Assembly (NCBI GenBank): GCA_963920765.1 | Contig: OY987242.1 | Span: forward strand, 8,892,789-8,956,788 | Origin: Ulota crispa | Taxonomy: Eukaryota; Streptophyta; Bryopsida; Orthotrichales; Orthotrichaceae | Direction: 5' to 3' | Length of the DNA stretch: 64,000 nt | Shown: one piece after another, positions 1 through 64,000 of the stretch | How positions within the stretch are numbered: the first letter of the stretch is position 1 | How the letters are laid out: every line of letters begins with the position of its first letter | Translations under genes and position numbers: made by a program | The notes under the pieces: model-generated | Told to the model about the DNA's origin: nothing | Databases searched by the model: none | The model's input: the letters and a program-made list of their open reading frames with translations, nothing else

Positions 1-625
1 GGTCAATCTTAGGGTTTCGTCCAATATGGCATGCACATCAGAGGAATGTCTAGTGGAGAATGAATCCATGTCATCATTTTATTCTTCCAAAATTGGAGAG
101 AAGCTCACTTGTGATAAACAAAGATAAAATCAAGTCAATTAATAATAAAAGCTCCTCCCCAGACATATGATACATGGTATGAAAGCATTCACAGGACAAA
201 CAAACTCATGATGACATGACAAACTCCCCTCCAAAAACCACCGGGCAAGGGCTTTCGTCCACCGGCTCTGGACGTCCTGGTCTGAACCGGGCCACTGTTG
301 CTGTCCAGCTCGATGGACTATTCATCCAGCGTGGCACAGAATTTGTCCTTCTTGGCAGGACCTATCTGAAGCCCTAAAGCCCTGTTCATACAGTTGAATG
401 GAGCCTTAAACCCTAATTTCGCTGTGCCAAAACCTTCAGCTGCAAGTTCAGATTTTGTGCAATCGTGGATCGCGGTAGTGCGGTGTCGTGGATTTGAGAG
501 CGGTAGGGCGTTTTTCGTAGGATTGATCGGGCGATAGCTTTGTGAAATCTCGAGCTTTTATTGATTTTTGGAAGGATTGCAATTGTCGTAGCGGCGGTGG
601 TTTGTAGGACATAGTTTTTTTGTAG
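1..625. other. Upstream region and 5' leader of the RpoT gene
   Basis: No gene is seen here. GC content rises from about position 240, as expected for a promoter and leader. One exact telo-box (AAACCCTAA) lies at 408-416. No convincing TATA box was found, and the transcription start cannot be fixed by eye. Confidence 0.4.
408..416 (+). promoter_or_regulatory. Telo-box motif upstream of RpoT
   Basis: Exact AAACCCTAA about 220 bp before the first AUG and 360 bp before the second. Telo-boxes are common near the start sites of plant translation and organelle-biogenesis genes, so the placement is sensible. A 9-mer can occur by chance, so this is only a candidate. Confidence 0.35.
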
Positions 626-643
626 ATGAGGCTTTTATGGTAA
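626..643 (+). promoter_or_regulatory. Five-codon upstream ORF overlapping the first RpoT AUG
   Basis: ATG at 626 opens a five-residue ORF (MRLLW) that stops at 641-643, so it overlaps the first in-frame RpoT AUG at 637 in another frame. A ribosome starting here would skip the 637 AUG and could resume downstream. It only matters if the transcript starts upstream of 626, which is not shown. Confidence 0.35.
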
Positions 644-774
644 CACCGGGGATTTGCGAGGGCGTTTTAGGGATAGGGAGGGGGATCTCAGATGTTACGT
701 TCGTCAGGTTGCGCAAGTGGAAGTATCCGGCACCTACATTTTCCCGCAGCAGTGGTTGTTCAGTGAAGGGCGGA
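637..774 (+). other. Optional 46-residue N-terminal extension of RpoT
   Basis: The reading frame is open from ATG 637 into the RpoT frame at ATG 775. AUG 637 has T at -3 and G at +4; AUG 775 has G at -3 and T at +4. A 24-codon out-of-frame ORF at 692-766 ends eight bases before AUG 775. Moss RpoT genes are known for two such AUGs, with the second reported to be used and to give mitochondrial targeting. Translation of this extension is doubtful. Confidence 0.4.
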
Positions 775-3700
775 ATGTGGAGAGCGGCAGCGCGGCAGCT
801 GTCGAGAAAAAATCCCGCGCGAGGTTTGGGATTTGAGAACTCAAGCTCGCCGCCGTTTTGGTCGCAATCGTCGACGTTTCGATGGACTTCAGGGTCGTCG
901 GCGGCTGCCGCGGGTCAGGCTCTTGACAGAGCGGTTGACAAGGACGTGAATGGCGAGGCCCGGTGGTCGTTGCGGGACTCTAGGGTTAATGTTTTCGGAT
1001 CGTCGCCTGAATCGAGTGTCGATCAGACGCTGGATGCAGCCCTGTTCAACGTGGTGAACCTCCCCTGGCTATTCTTGCAGGGTGTGCCATCCCAGGATGT
1101 GGGAAACCAGCTCAAGTCTAACAGGACAGCACTCGATTACAGTCGCGCTTTTGCGAGCGCGGCGGAAGTAGCAGTGGAGGATGAAGTTGCAGAAGATGAA
1201 GAGGAGTATGAATCTGAGGTGCATCCTCCCCGTCTTGATTTTGGTAGGGTGTCTGCTGCCAAAGAACGTGCTCGAGAGCGCAGAAAGGCCAGGCGGAAGC
1301 AGAAAGAACTGCACATGCGGCAATTCAAAATTGAGACGGAAGCGTGGCATCAAGCAGCAGCAGAGTACAAAGAGCTCGTTGCAGAAATGTGCAAGAAAAA
1401 TTTAGCCCCGAACTTGCCTGCTACTCGATCATTACTGCTCGGCTGGTTCGAGCCCTTGAGGTATAGAAACACTGATACAACGTCTCTCTTAAAACTAGTC
1501 CAATCCTTGACCTAATACACCTCTGCAGAATTGACTAACCTTGCACACGAGAATTTCGAAGTGTATAAGCTGCTGTGAGAACATCATGCATAACTAATCT
1601 GGCGATGGCTTCTCACCTTTTTGAATTGCAGGGACGCTATTGCGCAAGAACACAAAGATTATGACGACCGTAACTTTCGAGAACACCGTGCCGTTTACGG
1701 CCCGTTCATGTCAAAACTTCCAGCTGACATGCTTGCAGTCATCACCATGCATCGGCTGATGAGTCTCCTCATGAGTGATCAGGAACACGGGTGTGTGAAA
1801 GTCCTCCATGCCGCTCTGCAGATCGGAGAAGCTGTGGAGCAAGAGGTCCTTTCCTAACTTTTTGTCTCAGATCTTTGATTCTAGCAATTTTGAGACATCG
1901 TACATGTAGATGCATGCTACGTGTCGCTGGCATGTTGCTATGAAAAGGCTAATCCTTGGCAAGTCTTGAATGCTTTATGTTTCTGCTTTGACAGGTCGGT
2001 ATCTACAAACTCCTGCATTCAAAGGCAAAAGGGCAAAAGAAAGGGAAAAAGAAAATTGGAATGGTTGCTCTTGAGAATAGTGACATTATGGGTGAGACTT
2101 TAGTCTCTGAAACTGAGTCTGTTGTAGAAGCTGCTGATCTGAAGTTGAAGAGAGTCAAGGATAAGGTCAAGAAGTTCGTGAAACAACAGAAGCTGCGCTT
2201 GGCTGGGAAGCTAGTGCAGCAAGCTAACGGTGACGAGCCTTGGGGACCTCATATTCAAGTCAAGGTGCAGAACCCGGAGGCTGGTTTTCATAGAGAAACA
2301 AATTTTTTGTTTATTTGTGGGTACACTATTTGAAGAGGGAGCACTGACATTTTTAGAGTCATCGTTGCAGGTTGGGAGTAGATTACTCGAACTTATGCTA
2401 GAAACTTCTGTCGTGCGCCCACCTGCTGACCAATCTGCCCAAGATGTGACTGAACTGCGTCCAGCCTTTAAACACACTTTGAGAAATTATCCCATAAAGA
2501 ACAAAAACAAGTAAGTTGTATGGAGTGTTGCTTTTAAGTCACTTCCGCTCCAGCTTTGAATTTCCAATGTCATTGGTTTTGGTGACAATTCATTGTGACC
2601 TGTGTCTCTCGTTTTTGCGTGTTTTGTACAGTATGAATCGAATATACGGTGTTATCGAGTGCGACCCTGCTGTCATGAATGCGTTGGACAAGTCGGTGAG
2701 TTGTCTATTAACCTCAGGCTTTTCAGTAGCAAGTTATGCTTGTGAGCTCTCATGCTATGTGGTTGATTATATGCAACTATGGTGTCGCTTCTTTATAGGG
2801 GCATGCTAAGCAATTTTTAGATTAGTGTCGTTGTTTGCATTGCTGGATACTCTTATTTTGTGTTTTTTACTTCATCAAGTGGTCATTGATATTCTTGCAA
2901 GGATGTTCTAATGTCCTGTGAATTTGATTTCAGGTACAACACATGGTGATGCCTTACATGCCAATGTTGGTGAAGCCTCGTCAATGGACCGGGTAAACCG
3001 CCATTTTCACTATAAATGGCCGCAAAAATAAAATAAAATTCAGACGTTTTATATGTTTCAGATATTTATCAAGTCCATCTCTAGTTTCATGCTGTGTTTT
3101 TCCTTTATCCTCCTAGTAAGTATAGTGGTTGTGGAATGGGGTGCTTTCCTTCTAGACTAGCTGAAACCCTGCAAACTCAAATTTTTAATCAACTCAAATA
3201 CTGGAGTTAAGAGCAAGAGATGTGTAGATTAGAAGTGGATAATGGGTTTATGCAACTTGTGAAGTTGTATGAGAAACAAAGTGAATAATATCCTACTAGA
3301 TTAGTTGCAACTTTTTATATCTGAAGATACATTCACTTTTTTGAGGACCCGAATGTTATTGAAGTCTTTTTTATTGAAGATGATTGAATCAAATAGAGCA
3401 CAATATTGGTTTTATTTATTTAGCGTTTTTATTCTTCGTGTCTATCTTCTTCCTTGAGTCACAAAATATGAGGAAAAACTACAATAGTTTAAAGAGATCC
3501 AAAATTGAATATACATCTGGATTTGCAATGTTGCAACTAATCTAGTGGTTTATCTTTCACTTCGTTGCTCATATAACTATAAAAGCAACACAAACATCGA
3601 ACCTTTGTATATCTTATCCTGTACTTCCGATTTTTGAATTGATCAAAAAAATGAGTTGAAGTGGCTTTAATTAGTCTCGAAGGGTGGGACGCATCCTGTT

Positions 3701-6700
3701 CTATAACCAACGAACTTACCTCAAGCAAGTCAAAGGAACAACTCAATTCGACTACCAGAGATGGATTGAATGGATATCTCTATACTCTTGAATAGTTGGT
3801 GGTACGGAAGTACAATTTTAGGATTACCTTACTTAGCTACTCTTGTCTCTCTTAGTGTCTGTATATATTGAAGAAATGTTTTTTGATTTCAGGTTTTGTG
3901 ACGGTGGCTATCTACGTCTAAAGTCGACCATCATGCGCACCCATGGAGCAAAGGAGCTGCGTGATACTATCATTGCTACTCCTACAGAAAACATGTCTAA
4001 GATTGTACTGGTGCGTCTGTTGTGGTCTGTCTATTCTAGATTTCCATTTACTTCTGATGCTTGCCTGGTGGAACTTTCTTTTACCAATTTTAGATGATTT
4101 GCAAGAACTTCACTACCTTCTTTTGTTCTTTAACTAGGTACGTTTCAGTTAGGTCTGTACTAGTAAAATCAGTTTTGTTACTGTTGCTTAATCACTGATT
4201 TTTCACTTTCAGGCATTGGATGCACTGGGCTCAACTCAATGGAACATGAACACTACCGTGCTAGACGTGCTGGAGAAGATGTGGGCCGATGGTGGACGTT
4301 TGGCAGATCTTGTGGACCAGGAAAATGTAAGATCAATATATCTCAACTCAGAAATATAAGAACCATTCTTTACTGAATCTCGTGCTTTGCATAAAACGAG
4401 TTTTTATACGTTTTTTCATCTTTTTGACGGTGCATTTTGCGTTTTCAGGTTCCACTTCCAGAGAAACCTGAATCAGATGATTTTGAAAAGGTTCGGGATT
4501 GGAGACGACTTACTGCTGCAGCGAAGCGTATGAATAGTGAACGGCATTCTATGCGTTGCGATACTGAACTCAAGCTTGCGGTAAAATCACCAAAGCAAAT
4601 TCTTGTTATTTTGCTGACATTGAGGTCCTTCTGTTACGCTGGAATTGACAATTTCAAATAAGCCCTTAATCATGTATTACGGAGGGTATTTTTACTAGTA
4701 AAGAAAATGGTGTGCGTAGATCTGATATCATTGTGGAATTTGTTTTTTGCAGGCAGCTCGTAAGTTAAGAGATGAAGAAGGATTCTTTTACCCTCATAAT
4801 TTGGATTTTCGAGGAAGAGCTTACCCTATCCATCCGCATTTAAACCATTTGGGATCAGATATGTGCCGAGGTCTACTGCAGTTTGCGGAAGGGCGACCGC
4901 TGGGACCTTCTGGTCTGCGATGGCTCAAAATCCATCTTGCAAACTTGTACGGAGGGCAAGTAGGAAAGATGTCCTTTGATGCGCGAGTTGCTTGGGTGGA
5001 GGAGATGATGGAAAAAGTGTTTGACTCTGCCGAGAAACCTCTGGACGGAAATCAGTGGTGGCTAGAAGCTGAGGATCCTTTCCAGTGCTTGGCAGCCTGT
5101 TTAGATATTCGGAATGCTATCATGTCCGGTAATCCAGAGACGTTTCTCTCGCACTTGCCCGTGCATCAGGTTGGTCTTTTCTGCAGGAAAAATTGGCTCA
5201 TTCTTATTCTTCTGCATACAGCAATCCCTCCAGTCAAACTTTGATCAGTGTTTTTGATATCTCTTTAGAAGTACTTGTGGATTTTGAGCGTATTTGAAAA
5301 TATATCTATTACTAAGAGTTGCCTATTTTTAATTACGTTCTCAGGATGGCTCATGCAATGGCTTACAACATTATGCTGCACTAGGCCGTGATAGGGTGAG
5401 TCTCTGAGCATTCAATGGAGCACACCGTAACTGATTTTCTGTATTTGCGTTTTGACAAACATCTTTCCTCTCCTTTTTAGTTATAGTTTGAGTTTTTGTT
5501 CTCCTTAATGCTACGCAGTGCCGCAGAAGTGGCTGCTTGATGTTTGTAATTGACACACCCTGTTCTGAGCAGATTGGAGCGGAGTCCGTGAATTTGATCG
5601 CTGGTGATAAGCCAGCAGATGTTTATTCAGGCATAGCAGCCAGGTATGGTTACGTCTATGTGCTTTATTGTGACAGTTTTAAGGCCTTTGTCTTCTCCTA
5701 CCATAACGGTACAATCAAGTCACACTTGAATCTCCAGTATCGAAGCATGATAATGAATGGGGATTTCTGTCTGTATTGAATATCTTGCTGTGTTCTAATA
5801 TGTATTCGTTGTTTGGCAGGGTTCGTGTACTCATGGAGAAGGACGCTTTGAAAGATCCAAAAACCAATAGGAACGCTGCTAATGCGAAGATTTTGCTCCC
5901 CGAAGTAAGCACCACTCGGTTCTTTGTGTTTTTTTTTTTTTCTGCTTTGTGAGTTTGTGATTTTTTGACCCCCTTTTATTCACGTAACATTGGCTTCTTT
6001 TGGTTCTGATCTCTGCATATCGTATCTGTCCAGATTGATAGGAAACTTGTCAAACAGACAGTCATGACATCAGTGTATGGAGTTACGTTTGTTGGTGCTC
6101 GTATGCAAATTTTCAATAGATTGAAGGAACGTGGGACTATTCAAGAGCATACAGAAATGTACAAGGCTGCGTGTTATGCTGCCAAGGTGAGTACTTGTGT
6201 TGTTTTACAGTGAAGTTTTGCTTCACTACTAGAACCTTGGTTAGATTCTGTCCATTTTACACTGCATTCTTAGCTTCTATGGACCGTAACAGTTCAGTTC
6301 ATAATCTCTTGTTTTTGGCCAGATTTGCTGGCATTGGGAACCGAAATTCTGATTTTTGTTTTTTAAATGGTTACAGACAACGTTAAACGCGTTGGGGGAA
6401 ATGTTCAAAGAAGCCCGTTGCATCATGAGCTGGCTTGGAGACTGTGCAAAGGTCAGAAAACATGCTGGAATCTTCGATACTTAACCAGATCTCATTTACA
6501 TAATGATGTTATGCAGTTTTTCAAAAGTGAAAGTTTACACCTTTTTCAAGCACTTAGAGACCTCGAGTGCTTCTTGTGCGCAATTTATTGAGTTACTTTC
6601 AAGTTTTTCTGTCACATAATTTCATGTATTTGTTACACTACACAGATTATTGCTTCTAATGGAGAAACTGTGAAATGGACCACTCCTCTTGGGCTTCCAG

Positions 6701-7571
6701 TTGTACAACCTTATCGCAAGCCTGGCAGACATTTGGTATGCTTTCTCCTAGAGCTCTTTTAGTTCTTACAGTTTATGAACGATATCTGTATCAGTGCCAC
6801 ATTTTTATATCCAAAGACCAGCTTTTCGGATACTGATTTTTGGCTGCGGATTGTATACAGGTTAAGACTTCATTGCAAATTCTTGCTCTACGAAACTTGG
6901 ATGCTGATCAACCTGTTTTAGTACAGCGGCAGAAAAGTGCTTTTCCCCCGAATTTTGTACATTCTCTTGATAGCACACATATGATGATGACAGCTCTGGC
7001 TTGTCAAGAAGCCGGGCTTACATTTGCAGGTACATACGTCCTTATAATATGCTATTCTGAAACAAGTACGCATTGAGGCATTCACTATTTGCGAACTAAG
7101 CACTTTTGTCTAGTTTACACTGTAAATCACCTTTTGTTTATCTGTTAGTCCACAACATGACAAATTCCTTGGTCATTGTAACCGCAGGTGTACACGATTC
7201 CTACTGGACACATGCAGGGGATATAGAAAAAATGAACTGTCTACTACGTGAAAAGTTTGTGGAGCTTTACGGTCAACCAGTGCTTGAGAATGTAAGCAAC
7301 AATTTATTGATGTGTACATTGATCTTGCTTGTTGTAGAGTAAATTGTTTTTCAACACATGAAACTGATACCTCGTTTAGAAACCTTGAGGATCTTAAAAC
7401 CATTTTCTCAGCTGGTTTGTTTCAATTCTGATGTGGTGTTGGTTTTTATGTAATCCGCAGCTTTTGAAGAGTTTTCAAGAGCGTTTTCCACAACTAAAAT
7501 TTCCTGCCGTGCCTTCCAGAGGTGACTTGGATCTGAAGGAGGTTTTACAAGCGCCCTATTTCTTTAACTAG
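775..7571 (+). CDS. RpoT: Phage-type (T7-like) organellar DNA-directed RNA polymerase, 19 exons, 1040 aa
   Basis: This is the single-subunit RNA polymerase that transcribes mitochondrial (in some plants also plastid) genes. Exons: 775-1460, 1632-1845, 1995-2264, 2371-2510, 2632-2695, 2934-2992, 3893-4010, 4213-4326, 4449-4580, 4753-5169, 5345-5395, 5573-5643, 5820-5904, 6034-6186, 6377-6451, 6646-6735, 6861-7029, 7188-7291, 7461-7571. All junctions are GT-AG and keep frame. The start at 775 gives [12 protein letters not shown], a basic amphipathic presequence like plant RpoTm; ATG 637 would give 1086 aa. Polymerase motifs are complete: LDFRGRAYP (D617), [17 protein letters not shown] (from D739), [14 protein letters not shown] (K814, Y822), VHDSYW (D973), and the invariant C-terminus YFFN. 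The four catalytic residues of T7 polymerase are conserved, so the gene looks functional. Intron 6 (900 bp) is the longest. Confidence 0.96.
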
Positions 7572-8765
7572 ATTATATTGAAGTGTCTGCTTTTCAGATT
7601 CTTTGTTGCTACTGTAATGTAGTAACAGCTCAGAGCATCAGGTCACATTCATCGTTTAAGGAAACGGCCTGTACTGCTGCTGACACATTCTTGAGACCGC
7701 TGTGAGGAGAGCAACATTGGAAGGATATGCCTCAAACAAAAGTCTCAACGAGGACTGCGTGATGGACGGACCTCCATTATGATTTTTCACCAGCAATGAA
7801 TGCGGCTGGATGTGGCCGTGTTTGCAAGGATGGTGATACTTTGCAAGTTCAAAGGCTTTTGGAGGTGCCAGAGGATTTCACTCTTAAACCCAAAAGCTAC
7901 CATGACTTGATGTAGAAATGTCGGTGTTGAAAACAGCTCTTTACCCCCCGTTGAAGAGTTTTTAGACTCTCAACTAACAGGGGTTTATCAGATTGAGCGT
8001 GACTGGGGATAAGATGGTTTACTAATCAAGGATTAGATATGTAGGCTTAGAAAGGGCTTTCGGTAAAGTCTCTTGCGGATTGATGTGTATCTGAGAGAAC
8101 ATGTATTTCCGTTGTAAAACATGAAAAAACAAAGGATCTCAGAGAAAGAGATTTTGCAGAGGTTTGAGTGTTTCCAGTGTCGCAATAGGTAGTTGGTTCT
8201 TGCAATGGAAACAAAGCAATCAATTATGAGATTAATCTCTTGTTTTGAAACAATCATTGTATCGTTGCTCAACAAATCCAGAAAGTAGCTAATGGTAAAG
8301 AAACAAATAAGGCACTTGTGCTTGTATTATACTTTCATTGGTGACACCTTGTTTGCATGGATGAAAAGTTGTGTGATAACCTTTTTGGAATTTGTAAACA
8401 AAATAAAAAGTAATCACAAAATTGACCACTAAAGGAGATGAATATGTACATTCATGAGTATCAATAGGTAGCCCTTGTGTTATACCTTGGAATGTAAAAT
8501 ATGTAAAGATTTTAAAATACAGTCAATTTGTTGGCAAGTGCAATGCTTACCTTTATTTGAAGATAGAGAATTTGACACGGAATGGATTTTTAAGAAATTG
8601 TGTCTATTTATTCTCCTCCAATATTTCATTTATTCCTTCCTCAAAGAAACATCCCTTTGTTTCAATGCAGTCACCTTCATTCATTGACCACCAAATTTTC
8701 CAAGATCTAACTTAGTTTGGAAAACACTAAGTGAAATCTTCTGTTGACGTCTAGGGAGTTTATTT
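7572..8765. other. 3' flank of RpoT
   Basis: This holds the RpoT 3' UTR and then AT-rich DNA. No coding signal or clear repeat was seen. The poly(A) site cannot be placed by eye. Confidence 0.4.
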
Positions 8766-9133
8766 AAGGGAATTGCTAGGGAGACACCCCTATAGCTCAA
8801 CCTATTAAATTTGAGATTATTATTATGTGGAAATATGAAATAAAATCAAAACAATATTTTAGCACACATTTGTATCTACAAGCTTTGCAAACATGTAACT
8901 GACATGGTCAAGAGTTAAACTATTTGTTCTCCTTCATTTTTAAGTTTAACTTTTGATCATGTTACAAATGAGACATATTTGTTGTATCTTTGCAACACTC
9001 ACATATGCATATGTGCACTAAAATATTGTTTTGATTTTATTTCATATTTCAAGTTAATAATAATCTCAAATTTAATAGGTTGGGCTATGGGGTGTCTCCC
9101 TAGCAACTCGGGTGTCTCCCTAATCATTCCCTT
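8766..9133. mobile_element. MITE with long terminal inverted repeats (GGGAGACACC ends)
   Basis: The left part reads AAGGGAATTGCTAGGGAGAC and the right end returns as GGTGTCTCCCTA followed by ATTCCCTT. The arms stay complementary well inward, for example ATGAAATAAAATCAAAACAA near 8835 against its complement near 9035, so the element is close to a foldback. It is flanked by ATTT on both sides. It has no ORF. A half copy lies at about 60296-60450. Confidence 0.75.
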
Positions 9134-10853
9134 ATTTATGTGCCTATTTTTTTCACTTGCATGCAAGGTTGTGAAACCAAGTTGTGGTCAACACTCTGTC
9201 CCAAGCCTCACTAAATTTTAAAAACCTAGTTGAGAAGTTAAAAATTGGAACCTGGAATTTCACACCTTATCTTAGATTCAAGTGCTGACTCATTGCAAAA
9301 GTTTACAGGACAACACTTTTTGGAATTGTGACACCAGCAAAAGTGGTTGCTTGTTCCAAAATTTGGGTTCACCAAACCAAAAACCTAACTTCGGAATGAC
9401 ATCCTAACAACTTTTTTTGCATAAAGTATTCAAGACATTTCGTTTCTGAAAGTTGGATACTGATGGTGTGAACTGTCCCTAATTGACATACCTAATAGTT
9501 TCAGTTTTTGGGAAAGCTGGAGAGAAATGTTAATGCACCTTCGATAATAGGGCACGAAAAAACTCAGCATTTTTTTTACTAACAAGAGTAAAAGTAAGAA
9601 TCTGCTTTTAATTTTTAGTTTACCAGTTTTATCTTCTTTGTTTCCAAACTAAGAGTGAACTCTCAATCTCTCACATTCATCTCCAAATCAAGAAAACCCA
9701 AAAATTAAAAAAATAACGAACAACTGTACATTGCATATGTGTTTGTTGTTTCTAACTTTTATTTTCAGCACCACCATGGATATTGGTCCTAAATCATTGT
9801 CCGTGAATCAAAAGTACAAATATGAACTTTTCAAATTCAACCTCCTATTGGTGACTTTCTAAGCTCTTTTATTTTTTGTCAAGAAAAAAAATAAGAGGCT
9901 ATTCACCTTGGCCCTATAAACATATATGTGCATAATATCAACCAATGTTTGTGACAAATCGACATTTAATGTATTGTTATTGATTAAAATTGCAAAAAAC
10001 CAATTGAAATTTGAAACTACTTGATAAAAGAATTGACCTTTCTTTCCCCAAAAAACTATTTATAATATATTACAATACAGATATAAGAAATATCAGGTGC
10101 TTGCTCTTGAAATACCAAGCTTGAAAGATGAGTTCCATAAGTAGAAAGCGACGGCTCCAGCAGAACATCCAAACATAATAGGCAATACCTACCAAGCAAA
10201 AATCATTCAAGTTTGTGAGTTGTTTAGAGGATATGGCATTATATAATAAAGTCACTTTATGTTGAGCTTAAGATCTCCCTTTGACAACTAGTCCTCTATA
10301 AATTTGCATGGAACAACAAGGCATTAGTAATCAACATGAGAAAATTCCAACCTCTTATCTAAAAAAGTATAGTAATAAGAAGATATGAGCTAATGGTAAT
10401 GAGAATAAAGGTGCACCTTGCTAGTATACCATGTAGAAAACTGTAATTTGAGGAAAAAAGAGAGCAGAGATTACATCTAAGTTTAAAACATCCCTTTTTA
10501 AAAACTTTACTCAGATAATCCAAAGTTACATTTATTTTTTGAGCCAAAATTTTGCCCTCCCTAATAAATTTGGAAAAAGGAAGTGCTTTCCAGCTAAAAT
10601 TCTTCAATGAAGTGAGGACAAAGAGGGATTGATAGCTTTTTGCTTATTTGCAAGTTTTTTAAAATGATATGAGAGATCCCTCGGTAGGAGGACAATCCAT
10701 GTTTGAAGAATTCAATTTTAGAGAATGTGTATGACACCTTTCAATCACTGTGACTTTATACATTATAGATTTATTTTTGTAATCTAAATTATAAGTGAAA
10801 ACATAGCATTAAAAACTTGTTTAAAAAGACATTGATGGTTGGAATAATTCAGT
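9134..10853. other. AT-rich intergenic DNA without recognised genes
   Basis: No coding exon was recognised on either strand. A fragment near 9185-9215 (TCAACACTCTGTCCCAAG) resembles the end of the element at 26771-27436 and is probably a decayed copy. Confidence 0.4.
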
Positions 10854-11310
10854 GAAATTTTTATGGATTACCCTAAAGTTTGTCATATTTTTTTATAGAT
10901 ACTCCTATTTTTTGGAAATTGCTCAAATACCCTTGGACCATTTTTAGGGGTTTGTTTGTTGTGCAAGCTATTTCCTTCATGAACAATGTCAAAGCAAGAA
11001 GTGTAATAGAACATAAAAAAGCAATGCATGCACAAAGGACAACAAAGTGGCATGCACAATAGAACAAATGCCTAAAAGTTATAGTCCAAGGATATTTGTG
11101 CAATTTCTGAAAAACCAAAGATATCTATACAAACACTACAAGAAATTGTGTCCTAATTGACATGTTCAAATTGACTAAATGTGTCCAAAATGACAAATTG
11201 GACAATTTATGTAAATTTAGCCATGTTGATTGGGACATGTTTTTGTCATTTTGGACAGCTTCCCTTGTAACAAAATATCACAAACTTCAAGGGTATCCAT
11301 AAAAATTTCT
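10854..11310. mobile_element. MULE-like MITE, copy 1, interrupted by a CACTA-type MITE
   Basis: Inverted ends of the ATTTTTATGGAT type run inward about 75 bp on each side and are shared with copies at 11836-12153, 13600-13931 and 44297-44619. The right arm is split at 11134-11271 by a separate CACTA-ended insertion. It has no ORF. It lies just 3' of the EXS gene. Confidence 0.75.
11134..11271. mobile_element. CACTA-type MITE nested in the MULE-like MITE
   Basis: The left end is CACTACAAGAAATTGTGTCC, the classic CACTA/EnSpm plant terminus. The right end (GGACAGCTTCCCTTGTA) is its decayed inverted partner. Comparison with copy 3 of the host MITE shows an uninterrupted arm at the same place. 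Subterminal repeats built on TTGAC/ATTGG are visible. Confidence 0.65.
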
Positions 11311-11359
11311 CAAGAATTTACACACTATAATGTAACTATTTTAATTTAAGAGGTTGTTA

Positions 11360-14300
11360 TTATGAATTTATTTCTAAGGGGACTGGTGGTACCTGAGTAA
11401 AAGAACTAGGAACGGTGGTACTTGATAATTTGAGGGCAGCAACTTCCACTCGGAAAAATATCCATTGAAACCGACGCAACATCTCCAGTAACGAGAAAAT
11501 AAACACAACTTTGAAGTTCTTTCGGAGAGGGGCTGAGAGCTTGTACGTCCAAGCCCCTCGCAACACCATGTTGGAGCATATTGCCCAATAATATACCTTC
11601 AGTTGTTTAAGAAAAGAACAGCTTAGCCCATTAGAATGATATAAAACTATCGACAAAGAAATGTTTAAAACATCATTAGAATCAATCGTGTTCATAAAGA
11701 ATTAAAATTTAAAATGTCAAATTTAACAAATTTTATACTGTAAACGTAAATACGGAATGTGTGGAATAGTGGTGAATGGAATGTGTGGAATTATAGTGGT
11801 GATTGGAAGGATTAGTTGTTAAAACAAATTTTTCAAGGGAAAGACTAATGGATTCCCTTGAAGTTTGCAACATTTACATAGGTACCCTTGCTTTTTCAGA
11901 AATTGCACAAATATACTTTGATCATAATTTTTGGCATTTATTTGTTGTGTTTATATTTCTTCCATGACCAATGTTGAAGAAGGGAATGTAATGAAATAAA
12001 AAGAAGCAACGTGTGCACAAAGGAAGAAAGGAAGTGACATGCTTAACAAAACAAACTCTTGAAAATTTTGATCAAGGATATTTGTGCAATTTCTGAAAAA
12101 GCAGGGATATTTATGTAAATGTCACAAACTTCAAGGATATCCATGAAATTTTCAATTTTTTCAAATACAAACTAGCATCTATGTTGAGAATCTCCCAATA
12201 CAATTTATTAAATTCAAAAGATTTAGAAAAACTTCAATTATTGACTTCTATAATGCCGTTTATAACTAACTCTCAGTTCAAAATATTAATAACCATTCCT
12301 TAACCCCTAAATCCCTGAGTGTCCCCTCAGAGGACAAATGGGATTTCAAGCAAGTACCTACAGCCTCAATTTTTGTCTTGATTTTTTGAAACTTTTTTTG
12401 GAGATAGGAAAACACATTAGCTTTTGGGGAATATATTTTATATTCCAATCAATGCCCAAAAGCAATAGTTATGCCTCAATAAGCAAAAAAATATGCAAAT
12501 TGAGCAACAAAAAAAATTTACAAAAAAAATGATTTTTTTTTGTTTTTGTTTTTTTCCTCATAGATTATGGTTTTATCTACATTTGTAGCTTTGCTCCATT
12601 CCATTTGGACTAGTTAAGAGAAAGTTATGGACAATCTTGTTTTTTGGGCAGTTTAAGCATCTTCTTGAAAAAATAACTTATAAACTTCATTTTTGAATGC
12701 AAGTTAAACATTTTTTCAAAAAAAATTGTTGGAGAGGGTGAAGTTTGCTTGCTGGAACAATCTCACCATTGGGATTATTGAGTTTCAATTCCATTGCAAG
12801 GTTATTAACAATTTATATTCTGTTCAATCTTGTACCTTCTGCTACCTAATGTTTTTTTAAGAATGAAAATTAAGTACTTTTTGTTTTGATTTTTTTCTAA
12901 AGATTCTTATCTCAATTTTCCACCATAAAAAAATAAACCTCAAAACTCCATGGTGCAAAAATTTTAAGTTAAAAAAGTTCAAAGTCAAATAAACTAGTCA
13001 TTCAAGATGCAAAAAAGTTTGTTTTTTACATTTCAAATGCAAATATCTTGCAATCTATGCAGTCAAAGTTTTTGAATCTTTATTTCCACATTCTTATACT
13101 AGTCTAGTACAAGATCTTATGGTTAGATATGCAAAAAAACCAATTTTCAAATTTTTTTACTCTTTGCAATAGAAATGGCAATTTTGAGTGTCTTTTGACA
13201 AAATAAAGGCCCCAGGGATTTAGGGGTTAAGGTGAAGTAAAAAAATAATAATAAGAGAAAAAAAATTCCATTTTATAGTAAAGTAATATATTCAAACTTC
13301 CTAATGTGTGATGATGTGGTATTCCAGTCCATAGGTTCTTGCCCAAAGAATACTAGAGCAAACATAAGAGCCGTTGTTATTTTTTAAGATTTTGTGCACC
13401 ATGTATAGAAGGTATTTATGTATAAGAAAGTATCAATGACGAGTAGCACTTTCTTAGAAACTGTGCTAAATTTTAAATCACGTACCCAAGGTCGATTGTA
13501 TGTCAAAGTGGGTCGAAGGCATTGTTTCATTGGTTTCCATGGACCACTCATCCACCTACAATCATCGGATACTTTTAACAAATGAGGTGTAAGAGGATAG
13601 GGAAAATTTAATGAATACCCCTGAAGTTTGCCATACTTGTATAGATATCCCTGGTTTTTCAGAAATTACACTAATACCTTTGAACCATACTTTTTAGGAG
13701 TTTGTTTTGTTATGCATGCTACTTCCTTCATGAGTGCAATAGAATGGAAAAAAACTTGTGTGCACACAAGGGAGAAAAACGTGGCATGCATAATATAACA
13801 AACCCTTGAAAATAATAGTCCAAAGATATTTGTGCAATTTCTGAAAAGCCAAGGGTATCTATACAATTTCTGAAAAGCCAAGGGTATCTATACAAATATG
13901 GCAAACTTCAGAGGTATCCATAAATTTTCCCAAGATAATAATGCTCTATACTGAAGTGCAATCCTTGTTACCAAAGACATTCAAAATGATCAATGAGTAT
14001 TTGTTGACTTTTTTTTTCCCTCTAGAAGTGCATTACAAATCAACAGTTCGAGGAGTATTTCTCAACAAATGTATTCATCGAACTAGTACAAGTGTAAAGA
14101 AATGTTTGATTAATTCACTTAGCTCATTGAGCAGCAGAATAACCATAAACCAGCAAGCGAAAAACAAGTAGTTGGATGATGTAAAAGCACAAACCCAAGC
14201 TCCCAGTCTTTTGTGATATCCCACCAGAATGAGTAGCAAGAGTTGAGGATTGCACAGATTATCCACAGCGGACGCAATGAACTAAACCAAAATGACAACT

Positions 14301-17300
14301 CCACGTGATACTTTAGTGCAGAAATAAAGATAACTGGGAATGCTGTAGTATATTTTAATGCTGCACTCTCCATTCAGACACCATAAATTTTTATTTAGCT
14401 TCCCTATTCATGTCTTTGATTTACTTTTATGGTAATTAGCTTATATAGAAAGCGTTGACTAACTAATGCATGACTGATGTCTTTGATGACGTTTTAACTA
14501 ATTATGGAATATTTACGTAATTTTGGACTTTTTATGTTTATAAACATTGAAGATATTTCAATACTTGCAAATGTTTTCCCAAGATTTTCATCTTTCTATT
14601 TATTTTGTTATATATTTAATGGTTTGCAAGCATCTCTTAAATGATTTAAAAGTAAAACCAATGTTGCAAACCAAAGCAATTTCTATATAATTATTTATAA
14701 ACTTTGGAAAGTCCATATCTAGTTCAAGGTGGTATCTTAGCAATTAATCCATGGTGAGACATACTTAAAGAAAAAATGTGGCATTATTTTATGTCCTAAA
14801 TCATTAACTTGGGCATGGTTACAACAAACCATTAAAAAGGCATGTTTTGTCTTTTGAATCATGATATTGTCTTAGACATTGTAAAAGTCTGCAAAAATAA
14901 GGGAAAGCCAAAACAATAGGTACATAAATAGAGTGACCCCCACATGTGTCATTTGCCTCTAGTGATGCAACAGTGGCTACCTAGCCAATAACAACCAAAT
15001 ACATTGTTAGATCAAATTTTACTTAGAATTAAGTTGTTCTCATTAAAAAACTATGACCTACAACTCTAAAATGAAGACAAAATGACAAGATGAAACCCTC
15101 TTTTCAAGCAAATTACATAAAATCTACATGTAATATTTCCAAGTGGTTACAATTAAAGCGGTAGGTTGTTGTTTGGACATGACCAAATGAGTATTGTGAT
15201 TAACTCTTTAAGAATCTAGCATGATACAAATGAAACAAACAAAAAATTATAATTTACAAGGGTAGTGAAAAGGTAGTGAAAAGGTAGTGAAAAGCACTTG
15301 CTTGTTGATGATAAATCCTACAAATAGAGCATTCCATATCAGACAAAACCTGCACAAAAAATTTCTTATAGTAATCCTTGTATCAAAGGTTTCTCTAACT
15401 ACATGTAAAGGCACAATTAATTCCAAGGCTAAAAGTTTAAGTGGAACAAATTTAGAAAATTTGAAGTATAATAATAGTGGCATTGCCAAACTATGCAAAG
15501 ACATGTAACATAACATGTTAGTGAAACAAGTAAATAATGAAGATTATATCAAATAAACTATGACAAGGTAGTAAGCGCATGCAAAACTTTAATATTAGAG
15601 TCACAAACAAAACATGTCAAATAATCATTTAACAACCATCCATATGGATTGTAGATAATTTATCATATATCAAGATGATTAAGCAAATGGTGTGGCTTAC
15701 ATACTTTAGCCATGGAAGTTAACACATCAGCAACAAAAAAGTCAGCAAACAATATTGGCTGCACAGCATCATCAAAACATAAAGTCACCTACTTCGGCTA
15801 TGGAGGTCAATATGCTCTTCTTAAAAGAAGTCTGCAAAATGCTATTGGCTGCACAAAATCAACAATAAAACACAAAAACCATAATGAATACAAATTCAAC
15901 TATTTGTGTAATTTTGGGAATTTTCATCAAATTTAATTTCAAAAATGCTTATTAGTAAAAAATATAATTGAGTAGGAGGAGCATTTTATAAAACCATCAA
16001 TTATGAAAAATACATGCATAATTTTTTATCCAAGAGAGGCAATTCATTAATTTTCCATCATACTAATGTTGTAGGCTTGTAGCTCAATCCCAATCTAACA
16101 TTTTTATGAAGTAATTAGTTATTTCTCTAAAATTTGATGTATCATTACAAATATCAAAGTAAAGATTGTGTTACATATCATTTCATAACAAAAAGAAGAC
16201 TAACATTGATTCCTTCATTACTAGTCTATCCTTTTTATTGATTCACAAATAAGACCTGGATAGGAAAGGTAAGGCGGACAAGAGTCTTCAAGAAGAACAT
16301 TCTTGTTTGGATATAGAATATATCCAATGGTAATCCCAACACTAGAGGCACCATCAAATAGAGCAAGACCTATCAACCATATAACAATTTGCATGATTTC
16401 AACTTGTAATTTTTTATACACCAAATACAAAGTCAAATGGTTGTATTATTTGATCTTAGAATCATGCAAAATTTTAGAACACCATTCTCTATAAAATCAA
16501 GTTCTTACATAAAAAAACCTTAAAATCAAATAGTAAAATTATTGTATAAAAACAAATATCTAAAAAAAAACTGTTAAGGAATTATTTGAGGTATCATGTC
16601 AAAAACATCAAAACAATATGTCTTCAAAGGAATAAAAATCTTTGTAACCACATGATACAACCTTTAGAAGGCTTGAAATTCTACAAAATTGATATGACAA
16701 CATGCAACTCAACGAGGAACTAACATACAAACCTATATCCATGCTATGAATAAATATAAATCACTTTCATAAGATCTATTACTCAATCCAACAATTCCAA
16801 CAATTCCAAGGGAAAGTGTTTTAAGCTCTCAAAAGAAAAAACTCTCCAAATACAAGATGCATCATGTGCTTACTGGTTGTAGGGCTGCACATGAAACCAT
16901 GTTGTGTGAATAAAGGTGAAGGTATGATGTCATGCTTGTTACTGTGGCTGCAGTCATCCATGATGCTATCTATGATAAATGAAAAGAAAAGAACTTTCTT
17001 AAATCATTGTATAAAATGGATTCATTATATTTCATTTTGATTTTTTAAATTTTTGTTTAGAATATAGAAAGAAGTCTAGTTATTGTACATAGTTTCTTTT
17101 GATGAAATCTTGCATCAACCCTAGCATAAAACTAGGCACTAGAAAATTGTCACATCCAACAAAGAGAATTTAAGCCTAGAGCAACTCAAATGGATAGCAA
17201 AGTATACACCTTCCAAATATCTTTATGATTAATGTAGTTTGAACCTAATTCAAACACTTGGGCATAGGGTACATGAAAGTTTAAAAACATCCAAACATTT

Positions 17301-18476
17301 ATTCCCCATAACCACACCATTGTAGTCTGCAATAAGAGAAACAAATAGAATTAGGTTAAAAAGAAATCATCCTTACCATGAATATCAACTTGAAAAGTAA
17401 AAAAAAGTGATTGTGTTCGTGACTACAGCGAATCTTGCATATTTTATAAACTAGTTGACAAGTTGCTAAAATAATCCTTATTCATCTTAAGTACGGCTGA
17501 AAACTAAGTGAAGACTATATTAAGTTGCAATATATTATTCTATCAAAACGTGCTTTTAGAAGAACTAGGAAACAAGGAAAAATTTGTCAATTGACTTGCT
17601 CACCATCAAGAAAACAGGATTGTAGTATATATAAACTTCATAAAAGAACTTGTCTTCGGCAGACTTATTCATAATAGCCAAAGACTCGTATACTACCTAC
17701 AACTCCATATCCAAACCAAAATATCAATAACTTCAGCCTGACAAATGATTACCTAGGATCATAATGGCATTAACAGTTGGTACAGCATTAATAATGAGAA
17801 GTCCAAAATTGTGAAACAAATCCTCAAAATATTGATTGGTACAATCCAACGTTCTATGCAGGTCAACAAAGCTCCACAGTATCGAGAAGACCACATATAG
17901 AACATTATATTTATAAGAAAATTCACATAGCAAATGGAAAACCGATGATTTTAAAAGTTCAATAAAGGCTCATCACAATGTGTGGCAAACCTGAAGTGCA
18001 TCATGATTTTTGTAAAGATTTTTTAATTGAAATTATGTACTGACACAGCAGTGAGAAATTTTGCGTATGAACAACCTTCATGATCAAATTTGACCAGCTG
18101 TAAATTAAACTAGAATGAAACAAAATATCACGTTCAAATGTAATATTTTCACAAATACAACGATATCTGGCCAAAGTAAATGTCAAGGAGAATGATCATT
18201 ACCTTCAAGCAAAAGAAAATCCACACAGCAAAAGAAATCACCTGCAACCACAACCAATCATTGGCAATAAGGCATAGTGGTTCATAAAGTGGTGTATTCA
18301 GCTAAAGAAAACACTAAAATGAAACACTATAAACAATTAGATAAGCTATAAAAGCTGCCATGGTTTAAAACAGAGGAAAAGGAAATGACAATCTCTTTGA
18401 AGGATTCGGTATTCAGTAAAATCCTGAGTTGCGAAGTTACTTGGAATCCCCATGTTGTTGAAGCGTCAGTCTTCAT
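11360..18476 (-). CDS. EXS-domain (ERD1/XPR1/SYG1) membrane protein without SPX domain, 12 exons, 406 aa
   Basis: Multi-pass membrane protein related to yeast Erd1 and the C-terminal domain of PHO1/XPR1. Family roles are phosphate export or Golgi phosphate recycling and retention; substrate and location here are inferred. Exons in transcript order (start-end, minus strand): 18476-18441, 18241-18203, 17696-17604, 17326-17210, 16969-16874, 16369-16256, 15758-15705, 15349-15298, 14976-14830, 14360-14195, 13555-13486, 11596-11360. All junctions are GT-AG and in frame. Family motifs run in order: FYEVYIYYNP, MVWLWGINVW (59-68), VTSMTSYLHLYSH, FPIQ followed by FADFFVADVLTSMAK (170-183), SDMECSICR, VPIVLAFPYFCRLLQCLRQY, ALKYTTAFPVIFISALKYHV (250-269), NSCYSFWWDITKDW, YYWAICSNMVLRGAWTYKLS (from 330), LEMLRRFQWIFFRVE. 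A TAA lies upstream in frame, so 18476 is the start in this exon. The C-terminus after RVE lacks the usual NEWNK; a last exon could be missed. Confidence 0.9.
11836..12153. mobile_element. MULE-like MITE, copy 2, in the last EXS intron
   Basis: Same family as 10854-11310. The ends are GGATTCCCTTGAAGTTTGC and its complement at 12127-12146. The flanking direct repeat ATTTTTCAA (9 bp) is present on both sides, which fits a Mutator-like element. It has no ORF. Confidence 0.75.
12300..13230. mobile_element. TTAA-flanked MITE (piggyBac-like ends), 931 bp, in the last EXS intron
   Basis: The left end is TTAACCCCTAAATCCCTG and the right end is its exact inverse, CAGGGATTTAGGGGTTAA. The interior is AT-rich with no ORF. 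It belongs to the TTAA group described in the findings. Together with the copy-2 MULE-like MITE it makes the last EXS intron about 1.9 kb long. Confidence 0.8.
13600..13931. mobile_element. MULE-like MITE, copy 3, in EXS intron 10
   Basis: Ends of the GGGAAAATTTAATGAATACC type with inverse TATCCATAAATTTTCC. A 31-bp direct duplication at 13842-13892 (GCAATTTCTGAAAAGCCAAG and onward) lies in the right arm. Same family as 10854, 11836 and 44297. Confidence 0.75.
15261..15295. repeat. Three direct copies of an 11-bp unit
   Basis: GGTAGTGAAAA is repeated three times in tandem in an EXS intron, ending two bases before the exon 8 donor at 15297-15296 on the minus strand. No function is implied. Confidence 0.8.
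15789..15848 (-). pseudogene. Decayed duplicate of EXS exon 7
   Basis: About 90 bp upstream (in gene orientation) of exon 7 (15758-15705) lies a second copy with the same acceptor context and opening codons (TGCAG then CCAATA). In the shifted frame it reads ADFF, stop, EEHIDLHS, against FADFFVADVLTSMA in the live exon. It has a frameshift, stops and no good donor, so it is a relic of a tandem exon duplication. Confidence 0.7.
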
Positions 18477-19900
18477 CACGCCCACCTCTGATGTTTCACT
18501 CCTGTTCTGCTTGAGCTCGGCGTCCCCTTATAAAAAGTTGGTGCCTCAGACTATACGCTCCACTTGAATGCGAGGGTTTAGGTGTTTGGTTCTCTAAGGA
18601 ATAATTTCTGCAAGAAATGTAAATTTAAAACATTATCAGAGCACTCAATTGTAGACAACCTACTCTGATTATTGCAGAGCAATACTGAACTGGCACCAAG
18701 TTTGAGCAAATATAAGAGTCCACCACATACACATTGCCGCACTGCACAAAAATATTGCTAACAAGTAGTGGCTGCTACCTATAGGAGAAAAATAAAATAA
18801 ATAAACGTGAATGACGACTTGGTAATATGAGACAACTACAAAGAGGCACTCTCAGCAATACTGATTCGTAAATATTTGGATGCTACCTCATTAAAAAAAG
18901 TAGGTCTAACTCTCAACCAAACAAGAATGTGATACAATTAAAGAGATGCACTCATGATGGTAATTAAATATCTTACGTTCAGATCAAGGGAGTCAAATTT
19001 TTATTTGTCCTCAACAATTATAGTTGCAATCAAATGCAAAGCTTATCAAATTCTGGTAGAATGGAGGAATTCTTTCTACAATACTATATTGTTTGAGGAG
19101 GAATGAATCTCACGATCATCATAGGACCAGAGTGAATAGAGAATTAAAAATGCAATATCATATTCACGCACATCGCTGCATTGCCACAACAACCTGCCAA
19201 ATTTCTTGCTTATCTTTGTATTTTCTTAACCTAGAGTGAGCTACTGTTTATTGAAATTAAAAAAAAAGCAGAAACGACGATGCAAAAGAATGCTTGATAA
19301 TGTAACACTACGAAGGAGATACACACCTGACAATAATTTCAAATCTCGTTCACCGATCACAGCAGTCAAATCGTTTGCCGTCCACAAGAATTGCCGCGAT
19401 TAAATAGCCGGTTGCTACGGTTGCTGGAATTTCCTTGGGAATTGAGAAAGTCATTGAAAATTCTATATTCTTTGATGAAGATAAGCAATCACAGGGCCAT
19501 TACAGAACAGAGAAATAGAGATCTCGAGACCTAATCCAGGGATTGTGGAATTTTTTTTTTTATGGTCGAAGCATGATTTGCAGCACAAGACAGCGGTCAT
19601 GGCGATCGTAAGTGAGTGGAGAGCGTGTGAGATCGCACGTTCCGAGAGGAGGTGATGGAGAAATTCTGGACCTAAGTTAAGTTTAGACTTCATTGCAAGG
19701 AGATCCGAGAAGCGCCTCGCCGTCTCTGGCGCAGTCGCTCCAGCGTTTTCATCTCTCAGTGGCTCCTCTGTGGGGAACTTTGAGGAACGTTGAGGGAACG
19801 TCGTAGGAGCACGTTTCAATACATTGGGAGCTTCGCATGTAAAATTTATTGTTTTGTGCATTTCAAGTCTGATAAAAGTCGCATCTAATGGTAGCACGTT
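18477..19900 (-). promoter_or_regulatory. Probable promoter, 5' UTR and 5' UTR intron of the EXS gene
   Basis: A good acceptor (TTCTTGCAG) ends at 18608, so the first coding exon carries 131 nt of leader. A good donor (CAG then GTGTGT) lies at 19327/19326, suggesting a leader intron 19326-18608. Upstream of this, 19380-19850 is markedly GC-richer than the surroundings, as expected for a promoter and first exon. Inferred from sequence composition and splice motifs only. Confidence 0.5.
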
Positions 19901-20031
19901 GGGAGTCAAAATCTTCATATCGTGGTAGAAAGGGGGTGAAAGTTTTGAAAGAGTAGATATACTCAGTCAAGTTCCTATCATTGGATTCTATCCTAGAATG
20001 ACGTTTTTCTTATTAGCAAACTAGTTATCTC

Positions 20032-20319
20032 AACACCATATTCGTTAAAAGGAGAAATCCATAGGTCCCATTTGTTTTTCACCTGAATCCAGAAAGTCCC
20101 CGTTAATTTAATTAAGCAGATCACCTGAAATCTGCTTAATGGAACTTCTGTCCAAAATTCTAGACTTTTTGTTCACAAAGAGCATATTTCTAAATGATAT
20201 ATATCTCATTTCATTAGAAAACAATCAACGGATTCCCAATTCAATGATTATGGCGTTCTCAGAAAAAAAAACCTAGTTCCAGTTTGTAAGAATGGTACCC
20301 TTTTAACGAATATGGTGTT
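20032..20319. mobile_element. MITE family with AACACCATATTCG ends, copy A
   Basis: Left end AACACCATATTCGTTAAAAG, right end its inverse CCTTTTAACGAATATGGTGT. No ORF. Four related copies (21252, 22363, 28032, 30829) share ends and interior. The superfamily is not identified. Confidence 0.75.
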
Positions 20320-20845
20320 TCTGTTAATAATATAACTTTTAGACAAGTGCAAAAGATTCTACCTCTGGGCATAATTATACTGAAGGAGCAGGAAAAGTAT
20401 TGACTTGCTGAATACAAAGTGTTGTGAGCAGAAAAACCACACCAGGTCTACCATTTACAACTAGACTGACATCCTGGAAGAGAGCGAAGAAATTTATTGA
20501 TGAATCTGAACCAGATCGATTGTTGAATATTGCAACCCAACCAATAATCCCAGTAAGTATGAAATATTCTTAATTCTATGCTACATGCTGCACATCAGTG
20601 TACAAATATCTCCTGAACGTTATTACCGACAGTACTGAGGTCTCCACATTGCAAAAGCAACCTCATACACGATGAAATTGTTTCGCATAGAAAAAAAAAC
20701 CAAAGGAAATCGAACCCTCTATGACACAAATGAAAAGCACCTTGCGGCACCTTTCATAAATAAAATGCTTATGATCATTAATAGAAAGAGAAAACTGCCT
20801 GATTGAAGACATGGATGAAAGCGAGAGCCGGTGTATGATCGAAGC

Positions 20846-23800
20846 TTAGCTGGAGGGAACCCAGGTGCTGCCATCGATGAAGCTCATGGATGAAAGAGCA
20901 CTGGCTTGGGACGCCGTGAGCTCCTTGGACCAGCTCACACGTTTGCTTTCGTCGGCACCTGCTCCCGTGCACATGTATTGCCCGTAGAACACCGTCCTAC
21001 AATTGAGTTGAGGCTGTGAATCAGAACAATGGATTGTGTATCGATTTACAAGGACCTAGATTTAAAATTTCAGAGCTTGCTCTCGAGAGAAGCTTTCGGA
21101 ACAGTTAATGTCACATACTCCCTCTGTACCTTTAAAAACGTCCAAATCAGACACATTTCTTGTACCACTAATGATTTCAAACGTTGAGAAAGCTTTTGTC
21201 ATGTTCAATGAAGTCTTGGAGGCATGAGGTAATGGGGTTAGTTAAGCAATTAACGCCATATTCATTAAATTAGGAAAATATTGGGTACCATTTTGTACCT
21301 CACCTTAATCCAAAATAGTCACCTTAAACTAAATTCAAAGGTATCAGATTTAGTTTGAGCCACTAAGATTTTTTCCCTCGCAAATTCCTCCTCTCAGGTG
21401 AGGTCACGTGTACCAAAAAAATCCTGGAGCTTGGACTAAGGTGATCACCTTAATCCTTCGAAAGTCCCACTTTGTACACTTTTTTCCTTTTTAATGAATA
21501 TGGCTTTAATTAGAGAGCGTTCCTCTCCTAGCAAGCTTGGCCTTGCCCATATGAGGTCCCGTATGAAGTACAATTATTACTACTAATCTTTAAATCATCA
21601 ATAAATATGGTACTTTTTGCATGGAGTTTGGGTGCCCAAATGGCAACATCAAAGTTGGAGATTATGCATACAGTTGATAGATGGTATATTGATTCTAGAA
21701 GGCATGTGTCACTAGCACAAAGACTAAAAACATAGTAAATCCATTTGAAGGAAGTTTTTTGGACGTTTTTAGTGGTACAGAGGGAGTACACATTTGGACA
21801 ATTAGCAGCACCGTCTGAATTTCAGATTGATGTTGTAGCTCAAGGGTTTGCAATGGACGGAAAAGGGATTCGCAAGGCTTACTTCTCTCGGCTGCTCTCG
21901 CCCCAGTTGTACCAGCCTTGCGGTAAGATCATGTCGGCGATGTTGCAGTAGATGAAGACGGTTCGGGAATTGGGACCCCAAGCGCGGCCCAAGTACACGG
22001 GTCCGTTGCCGGTGATTGTGCAGCCCACGAATGAGAATCCGGTGTTCTCGTCGCCCGTTCTCTTCTGAGCTGTGAGCGAGCCACTTCCGGACTTGGCTAT
22101 GGAGTTCAGGTGACAGCTCTGCAGCAATCAGCGAGAATCGTTCAATAACGCAGCTAACGTAGTACCAGTTTTTGCTCTTAAGCTGCTGAAAGAAATGACA
22201 CTAGGATTAATATCAATAGAAGAAACAGATTGAGAGGGCATCGATTCAATGCAATAGGAATGGTAGCGGCGAACCTGGTAGATTGATTGTCCATCTCCGC
22301 AAATGAAGTCGATACTGCCTGTCATTTAATCAAAAGCATTAAAAACAAGTTACTTTGCAACAAACTCCATATTCGTTAATTTGGGAAAAACAGGTGTCCC
22401 ACTTTGTACTCCACCTTAAACCCAAAAAGTTACTTTAAACCAGATTCGAAGATTCAAAGGTATCAAATTCAGTCTGAGCCAGTCCCTGGCAAATTCCTCT
22501 TCTCAGGTGAGGACACGTGTAGGTTTTAGGAGGCCACTAAAACCTTCATATCAAAATCTGAAAATCCCAAAATGACCCGTTTTTCCCAAATTAACGAATA
22601 TGGTGTTACATCTTTAGATGATTGAGCTGATTTTTGTAGTAAGGAATAAAGCTAGTGAAGATTGTAAGCAATTATCTCTCCAGGATTGATTTATTATAAT
22701 ACCTTCGATGTAGCAGTTCTTGAAGTAATGACGACCCTTCTGGTCGTAGAGCGTGTCCTGGGCCCCGAGGAAATTGCAGTTGAAAAAGGCTCCCTTGTCA
22801 CCAGTAATCCGAAGAGCCACTGCTTGTCGACCGACAGCTCCTCCAGAAGGTGCCGGTGCGGAGTTCTGAATGCACAATTGAACCAGTCAAATGCTGGATA
22901 TGGAGCGGTATCTTACGTTCTAGAATGCACTTCAGGCTAGCTGTCAGGGTAGCGCTTGCTTCGCTGAATGCATCTGTTACGAATCGAAGGTTAATTGGTT
23001 TGTATTGTACCTGGAACGTCACACCTCTGGCAATGAAGTAGTCTGCAAGAATTTCGACGCTGGCGCTCTTCGAAGTGCTTCCAGCAGAACTGGCGGTATC
23101 GTCGTACACCAGCACCGGATTGCCCACTCCCTGAAACGTGATCGTCTTCCCTTTGGGCACCGACACGTGTCCCCTGTCAAAATCACACTCCAAACCTGAT
23201 CAGAACTCTATATCGATGTATCAATCCTGAGTCTTTCCCGAACACTGACAACATTCAAGCGTTACTTTACGACATAGTGATCAAGGGCTATGCTAAGCTA
23301 ACCAAAAAGTATTGGAGAGTCTAAATGCTCGATACTCCTAGGAAGAGTTGAGCACTTGGTTCAGAGAATCTCGAATTCACAAACTGTACTACAACAAACG
23401 ATTAACATGGTTTCCAAGTTTGTACGTAAAAGATTTCTTAAAACTTACAGGTTTGAAAGGCGGTTGACTTCCTAAAAATGGCGGATTACTATGTCTAAAT
23501 TTGCGAAATTTCAGTTTGACTGAAACCTCAACTCTGTAGCTTTCTTAGCCTGATATCAACCGTCACATGAAAGTCAAAGCTTCAATACCTCAGTTACATA
23601 ATGTTTCAATGCATCTTTGGTGACGAGTACGACCACGGGGAAGTTGGTTCAAATCAATGCCAGTTTCAGATGGTTTTTAGAGCTTACGGCACTTGAAAGT
23701 GCCGTGATTCCAGGACTAGTATGAAATAAAAGCCATACATTTCGACGGAAACGACCGTGAGGATTGAATTTTCATAGTTTGAATTAATGAAGAGAAGGCT

Positions 23801-24135
23801 GGTTAAGTAAATTACCAGTACGTTCCGGAAGCAATTTGGATGGTGGTGCGACCGCTGCCGGATGGAGCATCATCCACAGCATCCTGGACTTTCGAGTATC
23901 CGCCATCTCCCACGTACAAAGTGGTGCTAGAAGTAGCCTCCGAGCTTACGTCTGACTCCGAGGTGACTGTAGCTGCGGCGGTCTGATCATGGGCCTCCAT
24001 CATGGTCACCCAGTTCCAGAAATCTGCCTCCGTTGCATCCCGGTTAGATTTCTTGGGATCCAGCACTGCCTCCACATGCCCCTGCAGTGCCAACAGCATC
24101 AGCACAACACAAATCGCAGTTACACGGAGCCCCAT
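20846..24135 (-). CDS. Pectin methylesterase (pectinesterase), secreted, 6 exons, 358 aa
   Basis: Removes methyl esters from cell-wall homogalacturonan. Exons in transcript order: 24135-23816, 23173-23011, 22865-22703, 22318-22275, 22118-21883, 20996-20846; all GT-AG and in frame. An N-terminal signal peptide (about residues 1-23) is followed by a short Thr/Ser-rich linker and the right-handed beta-helix catalytic domain from about residue 72. There is no inhibitor-like PRO domain, so it is a short-type enzyme. Catalytic signatures: GRQAVALR (Q175), [14 protein letters not shown] (Q197, D198), IDFICG (nucleophile D219), YLGRAWG (R275, W277). The 21-residue spacing of D198 and D219 matches the family. 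Oddities are IDFICG instead of the usual IDFIFG and GRAW instead of GRPW. Introns 3 and 5 contain MITEs. No broken exon, so likely active. Confidence 0.95.
21118..21786. mobile_element. Stowaway-like (Tc1/mariner) element in pectinesterase intron 5
   Basis: Ends are CTCCCTCTGTACC and the inverse GGTACAGAGGGAG, each flanked by TA (21116-21117 and 21787-21788). Inner arms CTTTAAAAACGTCCAAA and TTTGGACGTTTTTAG continue the pairing. CTCCCTC ends plus TA duplication are the Stowaway hallmark. A second MITE (21252-21507) is nested inside. No transposase ORF. Confidence 0.8.
21252..21507. mobile_element. MITE with AACRCCATATTC ends, copy B, nested in the Stowaway-like element
   Basis: Left end AACGCCATATTCATTAAAT, right end ATTTTTAATGAATATGGC-like inverse. 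The interior matches copies C and D (CTCACCTTAATCC, AGATTTAGTTTGAGCC). It carries the palindrome CACGTG at 21405-21410. Confidence 0.75.
22363..22608. mobile_element. MITE with AACWCCATATTCG ends, copy C, in pectinesterase intron 3
   Basis: Left end AACTCCATATTCGTTAATTT, right end CCAAATTAACGAATATGGTG. The interior matches copies B and D. It contains ACACGTGT at 22513-22520. Confidence 0.8.
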
Positions 24136-24288
24136 GTTGCAGTACTTCAGTACTTGAGAGCATCCGCAGCAGCAGCAGCTGAGGTTTACCGAAGCTTCTA
24201 CAAGCTTGTGCCAAGTCCTATCAAGGAGGAGTCGATCTGCAGTTGCAGTCAGTCAGAAGACTGGGTGCCACCAGGGATGTTTGGAAAC

Positions 24289-24297
24289 CTATATATA
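24289..24297 (-). promoter_or_regulatory. TATA box candidate of the pectinesterase gene
   Basis: On the minus strand TTATATATAG lies about 155 bp upstream of the start codon at 24135, at a plausible distance for a leader of about 120 nt. It is the only strong TATA motif seen there. Confidence 0.5.
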
Positions 24298-24299
24298 AA

Positions 24300-24999
24300 T
24301 TCCCAAGAAAGATTATTACCCGGAGTTCGTGGGGCCCAGAGATGTAGATTTCGAGAACTGAAAAGGGCTTGCTTTTGGCTCAATACAAGCAGCATAATCT
24401 GTGCTGTTTGACCTCGTGAAGGAATTCTGGCCATTTTGCATAATTGAGAGCCTTATCCTGAAAAAAAGTGACGGTTGTCGAGGACACCTGATTCAACGCA
24501 TGCACGAGTCTTTCGTCGCAGAGATACTCTTGCTGCTGGAATGAGAATTCCTTACTGTAGTATGTAGTGATATGCTTTCGACTACTTTTCGTATATTCTA
24601 GTGCCTGGATGAAGTTTGTTCTCGGTCCATGTAACCAGCGAAGTAAACTTGAGCATGTGGCGTTCTTGTCAACTCTTCTGGAGAAGCAACAGTACAAGCT
24701 GAATTCCTGTAAGTTGGAAATTTCTTGCTAAAATAGGAAATGCAAGGTCGTCCTATGACTCCTATCACTAAATAATGCAGTAGTTGTCTACACTTGAGAA
24801 GGTTTACCAAGCTTCTAGCATAATTGCAAGTTCGCTTATGACATGGAAAGCACCCTGCTGGTTGCAAGTTGTTGAACTGCGTGTGTAGGTTAGCAATAAT
24901 TCATTTTAGTAAAGTAACGTGAAAAGCGGAGCCCTGGAGTTCAGTTGAACTCGGTCGGGAATGAAGTTTATGTACTCCTGTCTTGCAACGAAAGTCACT
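24300..24999. other. Upstream flank of the pectinesterase gene
   Basis: Moderate-GC DNA upstream of the TATA candidate. I see no exon or repeat that I can name. Confidence 0.35.
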
Positions 25000-25897
25000 T
25001 TAACCCCTAAATGCCCAAGGCCTTGCTGAACTTTTTGGCATTTTCAGGAAAGTGAAAAATCAACCAACCTTTCATAAATTTCATCAAGTTTTTTAAAATT
25101 GTATTTCATCAAGTTTTTTAAAATTGTATTTCATCAAGTTTTTTAAAATTGTAGCTGTACAAATTAAATCTTGACAGTAGACATGTTAGAGATTACATGG
25201 AAAAAGAAAACAAAACAATTTCACTTATAGTTTGAAAGATTATAACATTTGAACATGAGGGTGTTAAAACTATAAAGGCATTTTCAGGAAAGTGAAAAAT
25301 CAACCAACCTTTTCATAAATTTCATCAAGTTTTTTAAAATTGTAGCCGTACAAATTAAATCTTGACAGTTGACATGTTAGAAATTACATGGAAAAAGAAA
25401 ACAAAACAATTTCACTTATAGTTTGAAAGATCATAACATTTGAACATGAGGGTGTTAAAGCTATAAAAAAACTTAAAGTTTTATAATCCTCATTTCACAT
25501 GTCAAATCTAAAAAGTTGGTCATCAAAAAAATATGAGGTTTAAAGTCATGACATGTTTAACCTCAATCAATTTACGGCTTCCAAAATCTACTCTTGTATT
25601 TTTTTAAATGGACTTCTAATGCAGATTTCTCTCCAAGCTCTAGTGTATTTGAGGCATATTTTCAAGATCTTTCAACACTAGAAAACTCAAGATTACAGTG
25701 AATACCCTTGTACAAAATCTTGAATAGAAAAATCATGAACATTCATTTTCAAAATCAGATTTTTGATACTGAAAATAGACTTCAAAACAAACTTGTGTTC
25801 AAAAGAAAATACCAAAAATAGCGGTCTGATAAGATTTTATTAATCTTCAAAATTTTGCAAACACCCAAATTGGGTGCCTTGGGCATTTAGGGGTTAA
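25000..25897. mobile_element. TTAA-flanked MITE (piggyBac-like ends), 898 bp
   Basis: Ends TTAACCCCTAAATGCCC and GGGCATTTAGGGGTTAA are perfect inverse copies; pairing extends 21 bp including TTAA. The interior holds a near-perfect direct duplication of about 200-245 bp (from about 25037 and 25278) and three copies of a 25-bp unit with CATCAAGTTTTTTAAAATTG at 25079-25153. It shares interior sequence with the element at 45621-46270. No ORF. Confidence 0.85.
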
Positions 25898-26770
25898 TTA
25901 TTCTTAGTGACTGAAAAAAAACGACGCATTCAACTGCAAAATACTGTTGATTTGCATAACGAATCCAATTTCATTAGATCGACTGGTTGGAGTATATGAC
26001 CTCTTATCCCACCTGGACCTTGCAGGATCGCAAAATCATAGCCAGACTGGTCAAGGTAGCATTAATAGTGCAAAATAATTGTAACGTTCGAGCTCTGAAA
26101 TGGAGGACTTTCAAGTACCCCAAAACTAGGATTTAGGTTTCTAGATGCAAGGTTTCAGTAGAGCGAGCGACTGAATCTGCGTCAAAATGTCACTGAAATC
26201 CGCCATCCCAAACTCGCATCCGGTGTGGATAATGCACATTCATGGTCCCACACCAATCGTGGGACCGTGCGAGCATCGTGTACATTTAATTTTCAAAGAG
26301 AAATTTTAATAAAATGTGGGGTGGCTATGCGTTATGAGGTGAAAACTGCAGTCTATCAGTCAGTGTAGCGTGGAGTGTAAAAAACCCGTCAAAGCAATCA
26401 AACCTACAAGGAGTGAAATGCTTCTAATTCCTTGGCGTGCTGGAGAGGCGCTTCATAAGTTAGACGTGAAGCGGAAGAGTTGGATTTTCGTTATAGAATG
26501 TCGTTGTACGATGAAATGAGCCAAATCATGTTTACCAGCTACTGTAGCGGATCTGCTGCAACTAATTTCGTTGCGTCGGATTCACGGACTGTTCTTGTTG
26601 GCTTTGACTAGTCGGGCAGGGCGGCAAGCTTCATCGGAAAAAGTCTAAGGAGGAGGAGTGTGTGCAAAACTTTATACTACACCAAGTAGCGCGAAGTATT
26701 AGGGACGCTGTTCACACAACGTCCCACGTCCCATCTCGACAAGTCCCTATTCAGCGTGAGATCTCAACTA
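25898..26770. other. Intergenic DNA with a moderate-GC island
   Basis: About 26020-26740 is richer in GC and CpG than the neighbouring repeats, but no exon or motif is recognisable on either strand. A possible half-terminus (GACGCTGTTCACACAACGTC) lies at 26704-26723. Confidence 0.35.
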
Positions 26771-27436
26771 GGGGTGGTTCACACTCTGTCCCAAGTCCCA
26801 ATGCCGGTAATCTGAGAATTTGATTGGTGTAGAGCTAAAAGTTGGGATTTGGAGCTAAAAGTTGGGATTTGGTGTTTCTCACTATGTCTCAAGCCCCATG
26901 TTGTGATGTTTACATGGCAGCATTTTTTGGAAGTTTTGGTCTAAAGAAGGTGGAACTTTATCCAAGGTTTGAGTCAACCGTTTTGCTAGACCCAACTTTT
27001 AGTCTAAGTCCCATCAATATTTTTGCATGCAATACTCATAACTTTCTTTAAAACCATATTTTGCTTTCAATAAGCCAACTAAGTTGGGATCTAGCATTGC
27101 AATGGGACTTACACAAATCACAAATGGGACATGCATGGGACATAGTTGAACGGGCCCTAAGTTGAGTTATTAAGAGCAAAATGGAGCACTAAAGAAAACT
27201 ATGAATATTTTATGCAAAAATATTGACTGAATTTGGGCTGAAAGTTGGGTTTAACTATACAATTGACCCAAATTTTGAGTGACTTCTTAGTTTCTTTGAC
27301 GCCAAAAATTTCAAAAAAATATTTCCATACAAGCATCTAGAACATAGTATGAAGTGCCAAGTCCCAACTATTAGTTCTACACCAATCAGATTCACAGATT
27401 TTAGTGGGACTTGGGACATCTAAGTGTGAACCACCC
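26771..27436. mobile_element. DNA transposon relic with GGGTGGTTCACAC ends
   Basis: Left end GGGGTGGTTCACACTCTGTC, right end GACATCTAAGTGTGAACCAC. The arms pair over about 85 bp, with a 20-bp direct duplication (GGAGCTAAAAGTTGGGATTT) in the left arm. Similar single ends occur near 9187 and 33275. The target duplication is unclear, so the superfamily is not assigned (hAT and Harbinger are both possible). Confidence 0.65.
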
Positions 27437-28031
27437 GTAAGCTTGGCATTACATACTTTTCATAAAGAATCTTTATTAAAACAATACATGACAGAAGCTC
27501 TTATAATATCACAACTAAATGGGCTCATGTAAAGCATTTGATCTGAAAATCTTATGTCAATATGTACCCAATGGAAAAACAATGAAAAAACAAGCTTGTA
27601 TTGAGCATCGCCTAGGTGACTTGGGTCCATGTAGTTTTTTCGTGTAATTGTCTTCCTTGGGGATTCTTGATGTAGGCTAGGGAACCTAGATGACGCATTT
27701 AACAGCTTATGAACTATTTGTGCAAACATGAACTTTATGTGTCCATGAGCTTTGTAAATTCATCAATACTTTGCATGTTGTTTTCTTAATGTATTGAATG
27801 TTTTTTTGTTTGGACATATCATTGGATTTTATCTCTTGATGTTATATAAGTACTTATTCACATTTTGTAAATAAATGAAAATTTTGAATTGTTATTTATG
27901 GACTTTAGATAATTCATATTTAGTTAAATGTAGTTTCTAGACCCAACTTGAGTGAAATAGATACACGGGTCAGGGAGTGCACTATACATGATATTTGTGG
28001 ATAGCGTGCGTTCAAACTCCTATAAGATGAG

Positions 28032-28288
28032 AACGTCATATTAGGTAAATTGGGAAAAACAAATGTACCATTTTGTACTCCACCTTAAACCCAAAAAGTT
28101 ACCTCAAACCAGATTCAAAAGCAGCAGACTCAGTCTGAGCCATTAAGATTTTTTCCCTTGCAAATTCCTCCTCTCAAGTGAGGGCATATGCACAAAAAAA
28201 AATGCTAGAGCTTAGTATGGGGTGATCACCCCAAATCTTCAGAAGTCCCAAAATGAACGTTTTGACCCAAATAACTTAATATGGTGTT
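28032..28288. mobile_element. MITE with AACRYCATATT ends, copy D
   Basis: Left end AACGTCATATTAGGTAAATT, right end ACTTAATATGGTGTT. The interior matches copies B and C over CTCCACCTTAAACCCAAAAA and AGTCTGAGCCATTAAG. Confidence 0.75.
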
Positions 28289-30828
28289 TGGGAGCTATGT
28301 AGGTAAAAAAATTGATTTCTATAGGGCTATATTTACCTTAATTTCTAAATTTTGACAATTTCATGTACCCTAGGCTTCATTTGAATTAAGTTCTTATGAT
28401 ATTTTTGTATACCCTATGTTTGTTATAAATACACAATGACACAAAAGAAATTACACACATGTAATCAAAGATCAAATAGTTCAAAACATGAATTTTAATC
28501 AATCACATAATACTTCAAACAAGAACTTGAGAGAAAATAGAAAGCATGGAAAAGAATATAGTATACCTAAAAGAAGATACGTAAAGTCAATACAGGATGG
28601 AGGAAAAAGTAGCTAGTGAAACCCATTCCACTTCAACCACAAATTAACTCCTTTTAAGTTGAGCACGTAAAGAAATCAAAGAAAGCGTGGGAAATGAACC
28701 CACACGCAAAGATAGTATTGCACCTGAACCCTTACAAAATCCAAAAACCATGCATGAACCCAAAGCGTTGTTGAAGAATATGAGATAAATTGTGCAATTA
28801 AAACCACAAAAGGTGCAAGCGGGAGTTGCTAAAGCACAACCCAACCCTCAAACCCCATGCTAACCTTAAGCCCATGCCACAAGCTTGTAAATGAATAGCA
28901 GCAAAAGCTTCATCCACGTGTCCAATCATGTATCATGACTAGTACCTCATTTTTTAACCCTACAACCCTAAGCTATTATTGAATACAACTAATATTGGAT
29001 TCTTGGATAGGAATCAAACATGGGATATTTTGTCATACTTAAAACATGGGATACTTTAGCTAAACCATTAAATAATTAAAGTATATCCAATAAAAGTGTA
29101 GATTTTGTTTTTTGAATATTGGCATATTGTACAACAATTATTTTTATAATTCTCATTATTATGCCCTACCCTTCATTATTTATAAAAAGCCTACACCCAT
29201 TTCAATGATGCTTACCTTTATAAAGAGCCATGTCAAAAATTTAGGACCAAGGCAATTATAATAACCCTTCATTCGATTGCACATGTACAAAATAAAAAAA
29301 CAAGAGTGCATTCCCCGTGAAGAGATACCATTGTGTTGTTTTTGTGTTTGAGCATGCAAGTCTCTACAAGGATGTTCTATACCAATGATAAAAGGGAAGT
29401 AACATTTAATAAGAAGAGTATTGGTGAAAGTGACAAATAACCCAGTAGATACTGGAAATGAAAATTGAAAAACTAGTGAAATTTTAGAAAGACCATAAAA
29501 TCAATTAGTGAGAACAAAGTAATTATTTAGGAAATGTTTTAGCTTTATATGATCCAAATATGGTGGATTTTGGCCAACCATTTTTCAACAGTATTGTTTA
29601 TTTGTAGGTCACATTCAGAATATCGCGGGGAAAACCAAAGTTCATTTGAAGCTTAAAATGGGTGTGGGATTATTTGCGAAGCCAATGGTATGAGGTTTTG
29701 CAAGTGGCATTGGATCCTATGGATGATTGGAGCTTACTCAATAGCAATTTGAATGGAGAACTTGAATTTACTTTCTATTTAATATTGTAAATAAATTCCA
29801 ATATTGATCTCTACTCAACCTAAGGTGAATTGAAACAACCCTTAGCTTTAAGATGGTAAAGTGTGTGATTGAACCCAAAGAGGTTTCATCTTTTTCCAAA
29901 AAAGTTCCAAAGATAACCAAAAAAAAAAAAAATTGTGTCCTTGGACATACTGCTCTAAACAAGATTGCGACATTATTTTGGCAACCTTTGGCATTTGCTT
30001 ATGAAGCCAAAGCATGTACCACTTAGAAGGTTTTAAAGCTTCAATTCTTTGATCTTGCAACAAAGTTCGTATAAACATCCTCTTATTTGGGAGACCATTT
30101 CTCCCGCATTGAAATTGAACAATATTTTATAAGGATTTTTTAACTTGAAAAGAATAGCTCTTTTCTAGGCATTTTTATTTGAGAATTTGAACAACTTCGA
30201 TCATTATATCTTGAGAATGTAGTTTTTAATATTGACAGACTTTGTAAATTGTGCACAATGAAATCTTCTTTGAGAATCTATAGTTACTATGATTTATATA
30301 GTGACAATGGAATGCTAAATGACTTTTTGGAGAAAATTATTTCTGGATAGCAAGTCCAAAACTTCTACTTCAAGCATGTAAAGGTTAAATTTTAAAAGCA
30401 TAATATGTGTTAAAATGGCAAAGTTTTAAGAGATTCGTAAACTCACATCTGCACTAGTTTGGTTGAGTTTGCTTGCATAATGATCAAACTTATGTGCTGT
30501 CTACGCTTTTGTCACAAAACGCTCAAGTTGCATCAGTATGAAAATATGCATAGGCCGTACATGAGTCAACAATTAGTGAAGGCCTTGTTCATGGTCAGCA
30601 CATTTATCGCACAAGAGATTCAATAGGCTTCAGTTGTACCTTGTTTTCAAAAACATTATGAAAATTAGAAGTTGCTAGTTAAGGTGGTACATGTTGAAGA
30701 ATTATCAAGGCTTTTTCACACCAAGAGTTTTAGGCCATCATTTTTGGTCCAAGAAGGCCCCAGTCCTAACTTCTTATAGGTTGGATTTGTTGAAATAATG
30801 TTTGAAGGACTCTACATTAAGAATCAAG
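28289..30828. other. AT-rich intergenic DNA without recognised genes
   Basis: About 2.5 kb in which I see no conserved coding exon, no clear inverted repeat and no known repeat family. Short ORFs here look random. Confidence 0.4.
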
Positions 30829-31085
30829 AACACTCGATATTCATTAAATTGGGAAAAATAGTACATTTTGGGACTTCTGAAGGTTTAAGGTGATCATCTT
30901 AAATCGAGCTCTAGCATTTTTTGGTACACATGCCTTCACCTAAGAGGAGGAATTTGTGAGGGAAAAAATCTTAGTGACTCACATTGAATGTGATACCATC
31001 AAATTTGGTTTAAGGTAACTTTTTTTGATTTTAGGTGAAGTACAACTTGGGAATTGCGTTTTCCCAATTTAATGAATATTGTGTT
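30829..31085. mobile_element. MITE with CATATTC-type ends, copy E, inverse orientation
   Basis: The ends are AACACTCGATATTCATTAAA and TTTAATGAATATTGTGTT. The interior is the reverse of copies B to D (for example AGAGGAGGAATTTGTGAGGG). The most diverged of the five copies. Confidence 0.7.
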
Positions 31086-31754
31086 CAAGATTGTAATGTT
31101 AAAAATGTAAGTCAAAATTTTGAAAATAATAATACTACTCTGAACTGTGAAGACAATATCTAACATTCCCTAGTTGATTTCAATCAAGAATGAGATTTAA
31201 CAAGATTACAAAAGCAAAAAGTCAGTTTGATGCCTTCGGGTTGTTATTCCATAATGTAATCATCTTAGTAAAATAGAATCAAGTAATTGGCATGATTGTA
31301 AAATAATGAAACCTCATGTGCCCTATTTGGTTTCTTCTTTATTCCTTCTATTTTGAGTTTTTAGGGCTTGAAGTCAAGGTCTCAATCTTTTGGCCTAAAA
31401 GATTATGACATAAAGTAATCAACCTATGCTATATTCTTGTTGCAACAAATACTTCATGTTATTCTTGAGGCACTTCTGACTTCAAGTTTGGATGACCTCA
31501 ACTCCTGATACGAATGGGCTTCATTGCATATACAAGTATCATCAAGCCCAAGCCTTGACATGAATCATATTTAAAATTAGCCTTTTCCTTCAGTGAAGTT
31601 CATTTTTATAAACAAGCTGTGTACTAGAAGTAAAATTAGTAAAAAAATTACACACTTCTATCAAATTGCCCTTTTTAGCAATGTTGAACTGGCTCTACAT
31701 TTCATACTACTTTGCCAATCTACATTCATAAATACTAACCAAACAAAAACTTGT

Positions 31755-32713
31755 TTAACCCCTAAAGGCCCAGGCTATTTTTTCTGTGAAAAATAATGAA
31801 AACTGCCACTTTTGGGGATGAAAGGAATGGTTTTCTTTTTATTTATTTTTTGAAATCCAATTGTAAGATCTTGCTCTAGACAGCATGAGATACTTGGGAA
31901 AAAAATTGAGCTTATTCCAAATGTGGAAAAAAATTGAGCTTATTCCAAATGACAAGAACTGAGATTTTTACAAATGAAGTGAAGAAAAAAGTTTTTTTCA
32001 TACTACTTAAAAATTTCAGATGTTGTTGACCACTCCTATATCAAAAAATTTGCTCTGCGCAAAGTTGAGGTTTTTTTTCCCATGTAGAAGACCAAGTTAG
32101 GTATGTGTGGGAGAATTTTTAAATCAATTGGAACTATACAACACATGGGAAAAATCAATTAGTAAAAAGAAGTAGAGAATGGGTCAAAACACTAAATTGT
32201 TAAGAATCTAATTATTGAAATGAAAAATGCAAATCCCAACGGTGATAGTCTTGTGTTAAACAATCTACTTCCTTGGGTTTAGTTTTTTTCCAAAATATTG
32301 AAAATTGAGTAAAATAAAGGACTTCAAAGTTAATTTTAGAGTAGAGAATCCATAATTGCCCGTGAACAAAAACTCCTTATAAGTTTCATCTCATTGATTG
32401 AAATTGAATGATTCAAAGCTTCTCATGTATGAAAGAATGTAAGGAACCAACTTCAAAATTTTATTTTAAAAATATATAATTTTAAAGAAGTTTTTGGGCT
32501 GCCTAGATGGGCAGCCCTCCCCAAAATTTCAGGAAAACATGCATAACTTCTTCAATAAATGTCGGAATGAAGAAAAAAATTGATGCCTAGGTATATTTTT
32601 GAATTCCCCATCTCCCATAAAAGTTTCAGAAAATTACATAAAGTAGTTTACTCATAAGTACATGACCAAACCCCAAACGATCCTTGAAGAGACAATGGGC
32701 CTTTAGGGGTTAA
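31755..32713. mobile_element. TTAA-flanked MITE (piggyBac-like ends), 959 bp
   Basis: Ends TTAACCCCTAAAGGCCCA and TGGGCCTTTAGGGGTTAA are perfect inverse copies. The interior is closely related to 35963-36887 and, reversed, to 47681-49105 (shared AAAATTGAGTAAAATAAAGG). A 27-bp direct duplication lies at about 31895-31950. No ORF. Confidence 0.85.
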
Positions 32714-34319
32714 ATTGTGAGTAATAACTGTTTCTAATCATTAATCATCCCAAAAAGTGATGGCTTATCCTTTGAGGGTGAATTGCTATGATCTACACTA
32801 AATAGCGTGACTAGGCTGTCTTACCTTGAAAAGTTACTTCATAATTATTCACATGGCTACTTGGAGGCACATGTAGCTCTTTAAATACCAGAATTTCACA
32901 TGGTTTAAAACTTGGACGCAGCTAATTTGTTTTTCTGAAAATTATTTACTGTAGTAGTTAGTGATGAAAATTATTGTGGTATTGGTAGGTATTTATACAC
33001 TGTAAAATATCAAGAAACTAATGTGGGGCATCCTAATGCACTATTCAGTGTAGTGCACTATGCCCAAGCCTTACGTGTCAAAATCGCAAACTTGTGCTAT
33101 TTTCTGGTGTGAATGTGCAAAAGAGTTAGGGGTGGCCTGTTTTGAAAGGAGTACTGTGCCTAGTTGTGAGTTCATACGAAAGAGTACAAATTGGAACCTA
33201 CTGCTATCGTGGTGACGTGTTTCTGGTTCTCGCTCTAGATAATCCGAAGTCAAGTTTGAACCAAATATTCTCAGGGGTGGTGCACACTAACTTATGTCCC
33301 ACCTCCCAAATCTAAAACTCCTAAATCAGGTTGCATTTCCATGCTGGTTTGGAATTGTAAGGTTAAAAAAAAACAAACAAGTTTACAGTGTAAAATTGCT
33401 CTTACTCAAAAAAATTGACTCTCTTTGTACTAAGTTACAATTAGAATCCTCTCTCAGATTTCGTTGCTTTTTATCCTGTATTTTCAAAATGCAACATTTT
33501 AAAAATGTTTTCACATGTTTACAGTCCTCGAAGTGCCGGCTTTTTCCAAACATTGCCTGCCCTTCCTTCTGTAAACGATGAATAATCCACATAAACAATC
33601 TTCAAGGTGCTTACAGCGTGGCAGAGATCAAATCTAACGGTTGCCACGGAGTCCTGTCCCAGAGACTCTATACTCTATAGACTATGTACTGTAGCTTATA
33701 GAATCAAAATGAGTTGGTTATCAAAACAACTACTAAGTTAGTCTCTGGATTTACCACCTCATGAATTTCCTCATTAGAATTAGTCAGCAGCATGTCATTA
33801 GTGTGAGACTCAAGGTCGTTATTCATATGGCTACTGCATTTAAGATAACTACCCCTAATTGCACTAACCAGAACATTATATTCAAGTAGACGTTACATTT
33901 GGTTGAATGTAACTTTTCATTTTTAATATTATCAAAATTCAAGGACGGCCAACTTCTACCATATGAACAGTGCATTTCTCAAAAAAAATTCTTGGTGGAC
34001 GATTTCAAAACAAAATTTAATTTTTGTGTATCATAATACATTTCACATTTGTCACAAATAGTGACCAGCCTATATCCATGGCGATTTGAGATGACATGTG
34101 AAGTTTTTATGAATACGCCTACAACATGCACTTATTCAACAAAAGGGAGTAGGGTAAAAAGAGAGTATGGTCAATCTTAGGTATCCGTAATCAAGTATCA
34201 AATTAAATGCTACATAGGATGTTTGTATATTGTTAAAAAATGAGTACTACAAAAATTTAGAACCCTCTTCCAATTACCAACAAGGATTAGGAAAATTTCA
34301 AATGCTCAATATTTTAGGT

Positions 34320-34740
34320 ATACTAAAGTCATTTTATGTCACTTTCTTTCAATGAGATTGCAAGAAACTAAGACTTTGGTCTCTTGATCCTTCACACTAG
34401 AAGTCATAATTTAACGTGTGTCATCCTCCAAACTACCTACATGAAATCACTTTATCATCCAAAGTAATGGTCTCTCAAAAGAGGTTTGGATTAAGCAAAA
34501 ATAAAGATTCAAACTATGGTTGAAAGGTTGTCAATATTTTTATATATTAATAGAAACTAACACTAAAGATATTATTAAATTGGAAGGTGAAATAAATGTC
34601 ATGAATTTGGATTTTGGACTTGGTCTTTGGAGGCTTCTCACTATGGCTATTCAAGTCAAGAGGCTATGGAATTTCATTACCAAGAGCTTGGATTTTGAAC
34701 TTGGCCTTTGGAGGCTTCACATTATGGTTAGTCAATGATT
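34320..34740. repeat. Dispersed repeat, reverse copy of part of 52650-53360
   Basis: The stretch at about 34380-34530 resembles, in reverse, the block at about 53190-53340 (CTCTTGATC near a TCACACTAGA run; GGTTTGGATTAAGCAAAAAT against its complement). At 34607-34735 an 80-bp unit starting TTGGATTTTGGACTTGG is duplicated. It is probably part of one DNA transposon family. Confidence 0.5.
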
Positions 34741-35786
34741 TCAAACAGAATATTTCATTGTTTATTTTCTTTGGGTTCTCAAAAAAATTGGTCACTCAAA
34801 TGCACATCCTCTTGACTTGGTTAGCCACAATGTGTTGCGTCCCTTATCATATCAATTTCAAACATTCAAATGATCAATATTTATAGATACGTTCACTAGG
34901 AGCTAAATTCAATAGCCTTTTTAAGAAATTGCTCTTTGTACTTTTTGATTGCGGTGTAAATGACAAGGAGACTATGAAATGCAGTCTCATAAGTATTATG
35001 AATATGACAAGGGGGACCACCTAGGACCAACCAAAGATGGCAAACTCAATTAGTGAAGAGAAGAAAGTACATTGGCACCTGATATTTCCAAGAGACTGTA
35101 CCACATTCCTTCTTATAGAAGAATGACAACCAGTCTATGGTGTTTTCTAAGTTGGATTTGGCTTCATGTAACTTAGAAAATGTATGGATGACTCTCCATG
35201 TGGCTCAGAAATGCAGTCCTGTATGGGTACAACACCTGGACATGTCAAAATTGTCCAATCAAATTTGTACACGGCATGAGAAATTATAAGAAAAGACACA
35301 CATTGACAGAGGGTGCAACTGGACAGGGATGTGATCGAGTGTATGATGGTTAAGTTACCATTCCAAGAGATTTTGCAAGTAAGTCCACTTAGGCTCCTTA
35401 GCTCAACCACCACCGTCATCTCTTCCAGCAACGTGGAGTATAGAAAGGAATAATTTGATTTTCACAGTCATCAATAGTTAACCCTAAACGACTTGATCCA
35501 TTTTGAAATGGTCAAACTTCATGTCTAAGCTAAATTTTGCCATTTAAAGTGTGTTCAAACAACAATTCTATATTTTTAATGCTTAAAACTATGAATGATA
35601 TATCACTGCAAGAAATTTCAATTTTTTTCATTTGTAATTATTGTTCTCATTTTTTTTTCAAAAAGCAAACATAAATAAGTTAAAGTTGCAAAAAAAATCT
35701 AAATTAATTGAATTTTTTTCAAGAGGTACACATAGCATAAGAGATTAGTGTGAAAAAATTTCAATTGGTTATTTTATTTTTTACAC

Positions 35787-35811
35787 ACAAAACAACAACA
35801 ACAACAACAAA
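35787..35811. repeat. CAA microsatellite
   Basis: Six to seven CAA/ACA units in tandem in AT-rich intergenic DNA. Confidence 0.85.
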
Positions 35812-35962
35812 GAAGTTAATGTCAAATTTGATTATCAAACCAAGTTTATCCTCATATTTAATTAATGTATGATATTTTAATACTTTGTGCTGGAAGACAC
35901 ATCCATTTTCTATTTATGATATTTTTTTCAATGAATTTTATGGAAAATTTGAATTGTTATGA

Positions 35963-36887
35963 TTAACCCCTAAAGGACCAAGCCATTTTTTCTGCAAAAA
36001 ACACATAAAATTGCCACTTTTTGGGGAAGCAAGTACAATGGTAAGATTTTTTTTATAGAAGAATTCAACCGTAAGATTGTAGACTACAAGAGGTACACGT
36101 GGTAAAAAAATCAGCTCAATCTACACAAAAATGAGAGATATTTACATCTGAATTGCGGAATTTTTTTTTTTGCTGCTGCCCAGAAATTTCAAAAGGCTTT
36201 GACCACTCTTAGATCAAAAAAATTACTCTACACAAAGTTGAGGTTTTTTTTTTCCCATGTAAAAGACCAAGTTAGGTATGTGTGGGAGAATTTTCAAATC
36301 AATTGGAACTATACAACACATGGGAAAAAATAGTAAGTAAAAAGGAGTAAAGAATGAGTCAAGACACTAAATTTTTATGAATTTAATTATTAAAATGAAA
36401 AATGCAAATCCCCACGGTTATAATGTTGTGATAAACAATCTACATTCTTTTGTTTTATTTTTTTCCAAAATAATGAAAATTGAGTAAAATAAAGGACTTC
36501 AAAGTTTATTTTAGAGTAGAGAATCTAAAATTGCCCGTAAACCAAAACTCCTCATAACTTTCATCTCATTTATTAGAATGGAATGATTCAAAGCTTCCCA
36601 CATCTATATAAGTCTAAAGAACCTATTTCAGATTTTTATTTGAAAAAATGAAATTTTTAAAGAAGTTTTTGGCTGCCCAAGGAACAATATTTTCTAGATT
36701 TTCATACATGACTTCTTCAATAAATGTTGGAATGAAGAAAAAATTACATTCCCATGTAGATTTTTGAATTCCTCACCTTCCATAAAAGTTTTAGAAAATC
36801 ATGCAAAGTAGTTTAGCCATAGGTACATCCGTACATGCCCGAAATCCCATTTGTCCCCCAAACGGACAATGGTCCTTTAGGGGTTAA
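35963..36887. mobile_element. TTAA-flanked MITE (piggyBac-like ends), 925 bp
   Basis: Ends TTAACCCCTAAAGGACCA and the inverse GGTCCTTTAGGGGTTAA. The interior is a diverged sister of 31755-32713 along most of its length. No ORF. Confidence 0.85.
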
Positions 36888-37249
36888 AGCTTCATGTGGA
36901 AATAAAATCATATCAATGAGAATATATGTTAAAAAAATCCTGTAATTTCTACCATAAATGAATGGTAGAATGAGGAAAATAGTTCTATAGTTTAAATTTA
37001 AAATGCACTTAAAGAGTAGAAAATTTGATTGAAAAACACACCATATTCTCTTATTTGGATTTTAACACTTGGAGCTTTCAATGGCAATAACTTTTTTAGT
37101 GTTTGACATTTTTCAAAAAAATGAAATGGAATAGAAAGAAAACTTGTCAAGCCTCATTTTCTTAGTTTGAACTACATACCAAAAATTGATGTTTTGAAAG
37201 TTACAATCAAGGCTAACTAAGACACATCCACTTTTTGGATGCACGGACC

Positions 37250-37497
37250 TTAACCCTTGAGCGCCCAAGAGACCATATTCTGGTTGCTCTGAATAAAAAA
37301 TGTTTCCTCTTTGATTGATATAATCTTTTCATTGACATAGTCAAAACATTTGTCCTTTCTCCTGTACATTCGGGCCTAGCTCTACTACCTATTGATACGT
37401 CAACTTCTATGAATCTTGTTTTTGATAACAAATTAACTGGAACGAGTTTGTATATGTCTAGATTTTAGTGAGCACGGGCTGGGCGCTTAAGGGTTAA
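37250..37497. mobile_element. Short TTAA-flanked MITE (piggyBac-like ends), 248 bp
   Basis: Ends TTAACCCTTGAGCGCCCA and TGGGCGCTTAAGGGTTAA. The terminal CCCTTGAGCGCC is close to the CCCTTTG-type ends common in animal piggyBac families. The interior is unrelated to the 0.9 kb members. Confidence 0.8.
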
Positions 37498-38187
37498 AGG
37501 GATAACCTCAAAATGCACAAGGCACCAAATTTTGGTGTTGACAATACATTGAAGTTCATCAAATCTAATTAAGTTGCTATTTTTAGTAGTTTACATTTTT
37601 GTAGTGATCTTCTTGATGTCTATTTTTAGCATCAAAACTTTTTTAAAGAATGATTGGTTACGATTTTTCTAATTAAATTTGTGTAAGGGTGTCCGTTGCA
37701 ATCTTGCCTTTTTTAATGTTGTGAGCTCTTGGAAATGAGCCCTTTATCCAATTGTCATGATACATCAATATGATTTTCATGATTGCATTGAACTCAAAGG
37801 GTAGGCGGAAACAAGGGAATAGTGATTTGATTGTTGCAATAAGTACATGATTATCTTGGGATCTTTTTGGTCCTTTTTGAGACTTCTTCAGGGTCTTTTG
37901 GAGGATTCCAAATTTTAGTGATGGAAGTGTCATGCCTTCATTGGTTGCCCTTGAGAGAAGTGAACAAAAAATGACAGGCTTGGCCTACCTCTTGAATAGA
38001 AAAAAACACATAAAACATCAATAGCTTTTGAATTGTAAATCCATCTTCAATAAAAATTGTACTCCATTGTAGCCCTTGCAAAACCATAGTTCAAAGAAAC
38101 CTTCAAGTATATTGATAAAAAATCGCAATAGAACAAGCCTATCCAAAACCTATTTCATCTCCAATAGGGACAATGGGGTTTCAAGGG

Positions 38188-39128
38188 TTCACCTCTAAAT
38201 GCCACTGAAGCTGTTTTTCTTGTTTTTGGAAGGCAATTTTGAATTTTTTGAATCGTCATTATAAGATCATTGTTAAACATTAGAACAAAATTGTAACTAA
38301 AGGATCTCAAACTTCAAGGCTTGTAGATGGTGTTGCCAAAAAAGAACTCCAAATAGGCCTAGCAAATTCTAGGAGATGTGGTGGAATGTGGATGACTATG
38401 GAATTTTTTGGTTTTTTTGGAGCTGCCCAAAACTTTTAATGCAAATTGGCAACTTTTGGAAACAAAATTGGGAAACATTCAACCATTTATGATGCTATTG
38501 AGAGTGTTTATTGTTGTTTCTTGAAAATTAAAAGCCCTCCTTTGAAACCCATGATCACATTTTCACAAATGAGCTTGCAATGCAATTGTCGGAATGCAAC
38601 CGCCCAATACAAAGAAAAGCTTTGTTTCCAATTGATTGACCCAGAATCATTATGAATGATTGAGAATTCAATGATGAGTGAACCGTCTCTAATTTGTATT
38701 ACATAAATGTTCCAAGTGAATGAGTGCAAAAACACATTTGGATTTTGTTAAATGATGAACTTTCAATATAAGAGCCTTCACTGCCCAAGGGAGTGTCCAA
38801 GCCCAAGGGAGATCTTCACTTTACTCTCAACTTGTTGCCCATTTTTCCAATGTGACAGCTTGTCATAGGCTCTTTAGTGACACTATGCACCTCACTTTTT
38901 GGTGCACAAGGGACGATTCTCCTTGTTGTTTAGCTTTCATGCACCAAAAACAATGGGAAGAAGGTATGGGAGTGATTGAAATTGAGTGCAAAAAACTAAA
39001 TTTAACGAGCAACTTCTTTAAAAAAAACCTTAAAACAATTAAATCTCTGTCTTCTTCTTCAAGCAAGGTTTCAAAGTTTCTTGAACACCCAAATTACAAA
39101 TTGGGTGCCTCAGACATTTAAGGATTAA
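38188..39128. mobile_element. Degraded TTAA-type MITE, about 940 bp
   Basis: Left end TTCACCTCTAAATGCCA (first TTAA mutated to TTCA), right end CAGACATTTAAGGATTAA. These are decayed versions of the AAATGCC end type, and the inner right arm (CACCCAAATTACAAATTGGG) matches that of 25000-25897. No ORF. Confidence 0.6.
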
Positions 39129-40318
39129 GAAAGACCTCCACATGAGATTTTGGAGGATTGCTCCACACCACCCAATTGCATCATTCTTACAAAATCACAA
39201 ATGGCCTTGATTTTACATTATTTTTTTATGTGTTAAAATTTGATTAACCTATAGAGAGAACCTACGACTTTCAAATGTGTGAAATTGTGACAAAGTGAAG
39301 GCAGAGATGGGCAACTTTTTGATTAACCACACATCTGAGCCGGTTCTAGCAAAACGATGTAAGACTTGTTTGGGCAGTAGTAGAGGGAGCCGACATGATT
39401 GGCCGGGTCCCGAGAGCTGGGTGAAATTTTGAAGGGCTCTTCCCTCGATCAATTTTGATGAGGATTTACAATTCTATGACATGAAACAATCTACGTGGCA
39501 AAGCAAAAATCAACTAAGTCTTTTTTGAGATGGGTACCAACCTGGTGGCGCTACGTGGACCTAAGACACTCAAGCAATTAAGTAACCGGACCAATAGAAG
39601 CACGTAAGCTTATAGGAAATTTGGAACTAAAGTTACTTCACTGTCATTTCATTGGTTTGTTAGTGCAAGGGCTTTTGAATAAATAGTGGCTCAGATATGC
39701 TCTCTTCTTCATTCGCCATCTCTTTGTGGTCTCACTCTTCTCTCAAGTTCGACTCAATAGGAGCACTCGGCTTGGAGCGCACCCGGTGGAGTACAAAATT
39801 TTAACCCGTGTTTGATGCAGGGCAACCCCGTTCCATTTCCATGCATGGCTTGTAAATAATGGTCACACCAGCTTCTAAAATGTGGGACGTGACAACCCAA
39901 ATTAATGCACATCTATTATCAATTAGCAAGAATAAACTTTTGTCCAAACTCTGTTGTCAGTTTTTTTGTTGAAGGTCTTAATAAGCTTAAATGAGTGACC
40001 ATTTCTTATGATGCTTAGAAGGAGTTTGTAAAAACAGCTCTACTTTCTACATAAATATAATAAATCATTAATTCAAAATTCAAAATTGTGAAAACTGTGG
40101 ATTGTAAAAGAAATTTATTGAGGAAGAAATTATCTCCAAACTCTATATTAAATGAACTTGACAATTTAGAAAAAATAAACGCACACATGAAAAATATCGC
40201 TATGAGTTTTGTAAAAATAACACTCCTTGTAAAAATCATAATAGGGAAAAGAAACTTGATTATGTGGTTTTTGGGGATTCAGATCATTGTAAAAAAACGG
40301 AGATCATATGAACACAAA
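39129..40318. other. Intergenic DNA with an unexplained moderate-GC block
   Basis: About 39250-39890 is richer in GC and has promoter-like traits: AATAAATAGTGG near 39676 followed by a pyrimidine-rich CT tract. It could be a solo LTR or a relic promoter. I could not find paired termini, so I do not assign it. Confidence 0.35.
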
Positions 40319-40432
40319 AAACAATATTAAAGGGCATATTTGGGCTTCTTCAGACATGTTGTAATTTTGAAATAGAACAATATTAAAGGGCATATTTGGG
40401 CTTCTTCAGACATGTTGTAATTTTGAAATAGA
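40319..40432. repeat. Perfect 57-bp tandem duplication
   Basis: The unit beginning AACAATATTAAAGGGCATAT and ending TGTAATTTTGAAATAG is present twice head to tail. A recent slippage or unequal-exchange event. Confidence 0.85.
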
Positions 40433-41960
40433 TTGTTTTTAGAATAACCTAATTGGAAAATGATTTTCTAGGTTTTTTTTGTTTTTAGTTTCATCAGATT
40501 ACGACAAAACAAATCTTGAATCCGATTGTTTTGAACGAAATTGATGCAAAATTTTCCAATATGCAATGACGTGGACTCAATTCAGAATCGCAGAATCTCA
40601 CATCTCATGAAACTACAGAAAATTTGGATTATCTTGATAAGTATGCTGAATCATTTGTATATTGCGATTACATAGAATGGTGTATATATAGTACATAAGA
40701 TGTTTAAACAAAACTTCTATCAATAAAAATTACGTCCAAAGTTATTGAAACGAAAATATTAATAACATTGAAAAGAAAGGATTCGATGCCGATAATCGTT
40801 TATCAAGAACTGTCTTACTCAAAACTCATTTTCTACAAATCATGAAGTTATGATTTTAATCAAATACGTAATTGTTCATTTATTGATCCGATGAATCGCC
40901 ATTCTTTTTCCCAAAGTTGTTATTAAGTAAACTTCTTTTGGGCGGAAAAACTTTGAAAATATGCATATCTCAACTTATTGGATTATATATGTTTGAGTCA
41001 AAATACGAAAAGCATAAAAAGAATCCGGTTTATTTTCTGGTGCTTTTATCATACGTGATTTCATAAAATGGATATATTTTGAAATTATAGAAAAAAGACA
41101 AACATATATGACAATTAGTATTTTGCTGAACAATAAATCTACTTTAAATTATAGTTTCAACTTTATCCTTATTTGTAAGAAACATTTCTATCCATTTGCA
41201 CATGAATGTTGCAATAATTATGTAGCTACACCATAATAAACATTTTGCTATTCTAAAACTTTCAAAAAGTTGAAGAAACGGGCTAGTACCAAAGCGTATG
41301 GTTCCTTTGTCATTTCTAAAAGGAGAAATCTTGGAGCTCTTTACTCAATTCCCCATGAACTCTAAAATCAACACTTAGAGCAGTGCCATCCATGGGCTGC
41401 CATATTGACTGAGCGGAGGGTGGTTGTTTTCCTTGCTGCTTTCAACTCTTGAATGCCACGCTAGTCATTGTGGTAGTCCTCTTTTGAAGTGCTATAATGG
41501 TGTGGCAAGTGTCCACACAATTTAGTATTGTCTCCAAAGTTGCAAATGTCAACAGCGCATGTTCCTCTCAAAAAAATTGCAAGAAAGACAACAAGAGACC
41601 TAACACATTGATTGTCAATCTTCTTACAATTTGGGTTACCTAAAAATATGATTACATTTAATAAGATTGTTTTTGCCTTCCATAATGGACCCATGCAACT
41701 ACAATCACTTCTATAAAAAAATCAAATAAAAAAATCAAATGAAAGACAACTTTTTCCCATCCTATACAACATTTTTTTATAATGCATCGGACAAAACCAG
41801 TCTGCTTGGGCATCTAGGGGTTTAGTTAAATATCACCAATCCATACTTGCTATTTCGCCAGGGTAAATTAATAGTGAAGCCTTTGATGATGAATGTCGAA
41901 TGTTGCCCCAAGTGCAGTGGCCTTGACTATTCAACCCACAACTAGTGTTATTGAGCACTA

Positions 41961-42921
41961 TTAATCCCTAAAGGACCAGGGGTGTTTAATGAGAAAAATC
42001 TCAGAAACTGTCAACTTTTAGTGCATTGCCCAAAATTTAAAATAAAAACCTTTTTTCTCAATTCCAACCATACAAAAGTGTGTCAAATAGATAAATTAAT
42101 GTGTGCAAAAAAATTCAGCCCATTTGACCACACGAATTGTAAGATTATAACATTTGAAGTGAGAAAAATAGCTTTTTTTCATTCCTGCAAAACAAGGTCA
42201 ACAGACTTTGACCCTTCCTAGAGTAAATTTTTTGCTCTACACAAATTTGAGCTTTTAGACCATTCACAAGTATATGATGTTAGGTTCACTCATGAAATTT
42301 TTCAGATGCAAATATAAAGTTTAGCTTATTCTAAATCACCCTCCAATGCAAGGAGGTTTAGTGAATTGGCAATACCTTAGTCATTCTTTCATGATTTCTT
42401 GTGCAATGTGGAAGTTTTTTATTTGAAATCTGAAAGGTGAAAAGTTGGAGACAAACATTTGGAATATGTGAAAAAAAGTTTCAAGAGCTTTAGATTTATA
42501 GATTGAAAGAAAATAGGGTTTGAAGTTAGAGGAATTTTTTTTCCTTGAAGCTACCCAAACATAGTTAACAAAGTTTGACTCCCTTTAGAATGTGATGTGA
42601 GTTCACAATTTGTTTATTTTTTTGACAATTGTACACCATGTTTTTTTAGTTACATACTTGCCAAATTTCAAAAGTTAATGAAAGTTTTAGCATAAGATTC
42701 TCCAAAGATGCTCAAACTGCCTGAACTGCCCAATTTCTTTTGGGCAACATAACTTTTGAACCGAGTATCTGATTGGGGAAAAAATTAGATTTCCACTTGG
42801 GAGATACAAATTTACACCTTGTATAACAATTTTGAGAACATCCAATAAAAATTAATTCCATATAACCCTACCCAAGTTCTCAAGTGACTATTGAACAGCC
42901 ACTTAGTCCTTTAGGGGTTAA
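41961..42921. mobile_element. TTAA-flanked MITE (piggyBac-like ends), 961 bp
   Basis: Ends TTAATCCCTAAAGGACCA and the inverse of TTAACCCCTAAAGGACTAAG. It belongs to the AAAGG end type with 31755 and 35963, but the interior is more diverged. No ORF. Confidence 0.8.
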
Positions 42922-43268
42922 CTATGTTAAGGACTACAAAACCACCAAGGTACAGATGGCGCTGCAAAGCCTTTATATGCGCTTGCGGGGGCGCTTGCTC
43001 TGCCTTCTTCAGGATGAGAGCTCTTTTGAAGCCTCCCTTTGCAAGCCTCGGATGTGTTGAGACCCAATGCCATTGTGGCCTTGAAAAACAGCACTTGCAT
43101 CAGTTTTTGGCGCAACAAAAGAAATGAAATCTGCCACATCAAAGAGGGCTTTCACCTGGCTCGGCTTTTCTATTTTCGGTGCTGTCTAGTGTCTACCCAT
43201 TGGGGCTCACCGCAGCAAATGGTGTCAAACTGTGACAAGTACCGACTACCGAGTTGGATTGATGATAA
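42922..43268. other. GC-richer stretch of unknown origin
   Basis: About 42950-43230 is GC-rich compared with its surroundings and has overlapping short ORFs on both strands, but I recognise no protein family and see no splice pattern. It could be a captured gene fragment. Confidence 0.3.
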
Positions 43269-43896
43269 TAGTGGGTGTCAAACCTGGCATTTTTCAAGGT
43301 TTCAGGATAACTTTGTCTTGATTTTTTAATAAAGTTATGGGGTGATGGTTGAATTAAATTCTCCAAAGTTATGACCCTCGCAAAGTTTCACAAACTACTT
43401 GATAAAAATTTGAGTAAGTCTTCATAACTTATGTATGGGATAATGTCACAAAGATTGATGTGTGATACTAAAGAGGGAGGGTGTGATATTAAAGAGGTTA
43501 GGGTGTGATATTACAGAGGTAATGTAGATTTTAGTAATATGATTAGTAATAACATTAACATCTTTAATTTCACACCCTCCCTTTTTAATATCACACCCTC
43601 CCTCTTTAGTATCACACTCTCCCTTTTTAGTATCACACTCTCCCTCTTTAATATCACACCCTCCCTCTTTAGTATCACACCCTCCCTCTTTAGTATCACA
43701 TTCTCCCTTTAGAAGAGAGCTACAAGATCACTTGATAACTTTTATAAAGTAAGGCCATAACTAGTTTAAGTTTTCAACCACCTCTAGAGGTGGGTGATGA
43801 AGTTATCATGCCTTATAATTTCAAAAAGTGGTTGAGTTGTGGGCTGGACCCAGCCAAACTTGTCGGGTGGGAAATAGCCAGGTTTGACACCCACTA
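43269..43896. mobile_element. DNA element with TAGTGGGTGTCAAACC ends and an internal tandem array
   Basis: Perfect 20-bp inverse ends: TAGTGGGTGTCAAACCTGGC at 43269 and its complement ending at 43896. Inside are about seven units of a 20-21 bp repeat (TATCACACCCTCCCTCTTTA) at about 43565-43707 and about three inverse units at 43460-43520, so the centre can fold. No ORF except low-complexity frames. Superfamily unassigned. Confidence 0.7.
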
Positions 43897-44296
43897 ATAC
43901 CCTTATACCACGTTGTGGCTCCTACACTGAGTATTGCGTTTAAGTTGCCCCACATTAATTTGTCAACATTTCATGCTATATAAATATTTACTGCTGCTAC
44001 AGTGTATTTCATCAAAAATTACTGCAATAAATCATTTTTAGACAACAATGATGCTGCAAAAAGACAAACTTGTAGCTTCCAAATCATAAACCATGTGAAA
44101 TCCAAATATTTTGTGTGTTGCATGTGTCTCCAAGTGGCCAAGTGATGAGTCATGAGGTAACTTACCTGAGTAAGGCAACCTAATTGTCAAGGCAACCTAA
44201 ATGCAAAATTCAATGTAGTTATGATCATCACCATCTGGATATCCAAGAAGGGATCTCCTGCATTCCAGCTGGGTATGCATCTGAGAGTTCTTTATA

Positions 44297-44619
44297 GAGA
44301 AAATTTTATGGATACCTTTGAAGTTTGCAATATTTGCATAGATATCCCTACTTTTTCAAAAATTACACAAATATCCTCGGATCAAAATCTTGAGGCATTT
44401 ATTTGTTGTGCTTGTATTTTCTTCATGACCAATGTTGAAGAATGTAATGATTGAAACAAAATAGAAGCAACATGCGCACAAAAGAAGAAGAGAAATGACA
44501 TGCACAACAAAATAAACATCTAGAAATTTTGGTCCAAAGGTATTTGTGTAATTTCTGAAAAAGCAAGGGTATCTATGTAAATGTTGCAAACTTTAGGAGT
44601 ATCCATGAAATTTTCCTCT
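44297..44619. mobile_element. MULE-like MITE, copy 4
   Basis: Ends GAAAATTTTATGGATACC and GGAGTATCCATGAAATTTTC, with TCTTTATA directly repeated on both sides (8 bp, within the usual range once TIR edges are allowed for). Same family as 10854, 11836 and 13600. Confidence 0.8.
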
Positions 44620-44662
44620 CTTTATAACGTTCAGAGAGGTATTGTGCTCTAGTACAAGTGTA

Positions 44663-45131
44663 GAGCATCTCTTGCACCCTCCAAATGTCAAGGTCCCTCT
44701 CAAATATGGATGAAAAGTAAAAAAAATCTAGCGGTGTCAAACTAAACCTCTACATTCACTAGTAGAAAATTGTGTTGAAGTCAACATAAACTACATAATG
44801 TTTTCATGCTTCTAACGCAAAAATTTGCGTTACAAGCATGAAACATCACGTAGTTTATGTTGACTTCAACACAATTTTCTATTAGTGATTTATCATCCCC
44901 TTCAAATTAGCCATATTTTAAGGGGTTTTTAAACCCTCTACAAGCTATATTTTCTTATTGTCATAGCTTACTTTATTGCTTTTGAAAATTCCTTAACTTG
45001 TGATTGGTTGACACTATATTTAACAAGTTGCATTGTTGTGGATACAAGTGACTTACATTTCCTCTCAAATGGACAGAGAGGAATTGAAGGGACCAAGGAC
45101 AGGGGTAATGACAAGGTTGCAAGAGATGCTC
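44663..45131. mobile_element. Harbinger-like MITE with GAGCATCTCTTGCA ends
   Basis: Ends GAGCATCTCTTGCA and the inverse TGCAAGAGATGCTC, flanked by GTA and TTA. A 129-bp CACTA-type hairpin (44758-44886) is nested inside. A second element of the family follows 50 bp downstream. No ORF. Confidence 0.7.
44758..44886. mobile_element. CACTA-type foldback MITE, 129 bp, nested
   Basis: Starts CACTAGTAGAAAATTGTG and ends with the inverse CACAATTTTCTATTAGTG. The arms of about 60 bp are nearly perfect and meet at a short loop (GCAAAAATTTGC), so the whole element is one hairpin. Confidence 0.85.
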
Positions 45132-45180
45132 TTACCTTCAATGTTGATAACCAAGGCTTGAAAAGGTCATCCTGGGTTTA

Positions 45181-45538
45181 GAGCATTTCTTGTAGCCCGC
45201 TACCTAAGCCACGTGCTCCCCAGTTGTTATGACTTCCTCGTTTTCAATCTCCAATAGCACTCAACACGTCCTTGTGCAAGTCGCGAGGCCTTCATATTGA
45301 ACCGCATACCCTCCAAATTTCAGCTTCAGGTCCCCTTCACTTTCCTTGGCAAGCATTGTTCAGGCACGTCTCCACTCCATAGCTAGGTGTACCTGCGCGA
45401 CTTGTTGTGACGCAGGTGCAGGCCTTGAAGATTTCAAGGCTACAAGAGAACTTTAAGCCTCGCCGTGAAAGTTTGCATCATTTTCCATGTGAAATCCCAT
45501 TTATCCAGGTGTTGCAAAGTGTGCTGCAAGAGATGCCC
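45181..45538. mobile_element. Harbinger-like MITE, second copy, with TTA duplication
   Basis: Ends GAGCATTTCTTGTAGC and the inverse GCTGCAAGAGATGCCC, flanked by TTA at 45178-45180 and 45539-45541. The interior is GC-rich and unlike the first copy. No ORF recognised. Confidence 0.75.
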
Positions 45539-45620
45539 TTAGGTGTTGACTATTATCTTTGGAAAGGATGGTACAGATTGTGAGACTGCAAACTACAGAG
45601 CACCATCACTAATAAGACGA

Positions 45621-46270
45621 TTAACCCCTCACCGCCCATAGTAGTTTGGAGTATCTTAGAATTTGCTTGAAAGTGAACAATATGCCCGCATTTTGATCAA
45701 TCTTATCAAATTTTTCTGAAGCGCAACCATACAAATTCAAGTAGACATGTTATATATCATATAGGAAAAGAAATCACAAAAATATTATTTATGGATTGAA
45801 ATTTTATAATATTTGATCCTGAGGGTGTTAAAATTGCAAAAGTGATTTTAAGCCTTTCAATCCTCTTTTTGCATCTCAAACCTAAAATTGAGGGTACCAA
45901 AAAAATATGAGTACATAAAGTATAACATGCTTAACTCTAATCAATTTATGGCTTCTCAAAATCTATTCTACATTTTTTTAAATTGAAATTTTAATGTGGT
46001 TTTTCTCCAAGTTCTAGTGTAATTGAAGCTCATTTTCAAGAGCCTTCAACACTAGAAAGTGAAGATTTGCAATGGACACCCTTGCACAAAATCTTGAATA
46101 GACAAATCACATTAATTCATTTTCAAAATCAGACTCCTAATGCTCAAACTAGACTTCAATAAGAGTTTAAAAATAATAGTAATTGTTAAAAATCTTATAG
46201 AAAGGTTATGTATCCCTGAAATAAAATTCAAAGAAGACCAATTTGGGCCCCTTGGGCGGTGAGGGGTTAA
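45621..46270. mobile_element. TTAA-flanked MITE (piggyBac-like ends), 650 bp
   Basis: Ends TTAACCCCTCACCGCCCA and GGGCGGTGAGGGGTTAA. The interior is a diverged copy of 25000-25897 without its internal duplication (AGACATGTTATATATCATAT against AGACATGTTAGAGATTACAT). No ORF. Confidence 0.85.
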
Positions 46271-46680
46271 TTTGGATCCTACACGTGGCACATGTAATTG
46301 GTATGGGACAACGGAAAAGCGCATTCTAATTTTCTCTTGGGAGAGTGGTGCCACGTGGCTTCCTTGTACATTGCCAATTGACCCCTTGGAAGACAAGGAG
46401 CATGGGCCTCCATGTCGAAAATCTAAAGGCGTTTCCAGATATTAAAGTTATGAAGGAACCTAACCTATACGCAATACAATAGTGCCTCAATATAATGAAG
46501 GTATCAAGACAGCATATTCATTTCATGTAAGAAAAACATTCATTATAACTAAAAGACCTTTGGAGCTCCCTAGCCACCAGGGACAGTCAACTACTTCATC
46601 TTAGCCAAGTGTTTTTTCTTATAAAAGTTCATCTTAGCAAAGCACTACTGTACAAGTTTGGTTTTATGTTGACCTTGTAC

Positions 46681-47143
46681 AGTGGTGCTTGGTTAGCATC
46701 AACCAAGGCTTAAATTGCTGGCGAATTCTGATAGATTTCCTCCATTGCTTTCCCTTCCCTCCAAAAATTCTCCAATATAGAGGGGACAACTCAGCACTCA
46801 TTTGCCAAAAATTCAAACCCTGGCGTCAATCTTTGTAAAATCAATAATTGGATAAGATCACAACCCCACTCTCCTTTTGCTCAAAAGTATGTATTATGAG
46901 CTTGGAAAAAGTCAAGTGCTTGCATATGGTCAATGTTTTCTTTTCATCAATTCCCATTTTGACTCTTTAGTTAGAAAGGCATCTGGTTAGTATCCCAAAA
47001 ACATGGGTGGGAAAGCACCTCCAAAGTTGTAACCCCTAAAACTAGGAAAAATAACATAAATGGAGGGTTTGTTTATGATCAATGCTTGGATAAGGTCAAC
47101 ACTTTCTACAAGCCCAAAGTGTTGACACTAACCAAGCACCACT
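46681..47143. mobile_element. MITE with AGTGGTGCTTGGTTAG ends
   Basis: Left end AGTGGTGCTTGGTTAGCATC, right end GACACTAACCAAGCACCACT. No ORF. Superfamily not assigned. Confidence 0.7.
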
Positions 47144-47203
47144 ATATTTAAATCGGACCACAGTACGCAATTCACATGAGCATGTGGATTTCATATGAAC
47201 TAG

Positions 47204-47524
47204 TAGGAGGCTCATAAACCAACCCTCTAAGGGTTGAAACTGAATTTTGGAGAGAGGTGAAATTTTTTGAACTATTTTTCAGTAAAGTTTTCTTGAAAGA
47301 CAAGAAGAATTGACATCTAACTCAAGTTGTTTCATATTTTTTGGAACTTTGTTGAATAAGTCATAAAATTTTGAAGTGAAAAGGCCATAGGGCTCTAAAA
47401 CAGTTCACCTCCTCAAATGTACTTTGTTTGTACATTTTTGAAACTTATGAAAACAACATGTATACATGAAATACATTTAAGAAGGTGGATGGTTTTAGAG
47501 CTTGAGTGGAATATGAGCCTCCTA
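47204..47524. mobile_element. Small element with TAGGAGGCTCATA ends (Tc1/mariner-like)
   Basis: Inverse ends TAGGAGGCTCATA and TATGAGCCTCCTA; TA at both borders is consistent with a mariner-type target. Pairing inward is patchy. No ORF. Confidence 0.6.
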
Positions 47525-47680
47525 CCTTAATATGGAAAATGAAATCTTGAAATGGCATGATATCAAACATGCACGTACTTGGCATTAATTTGTTCCAATG
47601 AATACATAAAATTGAAATATAAGTTAGAATTGTCTTCCTTGGAGTTTGTTAGTAAGGTAGACAGACCCATACCCGATAGT

Positions 47681-49105
47681 TTAACCCCTAAATTTCTGAA
47701 CACCCGTTTTTTTGTGGCAACATAGCAATTTTGGGCAGCTCACTACCATTGGGTTTTTCATTTTTTTCCTTTGGAGTTATCATACATGATGTGTCCAAGG
47801 AGTAGCTTTAAGGTCCAACAATTTTCTTAACTTTTGACTTCACAATTCAAAAGTAATTGCATGATATATAGTTATTTTTGCTTGGCAAGCTACTTGGCAA
47901 GCCATTAGAGAAAATATGAGCCCTCCACAAGGACCCTAAGAATCCCTTTCAAGGGATCTCCTTAATTGTTTTAATTTGTACTTTAGGACAAAATAAATTC
48001 TTTACACCCTACTATGCCTTTGAATACAATCATGGCTCACATTGGCATGTCCAATTTTCATTGGGCGTCACAGTTACATGTACATATTACCATGGTCCTT
48101 TTTCTCTATATTAAAATCTTGAGCCTAGTACTTGTGAGGGTAACATTAGTTATGATTGTGTACAATAGTAGGAGAATAATTAAAAAATTGTGACATAGTA
48201 CTAGATTGCCATTTTCTATTCATAGTTTTTGTGATGTACATCATACAAGGTAGAGACACTTCACACACGCTTTAATGTACCCACTGTAGGCCCAATAAAT
48301 GTTAAGAGAGACCATTCTTAAGGGCCTTGTGGAGGGCTCATATTTTTTCTAATTTTAGATTTTTTTTTTTTTAAATTGCATTTTTTGAAATTTGTTTTTT
48401 GAAATTTGTTTTTTGAAATTTGTTTTATGAAATTGGTTCTTTAGATTTATACATACATGGGAAGCTTTGAATCATTCTGTTTTGATCAATGAGATCAAAG
48501 TTATGAGGAGATTTTGTTAGCGGAGAGTTATGGTTTCTCTACTCTAAAATAAACTTTGAATTCCTTTATTTTACTCAGTTTTCAATATTTTGGAAAAAAA
48601 ACAAAACCTAGGGATGTAGATTGTTTATCACAACATTACAACCATTGGGATTGGAACTTTTTATTTCCATAATTATGTTCTTAACAATTTAGTGGTTTGA
48701 ATAATTGTCTACTTCTTTTTACTTATTATTTTTTTCCTTGTGTTATACAATTCCGAATGATTTGAAATTTTTTGAGTGTGTGCCCAACTTGCATGAAGAG
48801 CAAATCCAAAAATTTACAACCATTTTGGAAGCTTTTTCATACAAATATGACCTTGTGAAGTGCAATTGCCCGGATTTTGCAGGGACAAAAATTGGCTTTT
48901 TGTCAATTCAAACTCAAATATCTTACAATCTACATAGTGAAAAAATTTGAATTTTTTTCCACATCTTTTGATACTAATGTAGTACAAGATCTTATGGCTA
49001 TATTTGTCAAAAAATGTTTTTTTTCTAAAATTTGGTACTTGTAGTAGAAATGGTAGTTTTGGAATAGTTTTGGTGAAAATTTGAGCTTAGTGCTTTAGGA
49101 GTTAA
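47681..49105. mobile_element. TTAA-flanked MITE (piggyBac-like ends) interrupted by another MITE, 1425 bp
   Basis: Left end TTAACCCCTAAATTTCTG, right end TGCTTTAGGAGTTAA (one base decayed). Removing the insertion at 47905-48352 leaves about 977 bp, the size of its relatives. Its interior is a reverse copy of the core shared with 31755 and 35963. Four units of a 16-bp repeat (TTTGAAATTTGTTTT) lie at about 48384-48436. Confidence 0.75.
47905..48352. mobile_element. MITE with TTAGARAAAATATGAGCCC ends, nested in a TTAA element
   Basis: The two ends pair over about 38 bp, centred on ATATGAGCCCTCCACAAGG and its inverse near 48323-48342. No ORF. Confidence 0.75.
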
Positions 49106-50090
49106 GAGTTTGGGGTAACTCAAGGTCTTGGAAAGTTCAGGAAAAAAATCCATAGGGTTAGCCTTTCAATAAGATATCATAGAACGTAATTTTTGTGGAA
49201 AAAAGTATTGTAGAATATTTTACATTAACACCTAAAATGGACACAGCGTGCCAATGCGACCAATAGAATACGAAGTATTTTTCTTGTATTTGGACTAGAT
49301 TCACTCCTTTACTACATTTGAGATCAACAAAGAAATTGGAGGATAGATCAAAGCTGTTCTAGTGAGCTACTGGAGATCCCAATTAAAACTTCTTTTTGGT
49401 AGCAAATGTCAATTATATGGCAGCGTATATACTATGCTCTATGGTTTAAGGGTTAAAGGGCAAAGTTGGAGCTCATAGGGTCCCTATTAGCTACTCTAGA
49501 CTAACTTAGAAATTGCTTGGATGTGTTCCTACAACGGTACTTGACAATCATAATCCCAACCTTCCAAACTAGCTTAGCAACTGACATGTAACAGGATTTG
49601 ATTATGTAAGTAGAGTTCACTGCTCCACTATGGATTCAATAGTGTGTGGTGAAACCCTCAAAAGTAGGGTGTGGAATTGGGAACTAATTAGTAATAGGTG
49701 TGTCTACCTTATGGTTTGGACAAATGAGGTTGTAGTGCTACACATTTGTCTTCTTAGCTAACGGAGCCACTAACTAATAAGCACTTGGTGCAATTGCTGA
49801 TGTACAAATGTAGCAAACATTCTTGATCCTTTGAGCCTTGGATTACTCTAAGTTCCTAATGTAAACATCCCTTGAACAAAATCTTTTCTATTTTTGGTTG
49901 CCCTTGTACTTGTCATTGTAACAATAAAATTTGCAAAGTGGTGTCACGCTCTGTAATGCCATTCTTGCAACAAACATGACACTTGGCTGTATGTTTTTCA
50001 AGCAAATTTTATGTAAGCTAAGGGTCTCATGCACAAACAACCTCATGTTTACACCATTAATAACTCAATTTTGCTCTTGATTTCAATTTC
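49106..50090. other. Intergenic DNA; possible further short TTAA element at 49226-49456
   Basis: TTAACACCTAAAATGGACAC at 49226 and TTTAAGGGTTAA ending at 49456 may be ends of another short TTAA element of 231 bp, but only the outer bases match. The rest shows no gene. Confidence 0.3.
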
Positions 50091-50160
50091 TTAACCCTTA
50101 AATGCCAAATTATGGTGGGTTTTACACTAGAATTTGGTGCCTCAAACATTTAGAGGTTAA
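50091..50160. mobile_element. 70-bp TTAA-flanked mini-element
   Basis: TTAACCCTTAAATGCCAAAT at the left and AACATTTAGAGGTTAA at the right, with about 30 bp between. This is almost only the two termini of the AAATGCC type, an extreme internal deletion product. Confidence 0.75.
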
Positions 50161-52640
50161 ATTTGATATTGCGCTTGTGTGGGGCCCTTACCCTATCCAA
50201 AAAGTTGTGTTGATCACCTTATGTCTAGTGTTTGGACAAAAGTAAAAAGTCACTAAAGTATGATTGGGGAGAACTAGTAGTTAGTGTATGGTCATGTGGT
50301 TTGTACGGCAAATAAAACCAACCGGAATTTAAATTTGTAGCTGTGAAAGCAAGAGAAATATATAGAAATTAGAAATCAACAAGTACAAGAAAAAAATTAC
50401 AATAAATTTACTCACCTAATATTGTGAAGGTGGAGATTTTTGCTTGCACGTTTCCTAAAGTACCGGGTGTTTGTTGCTTTGACAATAAGTGGTTGGCTAA
50501 TAACAAGGGTTGGAAATGAAAGTGTCCTAGTTTGTTTAATTATTCTTTTTGAAATAACAAAATGTTTATGTGTGATTACAGCTTTGTGTGAAAGAGCTTT
50601 CTATGTACAAGACAACATCAAAAAAAAGCAACACAAGTGCATGACTATTTCAAATTGAGAAAAACAAAAAAACGTGGAGCTAAAGAGGCATTATTAGTTA
50701 ATTACAAGGGTGTTTTAATTGCTGCACTTATTTCATAGAGAAAAACAACAAATCCTCAATATTTAGTTATAAATCTTGAAAAACATCTTGGAGGAGGTTT
50801 GCAATTTTCACTTGATGAAAATGATAATTCTAAATTGTGAATTTTACACTCATTTATGACAAACCTTTTTGTTTTCAACATCATTTCCATTTTTTAGAGT
50901 TGGGATTATCCACGGCCTTTTCATGGTGAAGGGATGTGTCAAGTTCAATTCTAGTCCATGATACCTAATAGTTGATCATACATATACAAATTGTGGCTAG
51001 TGAGTTTTTTAAGACAAAGGAAATTAACCCATCTTATAAGGATGTAGGATTAAAATGATCAATTTTTTTTGAGAACTACAACTAAAAACTACACAGAGTT
51101 TTAAAAATCCAATTGAATTCACCAAGTAACAAAAAATGGTTAGCAAAACCAAAATTTCTCCCCAAACATTGATCTAAATTAGAGCTCAAGCCATGTTTGT
51201 GCTCCAAACTTGACTAGCAAAGAGTGCTCAAACGGCAAAAATAAATATTTCTGCAAAGTTGTCACATATTTGTACATTCATATATGTTTGAACATCATAA
51301 TTTCATCAACTATATTATCCCAATTTCATCTAAATTGGTGGTATCATATGTTAAAAAAAGGGTTTTATTGGGTAATAGAATTCTCAATAATATATTGTTC
51401 TTAGATCAATCATGCAAAGCAAATGCAATCTAGCTCTATTTTGCCCAAAAAGAATTGAATCACAACTTCTCCTTTTTGTCTAACAAATAACAAGACCCTA
51501 TAATCTTGAAAAGGTAAGTTAATCCACAAGCCAACAAGAATTCCTTGAGGTTGTGATTCTTTGTCCACTGTCTCTAATCTATTCAAATAGATCATAGAAA
51601 AAATTCTTTCTCAAAGTATATAAAATACAACAATGGTGTTTGAACATTCTAGGCAATAAACTATAGTATATCAAGGGCAACTGGTAGACTTTCTAAATGT
51701 GGGCCTTGATTTGGGGTCCAAATGTCATACAATTAATAAAAATTATTAAACATCCTTCAACAAGTCTCAACTTAAGATGTGCACTCAATAGGACAAGGTT
51801 ACAAGTATGTGTTTGCTTTTGGGCACTCTTATTCTAAAGTCCTTGCAAAAATACAAAAATCACATTGCCATCTCCAAACCCCAACTCAAAAAACACACAA
51901 TTAATGCTTGAACCCATCTTCCAATGATTATTTGTTTTTTTCTAGGTGATTTTTGGCATGGCTACCAACTCCTATAAATATTGATTTTTTTGTGTAGCTA
52001 ACACTTTTGTTTTAATAAGTAAATATCTCTTGCATTATGGCAAACTTTGGATTTGCGGGTAACTTGTATAGCCCCACTTGTGCATCTCATTGTATAAATT
52101 TCCAATCAATCCCACATTGCAATTTTTATTTGCATCAATAGCATTTTAATTGCACTGCTAGAGGGGTAACAACACTACTTTATGTGCTAAAGTTTCCAAG
52201 TAAGCACCTCAATATTTCTATCATTTATAACAATAAAAAAATGAAAAGAACAAGTAGAAGTTTTGCTAAAATTTAGCCACATCTACAAACACTACTTATC
52301 ATCAAAATCTTGTTGTTTCAATAATATTTTGTAAACTAGAGTAAGAGCATATGCCTGCCAACACAATTAGGGTTGCAACACTTGGATGATAAGTGCTCAA
52401 GGCCCCTCAAAGTGTTCTCTTGACACTCAAATTGAGCATGTTAAGTAATGGTCCTTGAAATCATTATTTATCCTTGGTTTAGTGAGCTTTATCCTATATT
52501 TCACTTAATGATTGGTCAATTGACTATTTGTAGGGCACATGTGAAGAACAAAGGTGGGGACTAGAAGACAAGAATTTTGAGGACTCTTCAAAAGTAAATG
52601 TAAACACTTGGCAAGTTAGTGGTTGCTTGTAGGGGTCCAA
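50161..52640. other. AT-rich intergenic DNA without recognised genes
   Basis: About 2.5 kb in which no exon, paired terminus or RNA gene could be supported. Short ORFs look random. Confidence 0.4.
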
Positions 52641-53360
52641 ATGCTCTTAGGGTTGTATCACACTATGGCCAACCAAGTCAAGAGGCCGTGGGATTGAGTG
52701 ACCATACTTTGTTGAGAGGTCAAAGAACAAGACCAAAATAGACAATAAAATATTGTTTTTGACACCTTTGACTACCCTTAGTGTGAAGCCTCTCAAGACC
52801 CAGTCCAAAGGCCAAACTCTTTGCAACAAACTTCCACGGCCTCTCAACTTGAATGATTATAAGGTAGACACACCCAATTTGGATAATAGTCCTAATGTGG
52901 TGCATATATACACGGTGATTACATTTCAAATCTAAAATCTAGGCACATCATAGATAGCTTATTTTTTGTGTCACAGAAAATAAGCTATCTGTGACGTGCC
53001 TAGATTTTAGATCTAAAATATACTCATCATCATGTATATATGCACCACATTAGGACCATGCTCCAAATTGGGTGTGTCTACCTTAATGTGAAGCCTCCAA
53101 ATGCCAAACACAAAGTATTCATTACATTTATTAGGCCTTCCAAGTCTAACAACCAAGATCTTATACGTTTTTAATTATTTTGTGAAAAACATTGACATCT
53201 TTTTAACCATAGTTTGGGTCTCCATTTTTGCTTAACCCAAACTTTTCTAAGAAATCATCACTTTGAATGATAAAATACTACCATGTAGGCATTTGAAGGA
53301 TGATCATGACTTTTAAACTGTGACCTCTAGTCTAGTATGAAGGGCCAAAAGGTCAAACTC
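52641..53360. mobile_element. Dispersed repeat containing a foldback
   Basis: This block contains the foldback 52861-53084 and flanking sequence that recurs in reverse at 34320-34740. Outer limits are approximate; no coding frame was seen. Confidence 0.5.
52861..53084. repeat. 224-bp foldback (long inverted repeat)
   Basis: AAGGTAGACACACCCAATTT at the left pairs with AAATTGGGTGTGTCTACCTT at the right. The arms are about 108 bp and meet at 52968-52975 between GATAGCTTATTTT and AAAATAAGCTATC. Arms differ at scattered positions and small indels. Confidence 0.85.
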
Positions 53361-54763
53361 TTGATTTCTTGCAATCTGATGGTGGAAACAGACAGTTCTC
53401 GACCTTTGGCCATAGTGTGAACTGTGAAGTGGCCTTTAGGGTCTCAATTCTCAAACCAGGGCTGTTTACACAGAATAAAGTCAGAGGGTTACAGAATGTC
53501 ATACATGTGTAATAGTTACAGGTCAAGTTGCACAGAACGGTCGTTCTGCTGCTTGCCACGGCGCAAGAAAGCAAATGAAGCCAACTGAAGGTACAGAATC
53601 TAGGCCAATCGAATGCAAGTCTGAGCGAGGACAGATAGTGCCACAGTGAAATATTGAGAGGAGCCTCGTCGACACGAAAAGCTCTCCAAGACTGCGTGAA
53701 GTTAGTACGAGGCTAGAAGTACCATCGGGCAGAATGCGGCCCCGCGCTTTATCAAACATGGCGAGATTTGAAGGGCTCGGTCGATTTCAGTAACTTACAT
53801 CAGCATCCAGCAATAGTTCTTCGGCAGCCCCTCGATTTACTGTGGGGAACGAGGAACATTCGTATCCCGCAGCCACTCGTTCATCCGTCGGAGCAGCGCA
53901 AAGCATAAACGAAATTTAAGACACGTGGCATGCTCACAGTCTTCCTGGCCTAAATTTGAGCATCGAACTGAACGTGCTACCCTTCGCCAATAAGCTCACC
54001 GATCTCTGCTCTGTACCGTCCTCGCATTGGCCATTGGGTTCTCCGCTCGACCGTCGGCCTACAAGAGCTGGGGCCCACACACATGTGCTAAAGTGAAAAC
54101 AGCCGGTTGCGCGGCTCCTCGGACTCTAGGAGGGACTGGAAAGATTCTCGCATGGGTGCACATTGCACACAATTTTTTCATAAAATTTGTCAGTGTTTTT
54201 TCTCGGCTATTAATCTGATCGAGCCTGAGGAACACTTCCTTGTGAGGTACTTGTTGTTCTGCAGTGAAGCGTCGAAAGTGGTCTCAAGTTAGCTTTTCCG
54301 ATTCTCAGCTCCAGTTCTAGAAAGGTATGGACGTGCATTTTGTCTCTTACCATTCGTTGCTAGCAGTTGAAAGGTTTTCGCTTGCCGTGAGTTACATCTA
54401 GAAGCCTCTTGTAGAGCATTCACGTGACAGTTATGTGCACGTAAGCTGTCAAACTGACGGTAAATTGTAAGCTCCATTGTGACAAGGCCAGCGGTGTTTC
54501 ATATTCTTGCAGTTCGGTTGGAGACGATGTTGCAGCTTGGCGAGGGTGGGATGTGACTTGACCCTAGATTTTTTCTCCGCGATTGTCGTGTTAACGTGGT
54601 CTCTCAATGGGGAAATTTGAACTTTCTATGTGAGACTGGCACTGGGGATCCTTAAGGTGATTGTTGTGCAAAGCGATATGGTCCTCGCGTGAGTGAAGCT
54701 TTGTTGGAGTGAGGACTCTTCTTCTCACGGTTTGAGTAGTAGTCTTCTTGTACGGACCATTTA
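53361..54763. promoter_or_regulatory. GC-rich upstream region of the GH31 gene
   Basis: From about 53520 the base composition shifts to GC-rich, marking a promoter and leader. A G-box-like ACACGTGG lies near 53922. No TATA box or leader intron could be fixed. A 78-codon minus-strand frame at 53759-53523 is in this island but has no recognisable family. Confidence 0.4.
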
Positions 54764-57700
54764 ATGGCGATGGATATGGCTGTGGTACGGAAGCTCCCGG
54801 TCACCACCTTGCTCGTGACCATGGGCTCGCTGCTCCTCGTATTTGCGGCGCTCAGCTGGCGACCTGCAGAGGTGGACGAGAATCAAGTCGGGTATGGCTA
54901 CCGCGTCGTCTGCGTCAACCAAGTGCTGAATGGCGATGCCATTCTTGCCGACCTTGACCTCATCAAGCAGACGGATGTTTACGGCGCTGATATCGAGCAC
55001 CTGCAGCTCACCGCCAGGTAATCGGTCGCTCTGTCTTCAATCAATGCTTCGCAATTTCAAACGAGACGTTGATTGAATCGTTGCACTTGCAAACCTCTTT
55101 TCTAGAATAATATTCTATACTGTCCTGCACACTTGCCACACTATCATTGCCCCTGTAGCGCTTTTGTCACACATTTGAATGAACAATATCGTGGAGAACA
55201 TATTTGAGTGTACCGAAACCTAGATTTCTATCTGCCCTAAAACTAGTCATGTCGGAAATTTGCTCAATCGTGGCGTGATCTTGCAGGTATGACAACGAAG
55301 ACAGGATCCGAGTTCACTTTACAGACCAGAACTCGCCACGATGGGAAGTGCCAGCTTCCCTAATTCCGAGGGCGACAGCGCAAGAGCTCAACACGCTCCG
55401 CAACTCGACGTACTCGGACGAATCCTCTAAAGTGGCATGTCGCAAGCTCAAGCTACTAATCGGGAAGCCGACCATTCCAGCACAAAACACGGAGCATCCA
55501 CTAGAATTTTCCTACACAACCAACCCATTCGGGTTCGCCATCACAAGGAGATCCAACGGGGAGGTTCTGTTCAACAGCACGCCCAGCACGTCCAAGAATG
55601 GCATTCCTTCGTTCAACAACCTCGTCTTCAAAGACCAGTACGTCGAGCTCTCCACTCAGTTACCTTCAAACTCCGCCATTTATGGGCTCGGAGAAGGCAC
55701 TCACCCTGAGGGGATCCGGCTTGCGAAGGGCCACAAGTACACGTTGTGGGCGACCGACATCGGCAGCTACAACTTGGACATCGACTTGTACGGGAGTTAT
55801 CCGTTCTACATGGACATCAGAGATGGCGGCTTGACGCATGGCGTGCAACTCGTCAACAGCAATGGCATGGACTGCATCTACGGAGACGAAGCGCTTACTT
55901 TTCGAATTATTGGCGGTATTGTGGACCTCTACTTCTTCGCAGGACCGTCACCTCGCGCTGTCGTGGACCAGTACACTGAACTCGTGGGGCGCCCTGCACC
56001 CATGCCGTACTGGACACTCGGTAAGATCACTCAACGGAGTCGCTCGAAGTACACTTAAAATTAGTGAAGAAAATCAACCCTAAACCCTAAAAGTTTAGGT
56101 ATTCAAGGTTTCGACATGATAGACCATATTTTGCAGAACTTAATTTAGATTAAGCTAAAGCTGTATATCATTATACTTGGTGAAGAAAGTCGCATATGTT
56201 GGTCAAAACATGGATGACATTTGACAAAGGATAGTCATCATGTAACCAAACTTCAAAAGGTGACAAAAGGGATTGCAAGCTATCACTACCAAATCACCAT
56301 ATGTAGATTCTTCTTGTAGAAATTGCTGAAGAATACAGAATTTGCCCTTATCTAAGAGCCATTGTTGCATGCAGGGTTTCACCAATCTCGCTATGGCTAC
56401 AAGAATGTGAAAAGGATTCAAAAGGTGGTGGCGCGGTACAAAGAAGCGGGCCTCCCTTTGGAATCCATGTGGTCCGACATCGACTACATGGACCGCTACA
56501 TGGACTTCACCCTGGATCCCGACACTTACCCGGCTGCCGAACTTCGCAAGTTCGTTGACTCTCTACACGCCAACAACCAGAAATTCATGATGATTCTCGA
56601 TCCTGGTACGCTCTCGGCCCGATTGCTCGTACTCACGTTTGATTTTGGATAATAAAGCCGCACGCAATCTAAGGGCCACTCAGCAATCGTGTCCAAGTGG
56701 GTCATCAATTGGGTTCAAGTATTAAAGGTCCTACTATGAAGTGCTTGAGCTCAATTGATGACTTGATTCCGAAGTAATAAATTAGGTTCATGTTCTTAAA
56801 TTAGGTCAATGTTTTGTGGAGTCCCAATTTGTTTGGCTTATGTTTGATGTTTGGCATCAAAAATTGTCACATAAGTGTCCATGTCATTAAGAAGATCAAT
56901 TGAATCAACTCTTAGTTAATATCTTAGGGTCAAATAGATGATTCAATTTGAGAATTTAAATAATACTATTGGTTCATTTTGATGGTTCTCAAATTGGGCC
57001 AACTATCAAGCATTAACATAAAGTGCTCTTAATTTTATCAATGTGTGTATACTGACAAGCTTGTGCATCCTTGCAGGAATCAAAATTGACAAAAGCTACG
57101 CTCCGTATGTGCGGGGGAAAGCGTTGAGTGTGTTTGTGAAGATGGAGAATGGAGAGGATTACCTAGGGCAAGTGTGGCCAGGGGCGGTGCACTTCCCAGA
57201 CTTCTTCCACCCAAATGCCAAGAAATGGTGGGCAACGGAGATTGCTGATTTTTACAAGAAAATTCCATTTGATGGATTGTGGCTAGACATGAATGAGCCG
57301 TCAAACTTTTGCTCAGGGCCAAATTGCTATTACCCTCCTGATGTAGTGTGCCCGGAAGCGCTTGACTGGTGTTGCATGGTGTGTGACAACACAAACGTCT
57401 CACGTTGGGACCGGCCGCCGTACCATATCAATACACATTGGGACAAGGAGCTTTTTGAGAAGACCATCACCATGACTGCTCGCCATTACAACGATGTCAA
57501 GCATTATGATGTGCACAACATCTACGGATCAATACAGACTGTTGCTACATTCAAGGCCCTCAAAGAGGTAAAGTCAGTCTTACGCACAAACATCAAACTC
57601 TAAAAATTTCTTTAGATCTGTCTGGCAATAACATACATTATGTCTGATAAATTGCCAAAGAATGAAATGGACAGACGTCAACAATCTTTAATTCAGATAA

Positions 57701-59391
57701 ATAGAGTTGGGACAGGCTTTAAGAAGTTGTCAAACAGTGCTATTACGTCTTACAACAACAAAGTCTAAATCAAGTGCTAAAGGATGTACCGGAGAATGGA
57801 CTCATACAAATGTTCCAATTTGATGTTAAACCACACCTCTACAATTTCATTCAAATGTCATTAAAGTAGCAGCCTTAAACTGAGATGTTTATGTGCACTG
57901 TGTTCTATGGAGTTGGGAAGGTCAGGATAAGCGTAATCTAGTGCATGGATTTGGGAAAGACAGCTGTGGGAATTCATTAGAAGATCAACACAATTCCAGA
58001 ATTCACAGAACGATTTGTGATGGGTTCCGTTTTATCTTGGCATTAATGTAAAAAAATTCAGCTTGGGTTTGACCCCTATTTAAGGGGACCTATGTCATGG
58101 GTGGTTACAGATAATCGCGACGTTCCAAGACCTGAAAAGGGTACTACACAAATTGAGAGAGAGAGGGAATTTCTAAGAATGTAACAGTCAAATCTATTTT
58201 TTGCAACAACAAACAGGGGGTTGTAGATCGATCAATTGTTAAAGAAATGGAGTAGATTTTGAGTTCTGGAAACATCGAATGTTGCAGGTAACGAAGAAAC
58301 GGCCATTTGTGATGTCGCGCTCGTTGTTTCCCGGCACGGGCGCGTTCACAGCGCACTGGACGGGCGACAACGGCGCGTCATGGGACGACCTCCGCTACTC
58401 CATCGCGGGAATCGTTAACTCCGGCCTGTTCGGCATCCCGATGGTTGGAGCAGATATCTGCGGCTTCTACAAGGCGACATGGGAGGAGCTTTGCAACCGA
58501 TGGATCCAGCTCGGTGCGTTTTACCCCTTCGCTCGCGACCACTCCGACCAGCACTTCGGCGGGCAGGAGCTTTACCTCTGGAAATCCGTCACGCACTCCG
58601 CCAAGAAAGCCCTCACGGTGCGCTACAAGCTCCTGCCCTTCCTGTACACGCTGCTGCACGAAGCCCACGTGGTGGGAACGCCAGTCGCCCGCGCGGTTTT
58701 CTTCGTCTTCCCAGAGGATTCCGCCACTCTGGACATCAACGATCAGTTCCTCCTCGGAGATTCATTACTCGTCTCTCCAGTACTCCATGGTGGCCAAACC
58801 TCCGTCAAAGCTTACTTCCCCACAGGTACCTGGTACAATATCTTTGATTACTCATGCGTCACCTCCCCGGGCACCCACTTCGTCCTCGACGCGCCATGGG
58901 ACTCTATCAACGTGCACATCCGAGGTGGTTCCATTGTGCCAATGCAAGAATACGCCAACACCACGGCTTTAGTTCGCCAGAGCCCTATCAGCTTCTTAGT
59001 AGCATTCGACGCCGGAAACTCATCCGCGTCCGGTGAGCTCTTCCTCGACGACGACGATGACATCAGCATGAGTGTCAGACCTGAAAAGTCCACGTTTCTG
59101 AAACTGGAAGGCTCGCTCTCGGGAACTTCAGGCTCCATTCGCAGTAACGTCACATACGGCGAGTGGGCGGAGGAGCAGGGCCTGTATGTGCACAAGATTA
59201 GAGTTCTGGGAGTGGCGAGAAGCCCTTCGTTGGTGATGATCGATGGAGCGGCAGCGCCGGAGAGTGTGAAGGTAGAATTCAATGCAAGCGTTGCGATGTT
59301 GGAGATCTCCGGGTTGCGGTTGTCGGCAGCAAAGGACTTTGAGCTTGCGTGGGACGGTGTGTCCACTTCTTCTTCTGTTGCTTCTTACTGA
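54764..59391 (+). CDS. GH31 family alpha-glucosidase / alpha-xylosidase, 5 exons, 937 aa
   Basis: Secretory-pathway glycoside hydrolase that releases alpha-linked glucose or xylose from the non-reducing end of oligosaccharides such as starch fragments or xyloglucan. Exons: 54764-55017, 55287-56020, 56375-56605, 57077-57567, 58288-59391; all GT-AG and in frame. The N-terminus has a hydrophobic signal or anchor segment (about residues 14-32), then the plant GH31 opening VGYGYRV, a beta-sandwich, the (beta/alpha)8 barrel and a C-terminal beta domain. Catalytic motifs: [30 protein letters not shown] (nucleophile D477), AHWTGDN (acid/base D597), [16 protein letters not shown]. Length and motif order match plant enzymes of 900-940 aa. 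The CSG loop resembles plant alpha-xylosidase (XYL1), while DMNEPSNF and GADICGF resemble alpha-glucosidase, so substrate cannot be settled by eye. Confidence 0.95.
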
Positions 59392-60295
59392 GAAAATGAA
59401 CTAGAACTTCGGACCCTTCTCCATGTACTGCGAGATTCAGAGTGCGTGAGAAAAAGTTTGTGCGGGAAACGATTGCTGTAACGATGGCGAAGCTCGTCGG
59501 CACTCTTTCTGGAATCAAACGATGTGCACCATTTTCTTGATTAGTGGAGGATTGTTGCAACGATCAATGAGAACAAAATTACCGCTTTTTGACACGGTTA
59601 TAGGTCCATTATACACGGTAGTCGCAACATCGGTTGCTCCATCTTTTCGACTTTTCAAAACTAGAAGCAAAGCATGATGTTGGCCTTTGAACACTTACCT
59701 CATGAGTAGCGTTGAGAAAGTAAACGTTCAAATCTTGTAGCACATTGCAATAGCCTTGGCTTGTAGTGAAACTGTAGGTTATAATTTGTTTGTGGTGAGA
59801 ATTTCGAAGACCCAATATCCTTGTGTTGTGAGTGCAAGTGCAATACAGAACCGAAAATCTGTAATATATATCATACTGAGTTTTTTAATATCAACCCAAC
59901 GAGAATATGTGCAATATTGAAAACTCTAAAAATGTGCATATTATGAGTGATTAAAAAATCACCTCTGAGTTGGAGGTTCTAGTATTGTGAGATGTTGAAG
60001 CTCACACATAGTTAGGAGTTGCTACCATCCAAGCAAGTTGCAGTTAAGAACATGTCAGCAAAGCTTTTGCATTATGAAGCGAAGGCGACACACTCTTGGG
60101 ATATGCCCCTCTAGTGCATTTTGGTAAGATTGAAGTATTCTAGTTGCAAGGAAAGATTGAGTTTGAGTCGTTTGACTAGTTGTATATCTATTTTGTAGAT
60201 TTTTTTTTGTAGTTGTGTTAAATTGTATTTGTGTAAATTATGGTGAATTAATGTTTTCTAATATTTATAGGAGGGGGCAGACACTTCCAATTGTT
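59392..60295. other. 3' flank of the GH31 gene
   Basis: Holds the 3' UTR and AT-rich flank. No second gene or repeat is recognised before 60296. Confidence 0.4.
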
Positions 60296-60450
60296 ATGTG
60301 GACACCCTCATAGCCTAGCTTATTGTATTGAGATTATTATTACGTTGAAATATGAAACAAAATCAAAGCAATATTATAGCGTACATCTGTGTTTACAAGC
60401 GTTGCAAACTTACAACATATATGTCTCATTTGTGATGCGGTTAAGAGTTA
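60296..60450. mobile_element. Half copy of the MITE at 8766-9133, cut by a TTAA element end
   Basis: GTGGACACCCTCATAGCC onward follows the left half of 8766-9133 (for example ATTATTATTACGTTGAAATATG with two differences). Similarity stops at TTAA (60448-60451), where TTAATCCCTTAAGGACCAT begins. Confidence 0.7.
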
Positions 60451-60475
60451 ATCCCTTAAGGACCATAGCCTTTCT
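60448..60475. mobile_element. Left end of a TTAA-type element
   Basis: TTAATCCCTTAAGGACCATA matches the AAAGGACCA end type of 35963 and 41961. No matching right end was found downstream, so the element is truncated or too diverged to see. Confidence 0.5.
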
Positions 60476-61671
60476 GCCAACAACATCACCTTAGGTATGG
60501 ATAGATGTTGATGTATAGAGTCTCGGACATAAAGGAGCAGTCCTCATTGAAACCCTTCCCACTCATTCAATTCTTCATCAAATCTTAAAGTGATCACATA
60601 TTTGAAAAGCCTGCTAAAGGGATTAAAATACACTAGAAAATGAAGAGTAGATTTTTCCCAATCCAAGCTTTTTATCCATGTCAAATGCGATTTTGCACAA
60701 ATGAGTTTGCCATATTTATCAACTTTTATCAACATAATCAACATTTTTGTGCTTTTTAACCACCTTTTAGAACTTGAAATTGTCTCATAAACCGCAAGCT
60801 TGTTGTACATTGACAACATATTGAGAATATATTGGTGATAAATGGTTGACAAACTTGTAATGATTTTAAAAGCATTTAAACCATGACTTGATGTTTTTTT
60901 CAAATGTCCTACGTTCTAACAGTCACTTCCCTTTATTAGATTTATATCAAACTTTAATACAATTTACCCTTTTTTTGAAACTTTTCAAATATGTAATTAT
61001 TTTTAGATCTGATTAATTATTGATTGCGTGAGAGAATTTTTTAAAAAAAGCTGCCACTTTGTGTCTAGTATTCTATATATATTCATCTTGGCATTTGAAT
61101 CTAGTTACACTTTTGGTGTAGTCCTAACTAACTCACGGGTCTATATGTCAGCTAAGAGGGGCAATTGAGATCATGACATGTATAGTCTTAGTTTACAATT
61201 TTCTTTTTACGTAATTGTGGTTTAGTTACACTATGTGTTGTGAGTAACAATGTTGGTTTACACAACAAAAACGTTAACCTCTTAATTCAACCGGTTCTAC
61301 ATTAGTCATTCTTCAGCTGTAATACAATCAATATGCAGTCAAATTTTGGACATGTGTGACTCTTTATTCTCTTTTGGTACTCCAATACAATTGCAATGTA
61401 TACTAAGTTGAAAGCCATAGTTACATTTTGGTTGTATCTAAGTTGTCTTCACAACTTGCATGTCAATCCTACAATTACAAAACAATTGCAGCTCATTAGC
61501 TCTTTTACCATGGACCTGTTGCCGATTTGTTTCCACCTAGTAGGAACAAAGTTGTATTTTGATTGCATCCCAGTTGCAACTCAGATGTATCTTGGTTGGA
61601 ATAGAGTTGCAAACTAATTGCAAACATGATTCATTGTAGTCATGACTGAGTTATAGTGCAGTTGCTACAAA

Positions 61672-61810
61672 CACTAGTAGAAAATTCAGCACAAAATCAA
61701 CAGAATTTCAACCAAAAACTGTTGATTTTTTCAGTGGATTTGGTCAAGTTGATTTGGGTACTTTTTTGTTGATTTTTTGTTGATTTTTTGTTGATTATTT
61801 ACAGTTTTTT
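61672..61810. mobile_element. CACTA-type transposon end with subterminal repeats
   Basis: CACTAGTAGAAAATTCAGCA is a typical CACTA terminus. It is followed by repeated GTTGATTTTT units in both directions (61691-61800), as in CACTA subterminal regions. The other end was not found with confidence; a GTTGATTTTTTTGTT string near 63629 may be related. Confidence 0.6.
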
Positions 61811-61884
61811 GTTAATTTTCTGTTACTTTTCACGTATTTTATGTTGTTCAATTCTATTTTTTTTCAATTTTAAATTTATTTTTC

Positions 61885-62105
61885 ATAGAATTTTATTTTA
61901 TTTTATTTTATCTAAAAATGAACTTTTTTAGGGACCAGGCAGCTGCCCACACCAATAGGCAGCTGCCCGAACCCCAAGCTACTGCCCAAACCCCCGGGAA
62001 GCTGCCCAAACCGCCAGGTAGGGCTGTTGGCAATGGGGTTTGAACCCCCCACCTTTAGGCTCACACTCCACAACTCTACCACATTCCCGAAAACCACTAG
62101 TGAAT
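61885..62105 (-). mobile_element. tRNA-derived SINE
   Basis: On the minus strand a Pol III A box (TGGTAGAGTTG, 62081-62071) is followed 25 bp later by a B box (GGTTCAAACC, 62046-62037), as in tRNA-derived SINE heads. A body with repeated GGGCAGCTGCC-like units follows, then a TAAAA-repeat tail (about 61913-61889). It lacks a full tRNA fold, so it is not a tRNA gene. The target duplication is not clear. Confidence 0.7.
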
Positions 62106-62619
62106 GTGCAAACACACATGCATATAATAGAATCATGATTCTATTTGTACATTAAATGTTCATGTTTTTAGTAACCCAGTAGAATTTGGAGGCTATTTTG
62201 GTCCATTAAATGACATTTTTCAAAAAACTTAGAACTAAGAAAAGTTGGTAAATGTATTTTACTTTCACCTCCAACAACTTTTTTTGGATTTCAATCTTTT
62301 TATCAAAAGTTATGAGCTAAAATTAGAGAAGGTGTTTAGAAATTTTTAAAAAATTGTTTATTTCCATCCTTTTGACTTTGTTTATAAATTTTTATTGGAA
62401 TTTGCAAATCTCAAAAGGATTGTTGCAGGCAAAGGTTGGATTCATTAATAATTATTATTTAGTGCTAGTTTTTTTGTAAAAAAAACCTTATTTTGTTAAA
62501 ATAGCCTCCATAGCTTGATAGCTTCAAATAATATGAAATCGTGAAAAGTTACGGAATTAAAACCTTGCAATTATAAAATCTAAATTCTATAGACTTTTGA
62601 ATAGTTTTGGATATTTTTT

Positions 62620-63034
62620 AAGGGCATTAATATGTGAACCACACCCTTTGAACTACTGTACCACACCCCCAAGGTAAATTTTAGATTTCTACCATCAAAA
62701 CTTTGAGTTTGAGAATTTTGAATTCAAATTTGAACTTAGAGACCATGATATTGTCTAGGACCATAAAAAAAGTTGCAATTCAACAACACCCAATGAAAAA
62801 GCTTATTTTTTTTTACAAACAAAAGTAAAATTAACAATTTTCTCCCTAACTAAACTTTTTCATTGGGTGTTGTTGAACTGCAACTTTTTATATGGTTCTA
62901 GACAATACCATGGTTTCTAAGTCCAAATCTGAATTCAAAATTTTCAAATTCAGCTTTTTGATGGTAGAAATCTAAAATTTATCCCGGGCTGTGGTATAGT
63001 AATTGGAAGGGTGTGGTACACATATCAATTCCCA
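62620..63034. mobile_element. Foldback MITE, about 415 bp, with GTGTGGTWCAC ends
   Basis: The left arm (from AGGGCATTAATATGTGAACC) pairs with the right arm (ending GGTACACATATCAATTCCC) over about 180 bp each, meeting near a spacer with ACAAACAAAAGTAAAATT. Shared inner blocks include TTTAGATTTCTACCATCAAA and CAACACCCAATGAAAAAG. No ORF. Confidence 0.85.
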
Positions 63035-64000
63035 TCTTTTAAAGCTTATAAAAGTATTTTATAATATTGTTTTTTTTTTAATTCATTTGGTTAGTAATAA
63101 AAGGAAAAATATTAAAAGTACTCTTTAAGTCTTTCAAAATATCAAGTTTATACCAAAAATATTTGAAACATAAAAAATATTCCTTATTTTTTGTAGGAAT
63201 ATCAATTATACTCCTATTATTTTAGAAAAATAATAAAAAAGCTTTTCTATTTTGAAATGTTAAATATATCCTTGTATTATTTGAAATGTAAAAATCACCT
63301 TTGGTTTCTTGTAAGAATTTGCATTAAACTATACACTTGGTTATCATATAACACAAAGATATAAATAATTTAAAATAGTTGAAGAGCATTTTTAATATTT
63401 TCCCAATATATTAGAAGCATTGTTGATATTATACAAAAAGGAAAGATACTTTTGGTACTTTTAATCCTTGAGGAACATATATGATTTTTTCAAAGAATTG
63501 AGGAGCATCTTTTATATTTGTTTGTAAAGAAATTTAGGTATTTAAAACAACAAAATGTTGTACATTTTATATAAAATTTTGTTGAATTAATGAAGTTGTG
63601 TCCAAAAGTATTCAGATCAACAAAAAACTGTTGATTTTTTTGTTATTATGGTCATGTTTTTACTTGACTTTAAAGGCTGCTAATTTTAAATCTAACCAAA
63701 TTGTGAAAAGTAAAGAAAATAAAACGAGTCAATGTACATTCAAACTTCTAAAATATTCTTTTTTTATTCAAAACTTCTTTTATTTTTTAAAACTTCAAAA
63801 CATTTTAATGAGGTCCAAAAAGATTTTAGAAAGATTTCAAAAACAAACCTAAACTATTGTAATAGCTTTTTTATTGAAAATATTTTAAAGTATTTTGATG
63901 AATTACAAAAAGATTCCTAAAGGACTCTAATTCGGTCTAAGAGATTCTATTTCTAGAATTCTTTTGAAGTACTTTAACAAATTTCATAAATATTTTAAAA
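63035..64000. other. Very AT-rich end of the window
   Basis: Homopolymer-rich DNA with no gene or paired terminus that I can support. Confidence 0.4.

Follow-up and report, generated by a model that had tools for sequence, protein, structure and literature searches.

The window, by which we mean the whole stretch of 64,000 nucleotides analysed here, carries a number of short elements lying between copies of TTAA, and the question it raises is which kind of transposase has moved them. We conclude, with a probability of about 0.9, that they are non-autonomous DNA transposons of the piggyBac superfamily (MITEs and MITE-like elements, from 70 bp to 1.4 kb), moved by a piggyBac-type transposase in a land plant that is probably seedless. 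The piggyBac elements have been described chiefly in animals, fungi and protists, and are widely used for gene delivery.

TTAA-flanked elements in the window

The ten elements named by the original prediction, nine and a decayed one, were all recovered at the positions given for them, with no strand assigned. Non-autonomous elements are found at 12300..13230 (931 bp, both ends TTAACCCCTAAATCCCTG) and at 25000..25897 (898 bp, ends TTAACCCCTAAATGCCCAAGGC), the latter with an internal duplication of about 149 bp and with relatives in loci L007 and L017 that extend to identical ends. Those at 31755..32713 (959 bp, ends TTAACCCCTAAAGGCCCA) and 35963..36887 (925 bp, ends TTAACCCCTAAAGGACCA) belong to one family, that at 41961..42921 (961 bp) to a high-copy family, and the one at 45621..46270 (650 bp) has the ends TTAACCCCTCACCGCCCA. 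A short element occupies 37250..37497 (248 bp, ends TTAACCCTTGAGCGCCCA / TTAACCCTTAAGCGCCCA), while the decayed one at 38188..39128 (941 bp) starts with TTCA on the left, shows TTAATCC on the right and has relatives in L009 and L020. The element at 47681..49105 (1,425 bp) sits inside an older repeat and its interior is a patchwork matching two other element types of the window, and 50091..50160 (70 bp) is a TTAA-bounded remnant or micro-element with related, poorly matched ends. The lone right end expected near 41811-41829 is also present, as a decayed end at 41813..41824 on the minus strand with two mismatches. One element had been overlooked, that at 49225..49456 (232 bp, strand likewise unassigned), a second insertion in the older repeat holding 47681-49105, which was recognised because an empty site exposed it. 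Together the 11 elements make up about 13% of the window, and a further TTAA left end lies at 60448, beyond the range first described. Sequence comparison sorts the elements into several interior types. Their only stop-to-stop open reading frame of at least 110 amino acids (38759-39121, in the element at 38188) has no Pfam match, and transposase coding of the PF13843 type is absent from the window elements themselves.

As in piggyBac, the inverted repeats start with CCC. The two ends match without interruption over 18-22 bases, TTAA included, in five of the 11 elements. The perfect inverse repeat of 10-20 bp that had been described therefore holds for part of the set only, since the remaining six mismatch after 2-9 bases (9 in 37250, 2 in 38188, 4 in 41961, 5 in both 47681 and 49225, and 6 in 50091). 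The window is rich in A+T and contains many short inverted repeats, from which chance pairings might be expected; this explanation is refuted, its probability being practically nil, by the 16 TTAACCC(C/T)T ends observed against 1.6 expected from the window dinucleotides and by the counts in the whole genome. There, the 11-mer TTAACCCCTAA occurs 34,662 times in 274.8 Mb (17,299 + 17,363), against 231 times for the reversed-word control (115 + 116). In addition, 40 of 2,110 candidates of the 41961 family were scored, element 41961 itself among them, and the 39 other copies are 90-94% identical and spread over nine chromosomes, with 31 of the 40 covering positions 1-961 in full. Being short, non-coding, uniform in length, high in copy number and bounded by inverted ends, such elements have the properties of MITEs.

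The TTAA flank does not simply reflect the word searched for, because a control search with the inner motif CCC(C/T)TNANNG(A/C)CC alone, over 243.8 kb, recovers it: TTAA precedes 19 of the 23 sites, the other four are one base off TTAA, and the base just outside is mixed. The earlier view that TTAA is conserved and a shorter target excluded stands in so far as the outer T and A are fixed like the inner TA; a duplication of TTAA and a shorter one within a strict TTAA target are inseparable by DNA. Judged from the DNA, the elements appear to have inserted into TTAA, with TTAA on both flanks as for piggyBac. A PIF/Harbinger element with TTA duplication was dropped as a candidate, since its two ends would differ by one base. 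A Tc1/mariner-like element starting with ACCCC, which duplicates TA and strongly prefers TTAA, would give the same letters, TTAA[CCCC..GGGG]TTAA being identical to T-TA-[ACCCC..GGGGT]-TA-A, and empty sites do not discriminate between the two. We consider it very improbable, since the fixation of the outer T and A equals that of the inner TA and does not extend to the next base outward, and since it is a piggyBac transposase that was found between ends of this kind.

Insertion at TTAA, as predicted, is seen from empty sites for two insertions of the window. The repeat that holds 47681-49105 and 49225-49456 has uninterrupted paralogous copies in L017, L012 and L023, which are gapless at either join and keep TTAA intact in most cases. 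Three weaker cases all come from other sampled loci of the genome. The empty copies have CCAA instead of TTAA for L003 and TTGA for L010; among nine copies related to L026:4930-5420, five are gapless at the join but lack TTAA, one has TTAA and an adjoining 3-column gap, and three are gapped at the join. Whole-genome searches with the joined flanks of 45621 and 31755 gave no empty site, and are uninformative because no match ran across the join.

piggyBac transposases and full-size elements in the same genome

The transposase family sought by profile was PF13843 (piggyBac). This part of the domain search proposed with the original prediction gave 120 matches in the same genome, with a best E of 1.3e-73, and none in 14 control genomes. 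Two open reading frames resemble solved transposase structures, piggyBat (9c0f, 2.5e-20) and piggyBac of Trichoplusia ni (6x67, 3.6e-20), and both also match PF13843 (8.1e-63 and 6e-60). The sample examined comprises 14 distinct loci, L039 and L043 being one locus, with which two transposase frames mostly have 31-47% of their amino acids in common. This divergence and the several interior types in the window make several source elements plausible, in keeping with what had been suggested. A narrow motif search with a strict third pattern located all three catalytic aspartate contexts in three of the 14 loci (L031, L032 and L039/L043), and the first two contexts in two more (L029 and L041). No Pfam family for a C-terminal cysteine-rich zinc-binding domain was matched in the two C-terminal stretches tried.

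A transposase-bearing relative between matched ends, which the prediction had called for, is found in an element of 5,027 bp (L044:476 to L029:4002), where the PF13843 domain lies between the TTAA-flanked CCCYT-type ends CCCCTCATCGCCAA / CCCTTCATTGCCAA, agreeing at 12 of 14 bases inside TTAA. L029 and L038 share about 4.0 kb at 90.5% identity, and their similarity ends one base beyond the right-hand TTAA. Of the 14 genomic occurrences of the 16-mer at the right end of L029, two lie 1,365 and 1,364 bp past the domains of L029 and L038. Allowing at most one base difference, the left end of L029 occurs at 147 places and the right end of L041 at 793, against 0 in the control for either; the 100 matches listed for the former include two +/- pairs, with spacings of 0.95 and 0.89 kb. 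In L043, a second full-size element on the reverse strand encloses its transposase frame between the two copies of a 13-bp perfect inverted repeat, CCCCTTAGGGCCC, which lie about 5.5 kb from each other; its TTAA flanks are eroded (left ATAA, right ATGG). Thus a PF13843 transposase is present between ends of the same kind in decayed full-size elements, the ends being clean in L044/L029 and having eroded TTAA in L043.

Among the 14 transposase loci, a clean right end is detected in five (L029, L034, L038, L041 and L042) and the eroded pair in L043, while the scan of the flanks obtained gave no end in eight; both ends are clean in the L029 element only. A looser left-end search in L041 and L042 gave none that was clear. 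We left uncounted a weak left end of L041 at 634 (13/18), which shares its TTAA with an adjacent element, and end-like words with two mismatches in L032 and L040, which failed a later end scan. Rare end words near transposases (117 of 120 domain rows) were rejected as evidence, since the words were drawn from those very loci and the argument is circular, except for the L029 right-end word beside L038.

The proposed link between short elements and transposases

Because the window elements gave no blastn match to the 14 sampled transposase loci at E 1e-6, their link to the transposases lies in the ends, the target and the co-occurrence in one genome. At 1e-2 the matches are terminal or tiny only. 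The longest likeness is between the last 30 bases of 45621 and the outer 30 of the 5,027-bp element (86.7%, E 2.7e-4). The ends of MITEs and of transposase elements grade into one another, as in the series CCCCTCACCGCCCA (window 45621), CCCCTCATCGCCAA (L044/L029), CCCCTTAGGGCCC (L043) and CCCCTAAAGGCCCA (window 31755). The commonest MITE end is CCCCTAAA, whereas the clean ends so far detected beside transposases are CCCTT, or CCCCTCA at the left end of L029.

Kolobok and Sola3 also use TTAA, and the MITEs might belong to one of these superfamilies, the piggyBac transposases of the genome serving their own elements only. Such an origin would agree with the lack of detectable similarity between the MITE interiors and the piggyBac loci sampled, and with a majority end slightly unlike the CCCTT ends beside transposases. 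We regard it as unlikely in view of the intergrading ends, the terminal match of 45621 and the presence of diverse piggyBac transposases; the family sought and found here is piggyBac. The prediction that a TTAA-targeting transposase acted in this lineage gains support from the piggyBac domains, the full element with like, matched ends and the gapless empty copies; from these, and from the ends and flanking TTAA of the short elements, we infer that each MITE family was moved by piggyBac transposases rather than by another TTAA-using enzyme. In the cut-and-paste steps that we propose, full-size elements of about 5 kb, of several deeply separate lineages in the genome, would make a piggyBac-type DDD transposase, which would recognise ends starting with CCC(C/T)T, usually followed by NANNG(A/C)C, excise the short elements and join them into TTAA. 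The joining step would explain the TTAA at both of their ends.

piggyBac in a land plant

Tourist (PIF/Harbinger) and Stowaway (Tc1/mariner) MITEs are likewise short, high-copy plant elements with inverted repeats, and differ from the window elements in their ends and in their TWA or TA duplications. The piggyBac-derived MITEs of animals, known in insects, are closer, being short, gene-free, high-copy and TTAA-flanked, with ends in common with transposase-bearing elements. Unlike them, many copies here reach 0.65-0.96 kb, which is long for MITEs, and no homology to the sampled transposase elements has so far been detected in the interiors. With the piggyBac superfamily itself (Trichoplusia ni piggyBac and piggyBat) the genome has in common the DDE_Tnp_1_7 transposase, TTAA on both sides and ends starting with CCC(C/T)T; it differs in that many deep lineages occur within one genome and the host is a land plant. 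The ycf66 gene is present on the plastid contig, and seed plants are not known to carry it, so the host is probably seedless. The single complete element measured is 5.0 kb long, against about 2,472 bp for the well-defined piggyBac in a passage of PMC10813416, where CCCTT is named as the 5' motif best conserved among piggyBac ends.

Plant piggyBac receives passing mentions in the passages concerned of five papers: occasional occurrences, for example in red algae (PMC12732532), plants listed without detail (PMC8086355, PMC10140906), PiggyBac as one name in a superfamily list (PMC10794571), and 1,230 PiggyBac repeat pieces tabulated for a fern (PMC6890710). Apparent mentions in PMC10619864 proved to be the word 'piggybacking'. 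We tentatively suggest, at somewhat less than even odds, that piggyBac has long been resident and has diversified in a seedless land-plant lineage, where many transposase lineages arose and produced TTAA MITEs in the tens of thousands, maybe about one tenth of the genome (13% in the one window sampled). If this is true, a superfamily is missing from the accepted view of plant DNA transposons. The findings also suggest that such elements may go unclassified where plant repeats are annotated without models of piggyBac. A land-plant genome in which transposase matches exceed 100 and MITEs that probably derive from such elements number in the thousands offers a site for studying the life of piggyBac in plants, including a possible arrival by horizontal transfer and a possible adaptation of its transposases to plants.

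Elements, ends and families in the window

All ten elements of the original prediction, nine flanked by TTAA with piggyBac-like ends (starting at 12300, 25000, 31755, 35963, 37250, 41961, 45621, 47681 and 50091) and a decayed one at 38188, are present in the sequence where they had been placed. An eleventh, at 49225-49456, had not been listed, and is recognised because the repeat hosting it has uninterrupted copies. The eleven elements together span 8,240 of the 64,000 bases of the window, in which TTAACCC(C/T)T ends number 16 against 1.6 expected. The perfect inverse repeats of 10-20 bp ascribed to the elements hold for five of the eleven, with uninterrupted inverted matches of 18-22 bases including TTAA, and are less perfect in the others. 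An additional left end, TTAATCCCTTAAGGACCA, lies at 60448, outside the range first described, with no obvious partner.

As predicted, several interior types stand behind one kind of end: 31755 with 35963 (76% identical), 25000 with 45621 (74% identical over part of the length), 41961, 12300, 38188, 37250 and smaller ones, while the interior of 47681 carries pieces resembling two of the other types. Element 25000 has an internal duplication at 25128-25467 (about 149 bases, 96.6% identical). For the 41961 family, a genome search gave 2,110 candidates and scored 40, 41961 itself among them; the other 39 have identities of 90-94%, positions 1-961 are covered by 31 of the 40, and the scored copies are spread over nine chromosome-size contigs. 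A more distant copy (87.5%) is found in the sampled locus L004. Across the whole genome, TTAACCCCTAA has 17,299 forward and 17,363 reverse occurrences, compared with 115 and 116 of the reversed control word. With two such ends per element this gives about 17,000 elements, and the true number is probably larger because many ends deviate by one base.

The window also holds an inverted repeat of 31 bases at 21116-21788, starting TACTCCCTCTGT, whose ends we take to resemble those of Stowaway MITEs; clustered short GTGTGATACTAAAGAGGGAGG-like repeats in both orientations at 43460-43700, perhaps a minisatellite or an inverted array; an inverted repeat at 44756-44888 (arms of 48 bases, 94% complementary, spaced by 37 bases); and exons of two genes, encoding a phage-type RNA polymerase and a family 31 glycosyl hydrolase, at 592-5244 and 55279-59391.

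TTAA target and empty copies

The inner motif alone, with TTAA left out, was searched in 243.8 kb (the window and loci L009-L028), because a search word containing TTAA would be circular. The conservation of TTAA outside the ends, claimed originally, is borne out: it directly precedes 19 of 23 CCC(C/T)TNANNG(A/C)CC sites and 16 of 19 CCCCTAAA(G/T)G sites, all exceptions differ from it by one base, and position -5 has mixed bases.

A single older repeat hosts both 47681-49105 and 49225-49456, and its copies in L017, L012 and L023 are uninterrupted, with gapless alignment at both joins. L012 keeps TTAA at both joins, L023 at the first (TTTA at the second) and L017 at the second (TTAC at the first). 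Among 28 joined flanks tried in the local sample, three more gave spanning matches, with weaker evidence than the two window cases. For L003:1501-2455, of the 41961 family, the empty copy lies in the window and has CCAA for TTAA; for L010:7161-7695 (alternative left end 6260) it is gapless with TTGA. For L026:4930-5420, five of nine related copies are gapless at the join with letters other than TTAA, one has TTAA and an adjacent 3-column gap, and three are gapped, as is one further L010 copy. Two genome-wide searches with joined flanks (45621 and 31755) found no match across the join and are uninformative.

Transposase genes and their probable link to the elements

The transposase search proposed earlier finds at least 120 matches to the piggyBac domain PF13843 in the genome, the best at E 1.3e-73, with 116 of 528 candidates scored; the 14 control genomes have none. 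Many copies contain stop codons and some matches are stop-free. Two open frames match PF13843 at E about 1e-60, and also match the transposases of piggyBat and T. ni piggyBac, both of solved structure, at about 1e-20. Since these two frames mostly share 31-47% identity with the rest of the fetched loci (one pair reaches 70%), the transposases would seem, judging from 14 loci, to comprise many lineages and not a single recent burst. Some matches form oppositely oriented pairs with the same or almost the same score, separated by roughly 15-110 kb (C7:18203169 and 18224137; C2:36765124 and 36780554; C10:676128 and 786452); these may be assembly duplicates or segmental duplications in inverted orientation.

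Loci L029 and L038 are 90.5% identical across about 4.0 kb, and the likeness stops one base beyond the right-hand TTAA. With its left end at L044:476, the L029 element measures 5,027 bp (C3:13130262-13135288 of the 274.8 Mb assembly), with ends TTAACCCCTCATCGCCAA and TTAACCCTTCATTGCCAA. It places a transposase domain, with two stops in the PF13843 match, between matched ends. Element 45621 carries TTAACCCCTCACCGCCCA at each end, 16 of 18 bases alike with the end of this element, and its last 30 bases match the outer 30 at 86.7% (blastn, E 2.7e-4); at 1e-6 no window element matches the 14 transposase loci. With at most one base off, the L029 left end occurs at 147 genome places (control 0), with two plus/minus pairs of MITE size, 0.95 and 0.89 kb apart, among the 100 matches listed. 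The right end of transposase locus L041 (TTAACCCTTTAGAGACCA and kin) occurs likewise at 793 places (control 0), and the two ends of its family may differ from each other, because the 100 matches listed include no close plus/minus pairs. L043 has eroded TTAA, and its two CCCCTTAGGGCCC ends lie about 5.5 kb from each other. Of 14 distinct transposase loci, five have a clean downstream right end, one has an eroded pair, and eight show no end by scan within the flank covered. A tiny TTAA-type element of 79 bp (L044:234-312), 84.6% identical over its right 39 bases to the end of 25000, lies next to the transposase-bearing element.

Host genome and known occurrence

Contamination as the source of the transposase matches is unlikely, because they are present on every one of contigs C1-C11. 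Ten contigs measure 15.8-41.4 Mb, and telomeric CCCTAAA arrays are found at the start of C2 and in the first 10 kb of C9 (L026). Contig C157 (112.5 kb; first 10 kb examined) is plastid, because its genes include those for ribosomal protein S7, an NADH-plastoquinone subunit (presumably ndhB) and RNA polymerase beta, as well as ycf66. To our knowledge, plastid ycf66 is absent from seed plants, so the host would be a seedless land plant, most likely a bryophyte.

The TTAA-flanked set is real, and its ends, TTAA, empty copies and transposase element make the piggyBac superfamily the best reading. CCCTT is described as the most conserved piggyBac end motif (PMC10813416). In the passages available, plants are named among piggyBac hosts with no detail (PMC10140906, PMC8086355), a plant review includes PiggyBac in a list of DNA transposon superfamilies and otherwise as a tool (PMC10794571), occasional occurrences are mentioned, e.g. 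in red algae (PMC12732532), and a Ceratopteris table gives 1,230 PiggyBac repeat pieces (PMC6890710). These passages contain no description of piggyBac MITEs in a land plant, subscription journals and preprints being outside this scope. The most likely reading of the window elements is that they are MITEs of the piggyBac superfamily, accompanied by decayed relatives that carry the transposase, in the genome of a probably seedless land plant. The kind of element is known, yet the host is little documented and the number is remarkable.
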